DNA of 64,000 bases. Origin: an uncultured Faecalibacterium sp. (lineage in GTDB: Bacteria; Bacillota; Clostridia; Oscillospirales; Ruminococcaceae). The stretch spans positions 1 to 64,000 of the forward strand of contig UQDV01000005.1 in NCBI GenBank assembly GCA_900539945.1, given 5' to 3'. Of the stretch, positions 1 through 64,000 are shown one piece after another. The position numbers and the translations under genes were made by a program. Each line of letters starts with the position of its first letter. Position 1 is the first letter of the stretch. Under the pieces are notes generated by a model. That model saw nothing but the letters and a program-made list of their open reading frames with translations, had not been told where the DNA came from and made no database searches.

Positions 1-1078
1 TCACGGTCTGTGCCATAACTTTGAGATTGTGTTTCGTGAGCCAACGCTTATAGCCAATGCCTTTGCCCTCGGTCATCCTCGACTGGATGTCGATCAGTTT
101 CCCGATGGTATCCTGCTTGAACTGCGCCTTGGGTTTTCGTTCGGCGTTTGCGTTCAGGGCAGCAAGCACTTCTGCCTTGTCGAACTTGTCACCGAGATGT
201 TTCGCTCGGATGAACTTCGTTCTGCCAGTAGGCAGATAGCTGAGCTGCCCACGGCTTTCCTTGACGGCAATACCATACTGCTGCATGAGCCTATCGGAAA
301 AATCCTCAAAACTCACAGCGCGATACAGCACCGAAGAAATCTGCTTCCGCAAAGTGTCCTTTACGGTTTCAAACTTCTTCTGCTTGGGCGACTGTCCGGC
401 TGCGGTGAGGGCTGCGTTTTCACGGTCAAGTTTCAACTGGCCGCGCCTGCGCGCCCAATACTCCGCTTCGCTCACGCGCTCCTTCGAGCCGTTGAGCAGG
501 TCGATCTGGTACAGTCCGGCACCCTCGCACAGCTCCATGACCTCAACACGCAAGTGCCGCATGGTCTGGGCTGTGCTGGAGTGCTTCATGCCCTCACGCC
601 AGTCGCGGGGCTTCTGCATATAGGCCTTACGCTCCACTTCTCGTGTTCGGACGCTGCCAATCACGATGTGGACATGGATGTTTCCCGAATGGTTGCGCCC
701 ATCCGGGTGAGTGCAGACGATGGCAGGGTGACCGGGGAAGTTTTCTTCGCAGAATTTCAGGCCAAGTGCCTGTGCCTTTTCCATGGTCAAGCCGTTGTCG
801 GCTGCATCTCTGGGGTCAAAGCTGATGATATACTGGTGGCTTTTGATATCACCATGCTGGGTGTTCTTGCCATACTTGCGGTTTGCCAGCAGACAGGCTG
901 TTGCGAACGAGAAATCGCCGCACTCAAGGGTGTCGAGTAGGTACGATTCTCGCAGCATGGGTCGGCCTTGCTTGTCCAGAATTACCTTGCCGGAAAATTC
1001 ATCGTGCTGGTAAACGAGGTACGCTTCGATGGCGGTGTAGTCCGAGTTCTTAGAGCTGATATGCTTGAGCGTTGCCAT
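1..1078 (-). CDS. Relaxase / mobilisation nuclease, C-terminus beyond the window
   Basis: This protein would nick a plasmid or element at oriT and lead DNA transfer. Reading the minus strand from the ATG at 1078 gives an open frame of about 359 residues that runs off the window start. It begins MATLKHISSKNSDYTAIEAY and contains the HxH metal-binding signature (IHVHIVIGS, about residue 147), as in MOBP-type relaxases of Firmicutes, preceded by a HPDGRNHSGN stretch. The start overlaps the end of mobC by 29 nt, which is the usual mobC-relaxase operon arrangement. The coding frame is intact as far as it is visible. Family assignment is from motifs only; the exact MOB class is not certain. Confidence 0.85.
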   Translation of the reverse strand, partial: MATLKHISSKNSDYTAIEAYLVYQHDEFSGKVILDKQGRPMLRESYLLDTLECGDFSFATACLLANRKYGKNTQHGDIKSHQYIISFDPRDAADNGLTMEKAQALGLKFCEENFPGHPAIVCTHPDGRNHSGNIHVHIVIGSVRTREVERKAYMQKPRDWREGMKHSSTAQTMRHLRVEVMELCEGAGLYQIDLLNGSKERVSEAEYWARRRGQLKLDRENAALTAAGQSPKQKKFETVKDTLRKQISSVLYRAVSFEDFSDRLMQQYGIAVKESRGQLSYLPTGRTKFIRAKHLGDKFDKAEVLAALNANAERKPKAQFKQDTIGKLIDIQSRMTEGKGIGYKRWLTKHNLKVMAQTV

Positions 1079-1484
1079 ACAGTTCACCCAGAACTTTCTC
1101 GGCGTGCAGCCGGAATGCGGTCAGGTCTGCAAGTTCGTCAAGAATTTTCGCTCGGATCTGCTCGGTGTCCGCACCGCCAGAATTGAAGTGCCTTGCAAGC
1201 TGGTTGAGGTTTCCGCCCACCTTGCTGCACTGAGCAAGCAGGGTGGAAACGGCGGTCAAGGTTTCTTCGCCGCCGCCTGCAACGATGACCGTTTTCTCGA
1301 TCTTGACGTTGTGGATGGCGCGGCGGATGAAGGTGGAGAGGGAGAGATTCAGGAGTTTGCAAGTGAGTTCCAGTGACGCTTTTTCCTCCGCTGTCACACG
1401 GAACTTGATGACGTGCGTTTTGTTGTTCGGCGTGTCGTGGCGCTGGGAATTGCTAGGAATCGGTTGAACATTCGTTTTGGTCAT
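1050..1484 (-). CDS. mobC: MobC-like relaxosome accessory protein
   Basis: This is a 144-residue protein of the plasmid mobilisation MobC type, which binds near oriT and helps the relaxase open the DNA. The N-terminal part has a ribbon-helix-helix-like segment (KFRVTAEEKASLE, then LSLSTFIRRAI). The C-terminal half carries the family signature VGGNLNQLARHFN followed by a helix with ILDELADL. A good AGGAGGT ribosome site precedes the ATG. It is co-transcribed with the overlapping relaxase gene, and the candidate oriT lies directly upstream. Confidence 0.88.
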   Translation of the reverse strand: MTKTNVQPIPSNSQRHDTPNNKTHVIKFRVTAEEKASLELTCKLLNLSLSTFIRRAIHNVKIEKTVIVAGGGEETLTAVSTLLAQCSKVGGNLNQLARHFNSGGADTEQIRAKILDELADLTAFRLHAEKVLGELYGNAQAYQL

Positions 1485-1547
1485 TGTACCTCCTGTCTGT
1501 TCGATAACTCCTCGGTGAAGTTATGTAAAGCACGACACGCCGTTGCT

Positions 1548-1640
1548 GTTCGCACCGTCAGGTGCGAACCATGAGCAGGGTTTGGGGCAGGCACGCCCCA
1601 ACAAGATCACTTGGAAAACTCGCAAGAGTTTGAGAAGTGA
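1548..1640. other. Candidate oriT: cluster of inverted repeats upstream of mobC
   Basis: Three hairpins lie within 93 bp. The first is GTTCGCAC/GTGCGAAC (1548-1555 with 1562-1569). The second is TTGGGGC/GCCCCAA (1582-1588 with 1595-1601). The third is a longer stem with TCACTT and AAACTC pairing with GAGTTT and AAGTGA (about 1607-1640, GCAA loop at 1622-1625). No credible gene covers them, and they sit just upstream of mobC and the relaxase, where oriT usually lies. The nic site cannot be fixed by eye. Confidence 0.5.
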
Positions 1641-2330
1641 AGTCCCGGATGGACAGAACATTTTCAAGAATTGAAAATTTGTGGCCACGGGACGGTTCTT
1701 GCCCTCTACCGCTACGCTCAAAACGTATTTTTAACAAACGTTTCCGAATTGTTAAGACGCAAAAATAAGTAGAGAGTTCCGCTGCTCGTGTATGTTGATC
1801 ACCGTTTGCTCCGAACGAAGTTCCTGCCCCTGTTTGTACAGCGGCGTTGTCTGGCTCGCTCACGGAAAGTGTGAGGTCATGGCACGGTATCACGTTCAGA
1901 CGGCTTATGAAGGATTCAAGGTACAGTATGAAGAAAGCCGGACGCAGTGCGGACACTACAACCTGCTTCTTTCAAGCACAAGAATAACACTTTACAGTTG
2001 TGCAGTCAACAACAAAAAACAAATTTTGGAAGATTGAACAACTACATAAGATTTTATTTGTGAAAAAGAAAAATACCGCCCATGCAGCGCAGCGATGGAT
2101 TTTGTCGGGTGAATCGGCGGCAAAATGAATCGGGTGTGTTGCGGGGCGGTACGTTCTTTCTGGGCAATCATCCGCTGAAAGTGGTGGTTATCACGGTGAG
2201 AACCACCACTTTTCGGCAGGATTTGGAATAAAGGGTATCATGGAAGCGTAGGTGCGTCAATATGGTTTTGCAAAATTTATCACGGTAAAGTGGCGATAGT
2301 AGGTGGTGTATAATTGCGCCCTTGTCTCCG
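1641..2330. other. Non-coding stretch beside the mobilisation genes
   Basis: I see no convincing gene here; the open frames are short, lack ribosome sites and resemble nothing known to me. One clear structure is a 12-bp perfect inverted repeat, AAAGTGGTGGTT at 2178-2189 with AACCACCACTTT at 2201-2212 and an 11-nt loop. It could be a terminator stem or a protein-binding site. Confidence 0.4.
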
Positions 2331-2591
2331 TCAAGGGTTTTCGCCCTCGTCCGCTTCCTGCGTTTCTCTCCGGCTCTCAATCAGCAGATTCAGCTTCTTT
2401 TGAACCGCTTCGCTCTGGAAGATGAAGGTCAGCGGCTCCATCACATCCTCATCGGTCAGGACGGTCGGCTCTTTCAAAAAGATCTCCAACATTCCGGCAC
2501 GAGTGCAAAGCCGATGGGTTCTCTCGCTTCTGGTCAACCGTTTCAGCTCGCTCTGCAATCGCTTCTCCTTGTGCTTGGCTACCCAACACAA
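2331..2591 (-). pseudogene. DUF3847-like small protein, 5' end lost
   Basis: Residues such as RTHRLCTRAGMLEIFL, LTDEDVMEPLTF and LIESRRE match the conserved part of the small DUF3847 proteins common on Clostridia mobilisable elements. Their role is unknown. The reading frame has no ATG. It opens at a TTG at 2591 that lies inside the terminator hairpin behind the beta-glucosidase gene, and in frame with that gene's stop codon. The likely explanation is that the 5' end was removed when this element and the sugar locus were joined. The family match is from memory of the motif, and loss of function is inferred. Confidence 0.6.
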
Positions 2592-2621
2592 TTCCCGGAC
2601 AGTGAAATACCGTCCGGGAAT
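2591..2621 (-). terminator. Hairpin behind the beta-glucosidase gene
   Basis: A perfect 10-bp inverted repeat (ATTCCCGGAC at 2591-2600, GTCCGGGAAT at 2612-2621) lies 16 nt beyond the stop codon. The T-tract is weak on both strands. Confidence 0.6.
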
Positions 2622-2636
2622 TTCTGCGTTTACGGC

Positions 2637-3998
2637 TCAGATGGACTGTCCATTGATGGCGGCAACTTCACCGTACCAGAATGCGCTGTCTTTCGGGATG
2701 CGCTGCCCGGTGGCGTAATCCACATACACCAGACCGAACCGCTCCCGGTAGCCGCTGTGCCACTCGAAGTTGTCCAGCAGACTCCACTGGAAATATCCCC
2801 GCACATCTGCACCGGCATGGATGCCCTCCGACAGCTTTTCCAGATACCGTGCCAGAAAATCGATGCGGTCTGCATCGTGCACCTTGCCGTCCCGGTAGAC
2901 CTTATCCATACAGGACAAGCCGTTTTCGGTGATGAACATGGGCAGACCGTACCGCTCCTGCATCTGGCGGGGACCCCAGTTCAGGCATTCCGGCTCCACC
3001 GGCCAGTTCATGGCGGTATGGGCGTACCCGGCGGGGCGCTCTACATAGCTGGGACCGTTTTCGCCCATCTGCGCCGGGGCAGCGTTGTAGATGTTCAGCC
3101 CCACCATGTCCGGCTTGCCCAGAGGCAGGGCATCGTTGATGTACTGCGGCACAGCGGCGATGCTGGCGGCAAGTCTCGGTCCGCAGATGTCCGGTTCCGG
3201 CCAACGGCCCAGACAGACCGGGTCCAGTGCCATGGTGTGGGTGAAGGCCCAGTCGTCATCCGGGCAGGCGAAGGTCAGGACCCGGGCAGCGTCCACGTCT
3301 GTTTTTGCCTCCGACACCGGATAGCAGATGCGGCCGGTGGAAACAAAGCCCACCTTGTTTTCCGGGTCTGCATGGCGCAGCTCCTGTGCGGCAAGGCAGT
3401 GGGCGTAGATAACGTTCCGCCAGCAGGTAAACTGACCTTCCAGCGGCAGTTTCAGACCCGGGGCGTGCTCTCCGGTGCCGTAGCCCATTTTTACGATGCA
3501 GGCAGGCTCGTTGAAGGTGAACCACTGATGTACCCGGCCTTTGAAGTGCTCTGCCATCTTTGCGGCATAGCTTGCAAACGCGCGTGCCGTTTCCTCACTG
3601 CGCCAGCCGCCCTTTTCTTCCAGCGCCTGGGGCAGGTCCCAGTGATACAAAGTTACATAAGGCTCGATCCCGGCTTCCAGCAAGGCATCCACAAGGGTAT
3701 CGTAATAGGCAAAGCCTTCCTCGTTCCAGTCTGTGCCGCCGTTGGGGGCAATGCGGGTCCATGCCACGGAAAAGCGGTAGGCTTTCAGGTGCATGGACTG
3801 CAGCAGTGCAAGGTCCTCTTTCCAGCGGTGGTAGCTGTCGCAGGCAACGTCACCGGTCTCGCCCCGGTAGGTGCAGCCCGGTGTGTGGGAAAAAACATCC
3901 CAGATGCTCAGTCCCTTACCGCCCTCTGTGGCACCGCCTTCGATCTGATAGGCCGCTGTTGCAGCACCCCAGACAAATTCTTTTGGAAATTCAGCCAT
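2637..3998 (-). CDS. GH1 beta-glucosidase / 6-phospho-beta-glucosidase
   Basis: This is a 453-residue family 1 glycoside hydrolase, full length for the family, probably cytoplasmic because no signal peptide is visible. The acid/base motif TFNEP is at about 161-165 (E164) and the nucleophile motif ITENG at about 356-360 (E358). The start at 3998 is preferred over the ATG at 4019 because AAAGGA precedes it at good spacing. It is the last gene of a leftward group after a binding-protein-dependent ABC transporter, so unphosphorylated beta-glucosides such as cellobiose are the likely substrate rather than PTS products. An 85-bp terminator-like repeat separates it from the permease gene, so its transcription may depend on readthrough or its own weak promoter. 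Confidence 0.92.
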   Translation of the reverse strand: MAEFPKEFVWGAATAAYQIEGGATEGGKGLSIWDVFSHTPGCTYRGETGDVACDSYHRWKEDLALLQSMHLKAYRFSVAWTRIAPNGGTDWNEEGFAYYDTLVDALLEAGIEPYVTLYHWDLPQALEEKGGWRSEETARAFASYAAKMAEHFKGRVHQWFTFNEPACIVKMGYGTGEHAPGLKLPLEGQFTCWRNVIYAHCLAAQELRHADPENKVGFVSTGRICYPVSEAKTDVDAARVLTFACPDDDWAFTHTMALDPVCLGRWPEPDICGPRLAASIAAVPQYINDALPLGKPDMVGLNIYNAAPAQMGENGPSYVERPAGYAHTAMNWPVEPECLNWGPRQMQERYGLPMFITENGLSCMDKVYRDGKVHDADRIDFLARYLEKLSEGIHAGADVRGYFQWSLLDNFEWHSGYRERFGLVYVDYATGQRIPKDSAFWYGEVAAINGQSI

Positions 3999-4054
3999 AA
4001 TAGTTTTCCTTTCTGTCATTCAAACTTGTGTGCACAGGCATTCCACTGTCATGG

Positions 4055-4139
4055 TAACGTTAAAGCAAAAGACCAGAGTTGTAAAGCCTTTTGACTAAAT
4101 AACTCTGGTCTTTTTGTTGGGCTTGTGCAACAGCCCCAT
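4055..4139 (-). repeat. 85-bp terminator-like repeat, copy A
   Basis: This sequence recurs in inverted orientation at 11792-11876 with two mismatches. It contains two hairpins: AGACCAGAGTT paired with AACTCTGGTCT, with T-runs on both sides, and GGGCT...AGCCC in the part ending CAACAGCCCCAT. It lies directly downstream of the permease gene, so it can act as that transcript's terminator. A mobile REP/MITE-like origin is also possible. Confidence 0.8.
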
Positions 4140-4178
4140 TGCATTTTCACAGGAGGGGCTTTGGCGCCGGTCGTAATT

Positions 4179-5045
4179 TCAGCCCTTGACGCCGCCCAGA
4201 GCCACGCCGCGGACGATGAACTTGGACAGCAGCAGGTAGACGATGATGACCGGCAGAATGGCGATGGCTACCATCATGTACACCTTGCCCATATCGAACT
4301 TCAGGAAGTCCGCGCTGCGCAGCTGGGCGATCAGGATGGGCAGGGTCTTTTTGTCGGCGGTGTCCAGTACAAGCGCCGGAATGAAGTAGTTGTTCCAGCT
4401 TGCCACGAAGGAGAAGATAGCCTGCACAGCCAGCGCCGGCTTCATGATGGGCAGCACGATCTTATTAAAGGTATAAAATTCGCCTGCGCCGTCAATGCGG
4501 GCAGCCTCCACGATCTCCATGGGAAGGGAGGCATCCAGATACTGCTTCATGAAGAAGAACACGGTGGGTGCCGCAATGCTGGGAACGATCAGAGGGATGA
4601 AGCTGTTTTTCAGCCCCATCTTGGAGATCAACTGCAGAAAGCCCAGTGCGGACACCTGTGTGGGCATGGTCATGATGAGCAAAATCAGAGCAAAGGCGGC
4701 CTTTTTGAACTTGAAGTTATAGGCGTAGATGCCGTAAGCCGTCAGTGCCGAGAAGTAAACGCTGAGCGCTGCCGAGCAGGCGGACACCAGCAGGCTGTTG
4801 CGGATACCGCTCATCACGGGGATGTTGGCATCCGTAAGCACGTTGCGGAGGTTTGTGACGATGGACTTGCCCGGCACAAGCGAGAACCCCTTCTGGATCT
4901 CGAAATGGGTGCGGGTGGAGTTGATGACCAGCACATAGAAGAAGAACAGGCACAGAAAGCTGATCAGCACCAGCACCAGATAGCACCATGCACGGCGGGC
5001 GGTCAGGATCGCCTTTTCGGACTGGTTTTTAGGCGTATGTGCCAT
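4179..5045 (-). CDS. ABC sugar transporter permease, MalG/CUT1 type
   Basis: This is a 288-residue inner-membrane permease with about six hydrophobic segments. The cytoplasmic EAA loop (VEAARIDGAGEFYTF, about residue 180) contacts the ATPase. It forms the channel of a carbohydrate importer with the upstream MalF-like protein (2-nt spacing) and the lipoprotein encoded before that. A strong ribosome site (AAAGGAGG) precedes the ATG. No ATPase gene is in the locus; CUT1 systems of Firmicutes often share a general MsmK/UgpC-type ATPase encoded elsewhere. A cellobiose or cello-oligosaccharide substrate is inferred from the neighbouring GH1 and GH94 enzymes. Confidence 0.9.
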   Translation of the reverse strand: MAHTPKNQSEKAILTARRAWCYLVLVLISFLCLFFFYVLVINSTRTHFEIQKGFSLVPGKSIVTNLRNVLTDANIPVMSGIRNSLLVSACSAALSVYFSALTAYGIYAYNFKFKKAAFALILLIMTMPTQVSALGFLQLISKMGLKNSFIPLIVPSIAAPTVFFFMKQYLDASLPMEIVEAARIDGAGEFYTFNKIVLPIMKPALAVQAIFSFVASWNNYFIPALVLDTADKKTLPILIAQLRSADFLKFDMGKVYMMVAIAILPVIIVYLLLSKFIVRGVALGGVKG

Positions 5046-5047
5046 AC

Positions 5048-6025
5048 TTATTTCCCTCCTTTGGCAGCAGCCTTTTTGGTTGCCTTCAGTTCCTTGCGCT
5101 GCGCCTTTGTCAGGCCGTCATCCTCCTTGGTCAGCGAGAAGTACACGATGACGCACAGCACCGCACACACAAGGAACAGCACCACAGACACCGCACCCGC
5201 CATGCCGTAGTTCTTGCTGAACAGGTGGTTATTCAGGTACATGATCATGGTGGTGGATGTGCGGTCGGGGCCGCCCTTACCGTTGGTCAGGATCTGCGGC
5301 ACATCGAACATCTGCAGGCCGCCGATCATGGAGGTGATCATGACATAGACCAGAATGGGACGGATGAGCGGCAGGGTGATCTTCCAGAACATCTGGTTCG
5401 GGGTGCAGCCGTCCAGCTCCGCAGCCTCGTACAGGGTGGGGTCCACACCCATGATGGCTGCCATCAGCATGATGGTGGTGTTGCCAAACCACATCAGGAA
5501 GTTCATCAGGCCCACAAGACCACGGTTGCCCCACACGGTATTCAAAAAGCTGATGGGTGTCTTGATCCAGCCCATGCTCAGCAGCACCGCGTTCACCGGG
5601 CCGTTATCCGAGAACAGGGCGAAGAACAGCATGGCGAAGGCCGAAGCCATGATCAGGTTGGGCATATAGATGACCGTCTTGAAGAAGGTCTGCCCCTTCA
5701 GCTTCAGCCGCAGGTCGGTGAACCATGCCGCCAGCAGCAGCGAGACGATGATCTGCGGGACGAAACCGATGATCCACAGGATCAGCGTGTTGCCAAAATA
5801 CTTGGGCAGGTCGGTGGCTAACAGGGTGATGTAGTTTTTCAGGCCCACAAAATTGGGTCCGATGATCTTCAGGCCGCTGCGGTAATACTCAAAAAAGCTG
5901 TAATAGATGGTGGATGCCAGAGGGACCAGCTGGAATACCGCGAAGATGATAAAGAACGGTGCAATGAAGATATAGCCCCATTTCGCGTAGCTGATCGACC
6001 CTTTCTTTTTTGTTTTCTCTCCCAT
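5048..6025 (-). CDS. ABC sugar transporter permease, MalF/CUT1 type
   Basis: This is a 325-residue membrane protein with a first transmembrane segment after a lysine-rich N-terminus and the EAA motif YEAAELDGCTPNQMFW (about 205-220). It is the first permease of the CUT1 importer and pairs with the MalG-type protein that follows. The C-terminal tail is lysine/alanine rich. The ATG follows a GGAGGGAGGA ribosome site. A very stable hairpin separates it from the binding-protein gene, which would let the binding protein be made in excess. Confidence 0.9.
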   Translation of the reverse strand: MGEKTKKKGSISYAKWGYIFIAPFFIIFAVFQLVPLASTIYYSFFEYYRSGLKIIGPNFVGLKNYITLLATDLPKYFGNTLILWIIGFVPQIIVSLLLAAWFTDLRLKLKGQTFFKTVIYMPNLIMASAFAMLFFALFSDNGPVNAVLLSMGWIKTPISFLNTVWGNRGLVGLMNFLMWFGNTTIMLMAAIMGVDPTLYEAAELDGCTPNQMFWKITLPLIRPILVYVMITSMIGGLQMFDVPQILTNGKGGPDRTSTTMIMYLNNHLFSKNYGMAGAVSVVLFLVCAVLCVIVYFSLTKEDDGLTKAQRKELKATKKAAAKGGK

Positions 6026-6054
6026 GAGATCCTCCCTCCTGCCGGGTCACAGCA

Positions 6055-6098
6055 AAAGCAAAGGGGCGGGCGAGATACGCCGCCCGCCCCTTTGCTTT
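6055..6098 (-). terminator. 18-bp stem between binding-protein and permease genes
   Basis: The arms 6055-6072 and 6081-6098 pair perfectly over 18 bp, GC-rich in the middle, with an 8-nt loop. On the minus strand it follows the binding-protein stop codon. Such intercistronic stems typically cause partial termination or protect the upstream message, raising binding protein over permease. Confidence 0.8.
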
Positions 6099-6123
6099 GA
6101 TTTTCAGTTCGGAGTAAAACCGC

Positions 6124-7569
6124 TTATGCGGGCCAGACCACCTCGGTCAGCTCGGGGTACTTCTCCTTGATGGCGGTCTCGAAGTTTGCCTTGGCGGCAT
6201 CCTCCTTCACGTTGCCGGTGAAGTAATCCTTGAAGGCGGTCTGGAAGCTCTCGTTCAGGCCCTGATCGTAGGGGCCGGCGTTGGACATATCGATCTTGGC
6301 TGCAGCCTCTGCAAACAGCGCGATGTGGTTCTGGCCACCGAGGAAGTCGGACTTGAAATCGCTGTTGGCAATCTCGTTCATAGCCTTCTCGTTGTTGGTG
6401 TAGTCCTGCGTATCCATGGTGATCTGCTTCATGATGGCTTCATCGCAGGTCAGTTTCAGCATGACGTCCTTGATGGTCTCAAGGTTGTCGCTGCCGGCTG
6501 CGCCGCAGATCCAGGTTCCGCCCCAGTAGTAGGGCTGAGGGCCTTCGCACACAGCGTAGTCGCCGTAGATGCCGTTTCCAACCTCTTCCTTGCCACCCTC
6601 GGAGGTAGGCGTTGCCAGAGAGTTGCCCAGCAGGGTGAAGTTGATGCCCCAAGTGGAGTAGAAGAAGCCGAACACCTTACCGGTGGGGCCCTGATCGGAA
6701 GCCCACTGGCTGTCCCACAGGCTGGACTTGTTGTTGTAGCCCTTGTCTGTATACTCCTTGGTCTGGTCCACCCACTTCATCAGGTTGGGATCGACGGTAA
6801 CGGTAGTGCCGCTGACCCAAGGTGCGGACACGTTATTGGAGAAGGTGCGATAAGCATCGTCAAAGCCGGACAGCATCTTGTAGCCCTTGGCAGCAGCCTT
6901 GGCCGCTACATCGTTGAACTTATCCCAGTCGGACAGGCAGCTCTGCACCTCGGTGGGGTCGTCGGTGCCCAGCACTGCCTTTGCAATACTGCGGCGGTAT
7001 GCAAACAGACCCGGCGTTGCCTGCCATGTAGTGCCGCGCTGGCTGCCGTCCACCGAAACGATATCCTTGGTGTACTGGTACTGCCCGGCCAGATCGGAGT
7101 CGGTCAGACCGATATCCTTCTTGACATCTAGAACGTAGTCGGAGTCCACATACTTCAGGGCGTAGTCAGCCTCGATCAGGAAGATATCGATCTTGCTGTC
7201 ATCGGCGGCGGAATCCTGATTCAGCAGCGCCTCGTCCAGCTTGTTCTGGTAGTTGTTGTTCTCGTTGGCGTTGATGGTCCACTTTACAAGGGTGCCGTCC
7301 TTCAGGGTGGTGGTAGACTTGTCGGCTGCGATCTCCTTGACCTCGGGGTAGTAGTCGTTGAAGCGGCTCTGGAATTCATCGTTCCAGCACCAGATATTCA
7401 GCACCTTGCCCTCTGCGGAAGCAGGCGCATCGGAAGCGGCTGCAGAGGATGCGGGAGCGGAGGAAGCAGCAGCACTGGTAGAAGAGCTGCCGCCGCAGGC
7501 TGCCAGAGCAGCACCGATCGTCACGACACCGGAAGCGAGCAGGAAATTACGACGAGAGATCTTTTTCAT
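6124..7569 (-). CDS. Extracellular sugar-binding lipoprotein of the ABC importer
   Basis: This is a 481-residue solute-binding protein. The N-terminus MKKISRRNFLLASG has a twin arginine and a lipobox (LAAC, cysteine at about 24), followed by a Ser/Ala-rich linker, so it is exported (possibly by Tat) and lipid-anchored outside the cell. The mature part has the length and composition of CUT1 binding proteins, with the usual aromatic-rich segments such as YYWGGTWICG. It heads the transporter cluster behind the lacI-type gene and has its own strong ribosome site (GAAGGAGG). It probably binds cellobiose or longer beta-glucans; specificity cannot be read from the sequence. Confidence 0.9.
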   Translation of the reverse strand: MKKISRRNFLLASGVVTIGAALAACGGSSSTSAAASSAPASSAAASDAPASAEGKVLNIWCWNDEFQSRFNDYYPEVKEIAADKSTTTLKDGTLVKWTINANENNNYQNKLDEALLNQDSAADDSKIDIFLIEADYALKYVDSDYVLDVKKDIGLTDSDLAGQYQYTKDIVSVDGSQRGTTWQATPGLFAYRRSIAKAVLGTDDPTEVQSCLSDWDKFNDVAAKAAAKGYKMLSGFDDAYRTFSNNVSAPWVSGTTVTVDPNLMKWVDQTKEYTDKGYNNKSSLWDSQWASDQGPTGKVFGFFYSTWGINFTLLGNSLATPTSEGGKEEVGNGIYGDYAVCEGPQPYYWGGTWICGAAGSDNLETIKDVMLKLTCDEAIMKQITMDTQDYTNNEKAMNEIANSDFKSDFLGGQNHIALFAEAAAKIDMSNAGPYDQGLNESFQTAFKDYFTGNVKEDAAKANFETAIKEKYPELTEVVWPA

Positions 7570-7615
7570 AAGGGTAAACCTCCTTCATGGTTTTCCATCA
7601 AATAAAAATCATTCT

Positions 7616-7638
7616 CAAAAAACTCCGCGCTGGGAGTT
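7616..7638 (-). terminator. Terminator/attenuator between lacI-type gene and binding-protein gene
   Basis: On the minus strand AACTCC-CAGCGC-GGAGTT runs into a T-tract (7638 to 7616). It would stop part of the transcription from the regulator promoter before the transporter genes. Confidence 0.6.
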
Positions 7639-7649
7639 GTGGGCCTTTG

Positions 7650-8657
7650 TCAAAGGATGCGGACGGAGCCGCCGTCCAGCAGCTTGCCGGACACCCGAAT
7701 CTGCTCCGGCAGGGTCACACGCGGATGCTCGATCAGCTCGATCAGCTTATCCGCCGCCAGCCTGCCAAGGGCTTTGGTGTTCTGCTGGTAGGTCACCAGC
7801 GAGGGTTTGACCACCCGAGAGAGATAGATGCCATCGTATCCCATCACTGAGATATCCTCCGGGATGCTCAAGCCCGCCTCGGCCAGGGCGTTGTAGCCGC
7901 CCAGTGCGGAAAAGTCATCCGGGAAGATGATGCAGGTGGGGCGCTGCGGCAGCGCCAGCAACGCCCGGGTCTCTTCAGCGCAGCGATCCACGTCGTGGTA
8001 CACGCCGCAGCGGACGTACTGCTCCGGCACCTTCAACCCCAGCTCCTCGCAGGCCTGATAGAAGCCTGCCAGACGGTTCTCGGTAACGGCGGTCTTTTCG
8101 CCATGGATAAAGGCGATGCGCCGATGTCCGCAGGCCCATGCCTGCTGCACCAAGGCCTTTGTGCCCACCACGTTGTCCGAAAGGATCGCCATCCGGTTGT
8201 TGAACACATGGTCGATGGTCACCACCGGCACATCGCCGTTGACCAACTCCACCACTTGCGGATCGTAAAAGTTCACACAGGCGATCACCACGCCGTCCAC
8301 ACCCCGGTAGTGGCAATGCTCCAGATAGCTCATGGATCTGCCGCTGATGTTGTGGTTGATAAAGGTGATATCATAGCCGCGCTTTTCTGCTTCAACCTTG
8401 AAGCTGTCCAGCACTGCGGAGAAGTACTCGTGGGTCAGGCCGCTCTGTTTTTCATCCACAAACAGAACGCCAAGGTTGTAGGTGCGGTTGGTCTTCAGCG
8501 CCCGAGCCGCTGCATTGGGCAGGTAGCCCATGCGGCGGGCCGCTGCGTGGATCCGCTCCCGCGTAGCCTGAGCAATGTCCGGCTGGTCGTTCAAAGCTTT
8601 ACTGACAGTTGCGACGGATACGCCGCACTCTTTTGCCAGATCCTTCAGGGATGGCAT
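7650..8657 (-). CDS. LacI/GalR-family transcriptional regulator
   Basis: This is a 335-residue regulator with the LacI helix-turn-helix at the extreme N-terminus (LKDLAKECGVSVATVSKALN, residues 4-23) and hinge helix PNAAARALK. A periplasmic-binding-protein-like effector domain follows. It lies between the transporter genes it precedes and the divergent cellobiose phosphorylase gene. A 15-bp operator-like sequence overlaps its own start region and recurs at the phosphorylase promoter, so autoregulation plus repression of the locus in the absence of cellobiose is the simplest model. The effector sugar is inferred. Confidence 0.92.
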   Translation of the reverse strand: MPSLKDLAKECGVSVATVSKALNDQPDIAQATRERIHAAARRMGYLPNAAARALKTNRTYNLGVLFVDEKQSGLTHEYFSAVLDSFKVEAEKRGYDITFINHNISGRSMSYLEHCHYRGVDGVVIACVNFYDPQVVELVNGDVPVVTIDHVFNNRMAILSDNVVGTKALVQQAWACGHRRIAFIHGEKTAVTENRLAGFYQACEELGLKVPEQYVRCGVYHDVDRCAEETRALLALPQRPTCIIFPDDFSALGGYNALAEAGLSIPEDISVMGYDGIYLSRVVKPSLVTYQQNTKALGRLAADKLIELIEHPRVTLPEQIRVSGKLLDGGSVRIL

Positions 8658-8708
8658 TTTGTAGCCTCCTTCCGATGAAAGGAGCTGCGGGATGTTTCTC
8701 GCAAGTCA

Positions 8709-8758
8709 CTTAATCGTTTTCGCAACTTCAATATAGCGCATTCTGCACCAAAAATCAA
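8709..8758 (-). promoter_or_regulatory. Promoter of the lacI-type gene with overlapping operator
   Basis: On the minus strand -35 TTGATT (8758-8753) and -10 TATATT (8735-8730) are separated by 17 bp. The sequence CTTAATCGTTTTCGC (8709-8723, plus strand) covers the expected transcription start and matches the second site near the phosphorylase promoter. Confidence 0.75.
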
Positions 8759-9059
8759 GCGCTAATGTAAAAGTTTTAGTCCAACTGCATCACTTTCGGC
8801 ATTTTGTTCCAATGCGACCTGTAGAAATTGTGCATCTCGATTTACTTTCGTTACATTTCGATTAAAACCGAAAAAATTTCGTTGCAGTTTCGTTATGTTT
8901 TTCGGTGAAAAAGGTCGTATGTATATATTACTTTTAAAATGGGGTTTCGGGGCTTTGGTTCTGTACTCTGCCGGTGTGCACGCCCCAAAATTACGCCAAA
9001 AACTACCGGGACTTCGCAGATTATTTTTAAAAATCTTCCCGGATTTTTGCAAAAAGCCC

Positions 9060-9134
9060 TTGCATTTTTTTGCGAGATACGGTATGCTTAACGTGATAAG
9101 ATTGCTTCTTTCACAGTGCCTTAATCGTTTTCGC
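9060..9134 (+). promoter_or_regulatory. Promoter of the cellobiose phosphorylase gene with downstream operator
   Basis: -35 TTGCAT (9060-9065), 17-bp spacer, -10 TATGCT (9083-9088). The same 15-bp CTTAATCGTTTTCGC lies at 9120-9134, about 25 bp into the transcript, a suitable position for a repressor roadblock. An AAGGAGGA ribosome site follows before the ATG at 9186. Confidence 0.75.
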
Positions 9135-9185
9135 CCATCGATGTGCTGCCCACCCTACAAGGCGCAGTTTTAAGGAGGAAGCATT

Positions 9186-11621
9186 ATGAAGTTCGGATAT
9201 TTTGATGACCGGAACAAGGAATACGTCATCACCACCCCGCAGACGCCCCTGCCCTGGATCAACTACCTTGGCAGCGAGGACTTCTTCAGTCTGGTCTCCA
9301 ACACGGCGGGCGGTTACAGCTTTTACCGGGATGCTCGGATGCGCCGCCTGACCCGCTACCGCTACAATAACTCTCCGCTGGACATGGACGGTCACCGCAT
9401 CTACATCAAGGACGGCGACACCGTGTGGAACCCGGGTTGGCAGCCCACCAAGACCCCGCTGGACAGTTACAGCTGCCGCCACGGTCTGGGCTACACCGTT
9501 GTGGAGGGCAAAAAGGACGGTGTGACCGCCCGGCAGGAGTTGTTCGTCCCCAAGGGCGACGCCTGCGAGCTGGATCGGGTGACGGTGTGCAACGAAAGCG
9601 CCGCCGTCAAGGAGCTGGACCTGTTCAGCTATGTAGAGTTCTGCCTGTGGGATGCCGTGGACGACAGCTCCAACTTCCAGCGCAACTACTCCACTGGCGA
9701 GGTGGAGGTGGAAGGCAGCGTCATCTACCACAAGACCGAGTACCGCGAACGCCGCAACCACTACGCCGTTTTCTGGGCAAACTGCCCGGTGGACAGCTTC
9801 GACACCACCCGGGATGCCTTCTGCGGGGTATACGGCGGCCCGGCAGACCCGCAAGCCGTCCGCGCCGGGCACTGTTCCGGCAGCATTGCTCACGGCTGGG
9901 CACCGGTGGGTGCGCTGCACATCCACCTGAGCCTTGCTCCCGGCGAAAGCCGCAGCATCCTGTTCGGTCTGGGCTACATCGAAAACCCGCAGCAGGAAAA
10001 GTTCATCGCGCCGGGTGTCATCAACAAGACCCGCGCCCACGCCATGATGGCGCGCTACGCCACCGACGCACAGATCGATGCCGCCCGCATCGCCCTGCGC
10101 ACCCACTGGGAGGAGCTGCTGTCCACCTACCATCTGGAATCCGGCGAGGAAAAGCTGAACCGCATGGTCAATATCTGGCATCAGTACCAGTGCATGGTCA
10201 CCTTTAACATGAGCCGCTCTGCCAGCTATTACGAAAGCGGCACCGGACGCGGCATGGGCTTCCGGGACAGCTGTCAGGATCTTTTGGGCTTTGTGCACAT
10301 CATCCCCTCCCGTGCCCGGGAGCGCATTCTGGATATCGCCGCCACCCAGTTCGAGGACGGCAGCGCCTACCACCAGTACCAGCCCCTGACCAAAAAGGGC
10401 AATCGGGACATCGGCACCGGCTTCAACGATGACCCGCTGTGGCTCATTGCCGGTACCGCCGCCTACCTGCGGGAGACCGGCGACTGGTCCATTCTGGAGG
10501 AGCAGGTTCCCTTTGACAACGATGCCGCCAAGGCGCAGCCCCTGATGGAGCACCTGCGCCGCAGCTTCAACTTTACCTGCACCCATCTGGGTCCCCACGG
10601 TCTGCCGCTCATCGGGCGTGCGGACTGGAACGACTGCCTGAACCTGAACTGCTTCTCCGAGCACCCGGGCGAGAGTTTCCAGATCACCGGGCCCAGCGAG
10701 GGTCCTGTGGCGGAGAGCGTGTTCATTGCGGGCATGTTCGTTAAGTACGGCCACGAATACGCCGAGCTGTGCGACCATCTGGGCCTTGACACCGAGGCTT
10801 CCGCCGCCCGCCAGAGCATTGACGCGGTGGAGCAGGCCGTCCTGACTGCAGGCTGGGATGGCGCGTGGTTCCGCCGTGCCTACGATGCTTTCGGCAACCC
10901 CATCGGCAGCAAGGAGTGCGCCGAGGGTCAGATCTTTATCGAGCCACAGGGCATGTGCGTCATGGCGGGCATCGGCAGGGAGACCGGACAGGCCGCGCAG
11001 GCGCTTGCCAGCGTGGAGGAGCGGCTGGACACCAAATACGGTGTGGTGCTGCTGCAGCCCGCCTACACCGGCTATCAGCTGAATCTGGGCGAGATCTCCA
11101 GCTATCCTCCGGGATACAAGGAGAACGCCGGTATCTTCTGCCACAACAACCCGTGGATCAGCTGCGCCGAGGCAACGCTGGGTCACGGCGACCGCGCCTT
11201 TGCGGTCTACCGCAAGACCTGCCCCGCCTACATCGAGGACATCTCTGAGATCCACCGCACCGAACCCTACGTTTACAGCCAGATGGTGGCAGGCAAGGAC
11301 GCCCCCACCTTCGGCGAAGCCAAAAACAGCTGGCTGACCGGCACGGCAGCATGGACCTTCTTCAACATCAGTCAGTACATTCTGGGCATCCAGCCCACCT
11401 TGGACGGCCTGCGGGTGGACCCCTGCATCCCCCACACCCTGACCGGCTACACGGTCACCCGCCGCTTCCGTGGCGCAGAGTATCGCATCACGGTGGACAA
11501 CGCCGCCGGGGTTCAGCACGGCGTCAAGGCGGTTACCGTAGACGGCAAGGCCATCTGCGGCAATGTGCTGCCGCTGGCTGCCGCCGGGACCGAGGTAACG
11601 GTGCAGGTAACTATGGGTTAA
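9186..11621 (+). CDS. Cellobiose phosphorylase (GH94)
   Basis: This is an 811-residue cytoplasmic enzyme of glycoside hydrolase family 94, which splits cellobiose with phosphate into glucose-1-phosphate and glucose. The N-terminus ([18 protein letters not shown]) and length are typical of clostridial cellobiose phosphorylases. The DWND motif at 480-483 holds the general acid. Cello-oligosaccharide or laminaribiose phosphorylases are close alternatives, but the N-terminal motif fits cellobiose best. It is divergent from the LacI-type regulator and the ABC importer, giving an import-then-phosphorolysis pathway. The gene is GC-rich and host-like. Confidence 0.93.
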
Positions 11622-11661
11622 ACCGACTTTTTCTGCTTCCTCATATTATTCTCCTTTTCAT

Positions 11662-11707
11662 AACCAACGCCGCCGCGCAGCCCCCCCCTGCACGGCGGCG
11701 TTGGTTT
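11662..11707 (+). terminator. Terminator of the cellobiose phosphorylase gene
   Basis: A perfect 14-bp stem, AACCAACGCCGCCG (11662-11675) with its complement at 11693-11706, loop rich in C, followed by a short T-run. Confidence 0.8.
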
Positions 11708-11791
11708 CACAGCTTATCCGACCGTACAACGATCAAAAATGCGCTCCGCGTTGCTCTGCGCATAGATAGCGGAATTATTATTTTAATTTGC

Positions 11792-11876
11792 ATGGGGCTG
11801 TTGCACAAGCCCAACAAAAAGGCCAGAGTTATTTAGCCAAAAGGCTTTACAACTCTGGTCTTTTGCTTTAACGTTA
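11792..11876 (+). repeat. 85-bp terminator-like repeat, copy B
   Basis: This is the inverted copy of 4055-4139, 83 of 85 positions identical. Relative to its upstream gene it has the same orientation as copy A, so both outward transcripts of the sugar locus end in the same element. The 7.65 kb between the copies could invert by recombination. Confidence 0.8.
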
Positions 11877-11934
11877 ACAGTGCAAAAATGAAACGGATAA
11901 AGCAAGAACAGCATATCGAAATTGAGGAGAAAAG

Positions 11935-12174
11935 TCAACAGTTAAAATTTCGAATCTTCGTAGTCTCCACTTTCACATAGGCATCATCAGGCACCTTGGG
12001 GAGATACTTCATCAGGAAATCAACATCCTGCTGGATTCGCCGGACGGCAGCTTCCAGTGCAGCATAGTTGATTCCGTAGATTCGTTTCTGCGGAGCAGGG
12101 CGGTCCTCCGGGTGCAGAATCTCGTGCACGATCTGCTTGCGGTTCGAAAAATCGGCTCTGGCAAGGAGGTGCAT
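11935..12174 (-). CDS. Small unknown protein, possibly a fragment
   Basis: A 79-residue open frame with an ATG at 12174 overlaps the start of the HsdR remnant on the other strand. I do not recognise it. It contains a plausible helical stretch (YAALEAAVRRIQQDVDFLMKYLP). It could be a remnant of the element that brought the HsdR fragment, or chance. No clear ribosome site is visible. Confidence 0.3.
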   Translation of the reverse strand: MHLLARADFSNRKQIVHEILHPEDRPAPQKRIYGINYAALEAAVRRIQQDVDFLMKYLPKVPDDAYVKVETTKIRNFNC

Positions 12175-13879
12175 TGATATTTACGACATGACGCAGGCGG
12201 TGGAGGATGGCGCAACGCGCCCTGTCTACTACGAAAGCCGCGTCATCAAGCTGCATCTGGATAAGGACACGCTGGCTCTGATTGATGCGACTTATGACGC
12301 ATTGGAGCAGCAATCGGACACAGCGACCATTGAAAAAAGCAAGAAAATGTTGGGACAGATGGAAAGCGTGTTGGGCGCAGATTCTACGGTGCAATCGCTG
12401 TGCGAGGATATTGTCACCCACTACGAAAAATACCGTGCCAACCTGCTGACCGGTAAGGCGATGATTGTTGCCTATTCGCGCCCGATTGCCATGAAAATCT
12501 ACCGGAAGCTGCTGGAACTGCGTCCGGCATGGAAAGAGAAAATCGGTGTGGTCATGACCAGCGGTAACAACGACCCGGAGGACTGGAAAGCGATTATTGG
12601 GACAAAATCGCACAAGGAGGAACTGGCGCGAAAGTTCAAAGATAACGATGATCCAATGAAGATCGCTATCGTGGTGGATATGTGGCTGACCGGTTTTGAT
12701 GTTCCCTCGCTGGCGACAATGTACATCTACAAGCCGATGCACGGTTATAATCTGATGCAGGCGATTGCTCGTGTGAACCGTGTGTTCAAGGACAAAGAGG
12801 GCGGCTTGATCGTGGACTATGTGGGCATTGCATCTGCCCTCAAAGCTGCCATGAAGGAATATACCAAGCGCGACCAGTCCCGGTATGGCGATATGGATAT
12901 TTCCAAAGTTGCATATCCGAAGTTTCAGGAAAAGCTTCAGGTGTGCAAGGATTTGTTGCACGGGTTTGATTTCAGCAGTTTTATTGACGGTTCGCCGCTG
13001 GTTATGGCAAAGCTGGTAACGGGTGGTGTGAACTTTGTGCTGGATGCCAAAGCACCCAAGCGCAAGGACTTGTTCCTGCGAGAAGCAATGCTGCTGAAAC
13101 AGTCGCACTCCCTGTGCTCCAGCATGACCACAGAACAGGAGCGTCATGAAGCCGCCTACATGGAAGCTGTGCGTTCTACCGTGGTGAAAATTACTTACGG
13201 CGGCAGCGGCGGAAAGACGCTCTCGCTGAAAGAAATCAACACTCAAATCAATGAACTTCTGAAAGCGAGTATCCAGAGCCAAGGTGTAATCAGTCTGTTT
13301 GACAGCAAGCAGGCAGATGAAAATATCAGCTTGTTTGACCCGGCGGTATTGGACGAAATATCAAAAATGAAAGAAAAGAACATCGCTGTGGAAATTTTGA
13401 AAAAGTTGATGGCAGAACAGGTATCACTTTACAAGCGGACAAATGTTGTGCAGTCGCAGAAGTTCTCGGAGAAAATTGCGCAGCTGATGAACTCCTATTA
13501 CAATGGGCTGATTACAAACGAGGAAGTTATCAAGGAACTTCTGAAAACGGCACAGGAAATCACAGAGTTGTACAATAATGGTGAGAAACTGGGGCTGACG
13601 CAGGAAGAGCTGGCGTTTTACGATGCTCTGACCAAGCCGGAGAACATCAAAGATTTTTACCAGAACAACGAACTGATCGACCTTACCAGAGAACTAACCG
13701 AGATGCTGCGTAAAAATCGGACGATAGACTGGCAGAAAAAAGAAACAGCGCGTGCCAGTATGCGGAAGATGGTGAAGCATCTTCTGAAAAAGTATAAGTA
13801 TCCCCCGGAAGATTACGACACAGCAATCAGCACGGTTATCAGCCAGTGCGAGATGTGGACAGATAACATGACAGCGTAA
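12137..13879 (+). pseudogene. hsdR: Type I restriction HsdR, C-terminal half only
   Basis: The frame encodes about 570 residues matching the second helicase lobe and C-terminal domain of HsdR. Recognisable parts are IDIYDMTQAVEDGAT at the very start, motif V-like WLTGFDVPSL and motif VI QAIARVNRVF. The N-terminal nuclease (PD-ExK) and first RecA-like lobe with Walker A are absent, so it cannot translocate or cut. The similarity begins abruptly at about 12171, right beside an unrelated opposite-strand frame, which marks a deletion junction. No hsdM or hsdS is nearby. The remaining frame is intact, so the truncation may be recent, or the fragment may be expressed from an internal start (for example ATG at 12188). 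Confidence 0.85.
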
Positions 13880-13978
13880 AATGCGAGAAATATTGTTGAT
13901 TTCCTCTTGACAATACACAGTCCAGCTCTTAAAATGATTTTAGAGAATACTATTATTGAAAATACGAAAGGCTGCTTT

Positions 13979-14509
13979 ATGGGAAAGATGATTTTAGACG
14001 ACCTCCACAAGCGTCTGGAACGGCTGGACGAAGATGCCGACCTGATGATCGACAACGACGACCGTTACCAGATGGTAATTGTTGGCGGAAGTGCGTTTAT
14101 TCTGCTGGGCAAGCTGACCCGTGCCACCCATGACATTGATGCCTTGAGCGTCCCGAAAGAGCTGTACGGACTACTTGGCAAGTACGACATCAACACGGAT
14201 GTGGAAGCCTATATTGATAATTTTCCGTACAACTTCCAAGATCGGCTTCAGCCGCTGCCTTTCGGTGGTACAAAGGTACAGTTCTACACACCCAGTCTGG
14301 AAGATCTGGTAATCGCAAAGCTCTGCTCTTTCCGTGACACTGACAAGGCAGACGTAGAGAGCGAGGCTGTGCGGAACTCTTTGGACTGGAATTTGCTGGA
14401 ACACCTTGCAACCGATGAGGATGAGCTGAAAGCCAGCATTTTGAACGACTGGCGGTATCGAGATTTTTATATCCGTTATCAGGAGTATGTGGAGAGGTGG
14501 AGACCGTGA
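13979..14509 (+). CDS. DUF6036-type nucleotidyltransferase-like protein
   Basis: This is a 176-residue protein with a nucleotidyltransferase fold signature: VIVGGSAFILLG followed by THDIDALSV (the DxD-like metal site) at about residues 30-60, then LEDLVIAKLCSF. DUF6036/AbiEii-like proteins of this kind occur in toxin-antitoxin and abortive-infection pairs and may modify tRNA or other nucleotides. The start ATG at 13979 gives MGKMILDDLHKR. It overlaps the next gene by a few bases, which indicates a two-gene operon. Function is inferred from the fold only. Confidence 0.65.
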   Translation: MGKMILDDLHKRLERLDEDADLMIDNDDRYQMVIVGGSAFILLGKLTRATHDIDALSVPKELYGLLGKYDINTDVEAYIDNFPYNFQDRLQPLPFGGTKVQFYTPSLEDLVIAKLCSFRDTDKADVESEAVRNSLDWNLLEHLATDEDELKASILNDWRYRDFYIRYQEYVERWRP

Positions 14510-15045
14510 GAAAGCTGACATTTGAAGGCTTTTTGAAGCAGTATGTGGTAGAACTTTCCGGGGTTCAGACGGCAAGTGTCCATAAGCTGGCAGATTGCAT
14601 GACAGAAAATCCCCGCCTGAAAGAGCCACTGTATCTCTATGCGCTGGCCTTTGATAAAGTGGATTTGTTGCTCCGCTATACCGTAAACAGGGCTGTTGCT
14701 GCGGAGTATGAGCAGCTTTCCAATCGCTATTCGCTGGCGCAAATGCTGCTGCTTCTGGAAAACCAGTCACCGGAACTGACAGAGGGCTATTTGAAAGTCT
14801 GGCGCAGCTATTGCTCGGTGCGGGATACCTCTCTTGCGGACAATGATACGAAAGCGTTGATTCATCGCCGAGTATTGGAACTTCAGCGGAAAAAGAAACT
14901 GACGAATTATCGTCTCTACACAGACTTGAAGCTGAATCCGGGCAATGTGAATGCATGGCTCAAACACAACGATTCCAGCAAAATGAGCCTTGACTGTGCG
15001 CGCCAAATCTACAAGTATGCAAAAAGCTACCCATCTGTTCGATAA
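14506..15045 (+). CDS. Partner of the nucleotidyltransferase-like protein; unknown
   Basis: This is a protein of about 179 residues (GTG at 14506; GTG at 14497 is the alternative), translationally coupled to the previous gene. I do not recognise the N-terminal part, which is helical. The C-terminus (LTNYRLYTDLKLNPGNVNAWLK, then CARQIYKYAKSY) resembles a helix-turn-helix DNA-binding region, as expected of an antitoxin-like regulator. Together with its partner it could be a toxin-antitoxin or abortive-infection module carried by the mobile element. Context supports this, but sequence does not prove it. Confidence 0.6.
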   Translation: MRKLTFEGFLKQYVVELSGVQTASVHKLADCMTENPRLKEPLYLYALAFDKVDLLLRYTVNRAVAAEYEQLSNRYSLAQMLLLLENQSPELTEGYLKVWRSYCSVRDTSLADNDTKALIHRRVLELQRKKKLTNYRLYTDLKLNPGNVNAWLKHNDSSKMSLDCARQIYKYAKSYPSVR

Positions 15046-15063
15046 GAAAAAGGAAGTGAGTCT

Positions 15064-16647
15064 ATGACCGCCGTAATCTATGCCCGCTATTCCTCGGACA
15101 ACCAGCGTGAAGAATCCATTGAAGGCCAGATTCGGGAATGCACCGCCTACGCCGAAAAGAACGGCATCACGGTCATCAAACACTACATTGATCGTGCATT
15201 CTCTGCCAAAACGGACAACCGCCCGGAGTTCCAGCAGATGATCAAAGACAGCAGTAAGAAACTATTTGACGTTGTTCTCGTCTGGAAATTTGACCGCTTT
15301 GCACGGAATCGTTTTGATAGCGCAAACTACAAGATGATCCTGAAAAAGAACGGTGTCCACCTGATTTCCGTTATGGAACCCATTGCCGAGGGCTCACAGG
15401 GCATTCTGGTGGAAACACTGTTGGAAGGTATGGCGGAATACTATTCCGCAGAGCTGTCCGAAAAGGTGATCCGTGGTCAGACCGAGAACGCCCTGAAAGG
15501 GAAATGCACTGGCGGCACAGGAACCATCGGCTACAAAATCGACGAGGACAAGTTTTATCACCTTGACCCGCTGACCTCGCCGCTGGTGCTGGAAGCCTTT
15601 CAACGGTATGACAACGGCGAGAAGATGGTGGAAATCGTAAACTTCCTTAACGACAAGGGTGTCCGCAATATGCAGGGCGGCAAAATGACTCACAGCAGTG
15701 TGAACACCATGTTGAAGAACCGCCGGTACATTGGAGAACTGTCTTTCCGGGATATCGTTGTGCCGGATGCGATTCCGGCTATCGTTCCGAAAGACCTGTT
15801 TGACCGGGTGCAGAAGCGTATGGACAAGAACAAGCGCGCCCCTGCCTGCGGCAAAGCCGACGAAGAATACCTGTTGACCACCAAGCTGTTCTGCGGCAAG
15901 TGCGGTGCACTGATGTTCGGCGAAAGCGGAACCAGTGCCACTGGGCGCACCTACTATTATTACAAGTGCGCCAACGTCAAGCGGCGCAAGGGCTGCAACA
16001 AAAAGACCGTGCAGAAAGAATGGCTGGAAGATCTGGTCGTCCGGGAGACCATGAAGCTGATTCAGGACGATGTGGTGATCGACAAGATCGTTCAACTGGT
16101 CATGGATGTACAGAATCAGGAGAACACAACGATCCCGCTGCTGGAAAAGCAACTGCGAGAGGTCAACAAAAAGCTGGACAACCTGATGAAGGCCATCGAG
16201 GATGGCTTGTACACCCGGACAACGAAAGAGCGTCTGGAAGCGCTGGAAATTCAGAAAGATGAGTTGACTGCAAAAATTGCAGATGAAAAGTTGAAGAAGC
16301 CCAGCTTCAACGAAGATTTTATTCGATTCTGGTTGCTGAAATTTAGAAAGTTCGATATTTCGCAGAAAAAACAGCGGAAAGCGCTAATTGAAATTTTTGT
16401 GAATGCCATTTTCCTGTACGATGACCGGATGTTGATTACGTTCAACTACAAGGATGGCACCCAAACCGTCCGATTTGAGGACACTTTGACCGCCGATTCG
16501 GCAGAGGAAAAAAGTTCGGATTTGTCCAGTCTTCCTGGACCAAAAGGTCCAACGATTTCGCAACAGAAGTCGTTGGACCTTTTCTTTTTTTGTGCCTGCG
16601 GCAGACGGCTTTTTTGCGTGCGACAGGAGAAACGACGGCAGAAATAA
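15064..16647 (+). CDS. Large serine recombinase (site-specific integrase/resolvase family)
   Basis: This is a 527-residue recombinase. The N-terminal catalytic domain starts VIYARYSSDNQREESIEGQ with the nucleophile at S10, and the WKFDRFARNRFDS segment supplies conserved arginines. A recombinase domain and a zinc ribbon (CGKCGALMFGES, later CANVKRRKGC) follow, then a coiled coil (about 360-420). This is the TndX/CcrB-like architecture of integrative elements. It lies at the right edge of the element remnant carrying HsdR and the two-gene module. The last 30 or so residues read through an intrinsic terminator hairpin and are low-complexity, so the original C-terminus may have been shorter. Confidence 0.92.
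   Translation: MTAVIYARYSSDNQREESIEGQIRECTAYAEKNGITVIKHYIDRAFSAKTDNRPEFQQMIKDSSKKLFDVVLVWKFDRFARNRFDSANYKMILKKNGVHLISVMEPIAEGSQGILVETLLEGMAEYYSAELSEKVIRGQTENALKGKCTGGTGTIGYKIDEDKFYHLDPLTSPLVLEAFQRYDNGEKMVEIVNFLNDKGVRNMQGGKMTHSSVNTMLKNRRYIGELSFRDIVVPDAIPAIVPKDLFDRVQKRMDKNKRAPACGKADEEYLLTTKLFCGKCGALMFGESGTSATGRTYYYYKCANVKRRKGCNKKTVQKEWLEDLVVRETMKLIQDDVVIDKIVQLVMDVQNQENTTIPLLEKQLREVNKKLDNLMKAIEDGLYTRTTKERLEALEIQKDELTAKIADEKLKKPSFNEDFIRFWLLKFRKFDISQKKQRKALIEIFVNAIFLYDDRMLITFNYKDGTQTVRFEDTLTADSAEEKSSDLSSLPGPKGPTISQQKSLDLFFFCACGRRLFCVRQEKRRQK
16542..16590 (+). terminator. Terminator inside the 3' end of the recombinase frame
   Basis: AAAAGGTCCAACGA (16542-16555) pairs with 16570-16583 over 14 bp and runs into CTTTTTTT. 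It lies before the recombinase stop codon at 16647. Confidence 0.8.
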
Positions 16648-16755
16648 AACACAAAAAATTTGTAGGATATGTAGAATATCGCGCTTGAAATTGTGCATTT
16701 CTGCCAACAAAAACCTTGAAAACGTGTCAATCTTGAGAAAAAATAACCGCCTTTG

Positions 16756-16784
16756 TTTACAAAATGGTTACAGGCTGGTATACT
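16756..16784 (+). promoter_or_regulatory. Promoter of the C39-like protein gene
   Basis: -35 TTTACA (16756-16761), 17-bp spacer, -10 TATACT (16779-16784). Confidence 0.65.
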
Positions 16785-16838
16785 TTATGGCAGTGAAACG
16801 TGAAAAATGATGCCAGAAAAGGGAGGAGCGACCAGACC

Positions 16839-17858
16839 GTGAATACCGCAGCGCCAACGACCGCACATAAAAAACTGGTGGGCATTCTGCTCACCATCGT
16901 GTTTGCACTCACCTGTCTGCCCGCAGCACTGGCTGTGGACCTGAATGTGGATGCCGGGTTCTACTTCAAGCAGAGCCGGGGCGGCACCTGCACGCTGGCT
17001 TCGGCTGCCATGATGCTGCGCCGCCGCGCTTACTTTGACGGACGGACTGACTGGGTGGATGTGACTGAAAACAGTGTGCGCTCCACGGCCTGGTCCAATG
17101 GTCTGGCCCACAGCTTTACATACCGGGAGATGCAGGTGGCCTATGCGACCCTGCCCTCCAATCATCAGGAAAAGACCCAGCTGCTCATCCAGCTGCTGGC
17201 TCAGCACCCGGAAGGCATCGTCCTGTACGACCGCAGGCAGCCCCATGCCGTTCTGCTGACCGATTATACGAACGGCGTGTTCTACTGTTCCGACCCGGCC
17301 GGGAACATCTCCTCCGGCCGCATCCCGCTTACCAGCTCCAGCGTGTCCATTGCACAGGCGTCCTGCTACTGGTATGTGAGCGCCGACCACAACGGCGCAG
17401 CCCTGCAGGCAGATGACCTGCGGCTGGAAGGCATGCGCTATCCGGTCAATGTGCACACCGGCAGCGGCATGGCCCTTACCGGCACCGCCAACAGCACCTC
17501 CGGCAGCACGCTGGAAGGTGTGCAGGTGGCCATCCTGGACGAGAACGACAAGATCGTGCAGTCCGCACAGGATCAGGTGGGTGGAACCAGCTTCTCCCTC
17601 AAGACACTGGACGACCAGATTCACTTCGGTGAGCTGCCCACGGGCTGCTACACCTACATGGTCATCGTGACCGAGACCAGCGGCGAGACCCTTTGCTTCG
17701 CCAGCGACTTCACCGTTTCGGATGCCGCCACCAGCACCGCTATCTATTGGTCGGTGCAGGACCCCGACGGTACCAAACTTACCGACCAGACCATTACGGC
17801 CACGGCGGAAGAAACAATCCAGAGCACCCTCGGCTGGCTGTCCGGCCTGTTTGGCTGA
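16839..17858 (+). CDS. Secreted C39-like cysteine peptidase domain protein
   Basis: This is a 339-residue exported protein. The GTG at 16839 is preferred to the GTG at 16800 because a GGGAGGAG site lies between them and because the signal peptide (KKLVGILLTIVFALTCLPAALA) then sits at the N-terminus. The C39/papain-like core shows a catalytic-type cysteine in RGGTCTLASAAMMLRR and a histidine in QPHAVLLTDY followed by an aspartate (CSDPA). The C-terminal part looks like a beta-sandwich of the Ig/Big type. It may process or degrade peptides at the cell surface; the substrate is unknown. It is monocistronic, convergent with the spoIID-like gene. Confidence 0.7.
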   Translation: MNTAAPTTAHKKLVGILLTIVFALTCLPAALAVDLNVDAGFYFKQSRGGTCTLASAAMMLRRRAYFDGRTDWVDVTENSVRSTAWSNGLAHSFTYREMQVAYATLPSNHQEKTQLLIQLLAQHPEGIVLYDRRQPHAVLLTDYTNGVFYCSDPAGNISSGRIPLTSSSVSIAQASCYWYVSADHNGAALQADDLRLEGMRYPVNVHTGSGMALTGTANSTSGSTLEGVQVAILDENDKIVQSAQDQVGGTSFSLKTLDDQIHFGELPTGCYTYMVIVTETSGETLCFASDFTVSDAATSTAIYWSVQDPDGTKLTDQTITATAEETIQSTLGWLSGLFG

Positions 17859-17880
17859 TCCCTTCTGCATGCATTTCACA

Positions 17881-17915
17881 GAGCCTGTCTCCTTCGGGAG
17901 ATGGGCTCTTTTTTT
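17881..17915. terminator. Terminator between convergent C39-like and SpoIID-like genes
   Basis: GAGCCTGTCTCC-TTCG-GGAGATGGGCTC (17881-17908) with a T-run to 17915; the end overlaps the stop codon of the minus-strand gene. Confidence 0.85.
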
Positions 17916-18927
17916 ATCCGGACAGGGAAGTTCCGGGGTAGTAATGGGCCAGGATGTCGGCAAAGTTCTGCCCCTGCTCGGCCAGTGCCTTGGCACCCCA
18001 CTGGCTGAGCCCCACGCCATGGCCGTAGCCTTTTGTGGTAAAACAGAACGCACCGCTCTCATACCGGACCGTGAAGCAGGTGCTGCGCAGGCCCAGCGCC
18101 TGCCGCAGGGCCGTACCGGTGATGCGCTGCCCGCAGACCGGCAGGGCAGCAACATAACCGGCGGCGGTGTACTCCGGGGTGCCAAACCACTGCTCCGGGG
18201 CGGCAAGGTCAGCGGTGAGGCCCAGGGCAGCCAGTTGCTGTGCCGTCTGCTGTGCCGAAAGGGTCAGGGCGTACTCGTAATGGTCGGCGGCAAGGTCGGT
18301 GCTGCTGTCCACCGAAACAAGGTAGGGCAGGGCGGTGCCCCAGACATTTTCGCTGGCCTCGGTGCGGCCGTTGGAGATGGCAAAATAGCTGGCACAGGCA
18401 GGGGCACCGTCGCAGAGCAGTACGGTATGTTCCACCTCGTCCACCAGCGCGGCCAGACGGGCATAGTTGGTCTCATAGGCAGTGCCCCAGTAGCTGCGCA
18501 GCACCGGGTCAGTCAGGCAGCCCTGCCGTCGTGCCGGGTCGGCCGTCAGCCAGCCGATACTGTCCGGTGCGGCATGGTCGCGGCAGTACAGCGCGTAGCT
18601 GTGGGCGGCAACGGCCTGTGCCTTGAGGGCCTCGTCCGGCCAGCTCACCGGCATTTCGGCCGCTACCGCGCCGATGAGATATTCCCGGCGGGACAACTCC
18701 AGCACCTGCCCGGTGGAGGCATCCTGAATCAGGAACCGGTCCGCTTCACCGGCGTAGGCAGCGGAGATTTCCGGGGTGGAAGCAGTGCTCTCCGGTGACG
18801 AAAGCGGAAGGCGGACCGTGGAAACGGCAGGCCCCAGCACCGCGCGGGTGAGGTGGTAGGCGGCCAGAGGCAGGGCGCATCCAAGCACCAGGAGCAGGGT
18901 GCACAGCAGCAGAAAAGCTTTTTTCAT
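17914..18927 (-). CDS. spoIID: SpoIID/LytB-domain protein
   Basis: This is a 337-residue protein starting MKKAFLLLCTLLLV at 18927, with one N-terminal membrane segment. The SpoIID domain shows EYLIGAVAAEMPVSW, LKAQAVAAHSYAL and the C-terminal GYGHGVGLSQWGAKALAEQG. In spore formers SpoIID is a lytic transglycosylase that works with SpoIIP/SpoIIM during engulfment. SpoIID/LytB relatives also act in peptidoglycan remodelling. If the host is Faecalibacterium, which does not form spores, the gene is either a relic or has a cell-wall role. The longer start at 19017 is disfavoured because GGGAGA precedes 18927. Confidence 0.88.
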   Translation of the reverse strand: MKKAFLLLCTLLLVLGCALPLAAYHLTRAVLGPAVSTVRLPLSSPESTASTPEISAAYAGEADRFLIQDASTGQVLELSRREYLIGAVAAEMPVSWPDEALKAQAVAAHSYALYCRDHAAPDSIGWLTADPARRQGCLTDPVLRSYWGTAYETNYARLAALVDEVEHTVLLCDGAPACASYFAISNGRTEASENVWGTALPYLVSVDSSTDLAADHYEYALTLSAQQTAQQLAALGLTADLAAPEQWFGTPEYTAAGYVAALPVCGQRITGTALRQALGLRSTCFTVRYESGAFCFTTKGYGHGVGLSQWGAKALAEQGQNFADILAHYYPGTSLSG

Positions 18928-19065
18928 AACGGGATCTCCCTTGCAGCGTGAAAAAGATTCTGTCTCCAGTATAAAAAGACCTGCCTGCAAAACCCTGCGA
19001 AAAAACGCTGCCCGCAAAAATGAAAGTCGTTTGGCACGGGCCGGTGAAAAGTGAACACATTGCGC

Positions 19066-19094
19066 TTGAATTTACTGCACAAAAGCGATAATAT
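19066..19094 (+). promoter_or_regulatory. Promoter of the citrate synthase gene
   Basis: -35 TTGAAT (19066-19071), 17-bp spacer, -10 TAATAT (19089-19094). Confidence 0.7.
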
Positions 19095-19174
19095 AAGATT
19101 ATGTCCATCAGTGAGGATGGCAGGAAAGTATGGGAAAGTAAAAAATAGGAACCGGAAGAAAGGAGAGATCCCCC

Positions 19175-20545
19175 GTGAATTTTGCACATGCAGAAGTGGC
19201 GACCCTGGACCCCACCACGATGCGGACCCTGTGCGAGGAGTACATTGCCAACAACTACATCGACCCCGAGACCAGTGAGCGTCTGGGCGTCAAGCGCGGT
19301 CTGCGCAACCCGGACGGCACCGGCGTGCTGGCCGGCCTGACCAACGTGTGTGACGTTGTGGGCTACAAAAAGGATCAGGAAGGACATGTGATCCCCACCC
19401 CCGGCAAGCTGATCTACCGCGGCGTCAATATCAACGAGATCGTGGAGGAGGCCTACCGCAACGACCGCTTCGTGTTTGAGGAAGTGATCTGGCTGCTGCT
19501 GTTCGGCAGCCTGCCTACCCAGGAGCAGCTGGACGATTTCTGTGAGATCCTGGCAGAGCACCGCGCCCTGCCGGAGGGCTTTATGGATACCATGAATGCC
19601 CCCTCCCCCAACATTATGAATAAGCTGCAGCGTTGTGTGCTGGGCCTGTACTCCTACGATGAGCACGCCGAGGACCTGAGCCTGGAAAATATCCTGAACC
19701 AGAGCATCAACCTGATCGCCAGCATGCCCACCATGATGGTGAACGCCTACCAGATGAAACGCCGCTACTACGACAAGCAGAGTATGTTCTTCCATCTGCC
19801 CAAGCCGGGCCAGAGCACCGCAGAGCATATCCTGAGCACCTACCGGCCGGACCAGAAGTTCACCCACGAGGAGGCCAAGCTGCTGGATATGTGTCTGCTG
19901 GTCCACGCAGACCACGGCGGCGGCAACTGCTCCACCTTTACCACCCGTGTGCTGTCCTCCTCGGGCACCGACACCTACTCGGCCATTGCGGCAGGCATCG
20001 GTGCCCTGAAAGGCCCCAAGCACGGCGGTGCCAACCTGATGGTGAACCGCCAGCTCCAGGACATCCTGAAGCATGTGGAAAACCCGGAGGATGACGATGA
20101 GGTGCGCGAGTATCTGCGCCGCATCCTGCGCAAGCAGGCCGGTGACGGCTCCGGTCTGATCTACGGCATGGGCCACGCAGTGTACACCATCAGCGACCCC
20201 CGTGAGGTGATCCTGAAGCAGCGTGCCCGTCACCTGGCCTACGAGAAGGGCTTTGAGGAAGAGTACAACATGCTGTGCAGCATCGAGCGGCTGGCCCCCG
20301 GCATCTTTGCCGAGGAAAAGGGCAGCACCAAGCCTGTGTGTGCCAACGTGGACCTGTTCAGCGGATTGATCTACAATATGCTGGGCATCTCCGAGGACCT
20401 GTACACCCCCCTGTTTGCCATTGCCCGTGTGCCGGGCTGGTGCGCTCACCGGGTGGAAGAGGTCGTGTTCGCCAACCGCATCATCCGCCCGGCCTACAAG
20501 TATCTGGGCGTGCGTCAGAAATACAAGCCGATCGAGGAACGCTGA
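19175..20545 (+). CDS. gltA: Citrate synthase
   Basis: This is a 456-residue citrate synthase of the large (non-archaeal-type) family, joining acetyl-CoA and oxaloacetate in the first step toward 2-oxoglutarate and glutamate. Recognisable active-site regions are HADHGGGNCSTFTTR, GPKHGGAN and GMGHAVYTISDPR. The GTG at 19175 is supported by AAAGGAGAG. The following membrane-protein gene overlaps by one base (TGATG), so the two are coupled. A 2-methylcitrate synthase is possible but has no supporting neighbours. Confidence 0.92.
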   Translation: MNFAHAEVATLDPTTMRTLCEEYIANNYIDPETSERLGVKRGLRNPDGTGVLAGLTNVCDVVGYKKDQEGHVIPTPGKLIYRGVNINEIVEEAYRNDRFVFEEVIWLLLFGSLPTQEQLDDFCEILAEHRALPEGFMDTMNAPSPNIMNKLQRCVLGLYSYDEHAEDLSLENILNQSINLIASMPTMMVNAYQMKRRYYDKQSMFFHLPKPGQSTAEHILSTYRPDQKFTHEEAKLLDMCLLVHADHGGGNCSTFTTRVLSSSGTDTYSAIAAGIGALKGPKHGGANLMVNRQLQDILKHVENPEDDDEVREYLRRILRKQAGDGSGLIYGMGHAVYTISDPREVILKQRARHLAYEKGFEEEYNMLCSIERLAPGIFAEEKGSTKPVCANVDLFSGLIYNMLGISEDLYTPLFAIARVPGWCAHRVEEVVFANRIIRPAYKYLGVRQKYKPIEER

Positions 20546-21324
20546 TGAACTCATTGATTTTGCTTTCGATTCTCCTGTCCGCTGCGCTGGGCATCGCCCG
20601 CGGGGCAGATCTTGCCTTTGGCACCGATGCCGTGACCGGGCTGTGTACGGTCGGCTCGGTGTGGTGGCGCTATGCGGCATTGGGCGCGGTGGTGCTGGCC
20701 GCAGTGCTCATCGGTCGGCACTGCGCCGGAAAAGCCGAGACGGTCCGCAGCCGTCAGCCGCTGGCCGGAGTGCTGGGCTTTGCCGGAGCCGTGTGCTTTC
20801 TGGCGGCTGCCGGTGCGCAGCTGGCGGTGGGCCTGTCGGCAACGAGCAGCTTCGTGCGGTCCATTCTGGAGTGCATCTGCGCGGTGTGGCTCAGCACGCT
20901 GGGCCGCTGCTGGCTTACCCCTTCCGGCTGGAAAAAGCCTACGGGCGGGCTGTATCTGGCGGTGGCGGGCAGTGTGCTGTTCTACTGGAACGTGCTGATG
21001 CGCTTTATGGAGAACAGCTCCAGCTGGCACCGGGTGGCCCCCACCGCAGCGGTGTGGCAGGCGCTGGCAGCACTGTTGCTGCTGAGCAGCCTTGCCCGGG
21101 CGCTGTACCTGCCAAAGCCGGAAAACGGCCGCACCCTGTGCGCCGCCGGTCTGGCAGCACTCTGCCTGTGCCTGTGCTGGGAGCTGCCCCATGCAGCGGT
21201 CCTGGCGGTTGGAGCAGCGGCAGAACCGGCCCTGCTGCCGGAGCTGTTTGCCGCGCTGGCACTGTGCTGCGTGGGAGCGCTGGGCGGCGTGTGCGCTGCA
21301 GCCTGCGCACGGCGTCCGGAGTGA
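20545..21324 (+). CDS. Multi-spanning membrane protein, unknown function
   Basis: This is a 259-residue protein with about seven hydrophobic segments, Ala/Leu/Trp rich, starting MNSLILLSILLSAALG, and translationally coupled to gltA by the shared ATGA. I do not recognise a family or a catalytic motif. The layout resembles small DMSO-reductase-anchor-like or NrfD-like membrane proteins only superficially, and I would not assign that. Confidence 0.65.
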   Translation: MNSLILLSILLSAALGIARGADLAFGTDAVTGLCTVGSVWWRYAALGAVVLAAVLIGRHCAGKAETVRSRQPLAGVLGFAGAVCFLAAAGAQLAVGLSATSSFVRSILECICAVWLSTLGRCWLTPSGWKKPTGGLYLAVAGSVLFYWNVLMRFMENSSSWHRVAPTAAVWQALAALLLLSSLARALYLPKPENGRTLCAAGLAALCLCLCWELPHAAVLAVGAAAEPALLPELFAALALCCVGALGGVCAAACARRPE

Positions 21325-21439
21325 CGAAAACACCGCCCGTTCTCTTGGTGTAATTGCCCAAAACGGGAGAGGGAAATTCGATAAAATCGTACAAAAGCAA
21401 AAAATGATGGATTTACCTTGTTAATTTTTTGGCAGAGAC

Positions 21440-21468
21440 TTGAAAGTTTCTGCATTTTGGTCTAAAAT
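21440..21468 (+). promoter_or_regulatory. Promoter of gap
   Basis: -35 TTGAAA (21440-21445), 17-bp spacer, -10 TAAAAT (21463-21468); GGAGGT lies before the ATG at 21525. Confidence 0.75.
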
Positions 21469-21524
21469 AAAGATACCGTGATTTATCCATTTTAGGGTAA
21501 AAACAATTAGGAGGTACTATTAAC

Positions 21525-22556
21525 ATGGCTGTTAGAGTTGCTATCAATGGTTTCGGCCGCATTGGCCGTCTGGCTTTCCGTCAGATGTTTGACGCTGAGG
21601 GTTACGAGGTCGTCGCAATCAACGACCTGACCAGCCCCAAGATGCTGGCTCACCTGCTGAAGTACGATACTGCTCAGGGTTCTTTCTGCGGCAAGATCGG
21701 CGAAGGCAAGCACACCGTCGAGGCTACCGAGGATTCCATCATCGTTGACGGCAAGGAGATCAAGATCTACGCTGTCAAGGACGCAAAGGATGCTCCCTGG
21801 GGCGAGCTGAACGTTGATGTCGTTCTGGAGTGCACCGGCTTCTACACCAGCAAGGAGAAGAGCATGGCTCACATCCAGGCTGGCGCAAAGAAGGTCGTCA
21901 TCTCTGCTCCTGCCGGCAAGGATCTGAAGACCATCGTCTACTCCGTCAACGAGAAGACCCTGACCGCTGAGGATCAGGTCATCTCCGCTGCTTCCTGCAC
22001 CACCAACTGCCTGGCTCCCATGGCTAACACCCTGAACAAGACCTACCCCATCGTTTCCGGCATCATGACCACTGTTCATGCTTACACCGGCGACCAGATG
22101 ATCCTGGATGGTCCTCAGCGCAAGGGCGATCTGCGCCGTGCTCGTGCTGGTGCTCAGAACATCGTTCCCAACACCACCGGCGCTGCTAAGGCAATCGGCC
22201 TGGTCATCCCTGAGCTGAACGGCAAGCTGATCGGCTCTGCTCAGCGTGTGCCCGTTCCCACCGGTTCTACCACCATCCTGGTTGCCGTTGTCAAGGGTAA
22301 GGACGTTACCGTTGAGTCCATCAACGCTGCTATGAAGGCTGCTACCTCTGAGTCCTTCGGCTACAACGAGGATCAGATCGTTTCTTCCGACGTCATCGGC
22401 ATGCGTTACGGCTCTCTGTTCGACGCTACCCAGACCATGGTCGCTAAGATCGACGACGACACCTACCAGGTCCAGGTCGTGTCTTGGTACGACAACGAGA
22501 ACTCTTACACTTCTCAGATGGTTCGTACCATTAAGTACTTCGCTGAGAACTGCTAA
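21525..22556 (+). CDS. gap: Glyceraldehyde-3-phosphate dehydrogenase; 3' end replaced by the island
   Basis: This is a 343-residue NAD-dependent glycolytic enzyme converting glyceraldehyde-3-phosphate to 1,3-bisphosphoglycerate. The Rossmann start is [14 protein letters not shown] and the catalytic cysteine lies in [12 protein letters not shown] (about C158). The last 17 codons downstream of 22504 differ from a second copy of the same gene end at 54951-55002 mainly at third positions, with one Ser/Ala change. The present end is therefore probably island-derived, while the original end lies upstream of pgk. The protein product stays intact. Confidence 0.97.
22453..22504. other. attL: 52-bp core shared with the gap remnant at the other island end
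   Basis: Positions 22453-22504 are identical to 54899-54950. Upstream the sequences are unrelated; downstream they continue as diverged copies of the gap 3' end. The core includes GGTACGACAAC (22486-22496). That motif recurs at 22632-22642 next to the integrase gene, and as AGTACGACAAC at 54812-54822 on the far side, as expected of integrase core and arm sites. Confidence 0.8.
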
Positions 22557-22658
22557 TGACGTTCTGCCGTTAAAAATCGCCTGATTTGTCTGCCGGGGTT
22601 TGTCTTGCTCAACTACGAACAAGCCTGACTAGGTACGACAACCATATCTAGGAATTTT

Positions 22659-22703
22659 CGCCCTTCTTTTTGTGGTCCGCCGCAAAAGGAAGGGTGTTTT
22701 TTT
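22659..22703 (+). terminator. Terminator behind gap that also contains the integrase ribosome site
   Basis: CGCCCTTCTTTT (from 22660) pairs with AAAAGGAAGGG (22684-22694), and a run of seven T ends at 22703, directly before the integrase ATG. The AAGGAAGGG in the 3' arm is the only plausible ribosome site for the integrase, so the hairpin would mask it in gap readthrough RNA. Confidence 0.75.
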
Positions 22704-23615
22704 ATGTGTTTGAAAGAGCTTCGGGACGAATTTTTGTATGACTGTGAATGCCGCCACCTGGCAAAGGGGTCTCTGCGGAATTATCGGGCATCTACCCGGT
22801 TCTTGCTGGAATTTCTGGAACGGAAGCAGATCACAGAACTGGAGGATGTGCGCCCACGGCACCTTCGGGACCTGATGAAGGAAAAGCAGGATGCAGGCAA
22901 TACGCCCCGGTACATCAACGACCTGCTGAAGGTCTGGCGCACCTGGTTCAATTATCTGGTGGAGGAGGGCTATTTGGAGGAGCGAGATAATCCGGCCAAA
23001 AAGGTGAAGCCACTACGGCAGCCCCGGACCATCATTGATACCTTTACCGCAGCAGAAATGAAGCGGATGATCCAGTTTTACGACGGAAAGGACTTTCTGG
23101 AGGTGCGGAACAAGACCATCATCATGCTGCTGTTTGACACAGGGATGCGCTGTAATGAGATGATCCTGATGGAGCCCGAGGACATCAAACCGGATTACAT
23201 TCTGGTGAAGCATGGCAAGGGCGGCAAGGAGCGTGTGGTACCGAAATCTCCGGCATTGTCCAAGCAGCTCATCAAATACTGTGCACTCCGGGATGGCTAC
23301 CGGAAAGAATGCCCCACCTGCCACAGAAACCTTTTCCTCAGCAAAACAGGCAAGCCCCTCACGGATGAGGCAGTTGCTCGGATGTTGAAGCACGCTGCAG
23401 AGGAAGTGGGAGTCTCCTCCTCGGTACGGGTCAGCCCCCACACCTGCCGCCATACCTTCGCTCAAATGCAGCTGAAGAACGGCCTGGACCTGTACAGTGT
23501 CTCTCGCCTGATGGGGCACGTCAATATCATGATTACCCAGCGGTATCTGTTGGGCATCAAGGATAAGGACATCGTGGACCGGGGCACCCAGACCAGCCCC
23601 TTGATGAACCTGTAA
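22704..23615 (+). CDS. Tyrosine recombinase, integrase of the island
   Basis: This is a 303-residue phage-type integrase with an N-terminal SAM-like core-binding domain (about 5-90) and a C-terminal catalytic domain. The catalytic residues are R149 (TGMRCNE), K172/K175 (GKGGKERVV), H246 and R249 (PHTCRH), H272 (GHVN) and Y281 (ITQRYLLG). A CPTC...H-type insert (about 203-207) is present. It sits immediately after the gap 3' end, i.e. at the left attachment site, and reads inward, which is the standard position for an element integrase. No excisionase is obvious. Confidence 0.93.
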   Translation: MCLKELRDEFLYDCECRHLAKGSLRNYRASTRFLLEFLERKQITELEDVRPRHLRDLMKEKQDAGNTPRYINDLLKVWRTWFNYLVEEGYLEERDNPAKKVKPLRQPRTIIDTFTAAEMKRMIQFYDGKDFLEVRNKTIIMLLFDTGMRCNEMILMEPEDIKPDYILVKHGKGGKERVVPKSPALSKQLIKYCALRDGYRKECPTCHRNLFLSKTGKPLTDEAVARMLKHAAEEVGVSSSVRVSPHTCRHTFAQMQLKNGLDLYSVSRLMGHVNIMITQRYLLGIKDKDIVDRGTQTSPLMNL

Positions 23616-23640
23616 AAGAATAGAAGATCGTGTGAATAGG

Positions 23641-23675
23641 AGCAGTTCCGCCGGGTGGTGGGGCTGCTTTTTTGA
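23641..23675 (+). terminator. Terminator of the integrase gene
   Basis: AGCAGTTCC pairs (with wobble) with GGGGCTGCT, followed by TTTTTT (23641-23675). Confidence 0.7.
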
Positions 23676-23732
23676 TAGATGGGCATAAAAATACCCCCAT
23701 TGCTCTGCGGAGAGAGTAACGGAGGTGTAAGA

Positions 23733-24368
23733 TCAGTCGATTTCTTGGTCTAAAAGTTTGAGGAGTTCGATGGAACTGGGGGTGGCGTATTGATCGTTGA
23801 AGCTGTCTATAAAGACAAGATTCGCAAGAGCCTGATTCAACTGATAGACGGCCTTATTATTGGAATGCTTCAGCAGGAAGATGAATTGACGCCGCAGATC
23901 CCCATCAAACTGATGGGCCCTTATGGTAAGCAGAAGTTTTATGGTGACTTCTTTCCCGAGAGCGTTTAGCCGGTCGAAATTGCACAAAGTATCGTATCTT
24001 TTGTCACCTATATCAAACGGAATAGAATTGTCCGTTTCAGTGTTGTTAGGAAGATGATTGCCGGTATCTTGTGAATCTTCGGATTCGTGTTCGGGTGGGC
24101 GGTGCTTGGAGAGGGCTCCGTTGCTGGATGGAGAATAATGGCTGCCCAAAATCTCGGTTAAGGATAGCTCTCCCGATTCCAGTAGTGCTCCAATGGGTAC
24201 GTCAAGAGAGTGTGCAATGTCCTCCAGCAGACCGAGGTCGAACCGATCGGTGTTGCGATTCACCATATTATACAAGGTGGTATAGGGGATGCCGACCATG
24301 CGGCTGAGTTCTTTGATGGAAATCCTCTTGGCTTCTGCAATCGTCTTGATGTTCTGACCGACGCGCAT
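23733..24368 (-). CDS. XRE-family regulator with long C-terminal domain
   Basis: This is a 211-residue protein starting MRVGQNIKTIAEAKRISIKE at 24368 (GAAAGGAGTG upstream). The helix-turn-helix (ISIKELSRMVGIPYTTLYNMV) is at residues 15-35. An acidic, polar linker follows, then a helical C-terminus I do not recognise. It is divergent from the strong promoter at 24521-24549 and the small-gene operon beyond it, so it is probably the element's repressor controlling those genes and perhaps excision. Confidence 0.8.
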   Translation of the reverse strand: MRVGQNIKTIAEAKRISIKELSRMVGIPYTTLYNMVNRNTDRFDLGLLEDIAHSLDVPIGALLESGELSLTEILGSHYSPSSNGALSKHRPPEHESEDSQDTGNHLPNNTETDNSIPFDIGDKRYDTLCNFDRLNALGKEVTIKLLLTIRAHQFDGDLRRQFIFLLKHSNNKAVYQLNQALANLVFIDSFNDQYATPSSIELLKLLDQEID

Positions 24369-24520
24369 TTCGAAACACTCCTTTCTAATAGATGTATATA
24401 TAATACTACGAAATTCTAAAATGTCAATATTGACAGAAAGAGAAAATGAATAAAAACCAATAACAAGAATTGGCAATACTAACAAATTCTCAATTTGGAT
24501 AGTTATTTTTGAAAAAGTTC

Positions 24521-24549
24521 TTGACATGGGTACTGGTTGGGAGTATACT
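24521..24549 (+). promoter_or_regulatory. Strong promoter of the island's small-gene operon
   Basis: -35 TTGACA (24521-24526, consensus), 17-bp spacer, -10 TATACT (24544-24549). It lies 150 bp from the divergent regulator gene. Confidence 0.8.
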
Positions 24550-24627
24550 TACGCTGCGTGGATGACCGATATGAGAATCTCGCAAGAGTCCGTTTCGGAC
24601 CAACTTTTTAAGAAAGGAGATGCCATC

Positions 24628-24666
24628 ATGGGGAGAGGGCTGAATCTGTACCCGAGGACGAGGTAG
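24628..24666 (+). CDS. Possible 12-residue leader peptide
   Basis: ATG at 24628 with a strong ribosome site (AAAGGAGAT, 24614-24622) encodes MGRGLNLYPRTR and stop. A second mini-frame, MDSS and stop, follows at 24821-24835 behind GAGGAGGGAG. Neither resembles a known peptide. The region 24667-24891 holds no longer gene and may be a structured 5' leader in which translation of these peptides controls the downstream operon. Confidence 0.4.
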   Translation: MGRGLNLYPRTR

Positions 24667-24891
24667 CGAGGTGTTGCCTCCGCAAGGACTACACGGGATG
24701 TGCTGCTGCAGCTAAAATCCCATAGCCCTGATAGGTGATTGGTTGGACTGATTCCCGGGTCACTGGGGGGCAGTTGACTGGTCCGTCTTAAAATACAACA
24801 AATCGAGGAGGGAGCACAGGATGGATAGCTCGTAGAGCCTGGGCCGTGTATCGCCTGAAAAAACAATGGTAAAAAATAATGGAGGCATTTT

Positions 24892-25206
24892 ATGCTAAAG
24901 ATCTTCGACAACTACTATCTGGACGCAAGCGGCGTGTGTTATATGCTGAAAAAAGCTCATGTAAAAGGTGACGGCAAGCTGGAGTACGATGTCTGTACCT
25001 ACCACACCAGTCTGGAGGAGGCGTTGGCAGAAGCTGTGAGGCGTGGGCTCCGAGAGGGGGTCGCAGGCGAGAAGCTGACGGAGTGGGAGCAGCTGTGCGG
25101 CGAATTCTGGCGGCTGAAGAGTGAGGTCCAGGGGCTGCTGGAGTCTATCAGCTCTGCAGACGATGCTTTGGACCTGGCTCTGAAGAACGGAAACAATTGT
25201 GCATAA
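24892..25206 (+). CDS. Unknown 104-residue protein of the island operon
   Basis: First full gene behind the promoter at 24521, with a GGAGG ribosome site before the ATG. Acidic, with predicted helices in the second half (EEALAEAVRRGLREG, LKSEVQGLLESI). The N-terminus (IFDNYYLDASGVCYMLKKA) looks like a small beta-hairpin domain. I do not recognise a family. The four small genes from here to 26128 share spacing and strong ribosome sites and look like one operon. Confidence 0.6.
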   Translation: MLKIFDNYYLDASGVCYMLKKAHVKGDGKLEYDVCTYHTSLEEALAEAVRRGLREGVAGEKLTEWEQLCGEFWRLKSEVQGLLESISSADDALDLALKNGNNCA

Positions 25207-25220
25207 ATAGGAGGGACTAT

Positions 25221-25553
25221 ATGCTAGAACTTTACTTTAATGGTGGAAATTTTCTGCCCGAGAGCCGTGAAGAGGAGCAGTCCGCAGAGACGGTGCTCAA
25301 CATCATGCTGGCTGGAAAAACGACCGACACGGAGATGTGCATCTGGCCCTGTTTTTACCATGCGCCCATGTGCAAGGGGGTGCTGATCAATCTGGACGAC
25401 GGCACAACGCTGCGGATCAAGCCTTTCTTGAATAAGGAGGGAGAGCCGGAGCTGCTGATCGGATGTGTGACAGAGGAGACTGTCGAGGAGGTGTACCAGT
25501 GGGTCTCGAATTACGACTTTGATGAGCCATGTGCTGGTAATGTGCCATCGTAA
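25221..25553 (+). CDS. Unknown 110-residue acidic protein
   Basis: Start MLELYFNGGNFLP at 25221 is chosen because AGGAGGG precedes it; the ATG-like start at 25197 overlaps the previous gene. The protein is acidic, with a beta-rich middle (MCKGVLINLDDGTTLRIKPFL). The phrase LRIKPFLNKEGEPELLIG is echoed by IIEPCQNKDGAPQLAITIY in the next gene, so the two may be distant paralogues. Function unknown. Confidence 0.6.
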   Translation: MLELYFNGGNFLPESREEEQSAETVLNIMLAGKTTDTEMCIWPCFYHAPMCKGVLINLDDGTTLRIKPFLNKEGEPELLIGCVTEETVEEVYQWVSNYDFDEPCAGNVPS

Positions 25554-25610
25554 ACAAAAATGCCTGACTCACGCAGGGTGTTTATCAGGAATAACCTGTG
25601 ATGCGGAGGT

Positions 25611-25811
25611 GTGAAACCGCTTCAGCTAGGAAAATCGTTTGCTGATGGCTTTATAATGCGGCTGACGGACAAACCAGATAACCCGGAAAACACGATAATC
25701 ATCATTGAACCGTGCCAGAACAAGGACGGTGCACCACAGCTGGCGATAACCATTTACCAAGCTACCGGCAGTGAACAGCGCACCCAAACAAATGAGCAGG
25801 GTGCGGAATGA
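25611..25811 (+). CDS. Unknown 66-residue protein
   Basis: GTG start at 25611 preceded by GCGGAGGT. The central segment resembles the C-terminal half of the preceding protein (N-K-D/E-G-x-P-x-L). It ends four bases into the next annotated frame. No family recognised. Confidence 0.5.
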   Translation: MKPLQLGKSFADGFIMRLTDKPDNPENTIIIIEPCQNKDGAPQLAITIYQATGSEQRTQTNEQGAE

Positions 25812-25855
25812 GCAGGATGTCCAGAAGCAGTGTCATGCTAAAAAAGGAGATTAAA

Positions 25856-26128
25856 ATGAGCTTTTTAAAGGATGTATTTCAGATCGCTGACGAGATCAAG
25901 CAGAATCAGGAGAAATTCAAAAGTGCTGTGGAGACAAGCTTTCATCAGCTGGATGTGCTTGTCCGACCGTATCTGAGCGAAGTGCAGAATGAGACCCTAT
26001 CTGAAATTCTAGAAGGGCTGGTCGCATCCGTTGCCGAGCACTCGTTCCAAATCGGCTACAGCAGCGCCATGCAGACCTTTGCGGAAGCGGCGGCAGCACT
26101 CGAGGCAGGGGCCCATGTGCAACAGTAA
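25856..26128 (+). CDS. Unknown 90-residue helical protein
   Basis: Start MSFLKDVFQIADEIKQNQEK at 25856 behind AAAAGGAGA. The sequence is almost entirely helical, with amphipathic heptads (LDVLVRPYLSEVQNETLSEILEGL), suggesting a coiled-coil or four-helix protein. It is the last of the small genes before the helicase. No family recognised. Confidence 0.6.
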   Translation: MSFLKDVFQIADEIKQNQEKFKSAVETSFHQLDVLVRPYLSEVQNETLSEILEGLVASVAEHSFQIGYSSAMQTFAEAAAALEAGAHVQQ

Positions 26129-26136
26129 AACAAAAA

Positions 26137-26166
26137 CCGCCTTACCTGCGCCAACAGGTAAAGCGG
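26137..26166 (+). other. Hairpin between small-gene operon and helicase gene
   Basis: CCGCcTTACCTG (26137-26148) pairs with CAGGTAAaGCGG (26155-26166), with one mismatch. There is no T-run, so a processing site or weak terminator is possible. Confidence 0.5.
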
Positions 26167-26330
26167 CTATAGGGACGGGAATGATGTGTGATGTTCATTC
26201 TCATTCCTATAATATCACAGAACAAGGCGTTTGAACAGAGATTTTTTATGGGCAGGCGCATACCAACCGGCGCATGGTCTGGCAAGATGGCTGGGCTGTG
26301 CGCCTTATTATTATAGGAGGACCAGACGTA

Positions 26331-28550
26331 ATGAAGACGGCTATAGAGAAACCAGTGACGCCTGGCGGTGTCTTTGATCATCTGATGGTGCCCCAGGGGG
26401 ACGAGCCGGAATTTCACCCCTCCAAGGACCCAAAGACGATGACCGTGCAGGAGTCCTTAGAGGAGGTAGACAGATTTCTGTGCTGGAATAGGATGACCCC
26501 AGAGGAGAAGCGGGCGGAGCAGGAGGCACAGAGGGCGGCCAGCCACGCCACGGAGCAAGCCGCCGGGGATATCCCCTGTACTATGAGACCGGAGAGGGTG
26601 CCAGACACCCCACAGGACACGGTATGGGAGGACTTGACGGACGCTCCACAGGACGTTGTGCGAGCTGATGTGTTGGACACCTCAATGGGCGGTATGTTGG
26701 AGGCTGTGCCGAGCAACGGTGCACCAGAAAGAGCTGCAGACACGATGCCGGACGATGTCCCGGACGCCACAGAGGGAAATGTGCCAGGGAGGGAAGCAGA
26801 TACTGTGCCGGATGGCCCACCGGACGATCTCCCAGACACTGTAGAGGGGAACATGCCGGATGTGGTAGGAGCCTTGACAGCACAGGAAAAGGCGGGAAAT
26901 GAAACCGTACAGGGTGTGCCAGAGGTGGAGGTGGTGCCCCCGGAAGCAATTGTGCCATTAGGACAGACAGGAGAGGACGCCCCGGCGGCGGAGGAACGGT
27001 GGGCGTATGCCTCGGAGCTGATCGGTGATGCGTTCCAGCATTGGGGAAATGGAAGAGTCCTTCTGGATATGGGGACCGGACGGGGCAAGAGTGAATTCGT
27101 TATCCGGAAGATGGCTGGATGGGCGGTTGATCAATTTTTGGAGGGAAATTGTGACAACCGGATCCTTATGCTTTGCCCATTGACGCTTTTGCATGAAGAT
27201 CTGGAAAACCGACGCAGGGAAGAATACTTGACAGTGTTCGGCGATGCTTCGGAAGAAGGATGGGATCAATATAAAGATGTCTTAACCGTTATAACCTACC
27301 AGAAACTTGAGCAGCTCTGTAAAGGAGACGCATCCGATCATAGAAGCCTTCAGAAGCTATTGGACAGACATCGAATTATCATTGCGGATGAATGCCACTA
27401 CTGGTCCGAGTTCTCAGCCTTCAACATCAATACACACTATTCATTTGATGCCCTCCTACAGGCAGAGAAAGATCATACCGTGATTTATATGAGTGCGACC
27501 GGGCGGGACACTTGGAAACTTCTGGAAGAAAAAGGCGGTCCAACGCAGCCTGAACGGATCTATAGGCTGCCGCAGAACTATGAGTACGTCAAAGCCGCCT
27601 ATTTCTATGCCCGACACAATCTGGTGACAATTTTGAAACGCCTTCCGGTGGGTGAAAAAGCGATCGTGTTCGTGGAGCTTGGTGATGATCTGGCTGAAAT
27701 GGAAACAATATTTGGCGACACAGCCGCCTATTATTGTTCCCCTTTCAACGAAAGATATCGGAAAAAGTACAGCGATTTGTCGGTCTGCGTGAAGGATGGC
27801 CAGCAGCTAAAGGATATTCTGTTCACGACAAAGGCTATGGGTGTGGGAATCGGGTTGAAAGATCGGGGTGTGAAGCATATTTTTATCGACCAATGGAATC
27901 CTCTGGAAATAGCTCAGTCGCTCGGACGCAAGCGTTCCTTGGATGCAGATGACACCTGTACTGTTTATTTCAGGGATTATAGTCTTGACTGGTACTGGGG
28001 CACAAACAGTGGGCTGAAAAAGTTTCGGCGTATGCTGTTGAACAAGTATTTGCCAGCGCAGGCGTACATGGCGGGTGAAGAAGAATTTGATAAATACCTG
28101 CACAGTGACGCTCCGGAAGTGATTCAGAAGAGAATCGATAAGAGTAAAATTTTGGAACACAATGTAGTCAATGGATACCATATCAATCCGCTGGGGGTTC
28201 AACAGGTAGAACACGATATCGAAACGCTTGATGACATTATGAGCTCAACGAATTATCCTGAGTCATTTATGAAGTATGCGATGTTTAACCTACACCAACC
28301 CATCAAAGCGTATCGGTTCAAGGATTTGGAAGATTGGCTCTATGCACACCTCAATCAACCGATGGATCCAGAGGAAATGACAGAAAAAATTATGAGGTTT
28401 GGCTATATTGAAAGATATCAAGGGAGAGATCCGGGTCGGATGGGGTTGAACAGATTTCTTCCATGTTATGGTGTTAAGATTGTAAGTGATAGAGAGAATA
28501 AGAGAAATGAGAATCGTAATAAAACTTTCTGGACGTTGATGAAACAGTGA
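26331..28550 (+). CDS. SF2 helicase-like protein with long acidic repeat linker
   Basis: This is a 739-residue protein starting MKTAIEKPVTPGG at 26331 (TAGGAGGA upstream). Residues about 85-215 are a low-complexity Asp/Pro/Val/Glu-rich linker built from short degenerate repeats (DTMPDDVPDATEGN, DTVPDGPPDDLPDTVEGN). The helicase core follows: Walker A DMGTGRGKSEF (about 246-256), DECH box (about 352-355), SATG motif III, and a motif VI-like QSLGRKRSLD. It resembles plasmid/element replication or phage-type DNA helicases, but I cannot name a family. In this position it is most likely a replication or transfer helper of the element; a defence role is an alternative. Confidence 0.75.
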   Translation: MKTAIEKPVTPGGVFDHLMVPQGDEPEFHPSKDPKTMTVQESLEEVDRFLCWNRMTPEEKRAEQEAQRAASHATEQAAGDIPCTMRPERVPDTPQDTVWEDLTDAPQDVVRADVLDTSMGGMLEAVPSNGAPERAADTMPDDVPDATEGNVPGREADTVPDGPPDDLPDTVEGNMPDVVGALTAQEKAGNETVQGVPEVEVVPPEAIVPLGQTGEDAPAAEERWAYASELIGDAFQHWGNGRVLLDMGTGRGKSEFVIRKMAGWAVDQFLEGNCDNRILMLCPLTLLHEDLENRRREEYLTVFGDASEEGWDQYKDVLTVITYQKLEQLCKGDASDHRSLQKLLDRHRIIIADECHYWSEFSAFNINTHYSFDALLQAEKDHTVIYMSATGRDTWKLLEEKGGPTQPERIYRLPQNYEYVKAAYFYARHNLVTILKRLPVGEKAIVFVELGDDLAEMETIFGDTAAYYCSPFNERYRKKYSDLSVCVKDGQQLKDILFTTKAMGVGIGLKDRGVKHIFIDQWNPLEIAQSLGRKRSLDADDTCTVYFRDYSLDWYWGTNSGLKKFRRMLLNKYLPAQAYMAGEEEFDKYLHSDAPEVIQKRIDKSKILEHNVVNGYHINPLGVQQVEHDIETLDDIMSSTNYPESFMKYAMFNLHQPIKAYRFKDLEDWLYAHLNQPMDPEEMTEKIMRFGYIERYQGRDPGRMGLNRFLPCYGVKIVSDRENKRNENRNKTFWTLMKQ

Positions 28551-29363
28551 CTATAGTTGGTGGCGCAAAATTTGGTATAACGTATATATATAACTAGCAA
28601 AAAATGCGCCAAGCTGCCTTTTAGTCATATGTAAAGGAAGTCGCAATACACGACAACCCTGACCCTGTACCAAACAGTACATACCCAAAAGAGCCCTGCT
28701 AGAGTGTGACATTGGTGGTGCACTTATCTGCTTTTGATGCAGCTTTTCCCCTGGAAATTCCTACTGGGCAGAGGGCCTGGTCTGACGTTGGAATACACCT
28801 GGTCCTTCGCCTTACGATCGTGTGGAACGCCACTGCCGGCCTTCCTTGCTTTATGAAACAGGATCGCTGGGCTGCCATGAAACCTTGGGTCTGACAATAT
28901 GATAGCAGGAGGACAAGTCCAATTGTTGGGACTTATAAGATGACTTATGTGGAATCTTGTGGGGCTCTGGGACGGTGGCGTCTTGATTGCCTGTTTCCTT
29001 GCCCGATGGAATAGGGACCGCCTGTGATCGTTACCAAGCTCCCGGCGGAGGAGAGAGGGCAACAATTCCTATACGGGGTGGAGAAAGTTTTTTCCCCTCT
29101 ACGGACCCCGGGGGGTGGTTAAAAATCTGAAATAGGTGTCCAATACAGTAGGAAGGGAGAGTAGTAAAATCTCCCCAGCATAGGTCAAAAATAGACAGAT
29201 GTCCTTTACAGAGGAGAGGGTAGAACCAGAAAATTAAGGCGTAGAGCCGGCTTTTTTGCAGGTGGAAAGACGATATTGGAGAATCTTGGATACAATATGG
29301 AAAAAACCTGATTTTACGGACCCTTTTTTGGAGGCGTCTGAACCACAAACCTACCGCAAAATC
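28551..29363. other. Gene-free stretch between helicase and polysaccharide locus
   Basis: I find no convincing gene in these 813 bases; all frames are short and without ribosome sites. A 7-bp inverted repeat (TGGCGCA about 28570, TGCGCCA about 28607) lies just after the helicase gene and could be a terminator. The rest may be decayed coding DNA. Confidence 0.4.
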
Positions 29364-29392
29364 TTGTAACATAATGGGATTTATGGTAAAAT
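29364..29392 (+). promoter_or_regulatory. Likely promoter of the polysaccharide operon
   Basis: -35 TTGTAA (29364-29369), 17-bp spacer, -10 TAAAAT (29387-29392). It leaves an untranslated leader of about 430 nt before the first gene. Confidence 0.6.
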
Positions 29393-29677
29393 AGTGGTTG
29401 TGATGAGAAAAAGATCCAAGGAGTCATGGCATCTTTTCCCACGGGGATGAAAGGTGCCCCCGGAGTTGCGGCTGGGGATAACCCGACGGTCTCTGCGATT
29501 GTACATAACCAGCAAGAAACCGCCTGATTGAACGCGATGGTACAATAACTTCCTGATTTTGGCTCGGGAGGGCTGGCTTGCAGCCTGAGCAGCGCAAGAA
29601 AGTGCCCCACGGGACCTCTAATGACACAGGAAGATGAAACCTGCTAAAACAGCGTGGCCGCATTGCATTTGAAATGA

Positions 29678-29707
29678 CCCTGGACGAATCTGTCGCCCGG
29701 GGTTTTT
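29678..29707 (+). terminator. Terminator within the polysaccharide operon leader
   Basis: CCCTGGAC (29678-29685) pairs with GTC and CCGGGG (ending 29702), followed by TTTTT. It lies about 310 nt after the promoter and 118 nt before the first gene, the layout of an attenuated leader. Confidence 0.5.
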
Positions 29708-29825
29708 ATTTGCCTGGAAGTGGATAACGACGAAAATGTCGGGGCAAGCGGCTTCATGGTCCTCAAAATGGCTGTAAAAAGAGCCGGAAGCGTTGAATCG
29801 AGAACAAAGGAGTAGTTAGGGAATT

Positions 29826-31181
29826 ATGACAAAAATTCGGCACGATGTAATGTTGAGACTCGTAAAGGTATTGGATGTGGTGATGATCACACTTCCGTTT
29901 GCGGCTTGCTGGGTCTGGTACTATGCGGCAAAAACACCGCTGGATGGAACTTGGCAGGGCCATGCAGTTATTTTGGGCCTATATGCGGTGCTGTTTATTC
30001 TGCTGGGCAAGACCTATGATGCATTCTGGATGTCCATGCAGCGAGTTTCCGAGCTGATGTACGGTCAGGTCCTGGCGGCGATGGCGACGGACGGGATCTT
30101 TTACATTGTGATCTGCCTGATGGCCACGAAGCTGTGCAATCTTCTGCCGGGAATCGCTGCCATTGCAGGACAGTTTGTGATGGCTGGCATCTGGTCTGCG
30201 GTTGCACATCGCTGGTATTACAAAGCATTCCCTCCGCAGCCTACCACCGTGGTCTATGATGTGCGCCGTGGTATGGAAAAGCTGATCCAAGACTACGGTC
30301 TGGACAGCAAGTACGAGGTGAAAAAAGTTCTGAGCGTAGAGGAGTGCCTGGAAGATCTGAGTGTTTTGGATGGTATGAAGACCGTATTCCTCAGCGGCGT
30401 CCACAGCCATGAACGTAACATCATCCTGAAGTATTGTGTGATGAACGACATCAATACGTTCATCATTCCTCGTGTGGGCGATGTTCTGATGAGTGGTGCC
30501 TGGCCGATGCACATGCTTCACCTTCCGGTGCTGCGAGTCGGTCGATACATGGCAAAGCCGGAGTTCCTCTTTGTCAAGCGTGCAATGGACATTGTGCTGT
30601 CCCTGGTGGCCCTGATCATTCTTAGCCCGATTTTCCTGATCACGGCGATTGCGGTGAAGTCGGATGGCGGCCCTGCATTCTATAAGCAGGTGCGTCTGAC
30701 CAAGGATGGTAAGCCCTTCGAGATCCTGAAGTTCCGCTCCATGCGTGTGGATGCAGAAAAGGACGGTGTGGCTCGCCTTTCCACCGGTGACAAGGATGAC
30801 CGTATCACCAAGGTCGGTCATATCATCCGTGCCTGCCGCCTGGATGAGCTGCCCCAGCTGCTGAATATCCTCAAGGGTGACCTGTCCATCGTTGGTCCCC
30901 GCCCGGAGCGCCCGGAGATTGCCGCACAGTACTGTGAAGAAATGCCGGAGTTTGCGCTGCGTCTGCAGGCGAAGGCTGGCCTCACCGGTTATGCACAGGT
31001 GTACGGAAAATATAACACCACACCGTATGATAAGCTGCAAATGGATCTGATGTATATTGCCCACCCCAGCCTGGTCGAGGACCTGAAGATCATACTGGCT
31101 ACGGTGAAGATCCTGTTTATGCCAGAGTCCACAGAGGGTGTCAGCGAAGGGCAGACTACTGCCATGAGCGGCAAAAAATAA
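29826..31181 (+). CDS. Initiating polyprenyl-phosphate sugar-1-phosphate transferase
   Basis: This is a 451-residue WbaP/EpsE-type enzyme that puts the first sugar phosphate on undecaprenyl phosphate at the inner membrane. Four N-terminal membrane segments and a Rossmann-like middle are followed by the bacterial sugar transferase domain: KRAMDIVLSLVALI membrane hairpin, KSDGGPAFYKQVR, EILKFRSMRVDAE, RACRLDELPQLLNILKGDLS, VGPRPERPE. Codon use is host-like, unlike the AT-rich genes that follow. Its last codons (MPESTEGVSEGQTTAMSG) recur as a separate fragment at 33451-33519, showing that the SIR2-TPR pair was inserted here. Confidence 0.92.
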   Translation: MTKIRHDVMLRLVKVLDVVMITLPFAACWVWYYAAKTPLDGTWQGHAVILGLYAVLFILLGKTYDAFWMSMQRVSELMYGQVLAAMATDGIFYIVICLMATKLCNLLPGIAAIAGQFVMAGIWSAVAHRWYYKAFPPQPTTVVYDVRRGMEKLIQDYGLDSKYEVKKVLSVEECLEDLSVLDGMKTVFLSGVHSHERNIILKYCVMNDINTFIIPRVGDVLMSGAWPMHMLHLPVLRVGRYMAKPEFLFVKRAMDIVLSLVALIILSPIFLITAIAVKSDGGPAFYKQVRLTKDGKPFEILKFRSMRVDAEKDGVARLSTGDKDDRITKVGHIIRACRLDELPQLLNILKGDLSIVGPRPERPEIAAQYCEEMPEFALRLQAKAGLTGYAQVYGKYNTTPYDKLQMDLMYIAHPSLVEDLKIILATVKILFMPESTEGVSEGQTTAMSGKK

Positions 31182-31252
31182 TAAGCGGCTAGCTAAATTA
31201 AAAAGATTGATTAGAATGTTTGATGCGATTCGGATGGAAAGGACGATGAAAT

Positions 31253-32440
31253 GTGGATTTTTTAAGCTTTCTGAAAAGAATCGAGTCGGAACGAAAATAT
31301 GTGAATCAACGATTTTGTTTTGTGTTGGGTGCGGGTGCCTCATATAACTGCGGGATAGCGAAAGCCAGTGATTTGATTGATGAATGGTATGGTGAATTGC
31401 TTGAAGATTATTGTTCATCGGATCAGTGGAAGAAAATTTTGAGTAAAGGCAGAGACGAAGCCTTAAACGATACAATCAATGCTTTGAAAAATGACGAGGA
31501 ACTCCTCAGACAAATTTTTTCTCCTACTGTATGGGAAACAAATACAAAACTGACAGTTGCTGATTTGATACGAATTAAATTTATAGAAAATGAATCTGAA
31601 AAGTATTCAAGACTCTTTTCGGTGGTTTACCCTACTGTAAGAATGCGTCAAGCATGTATAGAGAAATTCATTCAAGCAGGAACTCCGGGAAAAGGACATG
31701 AATCGTTAAGCCAATTGCTATGTGAAACAAATAATAACATTGTTATTACAACTAATTTTGATCGCCTTGTTGAAACTGCTATTCAGACTAGCGGACACAG
31801 TAAAGACTTAATTGTTTTATCGAACTGTAATGATATGAGTTGTTCGGCATTTGATGAAAATAGTAATTGCTTGAATTCAATCTTCCAACAACGGCAGAAA
31901 AATGCACCTCTTGTAATCAAAGCGCATGGAGATGTGGATCGGATAGAACAAAAAAATACAATTGAAGAGCTTCGACGATTGCCAGATAGCTTTTACTTGA
32001 GGTTAAAGTCTATCTTTACTCTTTATAAGCCAATTTTTATTGGTTATTCTGGAAATGATAGCGGACTGGTGGATCTCCTTTTGCGATATGCGAAAGAACA
32101 ACGAATAAACCAGGATGAATATGGGTGCTATTGGTTAGTTTATGGGGACGATGTTTCTCATCCAGAAGATAAACTTCCAGAAAGGGTACGGACGTATTTA
32201 AGACAAGTAAATGGTCAATGTGTTACACACAAGGGATTTGAATCATCTATATGTGAGATAGTTGATGTGTTGCTACCGGAAACAGGAGGATCTGTGAATC
32301 CTTCCCAAAATATAAAAGAAATTCCGAAAGATGAGATAAGCATTACTGAACGAAACGAGAAAACCTATTTTCCACTTGAGGCTCCAAGTTTTCGCGATGA
32401 AATGATGTTGCGTAATGCATCTAGTCGCCGAGATACATGA
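31253..32440 (+). CDS. SIR2-domain protein, predicted NADase of a defence-like pair
   Basis: This is a 395-residue protein with an N-terminal SIR2 fold: GAGASYN (26-32), TTNFD (166-170), catalytic-type histidine in KAHGD (224-227), and FIGYSGND. The fold is of the SIR2_2 type found in NAD-depleting antiphage proteins rather than deacetylases; no zinc cysteines are seen. The C-terminal 80 residues are uncharacterised. GTG start at 31253 with AAGGA upstream. AT-rich (much lower GC than the preceding gene) and followed after 30 bp by a TPR-like gene, with which it probably forms a unit. Defence function is inferred from family behaviour. Confidence 0.8.
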   Translation: MDFLSFLKRIESERKYVNQRFCFVLGAGASYNCGIAKASDLIDEWYGELLEDYCSSDQWKKILSKGRDEALNDTINALKNDEELLRQIFSPTVWETNTKLTVADLIRIKFIENESEKYSRLFSVVYPTVRMRQACIEKFIQAGTPGKGHESLSQLLCETNNNIVITTNFDRLVETAIQTSGHSKDLIVLSNCNDMSCSAFDENSNCLNSIFQQRQKNAPLVIKAHGDVDRIEQKNTIEELRRLPDSFYLRLKSIFTLYKPIFIGYSGNDSGLVDLLLRYAKEQRINQDEYGCYWLVYGDDVSHPEDKLPERVRTYLRQVNGQCVTHKGFESSICEIVDVLLPETGGSVNPSQNIKEIPKDEISITERNEKTYFPLEAPSFRDEMMLRNASSRRDT

Positions 32441-32470
32441 GATCGCACGATTGACAAAGGAGGATATTTT

Positions 32471-33439
32471 ATGGAATCTGAGAGAGAACAAGTTGTCCAG
32501 CTCGACTTTGTTACGGTATCTTCTGCTGAAGATATGGCAAGAAAACAAGAAATGTTGTACGAGTTGGATGAAATAGATTCTATAAGTCTTTTGAGAAAAC
32601 TTACGGAAATTGGAGAAAATGCACTTTCTGCCAAAAAGCTGACTGGAGGAGTGGATGATTTCCATAATCTTGCGGTCACTTTTGCAAGAGTAGGCTTGCA
32701 TGATATGTGTTGTGACATCCTTGAAAGAGGACTTAAATTACATCCGACTGCAATTGACCTTCTTGCTGATTTTTTATCGTATGGTCTTGAATGTGGTCGA
32801 GAAGAGAGATGTGAATATTATTACAATTTGCTAGTTTCCTTACCAGATGCCAAAATGACCTGGCGTGGATATGATTTTGCAATTGATTATCTTATGGAAA
32901 AAATCAAGGATTCTCATGATGAATCTGAAGTGTCCGAGCTTGTTATTCAAATTGAAGAAAGGCTGAAAAAATATAAAGCGCATTTTCCGAACAGTGAAGA
33001 TCCCTATGTATCAGAATCGCAAGTTCTGTCTTTTCTTGGAAAAGAAAATGAGGCGATTGCAGTATTAAAAAGAGCAATGGATACTTTGGCAGCTCCCAAG
33101 TGCTACTTGCGATATGCAGATATCCTGGTTAAACAAGGAAAATATGAGGAAGTTGTTTCGGTGGCACAAAAAGCGGTAAGCGTGTCTGCTCAGGAACAGA
33201 TGAGCGTAAATATTCCGTATCTGTTTTATCTGTCGGGTATGGCGAAGGATGCTTTGATTCATGCTGAGGGCGACTATAAAAACCGGGAACGAGTCCTGGA
33301 TGCGTATTCTGATTACAAAGTTGCAGAGGAATTGTTCGATAGTACGCGGGCGGTATACATGAAAAATCTGAAAATGAGGGTCAGAATTCTGGAGCTGAAA
33401 TCTCATATTCCCTACAATGAAAATTGGAAAGCGGAATAA
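32471..33439 (+). CDS. TPR-like partner of the SIR2 protein
   Basis: This is a 322-residue cytoplasmic helical repeat protein. Several TPR-like units are visible, such as FHNLAVTFARVGLHDMCCDILERGLKLHP split over two helices, and YLRYADILVKQGKYEEVVSVAQKAV (each given only as position guide, about residues 66-95 and 215-240). It has a strong AAAGGAGG ribosome site. Such repeats bind proteins or peptides, so it may sense a trigger or restrain the SIR2 NADase. I do not recognise a named defence system with this two-gene composition. Confidence 0.65.
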   Translation: MESEREQVVQLDFVTVSSAEDMARKQEMLYELDEIDSISLLRKLTEIGENALSAKKLTGGVDDFHNLAVTFARVGLHDMCCDILERGLKLHPTAIDLLADFLSYGLECGREERCEYYYNLLVSLPDAKMTWRGYDFAIDYLMEKIKDSHDESEVSELVIQIEERLKKYKAHFPNSEDPYVSESQVLSFLGKENEAIAVLKRAMDTLAAPKCYLRYADILVKQGKYEEVVSVAQKAVSVSAQEQMSVNIPYLFYLSGMAKDALIHAEGDYKNRERVLDAYSDYKVAEELFDSTRAVYMKNLKMRVRILELKSHIPYNENWKAE

Positions 33440-33450
33440 TTTGAATTCGG

Positions 33451-33519
33451 TTTATGCCTGAAAGTACCGAGGGAATTTCTGAGGGCCAAACCACAGCTAT
33501 GAGTGGAGAAAAACACTAA
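33451..33519 (+). pseudogene. Fragment: 3' end of a sugar transferase gene
   Basis: TTTATGCCTGAAAGTACC... encodes FMPESTEGISEGQTTAMSG and a stop. This is almost the same as the end of the gene at 29826-31181 but different at third positions. It is the 3' scar of a homologous sugar transferase gene left when the SIR2-TPR segment replaced or split the original junction. Confidence 0.85.
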
Positions 33520-34198
33520 ATATCGATGGTTTTACATACTTTCAGCTGCTAAAAATTGGAAGAAATTCCAGAGTGGAGTCAGGCATAAATACACCTCTTA
33601 CGGTGGCGTGGTGCTAGAAAGCCGGTAAATTGACCTGTATAAAGTTAAAATACTGCTTCTAGTAGTGCAAAATGCAGAGAGCGTGAGCGTGAGAGAGGGC
33701 AAAACGAGATCAATTCGAGGCTTTTACGCCCCGAAAAAGCACTTTTATGGATGCGACCGTAGCTCGTGGGTTTATGCCAGATGGCACTGCGATGATATTA
33801 CCGACACTATGGTGACTTTCACACAGCGTTATCTGGGCTGAGCGATGATAACATCATTTGCGATTTCATCCCGGTCTTGGAGATAACAAGGCAGATGATG
33901 ATAAACACATGGTCGCAGAGATGCTCATTCGTGTGTGGGGGGGGTAATCTGGCATAAGCAGGAGAGCTACTGTAGCATGGATGAGTGGAATCTGGAATAA
34001 ACATATGAGCTACCGTAGCGTCAAAAATGGTGCAATTTAGAGCGTAGTGGAGACCCATTGTAGCGGTACAAGATAAGCGGCAGTGTGCCTCACATTGCTG
34101 AGGACGATTAGTAGAGCTTTATAAGGAATAAACGGCTCAGACTTTTGGAGAATGAGTCTGGGCTGTAATCTTTGATATGCGGAGAGGAAAAATACTTT
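33520..34198. other. Degenerate stretch before the glycosyltransferases
   Basis: No intact gene is visible. A short frame 33782-33841 ends in DTMVTFTQRYLG and stop, weakly like the end of a tyrosine recombinase. A CACCTCTTACGGTG hairpin at about 33592-33605 faintly resembles the loop region of the RNA-like elements at 48847 and 50846. Most of this looks like decayed mobile DNA. Confidence 0.35.
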
Positions 34199-35380
34199 AT
34201 GAAGATTGCTGTAGTATCGATTGGTAGTTTTGATACACAATACTCGGACTATCATATCATGCGGGATATTATACTTGGTCTTTTGGAACGAGGCCATGAG
34301 GTGAACCTGATCCAGAAGCAGTATTTGAATATACCTCAATATCCGCAGCAGTTTGATAAGTATTTTGGAAAACAGCTTCAAGTACATAATATCAAGTTTG
34401 AGAAAAAGGCAAAGGCGGACTTGAAGGCTCGCTATCTGGCGGATTTGTCTTATTACAGACAGGCTTGCAAATGGATGAAAGAGAATAAACCGGACAAGGT
34501 TTTCCTCCAGTCATGCAACACGGCATTCTTCACAGTGTTTTATGCGAAGCACATTTTGAAGTGCCCGCTACTTTACAATGAACAGGATATCTTCCCGGAA
34601 AATGCCTACTTTGCTGGAATTCTTTCAGAAAGCAGCATGGTTTATAAGGTGGCTCATGCACTGCAAAAATATGCTTACAAAAATGCAACAGCGCTTAGTA
34701 CGATTTCCGACGATATGAAGTCTACTATCGTTACTCGGTATGGCATTTCGGAGGATAAGGTGCAGGTGATTTACAACTGGGGGCATGAGGAATTGAAAGC
34801 CCACAGTGAGCAGGATAATGTGTTCTTAAAAAAATATCCGAAGAAGCCCGGGGAGTTCCGTGTGGTGTATGCGGGTAATCTGGGCAAGATGCAAAATGTG
34901 GAGCTTATTTTGGAAACCGCAGCTTTGATGAAAGATGATGCGGATATCAGCTTTTATATCGTTGGTGGCGGTGTAAACGAGGTACAGCTTAAGACATTTG
35001 CAAAAGAAAGGGACTTGAACAATGTGATATTCGTGGGGATGCAACCGCCTGAAGAAGTGGCAGATCTCTATGCTGCGGCTGATGTCAATGTGATACCTCT
35101 TCAAAAAGGGCTCATCTATGCAGCACTTCCGAGTAAAACGGCTGACTGTCTGATTGCTGGGAAACCAATTATTACCTGCGTGGATGAAGACTCTGAATTT
35201 GCAAAATTAGTGGAGACAGTGGGATTTCATAATGCGAAGCCTGAACATCCTGAAGACCTTGTTCGGTTGATAAAATGCCAAAGGGATGGTGATTTTAATC
35301 ATCCTGCGGACACTACGGCCTGGGAGCAAATTTTCTCCAAAAGTATAAATGTATTACGGCATTGCAGCAGTATTGAATAA
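34199..35380 (+). CDS. Glycosyltransferase family 4
   Basis: This is a 393-residue GT-B glycosyltransferase for repeat-unit assembly at the inner face of the membrane. Start MKIAVVSIGSFDTQYSDYH at 34199. The C-terminal nucleotide-sugar domain shows VVYAGNLGKMQNVE, YIVGGG and PLQKGLIYAALPSKTADCLIAGKP, the donor-binding region of WcaI/WbuB-like enzymes. AT-rich, as are all genes from here to 44781. The donor sugar is not predictable. Confidence 0.88.
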   Translation: MKIAVVSIGSFDTQYSDYHIMRDIILGLLERGHEVNLIQKQYLNIPQYPQQFDKYFGKQLQVHNIKFEKKAKADLKARYLADLSYYRQACKWMKENKPDKVFLQSCNTAFFTVFYAKHILKCPLLYNEQDIFPENAYFAGILSESSMVYKVAHALQKYAYKNATALSTISDDMKSTIVTRYGISEDKVQVIYNWGHEELKAHSEQDNVFLKKYPKKPGEFRVVYAGNLGKMQNVELILETAALMKDDADISFYIVGGGVNEVQLKTFAKERDLNNVIFVGMQPPEEVADLYAAADVNVIPLQKGLIYAALPSKTADCLIAGKPIITCVDEDSEFAKLVETVGFHNAKPEHPEDLVRLIKCQRDGDFNHPADTTAWEQIFSKSINVLRHCSSIE

Positions 35381-35407
35381 ATATATGAAGAAATTGGAGT
35401 AAATAAG

Positions 35408-36253
35408 ATGACTGATATAACTGCAATCATTCTAACAAAGAATGAAGAAGTAAATATTAAACGTTGCATTCAATCAATTAAAGGAATCGTAGATAGAATT
35501 TGTGTAGTCGATAGCGGGAGTACCGATAAAACAATTGAAATTGCTGAGTCGATGGGTGCAGAAATTTTCTATCATATTCCTTTTATAAACTATGCGGAAC
35601 AGTTTAATTGGGCTGTCGATAATATTGATCTAACTACTACATGGGTCTATAGAATAGACGCCGATGAATGCGTTACGTCTGAACTTGCCACAGAAATTGT
35701 TGAACAGTGTGAAGCTCATCGAAGTGATGATGTGAACGGGTTTCTCATGAATCATAAGCTCTGTTTCCTTGGAAAGTGTCTCACACATGGAGGGGCATAT
35801 CCATTTACTAAGATTACCATATATAAGCCCCAGTATGCGCGTTTTGAAGAACGTGCCATGGGAGAACATGTGGTCCTATCCCAAGGAAGATGTCTCACAT
35901 TAAAAAATGATTGCTTGCACTATGATTGCAAGAGCTTGACAGCATATATTGATAAGCACAATTGGTATGCAACACGTGAAGTACAGGATTATTATGACCG
36001 ACAAGAAAGAATTGCGCAACAGGCTGATTTGTATACAAAGGCTGAGGTAACAAAAAAATTGCGGGATGGATTCTATTATAAACTCCCGATGTTCTTTAGA
36101 GCAAAATTATATTATTGGTATAGATATTATGTACAATTGGGCTTCCTAGATGGAAAAGAAGGGAAAATCTATTGCATTATTCAAGCATATTTTTATCGGT
36201 TTATTATAGATGCAAAAATTTATGAACGCGAAATAAAAGGAAAAACAAAATGA
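35408..36253 (+). CDS. Glycosyltransferase family 2
   Basis: This is a 281-residue GT-A enzyme. N-terminal ITAIILTKNEEVNIKRCIQS, then VVDSGSTDKT and the DxD-type metal site YRIDADE (about 82-88), typical of WaaE/KdtX-like GT2 proteins. It overlaps the next gene by an ATGA. It adds one sugar of the polysaccharide repeat; which one is unknown. Confidence 0.88.
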   Translation: MTDITAIILTKNEEVNIKRCIQSIKGIVDRICVVDSGSTDKTIEIAESMGAEIFYHIPFINYAEQFNWAVDNIDLTTTWVYRIDADECVTSELATEIVEQCEAHRSDDVNGFLMNHKLCFLGKCLTHGGAYPFTKITIYKPQYARFEERAMGEHVVLSQGRCLTLKNDCLHYDCKSLTAYIDKHNWYATREVQDYYDRQERIAQQADLYTKAEVTKKLRDGFYYKLPMFFRAKLYYWYRYYVQLGFLDGKEGKIYCIIQAYFYRFIIDAKIYEREIKGKTK

Positions 36254-37368
36254 AATATATTTTCATAAATTCGGTATATGGTGTACGCAGTACTGGGAAA
36301 ATTATTGCATCGCAGTGTAAGACTTTGATGGAACAAGGAAATGAATGTCTGGTCGCGTATGCTAGGGAATCTATTGATGACGATGTACCAAAATTCAGAA
36401 TTGGTTCTCCCATAGACTATAAAATCCATGCAATCGAATCTCGATTACTGGACAATCATGGGTTGGCATCGAAAAAAGCAACTATCGAATTTTTGAAGCA
36501 AGTTGATCAATATCAGCCAGATGTAATATGGATGCACAATATTCATGGATACTATCTAAATTATGAGATATTGTTTGATTGGCTTAGACAGCATCCTAGA
36601 ATAATAAAAAAGTGGACGCTTCATGATTGTTGGGCGTTCACAGGACATTGTGCGTATTATACTATGGCAAATTGTGACAGATGGATGACTGGTTGCCATC
36701 ATTGTTCGCAACTTAAAACATACCCCATAAGTATTGGATTTGATAATTCAGCGAACAATTACGCTAGAAAAAAGAAGGCCTTTGCCAATGTGAAAAATCT
36801 AACCCTGATTACGCCGTCACAATGGTTGGCTGACCAAACACGGAAGAGTTTTTTGTCAGAGTATGCAGTTAGCGTTGTTAATAACAGTATAGATATAGAT
36901 GTATTCAAGCCGACGACGAGTGATATTCGGGAAAATTATGGCTTTGAAGGGAAATTTATTGTATTGGGTGTCGCTGTTGGTTGGGAAGAGACAAAAGGGT
37001 ATCCAGACATGATGGAATTACGTAAATTACTTGACGATAAATACGTAATGGTTATGGTTGGATTAACTCAAAAACAAATCCATGAATTGCCAGATGGTAT
37101 TATTGGAATCGAAAAAACAAAAGATCAAAAACAGTTAGCGGAACTGTATAGTGCTGCTGATGTATTCGTTAATCCAACCCATCAGGACAACTATCCGACT
37201 GTTAATTTGGAGGCGCGAGCATGTGGTACGCCGGTTGTTACCTATAATGCTGGCGGTAGCCCAGAAAGTGCGGGATATGAGCATGTAGTGCCGGTAGGGG
37301 ATGTTTATGCACTTGCTGAAGAGATTGAGAAAATAAGGATGGAAGAAATTGGAAAACAAACGATTTAG
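36250..37368 (+). CDS. Glycosyltransferase family 4
   Basis: This is a 372-residue GT-B protein. Donor-binding signatures are WEETKGYPDMMELRK, LYSAADVFVNPTHQDNYP and the E-x7-E-type DNYPTVNLEARACGTP. The N-terminal domain contains THHCS-like cysteine pairs (CWAFTGHCAYY, CDRWMTGCHHC) common in this WcaK/putative colanic-acid-type subgroup. Start overlaps the preceding stop, and its end overlaps the polymerase gene by 20 nt. Confidence 0.88.
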   Translation: MKYIFINSVYGVRSTGKIIASQCKTLMEQGNECLVAYARESIDDDVPKFRIGSPIDYKIHAIESRLLDNHGLASKKATIEFLKQVDQYQPDVIWMHNIHGYYLNYEILFDWLRQHPRIIKKWTLHDCWAFTGHCAYYTMANCDRWMTGCHHCSQLKTYPISIGFDNSANNYARKKKAFANVKNLTLITPSQWLADQTRKSFLSEYAVSVVNNSIDIDVFKPTTSDIRENYGFEGKFIVLGVAVGWEETKGYPDMMELRKLLDDKYVMVMVGLTQKQIHELPDGIIGIEKTKDQKQLAELYSAADVFVNPTHQDNYPTVNLEARACGTPVVTYNAGGSPESAGYEHVVPVGDVYALAEEIEKIRMEEIGKQTI

Positions 37369-38779
37369 TACAGTTGGGGCTCTGTTTCTTTATATAGCAT
37401 TGGGATTAGGATTGATTTATCAGTATCAATCATCATACCATGGCGATACATTACTTTTATTTATTGTGCTCATTATTTCATATTTTTGGATTGGTGCCCT
37501 ATTGGTGCATGCCAAGGCATATCATAATTTATACATTTTTGAGCCAATATTCTTTGTATCAATGCTCTATTTTGGAATTTTTATATTGAAACCCATTATT
37601 GATCTAAAAAATGGAGCAATGTATGAACATGGCGTTAATGTATTGGGAGGCGGATTAAAAGCAACCTCGTTGATCGTGCTCTCCTATACAGTCATGTTCC
37701 TAAGTTATTACAAACGCCATGTACGATTTGTCGTAGGTTCTTCTATAAAGGAAAGCCCAAGGAAGAATGAAACAGCCCAGAACACATCGTGTACTGCATT
37801 ATATATAGGATGGGGAATTACATTCGGCCTATCGATCCTATGTATGTTATCTCAGGGATTATCACTGCAATATATTTTTTCTTTAGGAACAGCAGGCGAA
37901 AGGGTTATTGACGAAAGTAATACGGTGCTCTTGTTTCTCTCGAATTTTGGCATCACAACCGTAACACTATGGCTTATGATTCTGGTTAGATCAAACAATT
38001 TGCCCGCCAAGATTGTAGTATCAATACTCGAAGTCACCTATATACTCATAAGAAATGGGCGATGGTTGATACTGGTCCTTATACTTTCGCCCATTGTGTT
38101 TTATTATGTAAAAAGAAGGAAAAAGCCAAATCCTCTATATACAATAATTATCGCATTCTTATTACTTTTTGTGTTTGCATGGATGCAGGCAAATCGCTAC
38201 TCAATAAGCACGGGCGGTGGATATTCTGGTTGGGGTGGTTCTGCATTTTCAATAGAACTTCTTTTGGCACCGTTTGAAAGTGATTTAAATACTTATCGTA
38301 GTTTTTATTCAATGGTACAGCGATTCCCTTCAAAATATCCGTATATGTTAGGCAAAACTTTTTTTTATGTGTTTGTTCTATTCATTCCTCGTGCAATATG
38401 GCCTGGAAAGCCTGACAATCCTGTTCGCGATATGATCGAGATGTCACTGAGTAGTTCTGCAAGGGCATCTGGGACTGCAACGTGCAATGTTGGCGAAATA
38501 TATGCAAATTTTGGCTTTTTGGGTTGCATTTTTGGGATGTATATCGTCGGATGGGTACTGCAGGCCATTAAGTCGTGGTATGATATTGAGAAAAATATAG
38601 CGAATGAGGATGGTATCCAGCAAAATGAACGCCTATTCATGTATTCGATTATTTATCCACTTCTGTTCCAATGGATAGCGCGAGGCAATTTTAGCGGGAA
38701 TTTTTATATGACGTTGTTTGCTTTGCTACCTTTCATAATGAAAGCAATACGACGGAAAGTGCGCTGGGGAGGAAAATAA
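37349..38779 (+). CDS. wzy: O-antigen/EPS polymerase (Wzy-like)
   Basis: This is a 476-residue membrane protein with about 11-12 hydrophobic segments and a large soluble loop in the C-terminal half (about 290-340), followed by FIPRAIWPGKPDNPV, a motif seen in O-antigen polymerases. It would polymerise flipped repeat units outside the membrane. Sequence conservation in this class is low, so the call rests on topology, the loop and the neighbouring flippase. Confidence 0.75.
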   Translation: MENKRFSTVGALFLYIALGLGLIYQYQSSYHGDTLLLFIVLIISYFWIGALLVHAKAYHNLYIFEPIFFVSMLYFGIFILKPIIDLKNGAMYEHGVNVLGGGLKATSLIVLSYTVMFLSYYKRHVRFVVGSSIKESPRKNETAQNTSCTALYIGWGITFGLSILCMLSQGLSLQYIFSLGTAGERVIDESNTVLLFLSNFGITTVTLWLMILVRSNNLPAKIVVSILEVTYILIRNGRWLILVLILSPIVFYYVKRRKKPNPLYTIIIAFLLLFVFAWMQANRYSISTGGGYSGWGGSAFSIELLLAPFESDLNTYRSFYSMVQRFPSKYPYMLGKTFFYVFVLFIPRAIWPGKPDNPVRDMIEMSLSSSARASGTATCNVGEIYANFGFLGCIFGMYIVGWVLQAIKSWYDIEKNIANEDGIQQNERLFMYSIIYPLLFQWIARGNFSGNFYMTLFALLPFIMKAIRRKVRWGGK

Positions 38780-38780
38780 T

Positions 38781-40613
38781 ATGAAGGTAATAGTTGCGCA
38801 TCCTGCTCAACAGCATTCTTATAGACTGGCCACAGCATTGAAAAATGCGAATATGTTGGAAAAATATGCAACAACGGTTTATAACAAGAAAGGATCGTTG
38901 ACAGCATTGTGCGCCCATCTATTGAGAGGAAAGTTTCGAGTAAAAGCAGAATCGCGCCATTGCGATAACTTGGATGATAATGATGTGATCCAGTTCTGTG
39001 AACTGGAAGGATTAATAAAGTTGGTTGCATTAAATACTAACTTCTTGAAAAGGCATTACTATCAGATTAAATACCATACTGCCGATTGCTTTGCGCGAAA
39101 AGTAGCACGATATGCAATAAAACATCATGTTGATGCTGTTATAACATACGATGATAGCTCTCCGTTACTTTTTGAAATTCTGGAAAGAGAAGCACCACAC
39201 ATTCTTAGAATAATGGATATGTCTTCTGCGAATTTGCTATACCTAAAAAATATTTATGAGCATGATATGGAGCTTGCACCGTCTTTTGCGGAAAGAATGA
39301 GAAGAGAAAGAAGCATATGTTGGGATCAAGATATTTTGGATAGAGCAGAAAGAGAGATTAAAGCAACCCAAAAATTCCTCGTCCCATCAGAATTCGTATC
39401 AAGATCATTAGCATATTCAGGGGTCAAATCTGAACAATTATTAAGATGTCCGTATGGCGTTGACATTGCGCAATTCTCTCCAAAAGAGTACAAAGATGAT
39501 TTGTATATAAGAAACCGTGCAATTAGGTTTATCTATGTTGGAGGAGTTAAAGAATTAAAAGGTATATCATATTTATTAGAAGCTTTTCGAGATATACCTA
39601 CAAATGACGCTGTCCTTACAGTAGTAGGACAGTATTGTCCAGATGATAAGGACATTCAAGAGTATAAGGATAAGGTTGAGTTTACAGGAACGGTTTTGCA
39701 TAATGAAATACCGGACTTACTTCGGCAAGCAGATGTGTTTATCTTTCCGCCGCTAGGTGATAGTTATGCTTTGTCTGTCATGGAAGCTGCGGCTTGTGGG
39801 TTACCCGTTATTATTAGCGAGAATACAGGTGTTATAGACGAAATCCAGGACGGCGTGAACGGCTTTGTTGTTCCGGTACAATCTGTAACTACGCTGAAGA
39901 GTAGGATTGAATATTTCATAAATCACCCAGAAAAAATTGAAAGTATGGGCAGAGAAGCACGAAAAATGGCAGAACAAAATACTTGGTCAAAGTACTATGA
40001 TTATACAGCTGAAATTATAAAGAATGTTGAGGGGGGCTGTGACTGGATTGAGATAAAAGACTATTCTAATAAGCCGTATAGACAACGCCCACTCCATTTC
40101 ATTTATGTTGGTGGCGTAAAAGAATTGAAAGGAATATCCTACTTGCTAGAGGCGTTTAAAGAGATACCTGTGGAACTCGCGGATCTTACAGTGGTTGGTA
40201 ATTATTGTGAAAATGACACGGATACGAGACCGTATCAAGGTATCGTTAAATTTACCGGTAGTATTCTTCATTCTTATGTTGCTGAAGAACTTAAGAAAGC
40301 GGACGTATTCGTGTTTGCATCCTTAGGTGAGGGTCTTTCGTTGTCTACACTTGAAGCAGCCGCATGTGGGCTTCCATTGATTGCGACAGAGAACTCAGGT
40401 GTCAATGATGAAATGACAGATGGAGTAGAGGGATTCGTTATTCCAATTCAGTCAAAGAAAGCAATTCAGGACAAAGTGTATTGGTTTATTGAACACCCTG
40501 AAATGATTCATAGGATGGGAGAAGCCGCAAAATTATTTGCCCAAAAATATACCTGGGAGGCATATTATAAAAAAGTCAAAGAAATTTTTGAAAATGAAAT
40601 TTGTAGCGATTAA
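38781..40613 (+). CDS. Glycosyltransferase family 4 with duplicated donor-binding domain
   Basis: This is a 610-residue protein, about 190 longer than usual GT4 enzymes. After a normal N-terminal acceptor domain, the C-terminal Rossmann domain occurs twice in tandem: about 250-430 and 440-605. Both begin FIYVGGVKELKGISYLLEAF and include ADVF and ACGLP. The second copy has a regular E-x7-E motif (EGLSLSTLE), whereas the first has D in place of the first E (DSYALSVME). The duplication is diverged at DNA level, so it is not a recent assembly artefact. The second copy is probably catalytic and the first may be structural or regulatory. Confidence 0.85.
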   Translation: MKVIVAHPAQQHSYRLATALKNANMLEKYATTVYNKKGSLTALCAHLLRGKFRVKAESRHCDNLDDNDVIQFCELEGLIKLVALNTNFLKRHYYQIKYHTADCFARKVARYAIKHHVDAVITYDDSSPLLFEILEREAPHILRIMDMSSANLLYLKNIYEHDMELAPSFAERMRRERSICWDQDILDRAEREIKATQKFLVPSEFVSRSLAYSGVKSEQLLRCPYGVDIAQFSPKEYKDDLYIRNRAIRFIYVGGVKELKGISYLLEAFRDIPTNDAVLTVVGQYCPDDKDIQEYKDKVEFTGTVLHNEIPDLLRQADVFIFPPLGDSYALSVMEAAACGLPVIISENTGVIDEIQDGVNGFVVPVQSVTTLKSRIEYFINHPEKIESMGREARKMAEQNTWSKYYDYTAEIIKNVEGGCDWIEIKDYSNKPYRQRPLHFIYVGGVKELKGISYLLEAFKEIPVELADLTVVGNYCENDTDTRPYQGIVKFTGSILHSYVAEELKKADVFVFASLGEGLSLSTLEAAACGLPLIATENSGVNDEMTDGVEGFVIPIQSKKAIQDKVYWFIEHPEMIHRMGEAAKLFAQKYTWEAYYKKVKEIFENEICSD

Positions 40614-40642
40614 GCATAAAAAATGGCGATGGGGTTGTTTCA

Positions 40643-41199
40643 ATGGGCAAAGAAGTAGTGCTACTTGGTGACAGTATAACACAGGGTCTCGGTAGTAAAA
40701 AAATTAATTTCACAGAGAATCTTAATTCACTACTAGGTGATGGGTTTCATGTTGATAATATGGCTCTTACAGGAACAACAATAAGCTATGCTCAAAAGAT
40801 AGGCCAGAAAATAGATAATAACCTAAGAATCTTTTTTAGTTGGCTGATTTACAGGTTAGACGGATCAGAACAATGGGTAAGAGTAGAGACATTGAAGAAA
40901 TATATCAAGATGTTGTGGAACAATTGATGGCGAATGGTATTAAAGTGATTGCTTGTTCGACTGTTTTTATTGATGAGAATAAGTTCAATGGTAGCAATGA
41001 ACAGTACGTCAAATTTAATCAGACGATTAGGAAAATTGCCACAATTAACAATATAGAATATATCGATTTGTACACGATTCTTGATAAGGCGGTAAGCGAC
41101 TATGGTTGGGATGAAATCTATTGCGCAGATCACTTTCATCCGAAAGCATGTGGATACCAAATAATGGCTAAAGTTTTGTCTGATGCAATAGGAAGGTGA
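40643..41199 (+). pseudogene. SGNH/GDSL hydrolase, frameshifted
   Basis: The first frame (40643-40927) gives MGKEVVLLGDSITQGLGS with the GDS block, and a second frame (about 40840-41199) gives the C-terminal half ending ADHFHPKACGYQIMAKVL with the DxxH block. The central GxND block is not recognisable, and a TAG precedes the second frame. The gene is broken by at least one frameshift near 40830. It would have been an esterase or acetyl-modifying enzyme for the polysaccharide. Confidence 0.75.
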
Positions 41200-41205
41200 T
41201 TAACG

Positions 41206-42642
41206 TTGGGGAAACTTTGGAAAAACTACATTTATAATATTTGCTATCAAATTTTAGTTCTAATAGCGCCGATTATTACTGCGCCTTATCTCGCAAGAGT
41301 CCTCGGCGCAAATTACTTGGGAATCTCAAATTATGTTGTAACTGTGGCAGGCGTTTTCACAACGATAGGGCTGTTAGGCTCACAAAACTACGCTATAAGA
41401 GAAATTGCATATAAAAAAAGTGGCGATGAGCTGGAAAAAGTTTTTTATGAACTATATGCTACTAGGTTGATTCTTGGCGTTATAACTATTGCTATCTATA
41501 TAGCGTATATTTCAATATCGAAATATCCAGATTTAATGTGGATTGAATTGATGTATGTTATAGCTCTTTTTATCGATCCATGCTGGTTCTATATTGGAAT
41601 GGAGGATATGGGAAAAGCTGTGGCACGAAATTTTTTTGCGAAAGTTGCTAATGTTATTGGAATATTTGTTCTTGTTAGAAATCAGCAAGATTATGTAAAG
41701 TACATTTTTTTGCTTTCGTTTATGACGCTTGCGGCTTCATTGCTTGCCATTCCACATTTATGGAGCTATTTCCGAATTAGATTGTGTGTTATTCCATTAA
41801 GAGCAATAAAACGTCACTTGCTGGGCGCGATTCAACTTTTGTGGCCACAGGTTGCAACGATGATTTACTTGTCTGTTGATAAAATTCTCCTTGAAAATTT
41901 TATATCATCAAGTGCAGTGGCCTACTATGATCAGGCAGAGAAAATTGTTAAAATACCTTTGACATTTATTACAGTCTTAAGCACGGTAATGATGCCAAGA
42001 CTTGCAAACCAGTTTGCAAGTGGCAATATAAAGAAAGTTCAAGATTACTTAATAACTACTATACGGTTTTCTTCTTTACTTGCATTTCCTATGATGTTTG
42101 GTGTGGCAGGAATTGCATCAAAACTGATTCCGTGGTATCTAGGAGAAGAATTTTCACCAGTCATTCAAGCTATATGGGTTCTTTCGCCAATAATAGTATT
42201 GATTTCGCTGGTTGGGATATCTGGGGATCAGTATTTGGTTGCCACAAAACAGACTAATGTAATGACACTATCATATTTTTGTGCTGCGGCATCAAATGTT
42301 TTAGTTGATCTGTTACTTATTCCGAAATATTCAATAGTAGGAGCTGCAATAGGAACAATTGTTGCATATGCGGTTAGTCTTTTAATTCAATATAGGACAT
42401 TGTTGAAAAGAATGAAATTGCTGTATGAACTATTGATGTCTTGCCTGTACTTGGCAAAAGCAATTCCAATGGTAATTGTTGTTCTTACATTATCAAGATT
42501 TTTGCCAGCTAGTTGGATGACGACGGTAGTGCAAATATTAGCAGGTGGAATCATTTATTTTTTAACATTGATTGTCTTGAAAGATAAGATGTTAAAATCC
42601 CTATTTGCTAATGTGCAAAAATTGTTAAAACAGAAGGGCTAA
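41206..42642 (+). CDS. wzx: Polysaccharide flippase (Wzx/RfbX family)
   Basis: This is a 478-residue membrane protein with about 12-14 hydrophobic segments, starting at a TTG (41206). Family features are APIITAPYLARVLGANYLGI at the N-terminus and VDKILLENFISSSAVAYYDQ in the middle. It moves lipid-linked repeat units across the membrane for the Wzy-type polymerase. No Wzz-type chain-length regulator is present in this locus. Confidence 0.9.
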   Translation: MGKLWKNYIYNICYQILVLIAPIITAPYLARVLGANYLGISNYVVTVAGVFTTIGLLGSQNYAIREIAYKKSGDELEKVFYELYATRLILGVITIAIYIAYISISKYPDLMWIELMYVIALFIDPCWFYIGMEDMGKAVARNFFAKVANVIGIFVLVRNQQDYVKYIFLLSFMTLAASLLAIPHLWSYFRIRLCVIPLRAIKRHLLGAIQLLWPQVATMIYLSVDKILLENFISSSAVAYYDQAEKIVKIPLTFITVLSTVMMPRLANQFASGNIKKVQDYLITTIRFSSLLAFPMMFGVAGIASKLIPWYLGEEFSPVIQAIWVLSPIIVLISLVGISGDQYLVATKQTNVMTLSYFCAAASNVLVDLLLIPKYSIVGAAIGTIVAYAVSLLIQYRTLLKRMKLLYELLMSCLYLAKAIPMVIVVLTLSRFLPASWMTTVVQILAGGIIYFLTLIVLKDKMLKSLFANVQKLLKQKG

Positions 42643-42728
42643 TGTGGCAAGAATATTGATGGAGTACAGGTACGGTTGAATGTTATTATATCTAGTTTCT
42701 AAAATATTGTAATAGGTGGTATGAACGG

Positions 42729-43520
42729 ATGAAAAGGCTTAACGAAGAAAAGCTAAAAATTTATCAACTTGGTATTCTGAATACCGTCGCTGATTTTTGT
42801 GAGAAAAACCAAATTCAGTATTGGCTCGATTCTGGAACATTGCTTGGCGCAATTCGCCATAAAGGTTATATTCCTTGGGATGATGATATTGATATTGGCA
42901 TGCTTCGTCCTGATTTTGACAGGTTTATGCACACATTCAATCAAGAAGGCAGTCGTTATAAATTTATCTGCAACGAACTTGACGCAGCTTGTGTCTATCC
43001 ATATGGAAAAGTTTTGGATACATCGACGGTTTTATATGAGCCGGATGAAAAGGGAATAAAAAGCAGCATCAATATTGATGTTTTTGTTTATGATAATGCG
43101 CCAGACAACACTTCGGAATGCAAAAAAATGTATGACCGTAGAGATCGATATTCCATGCTGAATGCTCTTCAAAATCGAATGATTGGGACACATGGTATTG
43201 TGAAGGATATTGTGAAAACAGTTGGATTTGTGGTTTTGCAGCTTTATCCAAAAGGATATTTTTCCCAGAAAGTGGTTTCCAATTCAAAAAGATATGCCGA
43301 AATGTCTACAAAAGCAGTCGGAAATTTCACTTCCGTTTCCAGAATCGTTTGCGAGAAGGATGTTTTTTCTTCTTTCATAAAGGTTCCCTTTGAGGGAAGA
43401 GAATACAATGCACCGGTTGGATATGATAAGTGGTTGACCGCATTTTACGGCGATTATATGCAGCTTCCTCCCGAAGAGAAAAGAGTATCCCATCATATGT
43501 ATAAAGCATACCAGAAGTAA
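42729..43520 (+). CDS. licD: LicD-family phosphotransferase
   Basis: This is a 263-residue protein with the LicD signature LDSGTLLGAIRHKGYIPWDD followed by DIDIGMLR (about 38-62). LicD proteins are nucleotidyltransferase-fold enzymes that transfer phosphocholine or other phosphate-linked groups from CDP-activated donors to surface glycans. The CTP-dependent cytidylyltransferase gene 850 bp downstream is a natural donor-maker, so a phosphodiester decoration of the polymer is likely. The group transferred is not determined. Confidence 0.88.
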   Translation: MKRLNEEKLKIYQLGILNTVADFCEKNQIQYWLDSGTLLGAIRHKGYIPWDDDIDIGMLRPDFDRFMHTFNQEGSRYKFICNELDAACVYPYGKVLDTSTVLYEPDEKGIKSSINIDVFVYDNAPDNTSECKKMYDRRDRYSMLNALQNRMIGTHGIVKDIVKTVGFVVLQLYPKGYFSQKVVSNSKRYAEMSTKAVGNFTSVSRIVCEKDVFSSFIKVPFEGREYNAPVGYDKWLTAFYGDYMQLPPEEKRVSHHMYKAYQK

Positions 43521-43541
43521 AAGTGCAGTGGGTGTGAGAGA

Positions 43542-43607
43542 ATGTCAGATTACATATTCCTATTTGATATGGATTCAACGATTACACGCAAGGAAGTTTC
43601 ACCATAG
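43542..43607 (+). pseudogene. Fragment: N-terminus of a HAD-family phosphatase
   Basis: ATG at 43542 encodes MSDYIFLFDMDSTITRKEV and stops after 21 codons. DMDST is the HAD nucleophile motif (SerB-like). Nothing downstream continues it, so only the 5' end remains. Confidence 0.6.
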
Positions 43608-43677
43608 ATTTCAAAACGAATCGGAAGATTGGATGAAACGTGGCAATTGATGTAATCAATAAGTGAGGAATAAACAG

Positions 43678-44387
43678 ATGAAAGATTTGGTAATTGGTGT
43701 TTTAGGCGGTATGGGAACATATGCCACTATCAACCTTTTCAAGCAGTATGCAGAGGTTTTTCCAGCGGAGAAAGAATGGGAGTGACCGCGTATCATCATT
43801 GATAACAGATGCACAATGCCAAGTCGAGTGCGGGCGTTTCTTTATCATGAAAACAGTGAAAAATTAATTGACGAAATGGCGGATTCTATTGCAGGACTTT
43901 TAAAAATGGGGGAGGAAAAAGAACAAGAATAATTCTTGCCTGTAATACATCTCATCTTTTCCTTCCTCAAATTTTCGAAAGATTTCCGGAGGCTGAAAGG
44001 GCTGTCGTGAGCATTATTGACTCCTGCGTGGAACGAATCGCTGCAGATGGAGTGAAGCATGTATACATATTGGGAACAGAGGGAACGCTAGAATCGCAAG
44101 TGTATCAGACAGCACTTGCCCACAAAAAAATTATATGTGATGCGCCGGAAAGAAAACAGTATGAGATGCTGCGTAAATGCATCGAGGCGGTAAAGCAGAA
44201 CAAGTATTCGGAAGATGTGTGTGAATCGTTTATAAAGCTAATGAGCGAGAGTGACAAACCATACATTTTGGGGTGCACAGAATTACCGATACTTTACGAG
44301 AAATATCAAAAAAGTATTTGTGCCAGGGTCTATGACCCATTGCAAATTGCGTTAGAAAAATTAAAAGGAGAATATGACTGTGACTAA
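43678..44387 (+). pseudogene. Aspartate/glutamate racemase family gene, inactivated
   Basis: The frame starts MKDLVIGVLGGMGTYATINL, hits TGA at 43783-43785, continues in the same frame as PRIIIDNRCTMPSRVRAFLY, then shifts frame at about 43910. The last part (to 44387) carries IILACNTSH and LGCTELPILY, the two catalytic-cysteine motifs of Asp/Glu racemases. So one nonsense and one frameshift mutation have broken a complete gene. Similar racemase-like genes occur beside cytidylyltransferase and LicD genes in surface polymer loci. Confidence 0.85.
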
Positions 44388-44781
44388 AGTATTAACATTT
44401 GGAGTATTTGACTATTTTCATTTGGGACATCTTCGACTGTTCGAAAACGCAAAAGCGTATGGCGACTATTTAATCGTTGCGGTTCAAGACGGTGACTTTA
44501 TTCTAAAAACAAAACCAGATGCAAAAGTTATGTATACGACCGAACAAAGAAAAGAACTGGTCGGAGCACTCCGGGTTGTTGATGAAGTTGTTAGTTATAC
44601 GGATGTAGATGTGACAATAAAAGATTTGGATTTTGACGTTTTTGCAATTGGCGAGGATCAAAATCATGCGGGATTTCAGAGGGCAGTTGAATGGTGTGAG
44701 AAACATGGGAAAAAAGTGGTTCGGATGAAGAGGACAAAAGGAATATGCTCTTCGGATATAAAGAATAGTTTGTCGAAATAA
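44374..44781 (+). CDS. Cytidylyltransferase (TagD/glycerol-3-phosphate type)
   Basis: This is a 135-residue protein of the CTP:phosphoglycerol/phosphocholine cytidylyltransferase family. The motifs are HLGHL (about 17-21, the HxGH nucleotide site) and RTKGICSSDIK (the RTxGISTT counterpart, about 118-128). It would make a CDP-activated alcohol such as CDP-glycerol for transfer by the LicD protein. It overlaps the racemase pseudogene by 14 nt and is the last AT-rich gene before the host-like fnl block. Confidence 0.88.
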   Translation: MTVTKVLTFGVFDYFHLGHLRLFENAKAYGDYLIVAVQDGDFILKTKPDAKVMYTTEQRKELVGALRVVDEVVSYTDVDVTIKDLDFDVFAIGEDQNHAGFQRAVEWCEKHGKKVVRMKRTKGICSSDIKNSLSK

Positions 44782-44797
44782 ATAGGAGAAAATAAAA

Positions 44798-45844
44798 ATG
44801 TCTGCATTTGATAACGCAACCCTTATGATCACTGGTGGTACTGGTTCTTTTGGCTCCACCGTTCTGAAGCACTTCCTGGATTCCGACCTGAAGGAAATCC
44901 GCATCTTCTCCCGTGACGAGAAGAAGCAGGACGATATGCGCCACGAGCTTCAGGCCAAGCATCCTGACACTGCCAAGAAGGTGAAGTTCTACATCGGTGA
45001 TGTCCGCAACCCGCAGTCCATCAAGGATGCCATGCCCGGTGTTGACTACATCTTCCACGCTGCTGCTTTGAAGCAGGTTCCTTCCTGCGAGTTCTTCCCC
45101 ATGCAGGCTGTCCAGACCAACATCATCGGTACTGATAACGTCCTGCATGCCGCTATTGACGCCGGTGTTAAGCGTGTCGTTTGCCTGTCCACCGATAAGG
45201 CAGCCTACCCCATCAATGCCATGGGCATCTCCAAGGCTATGATGGAGCACGTTATCTACGCCAACGCCCGTGTGGCCGCTGAGCGGGGCGGCACGACCAT
45301 CTGCTGCACCCGTTATGGTAACGTCATGTGCAGCCGTGGTTCTGTCATTCCGCTGTTCATCGACCAAATCAAGGCAGGCAACCCCATCACTATCACCGAC
45401 CCCAACATGACCCGCTTTCTGATGAACCTGGACGAGGCTGTGGATCTGGTCTTGTTCGCTTTCCAACATGCAAATCCCGGTGATTTGTTCATCCAGAAGT
45501 CTGATGCTTCCACCATCGGCGATTTGGCAAAGGCAGTCCAGCAGTTGTTTGGTGATACCGGTACGAACATCATCGGCACTCGTCATGGTGAGAAGCTGTT
45601 CGAGACCCTGATGACCCGTGAGGAGCGTCTGCGCAGCCAGGATATGGGTCACTACTTCCGTGTTGCCGCTGACAACCGTGACCTGAACTACGACAAGTTC
45701 GTGGTCAAGGGCGAGGTACATACCATGGCGGACGAGTCCTACACCAGCCACAACACCGAGCGACTGGATGTGGAAGGCACTGTGAAGAAGATTCTGACCA
45801 CCGAATATGTCCAAAATGCACTGAAGGGCATCCCGAATGTCTAA
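44798..45844 (+). CDS. fnlA: UDP-GlcNAc 4,6-dehydratase/5-epimerase (FnlA/CapE type)
   Basis: This is a 348-residue short-chain dehydrogenase/reductase. TGGTGSFGSTVLKHFL binds NADP, and the variant active site shows KQVPSCEFFP and YPINAMGISK. FnlA/CapE catalyses the first step of UDP-N-acetyl-L-fucosamine synthesis. FnlB and FnlC homologues follow, which settles the pathway. Base composition jumps here to host-like GC and codon use, marking a mosaic boundary at about 44.8 kb. Confidence 0.9.
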   Translation: MSAFDNATLMITGGTGSFGSTVLKHFLDSDLKEIRIFSRDEKKQDDMRHELQAKHPDTAKKVKFYIGDVRNPQSIKDAMPGVDYIFHAAALKQVPSCEFFPMQAVQTNIIGTDNVLHAAIDAGVKRVVCLSTDKAAYPINAMGISKAMMEHVIYANARVAAERGGTTICCTRYGNVMCSRGSVIPLFIDQIKAGNPITITDPNMTRFLMNLDEAVDLVLFAFQHANPGDLFIQKSDASTIGDLAKAVQQLFGDTGTNIIGTRHGEKLFETLMTREERLRSQDMGHYFRVAADNRDLNYDKFVVKGEVHTMADESYTSHNTERLDVEGTVKKILTTEYVQNALKGIPNV

Positions 45845-46418
45845 AGAAAAGTTGCTGCTGGTTGGTGCCGGCGGCTTTGGGCGCATGGTGGCGGAACAGG
45901 CGATGCTCCAATATGACTGTGCCTTTGTGGACGATGGACAACCTATAGGTCCTGAGATCTGTGGCATTCCGGTGGTTGGCGGACTTGCTGATTTGCTGGA
46001 GTTGCGGAAGGTGTATGGTTTGCTGGTGGTGGGCATCGGCAATAACCGGTTTCGGGCACAGGTGTATGAGAAAGCAAAAGCACTTGACTATGGGTTCCCC
46101 AACATCATTGTTCCCAGTGCCTACATCAGTCCATACGCTAAGTTGGGATGCGGTTGTGTGGTATTGCAAAATGCCTGTGTCCAGAACGGTGCGTCCGTTG
46201 GCGACGGTGTTCTGCTGAATGCCGGAACAGAGGTCCACTGTGATGCGACGGTAGGGGACTACGCCCTGATTTACACCAACAGCGTCATTCGCACTGGTGC
46301 GACTGTGGGCAACTTTGCCCGCATCGGCAGCAACTGCACCATCTGTAATCATGCAACCGTGCCGGATGGCGCAGACATTCCGGACTGCACCGCAGTACAT
46401 TCAGAGGTGAAACAATGA
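45837..46418 (+). CDS. Sugar O/N-acetyltransferase, NeuD/PglD family
   Basis: This is a 193-residue protein. An N-terminal nucleotide-sugar-binding Rossmann part (KLLLVGAGGFGRMVAEQAML) is followed by a left-handed hexapeptide-repeat beta-helix (GCGCVVLQNACVQNGASVGD and similar turns). It overlaps fnlA by 8 nt and fnlB by 4 nt, so it belongs to the same operon. It probably acetylates an amino sugar intermediate or the UDP-sugar product; the substrate is not certain. Confidence 0.82.
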   Translation: MSKEKLLLVGAGGFGRMVAEQAMLQYDCAFVDDGQPIGPEICGIPVVGGLADLLELRKVYGLLVVGIGNNRFRAQVYEKAKALDYGFPNIIVPSAYISPYAKLGCGCVVLQNACVQNGASVGDGVLLNAGTEVHCDATVGDYALIYTNSVIRTGATVGNFARIGSNCTICNHATVPDGADIPDCTAVHSEVKQ

Positions 46419-47611
46419 ACATTCTAGTCACAGGTGCCAAGGGCATGGTGGGAACTGCCCTGTGCAACAATCTGAAAAACATCCGGGATGGGAAAAATAA
46501 GACCCGCCCGGCATTGAATATTGAAGAAATCTACGAGTACGATCTGGATTCTACCCCGACGGAGCTGGACGAGTACTGCCAGAAGGCGAACTTCGTGTTC
46601 AATCTGGCAGGGGTGAATCGTCCGGAAAATCCGGAGGATTTCATGAAGGGCAACTTCGGCTTTGCATCCGACCTGCTGAACTGCCTGAAGAAGCACAACA
46701 ACAAGGCAACCATCATGCTGTCCTCCTCCATTCAAGCCACGTTGGCAGGCCGCTTTGGCAACAGCGAGTACGGCCGCAGCAAGAAGGCTGGCGAGGAGCT
46801 GTTCTTCCAGTATGCTCAGGAGACCGGAGCAAAGGTTGCCGTCTACCGTTTCGTGAACCTGATGGGACATAGCCGCCCCAAGTACAACAGTGCCGTCAGC
46901 ACCTTCTGCTGGGCAGTTGCCAATGATGAGCCCTTCACCGTCAACGACAGCAGCACCGAGTTGGAGCTGCTGTACATCGACGATCTTGTAGAAGGAATGT
47001 TTGACCTGCTGGAAGGCAAAGAACAGCACTGTGAGTTTGACGGTGTGGAGACTGTCCTGAAAGAAGATGGCCGCTATTGTTGTGTTCCTGTGACCCACAA
47101 GGTCACGCTGGGCGAAATCGTTGACTTGCTGCAGGAGTTCAAGGCACAGCCCACTACGCTTATGATGCCGAAGATGCCGAATGGCTCCTTTGCAAAGAAG
47201 CTGTACTCCCTGTATCTGACCTATCTGCCGACGGACAGGTTCAAGTATGCCCTTAAGATGAATGTGGACAACCGCGGTTCCTTTACCGAGCTGGTTCATA
47301 CCGCCGACTGTGGACAGGTGAGCATCAACATCAGCCGTCCCGGAATCACCAAGGGGCAGCACTGGCACAACTCCAAGTGGGAGCTTTTCATTGTGGTTGC
47401 TGGTCATGGCTTGATTCAGGAACGGAACATTAACACCGGGGAAACGGTAGAGTTTGAAGTTTCCGGGGACAAGATTGAGGCTGTCCACATGATTCCCGGC
47501 TGGACTCACAATATCATCAATCTGTCGGAAACGGAGAATCTTGTGACGGTGATGACCTGTAACGAGATCTTCAACCCGAACCACCCGGACACCTTTTTTG
47601 AGCCGGTGTAA
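46415..47611 (+). CDS. fnlB: FnlB/CapF: NADPH-dependent reductase with C-terminal cupin
   Basis: This is a 398-residue bifunctional enzyme. The N-terminal SDR domain (ILVTGAKGMVGTALCNN; SEYGRSKKAGEE catalytic Y-x3-K) carries out reduction, and the C-terminal cupin (about 265-398; KGQHWHNSKWELF, WTHNIINL with metal histidines) carries out 3-epimerisation. It acts second in UDP-L-FucNAc synthesis and makes UDP-6-deoxy-L-talNAc. Length matches CapF. Confidence 0.9.
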   Translation: MNILVTGAKGMVGTALCNNLKNIRDGKNKTRPALNIEEIYEYDLDSTPTELDEYCQKANFVFNLAGVNRPENPEDFMKGNFGFASDLLNCLKKHNNKATIMLSSSIQATLAGRFGNSEYGRSKKAGEELFFQYAQETGAKVAVYRFVNLMGHSRPKYNSAVSTFCWAVANDEPFTVNDSSTELELLYIDDLVEGMFDLLEGKEQHCEFDGVETVLKEDGRYCCVPVTHKVTLGEIVDLLQEFKAQPTTLMMPKMPNGSFAKKLYSLYLTYLPTDRFKYALKMNVDNRGSFTELVHTADCGQVSINISRPGITKGQHWHNSKWELFIVVAGHGLIQERNINTGETVEFEVSGDKIEAVHMIPGWTHNIINLSETENLVTVMTCNEIFNPNHPDTFFEPV

Positions 47612-47644
47612 GAAAAGAATACAGGTTGACGTTAGGAGATTTTT

Positions 47645-48832
47645 ATGGAACACAATTTTACATGGAAAAACGATGGGCGTACCAAGGTCATGATTGGCTG
47701 TGGCACCCGTCCGGAAATCATTCGGCTGGCTGCCGTTATCAAGCGTTGCCGTGAATACTTTGACTGCTGCGTGGTCTATTACAATCAAAACTGGGACAGA
47801 AACCTTTCCACCGTTTTCTGGGAGGATTTCGAGCTGAAAAACACCTTCGGGGAGTATGGACCCGACATTCTGGTGCCCGTGGTGGGCGAGAATCTTGGCG
47901 TTACCTGCGGCAACATTATGGGCCGCAGCTATGAACTCCTCTCTGAATTGCAGCCGGAGGGCTATCTGGTGCTGGGCGATACCAACTCCTGCCTGTCCGC
48001 CATCTCTGCGAAGCGGCTGCACATCCCGCTGTTTCACATGGAGGCAGGCAACCGCTGTAAGGACGAGTGCCTGCCCGAGGAGACCAATCGCCGCATCGTG
48101 GATGTGATCTCCGACGTGAATATGTGCTATTCCGAATTCGCCCGGAAGTATCTGGCGGATACGGGTCTGCCCAAGGAGCGTACCTACCAGACAGGTTCTC
48201 CTATGGCAGAGGTGCTGCACATGAATCTGGAGAAGATTCAGAAAAGCGATGTGTTGGAGCGTCTGGGGCTGGAAAAGGATAAGTATATTCTGCTGTCCGC
48301 CCACCGTGAGGAGAACATCGATTCCGAAAAGAACTTCCTGAGCCTGTTTACTGCTATCAACGCACTGGCAGAGAAGTACGATATGCCCATCCTGTACTCC
48401 TGCCATCCCAGAAGCAAGCACCGTCTGGAAAAGAGTGGCTTTAAACTCGACCCTCGTGTCCGGGTCAATGAGCCGCTGGGCTTCAACGACTACAACAAGC
48501 TGCAAATGAATGCGCTGGCTATCGTCTCCGACTCCGGCACTCTGCCCGAGGAGAGCAGCTTCTACCTGTCCATTGGTCATCCCATCGCCGCCGTGTGCAT
48601 CCGTACCAGTACGGAACGCCCTGAGGCGCTGGAAGCCGGTGACTTCATTCTGGCGGGCATCACCACCCGGGAACTTCTCAACGCCACCGATATGGCAATC
48701 GAGATGAAGCAGAAGGGCGTTCTGGGCAAGCCCTGCCCCGACTATGTGGACGAGACCGTGTCCATGAAGGTGGTTCGCATCATTCAGGGTTATGTGAACG
48801 TGGTCAATAAGATGGTGTGGAGAAAATACTGA
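47645..48832 (+). CDS. fnlC: FnlC/CapG: UDP-sugar 2-epimerase of the UDP-L-FucNAc pathway
   Basis: This is a 395-residue WecB-fold non-hydrolysing 2-epimerase. The signatures are GCGTRPEIIRLAAVI, HMEAGNRCKDECLPEETNR (shortened here to its start, about residue 135), SAHREENID and SDSGTLPEE. As third enzyme it converts UDP-6-deoxy-L-talNAc into UDP-L-FucNAc. Together with fnlA and fnlB it makes FucNAc a predicted component of the polymer. Confidence 0.9.
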   Translation: MEHNFTWKNDGRTKVMIGCGTRPEIIRLAAVIKRCREYFDCCVVYYNQNWDRNLSTVFWEDFELKNTFGEYGPDILVPVVGENLGVTCGNIMGRSYELLSELQPEGYLVLGDTNSCLSAISAKRLHIPLFHMEAGNRCKDECLPEETNRRIVDVISDVNMCYSEFARKYLADTGLPKERTYQTGSPMAEVLHMNLEKIQKSDVLERLGLEKDKYILLSAHREENIDSEKNFLSLFTAINALAEKYDMPILYSCHPRSKHRLEKSGFKLDPRVRVNEPLGFNDYNKLQMNALAIVSDSGTLPEESSFYLSIGHPIAAVCIRTSTERPEALEAGDFILAGITTRELLNATDMAIEMKQKGVLGKPCPDYVDETVSMKVVRIIQGYVNVVNKMVWRKY

Positions 48833-48846
48833 TTATCTACACAACG

Positions 48847-48930
48847 GCCATGCACTAGCATGGCTGCACTGCTCAGATGTGCTAACCTCTCCGTGGTGAG
48901 CAGCAGGCAACGGATAATTATCCGGCTAAC
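48847..48930 (+). ncRNA. Structured RNA-like element, copy 1
   Basis: In order: hairpin GCCATGC-ACTA-GCATGGC (48847-48864); stem CTGCTC (48869-48874) with GAGCAG (48898-48903); inside it ACC-TCTCCGT-GGT (48885-48897). Next come single-stranded GCAGGCAAC (48903-48911), palindromic stem CGGATAATTATCCG (48911-48924) and GGCTAA. The same architecture recurs at 50846-50938 with compensatory stem changes. It lies between fnlC and the phosphohexomutase gene with no terminator T-run. I cannot match it to a known RNA family. Confidence 0.55.
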
Positions 48931-48977
48931 GGCACATTTTATTCGTTAATTCACTCTTTAGATGAGGAAAAACTATA

Positions 48978-50363
48978 ATGGGAAAGTATTTTGGAACCGA
49001 TGGCTTCCGTGGCGAAGCTGGAATCACGTTGACCGCTGACCACGCCTACAAGGTTGGTCGTTTTCTGGGCTGGTACTACAACGCCCTGCGCGAGCGCAAC
49101 GGCAACAACGAGCCTGCCCGCATCGTTATCGGCAAGGACACCCGCCGCAGCTCTTATATGTTCGAGTATAGTCTGGTCGCTGGTCTGACCGCTTCCGGCG
49201 CAGATGCCTACCTGCTGCACGTTACCACTACGCCGTCTGTGGCTTACATCGCCCGAGTGGACGACTTCGACTGCGGCATTATGATCTCTGCCAGCCACAA
49301 TCCCTACTACGATAACGGCATCAAGCTGATTGACTGCTATGGCGAGAAGATGCCGGAGGAAATCTTGCTGTTAGTCGAGGATTACATTGACGGAAAGCTC
49401 CATGTGTTCGATAAGGACTGGCCGGAGCTGCCTTTCGCTCACCGGGAACACATTGGCTGCACGGTGGACTATGTGTCCGGCCGCAACCGCTACATGGGCT
49501 ATCTGATCAGCCTTGGCATCTATTCCTTCAAGGGTGTCAAGGTTGGACTGGACTGCGCCAACGGCAGTTCCTGGAACATCGCTAAGTCTGTGTTTGATGC
49601 TCTGGGAGCCGATACCTACGTCATCAATGCACAGCCCAACGGTCTGAACATCAACAACAATGCTGGTTCTACCCACATTGAGGGTCTGCAGAAGTTCGTG
49701 GTAGAGAAGGGCCTGGACATCGGTTTTGCCTATGACGGCGATGCTGACCGTTGCCTGTGTGTGGATGAAAAGGGCAATGTCATCACTGGCGACCACATCC
49801 TGTACATCTATGGCTGCTATATGAAGGAACGTGGCAAACTGCTGACCAATACCGTCGTTACCACGGTCATGTCCAACTTTGGTCTGTATAAGGCTTTTGA
49901 TGAGAAGGGCATCGGCTATGCCAAGACTGCAGTGGGCGACAAGTATGTCTACGAGTATATGGCGAAAAACGGCTGCCGTATCGGCGGTGAGCAGAGTGGT
50001 CATATTATCTTCAGCAAGTACGCCAGTACGGGTGATGGTATCCTGACCAGTCTGAAAATGATGGAAGTAATGCTTGCCAAGAAAATGCCCATGAGCAAGC
50101 TGGCTGAACCTCTGAAGATTTACCCGCAGGTTCTGGAGAATGTCCGTGTGACCGACAAGAAAGCTGCACAGGATGATGAAGCAGTGCAGGCAGCAGTCAA
50201 GGCCGTAGCCGAGGCACTGGGTGATACTGGCCGTATCCTTGTCCGTGAGTCGGGCACTGAGCCGGTCGTGCGTGTGATGGTGGAAGCCCCTGACCACGAC
50301 ACCTGCCAGAAGTATGTGTCTCAGGTCGTGGAGACTATCAAGAGCAGAGGCTACGGAGTTTGA
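48978..50363 (+). CDS. Phosphoglucomutase/phosphomannomutase family enzyme
   Basis: This is a 461-residue alpha-D-phosphohexomutase. The phosphoserine loop ISASHNPYYDNGIK (about 96-109), metal loop DGDADRC (about 254-260), sugar loop GGEQSGH and phosphate loop RESGTEPVVRVM are all present. It is close in pattern to GlmM (opening YFGTDGFRGEAG), which makes glucosamine-1-phosphate for UDP-GlcNAc, the precursor of UDP-FucNAc. That would explain its place at the end of the fnl block. Host-like codon use. Confidence 0.9.
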   Translation: MGKYFGTDGFRGEAGITLTADHAYKVGRFLGWYYNALRERNGNNEPARIVIGKDTRRSSYMFEYSLVAGLTASGADAYLLHVTTTPSVAYIARVDDFDCGIMISASHNPYYDNGIKLIDCYGEKMPEEILLLVEDYIDGKLHVFDKDWPELPFAHREHIGCTVDYVSGRNRYMGYLISLGIYSFKGVKVGLDCANGSSWNIAKSVFDALGADTYVINAQPNGLNINNNAGSTHIEGLQKFVVEKGLDIGFAYDGDADRCLCVDEKGNVITGDHILYIYGCYMKERGKLLTNTVVTTVMSNFGLYKAFDEKGIGYAKTAVGDKYVYEYMAKNGCRIGGEQSGHIIFSKYASTGDGILTSLKMMEVMLAKKMPMSKLAEPLKIYPQVLENVRVTDKKAAQDDEAVQAAVKAVAEALGDTGRILVRESGTEPVVRVMVEAPDHDTCQKYVSQVVETIKSRGYGV

Positions 50364-50821
50364 GGGAGTTTGTCTACCAGATCCATTGCAGCACGAGTGC
50401 GAACCTGACAGTAGGCGAGGGTGTTATTTTAATAGTTCTTGGTTTACTGGCGTGGTTCAACCGAAGAGACAAGAAGTGGTTTCCTACTACCTATAGTGTA
50501 TTTTTGATTTTTTATATCACATTGCTGCGCCGTGCGCCGGGATATAATGAGAACATCCGTCTGCACCTGAAATTGTGGCCCAATGCTGGTGTGTGGGCGG
50601 GCAATCTGTTGAATCTGATCCTATATGTTCCGTTCGGCTGGACAGGTCAGAGATGGAAAACGGACAGAAGGAGAATAGTCGTTGCGGCTTTTCTGCTCTC
50701 GGTGTGTTGTGAAGAACTGCAGTATTTTACAGGTAGGGGCGTGGCAGATGTGAATGATGTGCTATTCAATACACTTGGAGCTGTGATAGGGATATGGATT
50801 GCAAGCAAGAATCTCTTTTGA
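50360..50821 (+). CDS. VanZ-like membrane protein
   Basis: This is a 153-residue protein starting at TTG 50360, overlapping the mutase stop. Four hydrophobic segments; the VanZ family features are NLLNLILYVPFGWTGQ and the C-terminal CCEELQYFTGRGVADVNDVL followed by NTLGAVIG. VanZ-like proteins are often found at the ends of surface polysaccharide loci. Their biochemical role is unknown apart from glycopeptide tolerance in some cases. Confidence 0.85.
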   Translation: MREFVYQIHCSTSANLTVGEGVILIVLGLLAWFNRRDKKWFPTTYSVFLIFYITLLRRAPGYNENIRLHLKLWPNAGVWAGNLLNLILYVPFGWTGQRWKTDRRRIVVAAFLLSVCCEELQYFTGRGVADVNDVLFNTLGAVIGIWIASKNLF

Positions 50822-50845
50822 AAAACTGATAAAAGTAATAATTTG

Positions 50846-50938
50846 AGCTGTGGGAAATCCCTCACAGCTTTGCCGCTCGGAACTTTGCACACCTCTACGT
50901 GGTGGGCGGCAGGCAACACAGTGGGAAGCTGTGGCTAA
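50846..50938 (+). ncRNA. Structured RNA-like element, copy 2
   Basis: Hairpin AGCTGTG (50846-50852) with CACAGCT (50863-50869); stem CCGCTC (50873-50878) with GGGCGG (50904-50909); inner CACC-TCTACGT-GGTG (50889-50904, approximate). Then GCAGGCAAC (50909-50917), stem CACAG (50917-50921) with CTGTG (50929-50933), and GGCTAA (50933-50938). Versus copy 1 the stems keep pairing through changed bases while the TCTMCGT loop and GCAGGCAAC are conserved. AGCTGTG at 50927-50933 could also pair with 50863-50869, which would allow a switch. Confidence 0.55.
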
Positions 50939-50962
50939 GATGTAAAGAAATAACGGAGAGAG

Positions 50963-51058
50963 ATGGAAGGCGAAAAAGTAGGGGCGTTGGAGAAGTTTCT
51001 CAACTACATGATTCAATGCGCTGACAGAAAGCGCATCAGGGAGATGCTGAGAGGGTAG
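50963..51058 (+). CDS. Possible 31-residue peptide
   Basis: ATG at 50963 behind GGAGAGAG encodes MEGEKVGALEKFLNYMIQCA and 11 more residues ending in a basic helix. Too short to classify. It follows RNA-like element copy 2 and may be a small protein or the 5' remnant of a larger gene. Confidence 0.35.
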   Translation: MEGEKVGALEKFLNYMIQCADRKRIREMLRG

Positions 51059-51182
51059 TTCCGATTGATTATATTGCACTTATGCGGAAAGCGTTCATTT
51101 CATATTGAGGAGCGAATGAATTTTTTCTGCTTGAAATGAGCGCAATGATAATCCCATGAAGTTCATCCTTATATGATATGTT

Positions 51183-51220
51183 CCCCTAATGCTGGATGCC
51201 TGGTATTGGGGGATTTTTAT
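51183..51220 (+). terminator. Terminator at the end of the polysaccharide locus
   Basis: CCCCTAATGC pairs (with wobble) with GGTATTGGGG, followed by ATTTTTA. The stretch 51059-51392 contains no other recognisable feature. Confidence 0.6.
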
Positions 51221-51392
51221 GCGATAGAGTTATGTACACAGGAAGTGCGATGAATTGTATCAATGAAGGATACTCACCTAATGAAAATATGTGCTTCTTC
51301 TGACCTTTTTCAGAATACAAGGATAGTACTATGGAACCCTTCACGGAGCTGAGAATATGAGAAGCTGAATTTACATAAATGGAAGTGATATC

Positions 51393-52184
51393 GTGAAAAG
51401 ACTTTTTTGGCTACTGTTTGGAATTGGAACATCTATTGCGTTGGTGGCATTCGGTCTATCAGATAATATACCGAACTATTTTTTCAATATTTTTTTGGGG
51501 TTGAGTACAAATATATTTGGCTTGATTATTACAATTTTCTTTGCACAAAAATATATTGATGAGAACGAAAGAAAAAATAGAAAAGTGTCTGAAAAGGATG
51601 AGATTATCCGGCGTGATAGAATTATGCGGCAACTTATTGAGCTTTATTTAGAAGGGTATGCAAGTATTGCAATTCCTAACAAACGGAGTGTGAGCGAAGT
51701 TCATATCAATGCGGCGGACGATGATGAATTTGCATTTGAAGATTTGGCTGGAATGTATGAGCCTTCTCTGATGATCCAGAAAAAGGGTGTTCGGCCGTCT
51801 ATTGAGATCTTTTATGAAAATGAATATAAATTGGCAAAATATGTTATGGATGTCATAGAGAATGTTGATTTTGAGTTTTATCCAGAACTTTTGAATACCT
51901 TGATGGCGTTCTATGAGACATATATAAAGTCGGACGAAAAAGATATGGTTCTTTGGCCGCTTACAATTGATAACGCAGACAACAAAAAGCTTGTAATTGC
52001 GGCGATGAGCGAGATGATTAAGGATGAAAAGCAGGATTGGCTTGCGCAAGATGCACAAGGTGCGCTCGATGGTAATGTGATGAAGTCATACGTTGCGCTA
52101 TATTCAAAGGTAAGAGCAGAAAGGAGATTGATTGCGAAATACATGCAGGAGATAAAAAATATGAAATGTGATATGCCATTATGA
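51393..52184 (+). CDS. Membrane-anchored protein of unknown function
   Basis: This is a 263-residue protein, GTG start at 51393. Two N-terminal hydrophobic helices (LFWLLFGIGTSIALVAFGL and FFNIFLGLSTNIFGLIITIFF) are followed by a charged linker (ENERKNRKVSEKDEIIRRDR) and a helical cytoplasmic domain of about 200 residues. I do not recognise it. The layout of a small membrane anchor plus soluble domain in AT-rich island DNA is common for accessory defence or stress genes, but nothing more specific can be said. Confidence 0.65.
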   Translation: MKRLFWLLFGIGTSIALVAFGLSDNIPNYFFNIFLGLSTNIFGLIITIFFAQKYIDENERKNRKVSEKDEIIRRDRIMRQLIELYLEGYASIAIPNKRSVSEVHINAADDDEFAFEDLAGMYEPSLMIQKKGVRPSIEIFYENEYKLAKYVMDVIENVDFEFYPELLNTLMAFYETYIKSDEKDMVLWPLTIDNADNKKLVIAAMSEMIKDEKQDWLAQDAQGALDGNVMKSYVALYSKVRAERRLIAKYMQEIKNMKCDMPL

Positions 52185-52372
52185 AATGGATCATAGAACT
52201 TATTCCATTGCTATGGTATACGGCTTAAGGGATTTCTATTGGGACAAGCAAAGTTCGATATCTTGTGCTCCATCTAAAAGACAGGAAAACCCGTAATGAA
52301 CAATCATTGCACATACGCCTATCGCATGAATCGGTGTGCGAGAGGCATATTCGGACTACGGAGACAAAAACA

Positions 52373-53168
52373 ATGATTATATATAATATTCTTTCAAAAA
52401 AAAGATGCGCAAAATACACTAGAAAGATTGACGGGAATCACTTGGTCGGAATGGAAGAGTATTCGAGACGGCTATGATGGAGACCGGTGGACATATGAAG
52501 ACGATTATATCGAAGATGTTCTCAAAAACAGAAATGTGATACTGCCATCATTTTATGAACTGGAATTTGTCTTTAGCCATGTTACAACAAGTGCGAATGG
52601 CTGTATCGATATAAGAAAATATGGATTGATTACACACGCCTGTCAAAATAATAAGACAGAATTGTGTGCGTTTCTTCATGAAAACGGAGTTGCGATTGAT
52701 CTGAGCAGGCGTGAACTTCAATATTTCGATAAGGTGTTTGACGTTAGTTATGATAGGTGTCCGCTTGAGTATATAGAAACTGAATATGCGGCGTGGTTAG
52801 TTGGACGTAAGCTGTATTATGACTACGGCATCTGTGGCTTTCTTTCGTACGGTAACACTGCCTACGGAGGCTATGTTCACAGACGTCCGGAGCTCCTAAT
52901 GAACATTGATAGGCTGTTAAAAACTGATTTGGCAGATAAATGGGAGGATACCCATCAGCCATATGAAGTCATAGCACATATAGGAGCAAAAATGATAGTG
53001 TGTGACGGTGATGAGTGTTGTGATGATCAAAGAAAAGAAATGGATTATCTAATGAAAGCATATTGGTGTGCATTTTCGGATGACGAAAATATCGTTCTTC
53101 TTCGGAGTGAAGTTGAAGTGCCGCCGGAAAATATATGGAAAGTTCGCCCATTTGAGGCTTGGAAGTGA
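52373..53168 (+). CDS. Unknown protein whose start is out of frame across an A8 tract
   Basis: The ATG at 52373 with GGAGA upstream begins MIIYNILSKK, then meets eight A residues (52396-52403). Beyond them the original frame ends, while the -1 frame runs open to 53168 (DAQNTLERLTGITWSEWKSI onward). With seven A the gene would be one frame of 264 residues. As given, only a weak TTG at 52428 would start the long part. Phase variation, a slippage-expressed gene or a sequence error are the options. The protein is acidic, and I recognise no family. Confidence 0.6.
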
Positions 53169-53289
53169 TGGTATTGTCATTTCATGTCCTAGTCCTCAAA
53201 AATAGCAAAAGATGTCTCAAGCACATCGCTGATTAGGCATCCCAATTTGCAGAGAAGCGGTCTGCCATGGCCTCTTAAAAAGTATAGAT

Positions 53290-53335
53290 ACACCGTGTGG
53301 ACAACTGAACCCTGGTAGTTCACACGGTGTTTTTA
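53290..53335 (+). terminator. Terminator upstream of the last island gene
   Basis: ACACCGTGTG (53290-53299) pairs with CACACGGTGT (53321-53330), followed by TTTT. Confidence 0.8.
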
Positions 53336-53383
53336 GAACAGAATATATAGTTTGTAACGTAAATAATAGGAAGGAGATGCATT

Positions 53384-54187
53384 ATGACAGAAATACACAA
53401 GCCCGGCGGTGGGCGAAAGCCATCAAAACCGGGTTACTGTGCCGACAAGAATCTAGCCCAGCAGATGGAGGCAACGGTCGCACTTTATAAGGAAAATCAC
53501 TCCCTCCAATCCATTGCCGATGCCTTGAATCTGAACCCGATCAAGGTTCGGAAGCTGCTCATCACAGCCGGGATCTATGAATCAGACGTAGCGGTGGTGT
53601 GGCGTACCTTTAGTAATTATAGAGAAACACAGGGTTACAAGGATGCAGTTCTCTCCACCGCATCATCCCTTAAGTTGTCCAGAGCCTCCGTCACCTCGTA
53701 CCTGCCATACGAAAAGGGCGTGTACTTTCCAAAGGAGGCACCCGTGGAAAAAATCAGCGTGGGAGCAGAGCGGCAACGGAGATACAGAGCAGTAAGAAAA
53801 CTGCGAACTGAGCCGACAGAGGAGCATTTGTGGGAAGTGGCTCTGCTTTATTCTGGAGTGCGGTTCAAAACCTACTCCGGTTTACCCTTTACCTATGAAA
53901 TACGAAAAGGCCGGAATGGGCAATATACAAAAGAGCTTTGGATCGACCGCCGGGAGAACAGTAAAAGCCTGGCCTGGAGTTCGGTATTGCTGGCACTGCA
54001 CAATATTAAAAAGGTAGGAGCAGTGGTGGACCGCCCGAAAGCTCTGGGCGACATCCGAGGCGTGACTTATATTTATGGAATGTTCTATCGGTTTGGACTG
54101 ATCAATATGCCAGAAACGGCGAAGGAGAGGAGTAGGAATCGAGCTGCTGGGGGAGCTTCAGAGAACGAAAAAATAGTTGAAGGGTGA
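53384..54187 (+). CDS. Putative DNA-binding protein of the island's right end
   Basis: This is a 267-residue basic protein with AAGGAGAT before the ATG. A helix-turn-helix-like segment lies at about 42-62 (SLQSIADALNLNPIKVRKLL), resembling resolvase or sigma-like HTHs, and a second possible HTH at about 90-105 (SSLKLSRASVTSYL). The rest is unrecognised. As the last gene before attR it may control excision or replication of the element. The function is inferred from position. Confidence 0.6.
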   Translation: MTEIHKPGGGRKPSKPGYCADKNLAQQMEATVALYKENHSLQSIADALNLNPIKVRKLLITAGIYESDVAVVWRTFSNYRETQGYKDAVLSTASSLKLSRASVTSYLPYEKGVYFPKEAPVEKISVGAERQRRYRAVRKLRTEPTEEHLWEVALLYSGVRFKTYSGLPFTYEIRKGRNGQYTKELWIDRRENSKSLAWSSVLLALHNIKKVGAVVDRPKALGDIRGVTYIYGMFYRFGLINMPETAKERSRNRAAGGASENEKIVEG

Positions 54188-54759
54188 AAATCTCCGGCTG
54201 AAAAGGTGACGCAGCTGGCGGGATGTAGAAAAACTTCAGAATGACGTCGAGAAGCTGACAGAGGATAGCGAGATATTTGTGCGTTTTCCAAACGTATCAA
54301 GGCCTGACTATAAAAAGGTGTATTCTATGATGGCCCGTGTGCTAGGGGGACGATTGATGCCAGGGAAAATAAAGATCTCGCTGAGCCCGTCCTCGTTGGA
54401 AACAGAGACAGAATGAATGAAGGAATCACATAATTTGTCTCATATCAAACAAATATCCCCCTTCTCCCACTGTACCCTTCAAAAACACGTCCGGTGAAAT
54501 TTCAATCCAAAAATCGCCGGGAAAAAGCTGCAAGGACCACAAACAACCTGCTACACAGCCATCTGGTACCTGCTCACCTCCATAAAATCCAGCCCAAGAT
54601 CGCCCCTCAAAGCCGCAAGATCACGGACTGAGGAGAGTACCTGGGCAGGGCAGACGCCCCGGCGGAGGCCCCGGGCCCCGGGCTCTCCGGAGGATGATGA
54701 ATGAGAACATGCGCTATCGTTCGCATAAATATACCACCTGAAAAAGAAGCAAGATAAAC
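54188..54759. other. Gene-free right margin of the island
   Basis: No credible gene. A short frame at about 54222-54416 may be a decayed continuation of element genes. A very GC-rich patch (CCCCGGGCCCCGGG around 54669-54682) could form a strong hairpin before the promoter at 54760. Confidence 0.4.
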
Positions 54760-54788
54760 TTGAAAATAACGATGAAACGTGGTATAAT
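54760..54788 (+). promoter_or_regulatory. Near-consensus promoter at the right island end, reading outward
   Basis: -35 TTGAAA (54760-54765), 17-bp spacer, -10 TATAAT (54783-54788). In the integrated state it reads through attR toward the gap remnant. In a circular form it would read across attP into the integrase gene. Confidence 0.8.
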
Positions 54789-54898
54789 GGTGATACGAAC
54801 AAACTGTGTTTAGTACGACAACTGTGCGCTGTGGTACTGTAACTGTTGTTTCAAAATTAGGAACGACTACAAAAAGTGTGCGAAAAACTAGCGTAGCT

Positions 54899-55002
54899 AC
54901 GACGACACCTACCAGGTCCAGGTCGTGTCTTGGTACGACAACGAGAACTCCTACACCGCTCAGATGGTCCGTACCATCAAGTACTTCGCTGAGAACTGCT
55001 GA
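54899..55002 (+). pseudogene. attR with the original 3' end of gap
   Basis: Positions 54899-54950 equal 22453-22504 exactly. Positions 54951-55002 encode [16 protein letters not shown] and stop, i.e. the end of gap, differing from the present gene by third-position changes and Ala for Ser. It has no 5' part and is the stranded original gene end. A copy of the integrase-site motif (GGTACGACAAC) lies at 54932-54942, and the related AGTACGACAAC at 54812-54822. Confidence 0.9.
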
Positions 55003-55085
55003 TCGTAGCTTCTCACTGGAAAGTGCCTGAGGTGAACGTACCGGGCTGTGCCGGTTCCGGCATGGCCATGTGAATACGTTGACTT

Positions 55086-55130
55086 GCACCCTTTTCTCTG
55101 CATTCCGTGGAGAAAAGGGTGCTTTTGTTT
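55086..55130 (+). terminator. Original gap terminator
   Basis: GCACCCTTTTCTC (55086-55098) pairs perfectly with 55110-55122, followed by TTTTGTTT. It follows the gap remnant by 84 nt, so it is probably gap's ancestral terminator and would also catch the island's outward transcript. 55131-55325 shows nothing further. Confidence 0.85.
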
Positions 55131-55325
55131 GTCCGGGTGTATTTTGATCGGGGCGTATACAGCAGGGGAAGCGTCTGTTCCTGCCGGTAAAAATGGTACG
55201 GCAGGAGAGAGATGCCGCCCGCAAAAACAGGGATGCATCGTGGTTTGTGCCCGGTTCGGTCAAAATAGACACATTTTGGAACAACCACAGGAAATGTTTG
55301 TTAAACAATTATCTATTCTGCGTCC

Positions 55326-55354
55326 TTGCATTGTACACAGTTTTTGTTTATAAT
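55326..55354 (+). promoter_or_regulatory. Promoter of pgk
   Basis: -35 TTGCAT (55326-55331), 17-bp spacer, -10 TATAAT (55349-55354). pgk therefore has its own promoter and does not depend on gap. Confidence 0.8.
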
Positions 55355-55437
55355 AGTAACAGGCGGGGCAGGAATGCCCCCTGAAAAGCGAGCGAAACTC
55401 TAGTTCAGAAATCAAAGTTTGAGAGGAGTTTATTACC

Positions 55438-56646
55438 ATGGGTTTAGGTAAGAAGACGATCGACGATCAGAACTACTGCGGCAAGAAGGTGCTTGTCCGC
55501 TGCGATTTCAACGTCCCGATGAAGGACGGTGTCATCACCAACGAGAACCGCATCAATGCGGCTCTGCCCACCATCCAGAAGCTGGTCAACGATGGCGCTA
55601 AGGTCATCCTGTGCAGCCACCTGGGCAAGCCCAAGAACGGCCCCGAGGCAAAGTTCAGCCTGGCACCCGTTGCTGTGGCTCTGAGCGCAAAGCTGGGCAA
55701 GACCGTTGTGTTTGCGGACGACGACACCGTCGTGGGCGACAACGCAAAGGCTGCTGTAGCTGCCATGAACAACGGCGACGTCGTTCTGCTGCAGAACACC
55801 CGTTTCCGCAAGGAAGAGACCAAGAACATGCCCGAGTTCAGCCAGGAGCTGGCTTCTCTGGCTGATGCATACGTTGACGATGCATTCGGCAGCTGCCACC
55901 GTGCACACTGCTCCACCGCAGGCGTCACCGACTACATCAAGGACACCGCTGTCGGCTACCTGATGGAGAAGGAGATCAAGTACCTGGGCAACGCCGTGAA
56001 CGATCCCGTCCGTCCCTTCACCGCCATCCTGGGCGGCGCAAAGGTCGCTGACAAGCTGAACGTCATCTCCAACCTGCTGGAGAAGGTCGATACCCTGATC
56101 ATCGGCGGCGGCATGGCTTACACCTTCGTCAAGGCTCAGGGCTACGAAGTGGGCAAGAGCCTGTGCGATGACTCCAAGCTGGACTACTGCAAGGAGATGA
56201 TGGCCAAGGCTCAGGAGAAGGGCGTCAAGCTGCTGCTGCCCGTCGATGCTGTCTGCATCAAGGACTTCCCCGATCCCATCGACGCACCCGTCGAGACCAC
56301 CGTTGTGCCCGTCACTGCGATCCCGGCAGACATGGAAGGCTGCGACATCGGCCCTGAGACCATGAAGCTGTTTGCTGACGCCGTCAAGGCTTCCAAGACC
56401 GTTGTCTGGAACGGACCCATGGGCGTGTTCGAGAACCCCACTCTGGCAGCCGGCACTCTGGCCGTTGCCAAGGCTATGGCTGAGAGCGACGCTACCACCG
56501 TCATCGGCGGCGGCGACAGCGCAGCAGCTGTGCAGCAGATGGGTCTGGGCGACAAGATGACCCACATCTCCACCGGCGGCGGCGCTTCTCTGGAGTATCT
56601 GGAGGGCAAGGAGCTGCCCGGCATCGCAGTCATTCAGAACGCATAA
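55438..56646 (+). CDS. pgk: Phosphoglycerate kinase
   Basis: This is a 402-residue monomeric glycolytic kinase making ATP from 1,3-bisphosphoglycerate. N-terminal substrate site [14 protein letters not shown], hinge region [17 protein letters not shown], nucleotide site [13 protein letters not shown]. Normal length. AGAGGAG precedes the ATG. It starts the pgk-tpiA-gpmI series that was presumably adjacent to gap before the island inserted. High-expression codon use. Confidence 0.97.
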
Positions 56647-56666
56647 TTTTTTCCGGCATCAGGATG

Positions 56667-56700
56667 GGTGCGGCGGCTGCAACGCCGCCGCACCTTTTTA
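56667..56700 (+). terminator. Terminator of pgk
   Basis: GGTGCGGCGG (56667-56676) pairs with CCGCCGCACC (56685-56694), then TTTTTA. Confidence 0.85.
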
Positions 56701-56720
56701 TGTTTTAAGGGTAAGTGGAT

Positions 56721-56842
56721 TCGCCCTCTCAGGCCGCTTCGCGTCCAGCTCTCCCAAAGGGAGAGCCAAGGCCTGACTGCTGCGTTTCTTGCCTCTCCCT
56801 CTGGGAGAGGTGGCATTGCGAGAGCAATGACGGAGAGGGCGA
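56721..56842. repeat. MITE/REP-like element with 10-bp terminal inverted repeats
   Basis: The 122-bp segment begins TCGCCCTCTC (56721-56730) and ends GAGAGGGCGA (56833-56842), perfect inverted repeats. Two inner hairpins are present: GCTCTCCCAAAGGGAGAGCC and CCTCTCCCTCTGGGAGAGG. No coding capacity. It separates the pgk terminator from tpiA. Confidence 0.75.
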
Positions 56843-56869
56843 GCATGGCAAGTAAAGGAGAATATAACA

Positions 56870-57640
56870 ATGGATAAGGCAAAGCGCAAGGCTATTATTG
56901 CAGGCAACTGGAAGATGAACAAGACCGCCTCCGAGGCTGCTGTTCTGGTGGACGAGCTGGTGCCCGCCGTGCAGGACGCAGGCTGCGAGGTCGTCATCTG
57001 CACCCCCTACACCGACCTGGTCACCGCTGTGGAAAAGACCAAGGGCACCAACATCCATGTGGGTGCCGAGAACGTTCACTTCGAGAAGTCCGGTGCTTTC
57101 ACTGGTGAGATCAGCGCCGACATGCTGGTGGATCTGGGCGTGGAGTATGTCATCGTGGGCCACTCCGAGCGCCGTCAGTATTTCGCAGAGACCGACCAGA
57201 CCGTTAACAAGCGCGCTCTGGCAGCCCTGAACGCTGGCCTGAAGGTCATCATCTGCGTGGGCGAGAGCCTGCAGCAGCGCGAAGAGGGCGTGACCGAGGA
57301 GCTGGTGCGCATGCAGACCAAGATCGCTCTGCGTGACGTGACCGCTGAGCAGATGGCCAACGTGGTCATCGCTTACGAGCCCATCTGGGCCATCGGCACC
57401 GGTAAGACCGCTACTGCGGACCAGGCGGAGGAAGTCTGCGGCCAGATCCGCAAGGTCATCGGCGAGGTGTACGGTGAGGCTGTGGCTGAGGCTACCACCA
57501 TCCAGTACGGCGGCAGCATGAACGCCAAGAACTGCGAAGAGCTGCTGAGCAAGAAGGACGTGGACGGCGGCCTGATCGGCGGCGCATCCCTGAAGGCTCC
57601 TGACTTTGCAGTCATCGTCAACGCAGCCACCAAGGGCTAA
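56870..57640 (+). CDS. tpiA: Triosephosphate isomerase
   Basis: This is a 256-residue TIM barrel enzyme interconverting dihydroxyacetone phosphate and glyceraldehyde-3-phosphate. The markers are AGNWKMN (about 11-17, with the catalytic lysine), the histidine in [11 protein letters not shown], and the catalytic glutamate in [14 protein letters not shown] (loop 6 follows). AAAGGAG precedes the ATG. No clear promoter of its own is visible between the repeat element and the start, so readthrough from pgk or a promoter within the repeat is possible. Confidence 0.97.
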
Positions 57641-57663
57641 GGGCTGACGAAATTATGCTTTCC

Positions 57664-57704
57664 AGCGCCCGGCTGCGCCGTAATCCAGCGCTGAGCCGGG
57701 CGCT
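57664..57704 (+). terminator. Hairpin between tpiA and gpmI
   Basis: AGCGCCCGGCT (57664-57674) pairs perfectly with AGCCGGGCGCT (57694-57704), followed by the weak run ATTTGTT. It probably acts as a partial terminator or RNA stabiliser within the operon. Confidence 0.65.
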
Positions 57705-57734
57705 ATTTGTTCAAATTAAAGGAGATTTCATTTT

Positions 57735-59261
57735 ATGGCAAAGAAACCTGTTCTTCTGTGCATCATGGATGGCTTCGGCTGGGTGCCCAATGAGACCTAC
57801 GGCAATGCCGTGGTGGCCGCCAAGACCCCCCATCTGGATACTCTGATGGCAAAATACCCCATGACCACCATTGAGGCTTCCGGCATGGCAGTCGGCCTGC
57901 CCGACGGCCAGATGGGCAACTCCGAGGTCGGTCACACCAACATGGGTGCCGGCCGCATCGTGTACCAGCAGCTGACCCTGATCACCAAGTCCATCAAGGA
58001 CGGTGAGATGCTCAAGAACCCTATTCTGGTCAAGAACATGCAGGCTGCCATCGACGCCGGCAAGGCCATCCATCTGATGGGCCTGGTGGGCACCGGCGGC
58101 GTGCACAGCCACGCTGACCACTGGTTCGGCGTGCTGGAAATGGCCAAGCACATGGGTGCCAAGGACGTCTACCTGCACTGCATCACCGACGGCCGCGACA
58201 CCGATCCCCATGACGGCAAGCGCTTCCTGGCCGACCTGCAGGCCAAGCTGGACGAGCTGGGCATCGGCAAGATCGCCAGCGTTTCCGGCCGTTACTACGC
58301 CATGGACCGCGACAACAACTGGGACCGTGAAGAGAAGGCCTATGCTGCCTTTGTCTACGGCGAGGGCAACCACGCCGCCAATGCCGCCGAGGCCATCGAG
58401 GCTTCCTACGCTGCCGACAAGACCGACGAGTTCGTTCTGCCCTGCGTCACCTGCGAGGGCGGCCGCGTGCAGGACGGCGACACCGTCATCTTCATGAACT
58501 TCCGCCCCGACCGTGCCCGTCAGATGACCCGCATCTTCTGCGACGATGACTTCAAGGGCTTCGAGCGCCGCGGCGGCCGCAAGCAGGTGCACTACGTCTG
58601 CATGGCCGAGTACGACGCCACCATGCCCAACTGCGAAGTGGCTTACCCGCCGGTGGAGCTGAAGAACGTTCTGGGCCAGTACCTGTCTGAGAACGGCAAG
58701 ACCCAGCTGCGCATTGCCGAGACCGAGAAGTACGCACACGTCACCTTCTTCTTCAACGGCGGCGTCGAGGCTCCCTACGAGGGCGAGGACCGCTGCGTCA
58801 TCCCCAGCCCGAAGGTGGCTACCTACGACCTGAAGCCGGAGATGAGCGCCCCCGAAGTGGCTGCCGAATGCGTCAAGCGCATTGAGAGCGGCAAGTATGA
58901 CGTGGTCATCCTGAACTTCGCCAACTGCGACATGGTGGGCCACACCGGCGTGTTCGACGCTGCCGTCAAGGCCGTCGAGGCTGTGGACACTGCTGTGGAC
59001 CAGGTGGTCTCTGCCGTGCTGAACGCCGGCGGCTGCGCCTTTATCACTGCGGACCACGGCAATGCCGAAAAGATGATGAACCCGGACGGCACCCCCTTCA
59101 CCGCCCACACCACCAACGTGGTGCCCTTCGTGGCCGTTGGCTGCGGCGACGTGAAGCTGCGCGAGGGCGGCTGCCTGGCCGACATCGCACCCACCATGCT
59201 GCCCTACATCGGCCTGCCTGTCCCGGCAGAGATGACTGGCAAGAGCATCATCGTGGAGTAA
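57735..59261 (+). CDS. gpmI: Cofactor-independent phosphoglycerate mutase
   Basis: This is a 508-residue, two-domain, alkaline-phosphatase-superfamily enzyme converting 3- to 2-phosphoglycerate with two Mn ions. Metal and catalytic motifs: LLCIMDGFGW, MGNSEVGHTNMGAGR (catalytic serine), HCITDGRDTDP, MNFRPDRARQ, NCDMVGHTG and ITADHGNAEKM. Normal length. Third enzyme of the glycolytic series here; enolase is not in the window. Confidence 0.97.
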   Translation: MAKKPVLLCIMDGFGWVPNETYGNAVVAAKTPHLDTLMAKYPMTTIEASGMAVGLPDGQMGNSEVGHTNMGAGRIVYQQLTLITKSIKDGEMLKNPILVKNMQAAIDAGKAIHLMGLVGTGGVHSHADHWFGVLEMAKHMGAKDVYLHCITDGRDTDPHDGKRFLADLQAKLDELGIGKIASVSGRYYAMDRDNNWDREEKAYAAFVYGEGNHAANAAEAIEASYAADKTDEFVLPCVTCEGGRVQDGDTVIFMNFRPDRARQMTRIFCDDDFKGFERRGGRKQVHYVCMAEYDATMPNCEVAYPPVELKNVLGQYLSENGKTQLRIAETEKYAHVTFFFNGGVEAPYEGEDRCVIPSPKVATYDLKPEMSAPEVAAECVKRIESGKYDVVILNFANCDMVGHTGVFDAAVKAVEAVDTAVDQVVSAVLNAGGCAFITADHGNAEKMMNPDGTPFTAHTTNVVPFVAVGCGDVKLREGGCLADIAPTMLPYIGLPVPAEMTGKSIIVE

Positions 59262-59275
59262 ATCAAATCCTTTTA

Positions 59276-59313
59276 AAAAGCGGAGTGACTGCGGTCGCTC
59301 CGCTTTTCTTTTT
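59276..59313 (+). terminator. Terminator of gpmI
   Basis: AAAAGCGGAG-TGAC pairs with GTCG-CTCCGCTTTT (59276-59307), followed by CTTTTT. Confidence 0.85.
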
Positions 59314-59365
59314 GCCCCGCCCGTGATACAATAAACAGGAATATGCATTGAGGGAGACTGAGCGG

Positions 59366-61945
59366 ATGGAATCAACGCGCAAACAAATCGTACTGGGCAT
59401 TCTGGCCCATGTGGACTCCGGCAAGACCACCCTGTCGGAAGCCATGCTCTACCGCGCCGGTGTGACCCGCCGCCTGGGCCGGGTGGATCACAAGGACGCC
59501 TTTCTGGACACCGACGCGCTGGAAAAAGCGCGTGGCATCACCATCTTTTCTAAACAGGCCCTGCTCACAGCGGGTGATACCGACATCACCCTGCTGGACA
59601 CACCGGGCCATGTGGATTTTTCCACCGAGACGGAGCGCACCCTGCAGGTGCTGGATTACGCGGTGCTGGTGGTCAGCGGCACCGATGGTGTGCAGAGCCA
59701 TACCGAGACGCTCTGGCGGCTGCTGCGGCGCTACCATGTGCCCACTTTTGTGTTCGTGAACAAGATGGACCTGCCCGGCATGGAGCGGCAGGAGCTTCTT
59801 GCCCAGCTGAACCGCCGCTTGGGCGAGGGCTTTGTGGATTTCGGGGCAGAACAGGCCGACCGGGACGAGGCGCTGGCCCTGTGCGACGAAAACCTGATGG
59901 ACCGGATGCTGGATGCCGGACAGCTGCAGGACTCCGACCTCATCCCTGCCATTGCGCGGCGGCATGTGTTCCCGTGCTGGTTCGGGGCGGCCCTCAAGCT
60001 GGAGGGTGTGGATGCCCTGCTGGACGGGCTGGACCGTTACACCCGCCCGGCTCCGGCGCTGGAAGCCTTTGGAGCCAAGGTGTTCAAGGTGTCGCAGGAC
60101 GAGCAGGGCGCGCGCCTGACCTGGCTGCGGGTCACCGGCGGGGAACTGAAGGTGAAAGCCCAGCTTACCGGCGAAGCGGACGGCGAGCCCTGGGCCGAAA
60201 AAGCCAACCAGCTGCGGCTGTATTCCGGTGCAAAATACACACTGACAGAGGCCATCGGTCCCGGGCAGGTGTGTGCCGTGACCGGCCTGACCAAGGCCCG
60301 CCCCGGCGAGGGACTGGGCGCAGAGCGGGACAGTGACCTGCCGGTGCTGGAACCGGTGCTGAGCTATCAGGTGCTGCTGCCGGAGGGGGCCGACGTGCAT
60401 GCGGCACTGGGCAAGCTGCACCGGCTGGAAGAAGAGGAGCCCCAGCTCCATGTGGTATGGAACGAGACGCTGGGTGAGATCCATGTCCAGCTGATGGGCG
60501 AGATCCAGCTGGAGGTGCTGCGCAGCCTGCTGGCCGAGCGGTTCGGGCTGGAAGTGGAGTTCGGCCCCGGCGGCATCCTGTACAAGGAGACCATCACCGA
60601 ACCCATGGAGGGGGTGGGCCACTACGAGCCGCTGCGCCATTACGCGGAAGTGCACCTGAAACTGGAACCCCTGCCCCGCGGCAGCGGCATGCAGTTTGCC
60701 GCTGATTGCCGGGAAGAGGTGCTGGACAAAAACTGGCAGCGGCTGGTGCTGACCCATCTGGAAGAAAAACAGCACCTTGGCGTGCTGACCGGGTCGCCCC
60801 TCACCGATGTAAAGATCACCCTCATTGCGGGCCGGGCCCACCTCAAGCACACCGAGGGCGGCGACTTCCGGCAGGCCACCTACCGCGCAGTACGGCAGGG
60901 CCTGATGCTGGCCAAAAGCCAGCTGCTGGAGCCGTGGTATGCTTTTCGGCTGGAGGTGCCCGCCGAGAACATCGGCCGCGCCATGAGCGATATCCAGCGC
61001 ATGGAGGGCGCCTTTGACCCGCCGGAAAGCGGGGAGGAGACGGCGGTGCTCACCGGGTTTACGCCGGTGTCCACCATGCGCAGCTACCCCATGGAAGTGG
61101 TGAGCTACACCCGCGGCCGGGGCCATCTGAGCCTGACACTGGACGGCTACCGCCCCTGCCACAACGCGCAGGAGGTGATCGCGGCCATCGGCTATGAGCC
61201 GGAGCACGACCTCGACAACCCGGCAGATTCAGTGTTCTGCGCCCACGGAGCTGGTTTTGTGGTGCCTTGGGATCAGGTGCGCAGCCACATGCATGTGGAC
61301 AGCGGCTGGGGCAAAAGCACCCGTCCGGAGCAGGAAGCGGCTGTGCCTCAGCGTCGGGCCATGGCCTACCGTGCCACGCTGGAAGAGGACGCCGAGCTGC
61401 TCAAAATTTTCGAGCGCACCTACGGCCCCATCAAGCGGGACCCGCTGGCAGCCTTCCGCCCGGTGCAGAAGCGGGAGCGCCCCGACTTTGCCGCCGAGCA
61501 GTGGGAGATCGCGCCGGAATACCTGCTGGTGGATGGCTACAACATCATCTTTGCGTGGGACGAGCTGAACGCCCTTTCCAAAGAGAGCCTGGACGCCGCC
61601 CGCCACAAGCTGATGGACATCCTGTGCAACTATCAGGGCTTCCAGAAGTGCGTGCTCATCCTGGTGTTCGATGCCTACCGGGTGCCCGGCAGCCCCGGCA
61701 GCATTGAGCAGTACCACAACATCCATGTGGTCTACACCAAGGAGGCCGAAACGGCGGACATGTTCATCGAGCGGGTCACCCATGAGATCGGCCGGAACCG
61801 CCGTGTCCGGGTGGCCACCTCCGACGGCATGGAGCAGATCATCATCCTGGGCCACGGTGCCCTGCGCGTTTCCGCCCGCATGTTCCACGAAGAAGTGCAG
61901 AACGTGGAAAAGCAGATCCGCGCCCTGGTGCAGGGGGAAGCGTGA
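59366..61945 (+). CDS. TetM-like translational GTPase fused to a YacP/Rae1-type NYN nuclease domain
   Basis: This is an 859-residue protein. Residues 1 to about 640 are an EF-G/TetM-type ribosome-binding GTPase: G1 AHVDSGKTT (14-22), G3 DTPGHVDF (78-85), G4 NKMD (132-135), then the translation-factor domains II-V. Residues about 719-855 form an NYN domain very like YacP/Rae1, the ribosomal A-site endoribonuclease: LLVDGYNIIFAW (D723), LVFDAYRV, ETADMFIERV, VATSDGMEQ and GALRVSARMF, so the acidic catalytic residues are present. TetM-family factors act at the A site, so the fusion suggests a factor that docks on stalled or blocked ribosomes and cuts mRNA. Start at the ATG 59366, with GGGAG upstream. 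Tetracycline resistance is possible but unproven. Confidence 0.88.
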   Translation: MESTRKQIVLGILAHVDSGKTTLSEAMLYRAGVTRRLGRVDHKDAFLDTDALEKARGITIFSKQALLTAGDTDITLLDTPGHVDFSTETERTLQVLDYAVLVVSGTDGVQSHTETLWRLLRRYHVPTFVFVNKMDLPGMERQELLAQLNRRLGEGFVDFGAEQADRDEALALCDENLMDRMLDAGQLQDSDLIPAIARRHVFPCWFGAALKLEGVDALLDGLDRYTRPAPALEAFGAKVFKVSQDEQGARLTWLRVTGGELKVKAQLTGEADGEPWAEKANQLRLYSGAKYTLTEAIGPGQVCAVTGLTKARPGEGLGAERDSDLPVLEPVLSYQVLLPEGADVHAALGKLHRLEEEEPQLHVVWNETLGEIHVQLMGEIQLEVLRSLLAERFGLEVEFGPGGILYKETITEPMEGVGHYEPLRHYAEVHLKLEPLPRGSGMQFAADCREEVLDKNWQRLVLTHLEEKQHLGVLTGSPLTDVKITLIAGRAHLKHTEGGDFRQATYRAVRQGLMLAKSQLLEPWYAFRLEVPAENIGRAMSDIQRMEGAFDPPESGEETAVLTGFTPVSTMRSYPMEVVSYTRGRGHLSLTLDGYRPCHNAQEVIAAIGYEPEHDLDNPADSVFCAHGAGFVVPWDQVRSHMHVDSGWGKSTRPEQEAAVPQRRAMAYRATLEEDAELLKIFERTYGPIKRDPLAAFRPVQKRERPDFAAEQWEIAPEYLLVDGYNIIFAWDELNALSKESLDAARHKLMDILCNYQGFQKCVLILVFDAYRVPGSPGSIEQYHNIHVVYTKEAETADMFIERVTHEIGRNRRVRVATSDGMEQIIILGHGALRVSARMFHEEVQNVEKQIRALVQGEA

Positions 61946-61981
61946 TGCTGCAATTTTCCGTTATGACCCACCCGTGAAAAA

Positions 61982-62015
61982 GCAATGAGAGCAGCCCGCA
62001 GGCTGCTCTCGTTGC
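61982..62015 (+). terminator. Hairpin behind the GTPase-nuclease gene
   Basis: GCAATGAGAGCAGCC (61982-61996) pairs with GGCTGCTCTCGTTGC (62001-62015), with one wobble pair. There is no T-run, so it may be a weak or bidirectional terminator. Confidence 0.6.
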
Positions 62016-62090
62016 GATAAAAAATAATTTTCCGCTGAGAATGCCCAGAGTGAAACGGAGGGCATTTCAAATCGTCCGGCCGGAGGTGGA

Positions 62091-62993
62091 ATGATGGCTG
62101 TTGAAATTACCGAAGAATTTGTCTGGCAGAATATCCCCCGCCGCCCGCGGGACAGCCATAAGGGCACCTTTGGCAGTGTGCTGGCCGTGGCGGGCAGCGC
62201 ATTCTACCGGGGCGCTGCACTGCTGGCCGCAGAGGGCGCATTGCGCACCGGGGCGGGCATCGTGACCCTTGCCAGTGTGGAACCGGTGGTGAGCGCCGCA
62301 GCAGCCCGCCTGCCGGAGTGCTGCCTGTGCCCCTGTAAGGCGGGGGCCGAGGGCGGTATTTCCCCGGAAAACGTGCCGCTGCTCCGGCGGCAGAAAGCAA
62401 CCGCTCTGCTGCTTGGCCCCGGCCTTGGCGGCACCGCTCAGAGTGCGGCCCGCGCCGCCGAGACCCAGGCCCTTGTGCAGCAGCTTTTGCCCGGTTTTGC
62501 GGGCAGTGCCGTGCTGGACGCCGACGGCCTGAACGCCGCGGCCCGGCTGCTGGGGGAGGGCATGGCCTTCCCACACCCGGCGGGGGAGCTGATCGTCACG
62601 CCCCACCCCGGCGAGATGGCCCGGCTCACCGGCCTGTCGGCGGCGCAGATCAACGCCGACCGGGAGGGCACGGCCCTGCGGTATGCGCAGGCGTGGAACG
62701 CCGTGGTGGTGCTCAAAGGCGCCCGCACGGTGGTAGCGGCCCCGGACGGCCGGGTGTGCGTGAACCCCACCGGCAACCCCGGCCTTTCCCGTGGCGGCAG
62801 CGGGGACGTGCTGGCGGGCATGACCGCCGCCCTGCTGGCCTGCCGCCTGCCCGCCTATGAGGCTGCCGCCTGTGCGGTGTACCTGCATGGTGCCGCCGCC
62901 GACCGTGCCGCCGCCGTCCACGGCGAATACGGCATGCTGCCCCATGATATCCTGCCGGAACTGGGCAGGATGTTTGCGGAACATCAGCGATAA
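62091..62993 (+). CDS. nnrD: ADP-dependent NAD(P)H-hydrate dehydratase
   Basis: This is a 300-residue ribokinase-like enzyme that repairs hydrated NAD(P)H. The markers are GTFGSVLAVAGS at the N-terminus, VLDADGLNA, TPHPGEMARL and the anion-hole motif GGSGDVLAGM. It corresponds to the C-terminal half of bifunctional Nnr; the epimerase (NnrE) half is missing here. GGAGGT precedes the ATG (62091, with an alternative at 62094). Confidence 0.93.
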   Translation: MMAVEITEEFVWQNIPRRPRDSHKGTFGSVLAVAGSAFYRGAALLAAEGALRTGAGIVTLASVEPVVSAAAARLPECCLCPCKAGAEGGISPENVPLLRRQKATALLLGPGLGGTAQSAARAAETQALVQQLLPGFAGSAVLDADGLNAAARLLGEGMAFPHPAGELIVTPHPGEMARLTGLSAAQINADREGTALRYAQAWNAVVVLKGARTVVAAPDGRVCVNPTGNPGLSRGGSGDVLAGMTAALLACRLPAYEAAACAVYLHGAAADRAAAVHGEYGMLPHDILPELGRMFAEHQR

Positions 62994-63025
62994 AAAAGCC
63001 TCCCCACTGTGGTGGGGAGGCTTTT
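62994..63025. terminator. Bidirectional terminator between nnrD and ogt
   Basis: AAAAGCCTCCCCAC (62994-63007) pairs perfectly with GTGGGGAGGCTTTT (63012-63025). A- and T-tracts on the two sides serve both convergent genes. Confidence 0.9.
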
Positions 63026-63031
63026 GCACAC

Positions 63032-63502
63032 TTAATCCTGCTCCAGCTCCAGCAGATACTCCTTTACCTCCAGCCCGTAGGCGTAGCCGGTGAGGGAGCC
63101 GTTGGCACCCACTACCCGGTGGCAGGGCTGGATGATGGCAATGGGGTTGCAGTGGCAGGCCCCGCCCACGGCGCGGGCGGCCTTTGGTTTGCCGAGGGCC
63201 GCGGCCAGCTGACCGTAGGTGCGCACCTCGCCGTAGGGAATCTTGTTCATCTCGGCCCAGACCGCTTTCTGGAAGGCGGTGCCTTTGGGGGCCAGCGGCA
63301 GGTCGAACTCCCGCCGTGCCCCGGCAAAGTATTCGTTGAGCTGCTCTTCGGTTTCCTGCAGCAGGGGCGTCTCGCAGACCTTGCGGGGCAGCGGCTCCAG
63401 GTCCGGCACGCCGTCCGGGCACAGCTGTACCCCGCACAGGGCGTCGTCCTCTTCCTCCAGCCGCAGGGTGCCCAGCATGCTGTTGATGTACCAGACGTTC
63501 AA
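63032..63502 (-). CDS. ogt: Methylated-DNA-protein cysteine methyltransferase
   Basis: This is a 156-residue suicide DNA-repair protein that removes alkyl groups from O6-guanine. The active-site motif PCHRVVGANGSLTGY is near residue 125-140 (the acceptor is the cysteine of PCHR), preceded by the HTH arginine-finger region (IPYGEVRTYGQLAAALGKP). Normal length for Ogt. It is divergent from the sirtuin gene, and the intergenic region (63503-63591) should hold both promoters. Confidence 0.94.
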   Translation of the reverse strand: MNVWYINSMLGTLRLEEEDDALCGVQLCPDGVPDLEPLPRKVCETPLLQETEEQLNEYFAGARREFDLPLAPKGTAFQKAVWAEMNKIPYGEVRTYGQLAAALGKPKAARAVGGACHCNPIAIIQPCHRVVGANGSLTGYAYGLEVKEYLLELEQD

Positions 63503-63591
63503 AAAACCAACGCTTCCTTTCTGGCCAGAATGTGCTATACTGATGGTATCTTAACACAAAATCAGCCATGAGGAAAGGGGCGTTTGCGTTT

Positions 63592-64000
63592 ATGGTACAG
63601 GCATTGGAAGAGATTCTGGCAAAGAGCAGCCGCATCGTCTTTTTTGGCGGGGCGGGAGTGTCCACCGAGAGCGGCATCCCGGATTTCCGCAGTGTGGATG
63701 GGTTGTATCACCAGAAATACGACTACCCGCCGGAGACCATTCTCAGCCACACCTTCTGGGAACAGAACCCGGAAGAGTTCTACCGGTTTTACCGCGATAA
63801 GCTCATTGTAAAGGGAGCCAAGCCCAACGCCGCACACCTGCGTCTGGCAAAGCTGGAAAAGCAGGGCAAGCTGAAGGCTGTGGTCACCCAGAACATCGAC
63901 GGGCTGCATCAGGCCGCGGGCAGCAAGACCGTGTACGAGCTGCACGGCAGCACCCTGCGCAACTACTGCACCCGCTGTGGGGCTTTTTATGATGTGGACT
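63592..64000 (+). CDS. Sir2-family NAD-dependent deacylase, C-terminus beyond the window
   Basis: Residues 1 to about 136 are visible. FFGGAGVSTESGIPDFRS (NAD site), VVTQNIDGLHQAAG (catalytic region) and ELHGSTLRNYCTRCGAFY (catalytic histidine and the first zinc cysteine pair) mark a class U/III bacterial CobB/SrtN. The ATG at 63592 follows AGGAAAGGGG; an in-frame ATG at 63568 is the alternative. This is a true zinc-containing deacylase, unlike the zinc-less SIR2 protein at 31253. Confidence 0.92.
   Translation, partial: MVQALEEILAKSSRIVFFGGAGVSTESGIPDFRSVDGLYHQKYDYPPETILSHTFWEQNPEEFYRFYRDKLIVKGAKPNAAHLRLAKLEKQGKLKAVVTQNIDGLHQAAGSKTVYELHGSTLRNYCTRCGAFYDVD

Follow-up and report, generated by a model that had tools for sequence, protein, structure and literature searches.

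The DNA analysed here, referred to as the window, is a stretch of 64,000 nt from Faecalibacterium in which the 3′ end of gap, the gene for glyceraldehyde-3-phosphate dehydrogenase, holds a 32.4-kb element (Table 1). Two exact copies of a 52-bp repeat, spaced 32,446 bp apart, mark its ends. The left copy (attL) lies within gap, with a tyrosine integrase gene directly behind, while the right copy (attR) is followed by a second, stranded gap end, which carries the gap frame on to a stop codon ahead of pgk. The stranded and current ends differ at 6 of 52 bases: four of the changes are silent and at third positions, one is at a first position (Ser to Ala), and the last alters the stop codon (TAA/TGA). 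An earlier, sequence-only reading of this DNA had reported the integrase, the identical core and the stranded end with its mostly third-position differences, and all of these were borne out. It had also drawn the island from 22453 to 55002; the insertion in the 3′ end of gap stands, but the right limit does not, as the element would lie between exchange points near 22497 and 54943. The gap gene itself would then be chimeric, with host sequence up to about 22497 and a tail supplied by the element. No tRNA or tmRNA gene was found in the window. The GC content is 0.37–0.41 in the middle of the island (32–44 kb), against 0.48–0.61 in the left flank and 0.60–0.65 in the right flank past 56 kb. A chance repeat was rejected, since the match is an exact 52-bp in-frame coding match accompanied by a matching stranded end, and the architecture is repeated in 17 further gap pairs.

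Table 1. Features of the gap locus and the inserted element (window coordinates)
Feature	Position	Strand	Basis or remark
gap (glyceraldehyde-3-phosphate dehydrogenase)	21525..22556	+	343 aa; tblastn against relatives
attL, left 52-bp repeat copy	22453..22504	+	exact identity
Most likely exchange region, GAG codon of WYDNE	22497..22504 (right copy 54943–54950)	+	from attL/attR pairs
gap 3′ end read as element-supplied, synonymous version	22505..22556	+	sequence comparison
Candidate left accessory-site pair, TACGAACAAG and TACGACAAC, 20 bp apart	22612..22644	+	sequence motifs
Terminator-like hairpin between gap and integrase	22659..22696	+	sequence
XerD-like tyrosine integrase	22704..23615	+	303 aa; PF00589, E 2.2e-30; 147 bp after gap stop
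Cro/C1-type HTH regulator	23733..24527	-	homologue in G030 island
Three small ORFs, function unassigned	24892..26128	+	homologues at left end of G002 and G030 islands
ResIII/DEAD helicase-like protein	26274..28550	+	common to G002 island, 91% over 533 aa
Priming sugar-phosphate transferase (Bac_transf)	29826..31181	+	homologue in 5/5 other Faecalibacterium islands
SIR2-like protein	31253..32440	+	resembles defence-associated SIR2 domains
Glycosyltransferases and Wzy-type polymerase (37349–38779)	34172..40613	+	Pfam
Wzx-type flippase	41206..42642	+	Pfam
LicD-family protein	42729..43520	+	Pfam
Nucleotide-sugar genes (Polysacc_synt_2, PglD-like, epimerase, UDP-GlcNAc 2-epimerase family)	44798..48832	+	Pfam
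Phosphoglucomutase family gene and VanZ-family gene	48978..50821	+	Pfam
Right-end gene, family unassigned	53384..54187	+	homologue (76%) at right end of G001 island
Outward-pointing sigma-70-type promoter match	54760..54788	+	sequence match, 11 of 12
Candidate right accessory sites, TACGAACAAAC, TACGACAAC and weaker TACTGTAAC, 20–21 bp apart	54792..54846	+	sequence motifs
attR, right 52-bp repeat copy	54899..54950	+	exact identity
Stranded original gap 3′ end	54951..55002	+	sequence comparison
Terminator-like hairpin, read as original gap terminator	55086..55122	+	sequence
pgk, resident gene past island	55438..56646	+	435 bp after stranded end

The sequence-only reading had proposed a search for relatives that lack the island, and such relatives were found. 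Gap-end DNA was matched in 26 of the 31 Faecalibacterium species genomes compared; two copies, 13–42 kb apart, were present in five of these and a single copy in 21. In 12 of the 21, pgk follows gap at a distance of 0.3–6.1 kb and in the same orientation. As four of the single-copy sites retain left-end motifs and one (G028) retains an integrase fragment, 16 are clean by the motif and integrase tests. In G029, which has a single gap end and no integrase match, the DNA from the gap end onwards is 89% identical over 1.8–1.9 kb to the DNA from attR onwards in G001 and G002; G029 itself retains the left-end motifs of an older element. Direct-repeat att junctions combined with empty sites in relatives, and a tyrosine recombinase directly at the junction at one end, are features of a genomic island driven by a tyrosine integrase, and both are present here. 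The two junctions, the coding tail and the single gap ends of the relatives can be read from the sequences themselves.

The closest solved relatives of the integrase are the XerC-like 4a8e and XerD 1a0p. No arm-binding domain is recognisable in it, the SAM-like domain starting at residue 17 and the XerD alignment running from residues 17 to 282. Among 32 fetched loci with relatives of at least 34% identity, 21 have the integrase directly behind gap, in several clostridial families and in some cases behind a gap only 40–47% identical to that of the window; a further ten have it behind yebC, and one locus with a degenerate integrase (L094) has it behind neither. The sequence-only reading had suggested looking for the integrase next to gap in other genomes, and had named homologues at other targets as a finding that would speak against it. 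Most do lie behind gap, and those elsewhere are only the degenerate copy and the related yebC-specific group. In the integrase tree the yebC group has support of 98/99, and the target labels need two changes, against a mean of 10.6 after shuffling. As drawn, the tree places the yebC group inside the gap integrases, which do not form a single clade, and support for some of its deep branches is weak. Taken together, the sequences indicate that the target, gap, is fixed across the family apart from the yebC group.

The 18 available gap attL/attR pairs were used to locate the exchange point, which falls, most probably, at the codons that encode WYDNE, a GAPDH motif. The candidate 8-bp region is exact in 17 of the pairs, while its first two bases are exact in all 18, the remaining pair (L016) departing after those two. 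Another block, spanning +33 to +37, is likewise exact in 18/18 and is a possible exchange point. We prefer +12 to +19 because the changes in the window relative to the genus sequence (+20, +26, +38 and +47) are all in the left copy; the simplest account, in our reading, is therefore that a single source, the element, gave all of them. On this basis exchange probably occurs at 22497–22504. An alternative core site, with the inverted pair GTCGT...ACGAC to the left of WYDNE at its centre, was set aside, as the repeat starts at, inside or after TACGACAAC in eight elements (L004–L008, L011, L014 and L091). Across the 18 pairs there are 31 synonymous and five non-synonymous codon differences, which agrees with the earlier claim that the island swaps the gap end for its own synonymous version. 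The homology ends at most 6 nt from the stop codon in 14 of the 18 gap pairs and in all five testable yebC pairs. An element-supplied coding 3′ end under selection, with the old end retained, is the pattern of gene-end-restoring integration of the e14 type, and it is seen here.

Related site motifs near both ends had also been noted earlier. Indeed, the whole window holds four copies of GTACGACAAC (22487, 22633, 54813 and 54933), all of them on the + strand and none on the opposite one. The direct motif repeats at both ends may be accessory integrase sites, although the motif, by the same pattern, is absent from 10 of 21 elements. At TnpI/IRS and integron attI sites, a simple tyrosine recombinase is paired with direct repeats of its core motif as accessory sites, but there the outcome is the resolution of cointegrates or the capture of cassettes and not the integration of an island into a gene tail. 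TTGNAA-N16–18-TATAAT is present at the equivalent place in all six Faecalibacterium islands, and this right-end promoter may drive the integrase in an excised circle.

The window carries a priming transferase, glycosyltransferases, Wzx and Wzy, as in a Wzx/Wzy-type cluster, and its cargo is a complete-looking surface-polysaccharide cluster, which would be expected to alter the cell surface. Polysaccharide clusters were present in 6/6 Faecalibacterium islands examined.

We consider it very probable that this is a site-specific integrative island of Faecalibacterium with a XerD-like integrase, landing in gap. The integrase would join the element to the chromosomal gap gene by recombination at the WYDNE codons. 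Because the element's own site would bear the remainder of gap to the stop codon, together with a terminator, gap would stay whole and the old end would be left beyond the right junction. It was probably the window's own integrase that performed the integration. A conjugative or mobilizable element was rejected on the lack of a relaxase: families PF03432 and PF01076 had matches in 12 and 10 of 16 genomes, but among the matches listed none fell inside the 16 gap islands, and a Pfam scan of 29 window ORFs gave no relaxase. It is improbable that the element is instead a defective prophage or phage satellite, and not an island of its own kind. The integrase does match phage integrase families, and in one relative (L004) genes resembling those for terminase and portal proteins lie close to the right end. 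However, no phage structural match was obtained in nine window ORFs tested with PHROGs or in 29 island ORFs with Pfam, and the subset of ORFs scanned in the other islands, L004 excepted, gave no capsid, terminase or portal match. In a viral contig collection, none of 50 pattern stretches was confirmed as an integrase relative and the right-end pattern had zero matches.

The repeat is gap sequence, and the left ends have terminator-like DNA in common with host flanks, as might be expected if homologous recombination or gene conversion had duplicated the gap end while a large fragment was being inserted, with the integrase a bystander. The integrases are moreover broken in G019, G028 and G033, so many copies may be fixed. 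Yet this architecture is shared by divergent integrases that follow divergent gap genes or yebC, the target follows the integrase phylogeny and the same short codon stretch lies inside 18/18 gap repeats, which makes such a local duplication very improbable. The same three broken integrases are also consistent with an old, fixed polysaccharide locus whose cargo is swapped through homologous recombination in the flanking DNA rather than by integrase action. Old left-end motifs persist after gap in the four single-copy genomes, and after attR in three islands by pattern (G002, G030 and G033) and, in degenerate form, by eye in G001. The cargo is mosaic, the nucleotide-sugar region being 90% identical at the DNA level to the G033 island over 4.0 kb, compared with 72% for the aligned upstream flank (966 bp). 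Nevertheless, in four of the six islands (window, G001, G002 and G030) the integrase reading frame is intact and the ends are conserved, and the window attR flank carries no older left-end motifs; we regard this domesticated state as rather unlikely.

An island in gap appears to be of a kind already known, the closest known case being the e14 prophage in the 3′ part of icd in E. coli K-12 (PMC6379469). In both, the target is the 3′ part of a central-metabolism gene, for which the element gives the 3′ codons while the old end stays behind at the distal junction. In contrast, e14 is an E. coli phage remnant in another gene, whereas here a family spans several clostridial families, in gap or yebC, with polysaccharide or varied cargo. 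Simple XerC/XerD-like recombinases have been linked to mobile elements by Smyshlyaev et al. 2021 (PMC8138268), whose survey counts 27 phages with simple and 410 with arm-binding recombinases. The present integrase likewise has catalytic and core-binding domains only, but belongs to a family of simple recombinases whose target, a protein-coding gene, is fixed and whose elements bear repeated copies of a motif at their ends. Mobile elements with capsular polysaccharide-type cargo in gut bacteria also have a parallel in the ICEs that carry capsular loci between gut Bacteroidetes (PMC6907783); those have conjugation genes, while the islands tested here have no relaxase match, and the phylum differs. 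Among the matches listed in open-licence PMC papers, by titles and abstract starts, none described gap or yebC as integrase targets; PMC4377027 had matching words but is unrelated.

A further proposal, which we put forward as possible though on balance doubtful, is that Faecalibacterium species use the WYDNE codons of gap as a dedicated entry point for swapping entire surface-polysaccharide loci, frequently together with anti-phage genes. Capsule switching would then be driven by a simple recombinase that lacks an arm-binding domain and owes its specificity to a short DNA word. That word, roughly TAYSACAAY, is found in the gap tail and in most yebC tails seen and, if the proposal is true, would explain how one integrase family uses two unrelated genes. 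As an integration target, codons that encode a highly conserved GAPDH motif are unusual, and the two-target family (gap and yebC) offers a setting for studying target change. For genome annotation, att sites can be sought as a second gap or yebC tail downstream. The island would give an abundant human gut commensal a specific, testable route to alter its cell surface, the layer met by phages and the immune system.

In the window, the exact identity of the two copies of the 52-bp core that the sequence-only reading had proposed is confirmed, and the right-hand copy continues in frame as a second gap tail, downstream of which lie another terminator-like hairpin and then pgk. The two tails differ at six bases, namely four silent third positions, the stop codon and, in the stranded copy, one Ser-to-Ala change, in line with the earlier statement that the differences fall mostly at third positions. 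The window is Faecalibacterium DNA: F. prausnitzii APC923/51-1 and Faecalibacterium sp. I4-1-79 have integrases that share 91% identity with the one found here. The exact sequence of the window integrase falls in a protein cluster representing 3,477 member sequences in public data. A 525-aa protein, P0037, combines most of this integrase with an O-antigen ligase domain (PF04932); the joining may be genuine or may have arisen in assembly.

Coordinates of the features discussed, in the window
Feature	Position	Remark
gap	21525-22556	terminator-like hairpin, then integrase behind
52-bp gap segment, left copy (attL)	22453-22504	
tyrosine recombinase (integrase), 303 aa	22704-23615	behind gap and hairpin
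SIR2-like gene	31253-32440	
610-aa ORF	38781-40613	
phosphoglucomutase-family gene	48978-50363	
52-bp gap segment, right copy (attR)	54899-54950	second gap tail ends with stop at 55002

Gap-end DNA and the integrase were then used as queries against 31 Faecalibacterium species genomes (G numbers). Gap-end DNA was matched in 26, as two copies 13 to 42 kb apart in five (G001, G002, G030, G019 and G033) and as one copy in 21. Four of the 31 (G001, G002, G030 and G019, the last with an internal stop) gave an integrase match at E<=1e-60, and in G033 the integrase is reduced to a fragment (residues 10-37). Among the single-copy genomes, G028 retains integrase residues 1-36 and is thus a decayed occupied site, four (G029, G043, G044 and G045) have left-end motifs after gap with the integrase absent, and 16 carry no trace of either the left-end-motif pattern or an integrase fragment. 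In 12 of the 21, pgk follows gap at a distance of 0.3-6.1 kb, both genes being on one strand. The comparison with relatives that had been proposed as a check comes out in favour of the island reading. For the window, the nearest comparison is offered by G031, where pgk follows gap after 0.3 kb; alignment is limited to the gap tail (95% over 107 bp) and to 156 bp in front of pgk (75%), with an unaligned stretch between them. From attR on, the DNA of G001 and G002 is 89% identical over 1.8-1.9 kb to that of G029 from its gap end and, since G029 carries left-end motifs, this shared flank may be the remnant of an older element.

Two further arrangements were seen. In G024 (locus L044), gap has a single end and a second tail is absent; a priming transferase follows after ∼1.2 kb and pgk is 10.9 kb off, perhaps an older polysaccharide locus at the gap site. 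In the G019 island (L032), the integrase is cut at the start of a segment with a second recombinase-like gene; the same segment is found in G002 some 12 kb deeper in the island, a difference that suggests a deletion.

A wider scan of the genome_contigs collection, with one genome per species (84,980 species), matched 39 stretches, of which 20 loci (L numbers) were confirmed; it was not exhaustive, the G030 and G019 integrases being found only by the genus search. All 16 loci with at least 45% integrase identity have gap immediately upstream of the integrase and in the same orientation (in L011 and L016 gap is truncated at the contig end), and in nine of these gap is only 40-47% identical to that of the window. 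The 17th locus, L017 (43% identity), lies behind yebC, judged from reading frames and tblastn of the same place (L098), and the last three are distant (25-28%). Samples drawn from larger groups, with 396 genomes of the family, 394 of the order and 391 of the class, were also searched and gave 8, 9 and 4 matches at their respective thresholds, with new loci behind gap (L067, L090 and L091) and behind yebC (L068-L071, recognised from reading frames, L092, L093 and L095-L097); L094, whose integrase has three stops, had neither gene in the flank examined. Including G030 and G019, the total comes to 21 loci at gap (the window makes 22), 10 at yebC, and L094, which is behind neither. Relatives of this integrase thus do recur next to gap. 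Among the loci at 34% identity or more, homologues away from gap, which the sequence-only reading had named as evidence against it, are seen only in the related yebC group, itself equally specific for its gene, and in the degenerate L094. In a maximum-likelihood tree of 33 integrases (G019 and L094 left out), the yebC integrases form one branch (support 98/99), and the target labels need two changes, the least possible for three groups. The gap integrases are not one clade, the yebC group being nested within them, and some deep branches are weak.

We aligned 18 gap attL/attR pairs, anchored on the TGG codon of the conserved GAPDH motif WYDNE. The start of the repeat ranges from at least 60 bases before TGG (L090) to 12 bases after it (L008). 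Positions +12 and +13 are exact in all 18 pairs, and +12 to +19 (22497-22504 in the window) in 17, the exception being L016. We infer that exchange probably falls at +12 to +19; +33 to +37 is likewise exact in every pair. Between +12 and the stop codon, the gap tails hold 31 synonymous versus five amino-acid-changing codon differences (L016 contributes 12 of the 31), and in 14 of the 18 pairs the homology extends to no more than 6 nt from the stop codon (exceptions G033, L003, L005 and L016). The six yebC pairs have four synonymous and no other codon differences, with homology ending within 6 nt of the stop in all five judgeable pairs; the L070 sequence ends there. From this synonymous excess and the end of homology near the stop, the copy carried by the element appears to have been under selection as a coding tail.

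The motif TAYGAYAAB, chosen after inspecting the element ends, was counted in 6.7 kb of end sequence from 21 elements, of which five are represented by the left end only; it occurs 25 times on the + strand (0.47 expected) and not at all on the opposite strand. The six Faecalibacterium islands, which are related, account for 12 of the copies, two others, at the right ends of L006 and L007, resemble promoter -10 boxes, and the motif is absent from the ends of 10 of the 21 elements. In Faecalibacterium, the left end has two copies or near-copies and the right end three, at a spacing of 20-21 bp. The motif matches the gap codons for Y-D-N immediately left of the proposed exchange point; as the yebC tails vary at the matching place (TACCAYAAY in four of six pairs, GGCACAAC in two), a word shared by both targets is a lead only. 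TnpI and integron integrases bind such repeats themselves. Because our integrase can be aligned with XerD from residue 17 onwards, and a SAM-like domain comes first in the protein, it may, by analogy, bind the end repeats in the same way. All six Faecalibacterium islands have an outward-pointing sigma-70-type promoter match at the right end; this predicted promoter would face pgk in the chromosome and the integrase in a circle, with the left terminator-like hairpin between.

The window cargo comprises a priming transferase, several glycosyltransferases, Wzy- and Wzx-type genes, LicD, nucleotide-sugar genes, and phosphoglucomutase and VanZ families. The 610-aa ORF has two tandem glycosyltransferase group 1 domains. 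A priming transferase homologue and Wzx- or MurJ-type flippase matches are present in each of the other five Faecalibacterium islands. PF02397 has 80 matches in the 31 genomes, about one per Mb on rounded sizes, and the five islands (about 156 kb together) hold six against 0.16 expected; these genomes therefore hold several polysaccharide loci, the gap site among them. The SIR2-like gene resembles defence-associated SIR2 domains and is embedded in the polysaccharide cluster, with the priming transferase on one side and the glycosyltransferases on the other. A Drt3b-like reverse transcriptase lies near the right end of the G002 island (L027:4125-6134, E 1.8e-121), and type I methylase and specificity subunits are found in the G033 and L014 islands; by sequence likeness, these would be defence-like cargo. 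The window and G033 islands have 4.0 kb in common at 90% DNA identity, compared with 72% for the part of the DNA upstream of gap that aligns (966 bp) and 95% for gap; judged from these identities, the cargo is mosaic. In the window and G033 the phosphoglucomutase-family gene is inside the island, in G001 and G002 it lies a little beyond attR, and in G029 it is beside the single gap end; it seems to have crossed the island boundary.

Islands of this integrase family outside Faecalibacterium are smaller (5.7 to 18.8 kb) and varied in gene content; the part of their ORFs scanned includes phage terminase and portal (L004), resolvases (L003, L006 and L067), GGDEF (L006) and WYL regulators (L011 and L014). 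The relaxase families PF03432 and PF01076 match 12 and 10 of 16 genomes, and none of the matches listed lies inside any gap island. By the tests done, the window island is neither a conjugative element nor a prophage; it is an integrase-driven genomic island. It works like e14 in icd, where the element likewise brings a gene tail (PMC6379469). As far as the searches show, what is new is that one family of simple recombinases uses gap and yebC as targets, that the site is placed at the WYDNE codons, and that all six Faecalibacterium islands examined have polysaccharide cargo.
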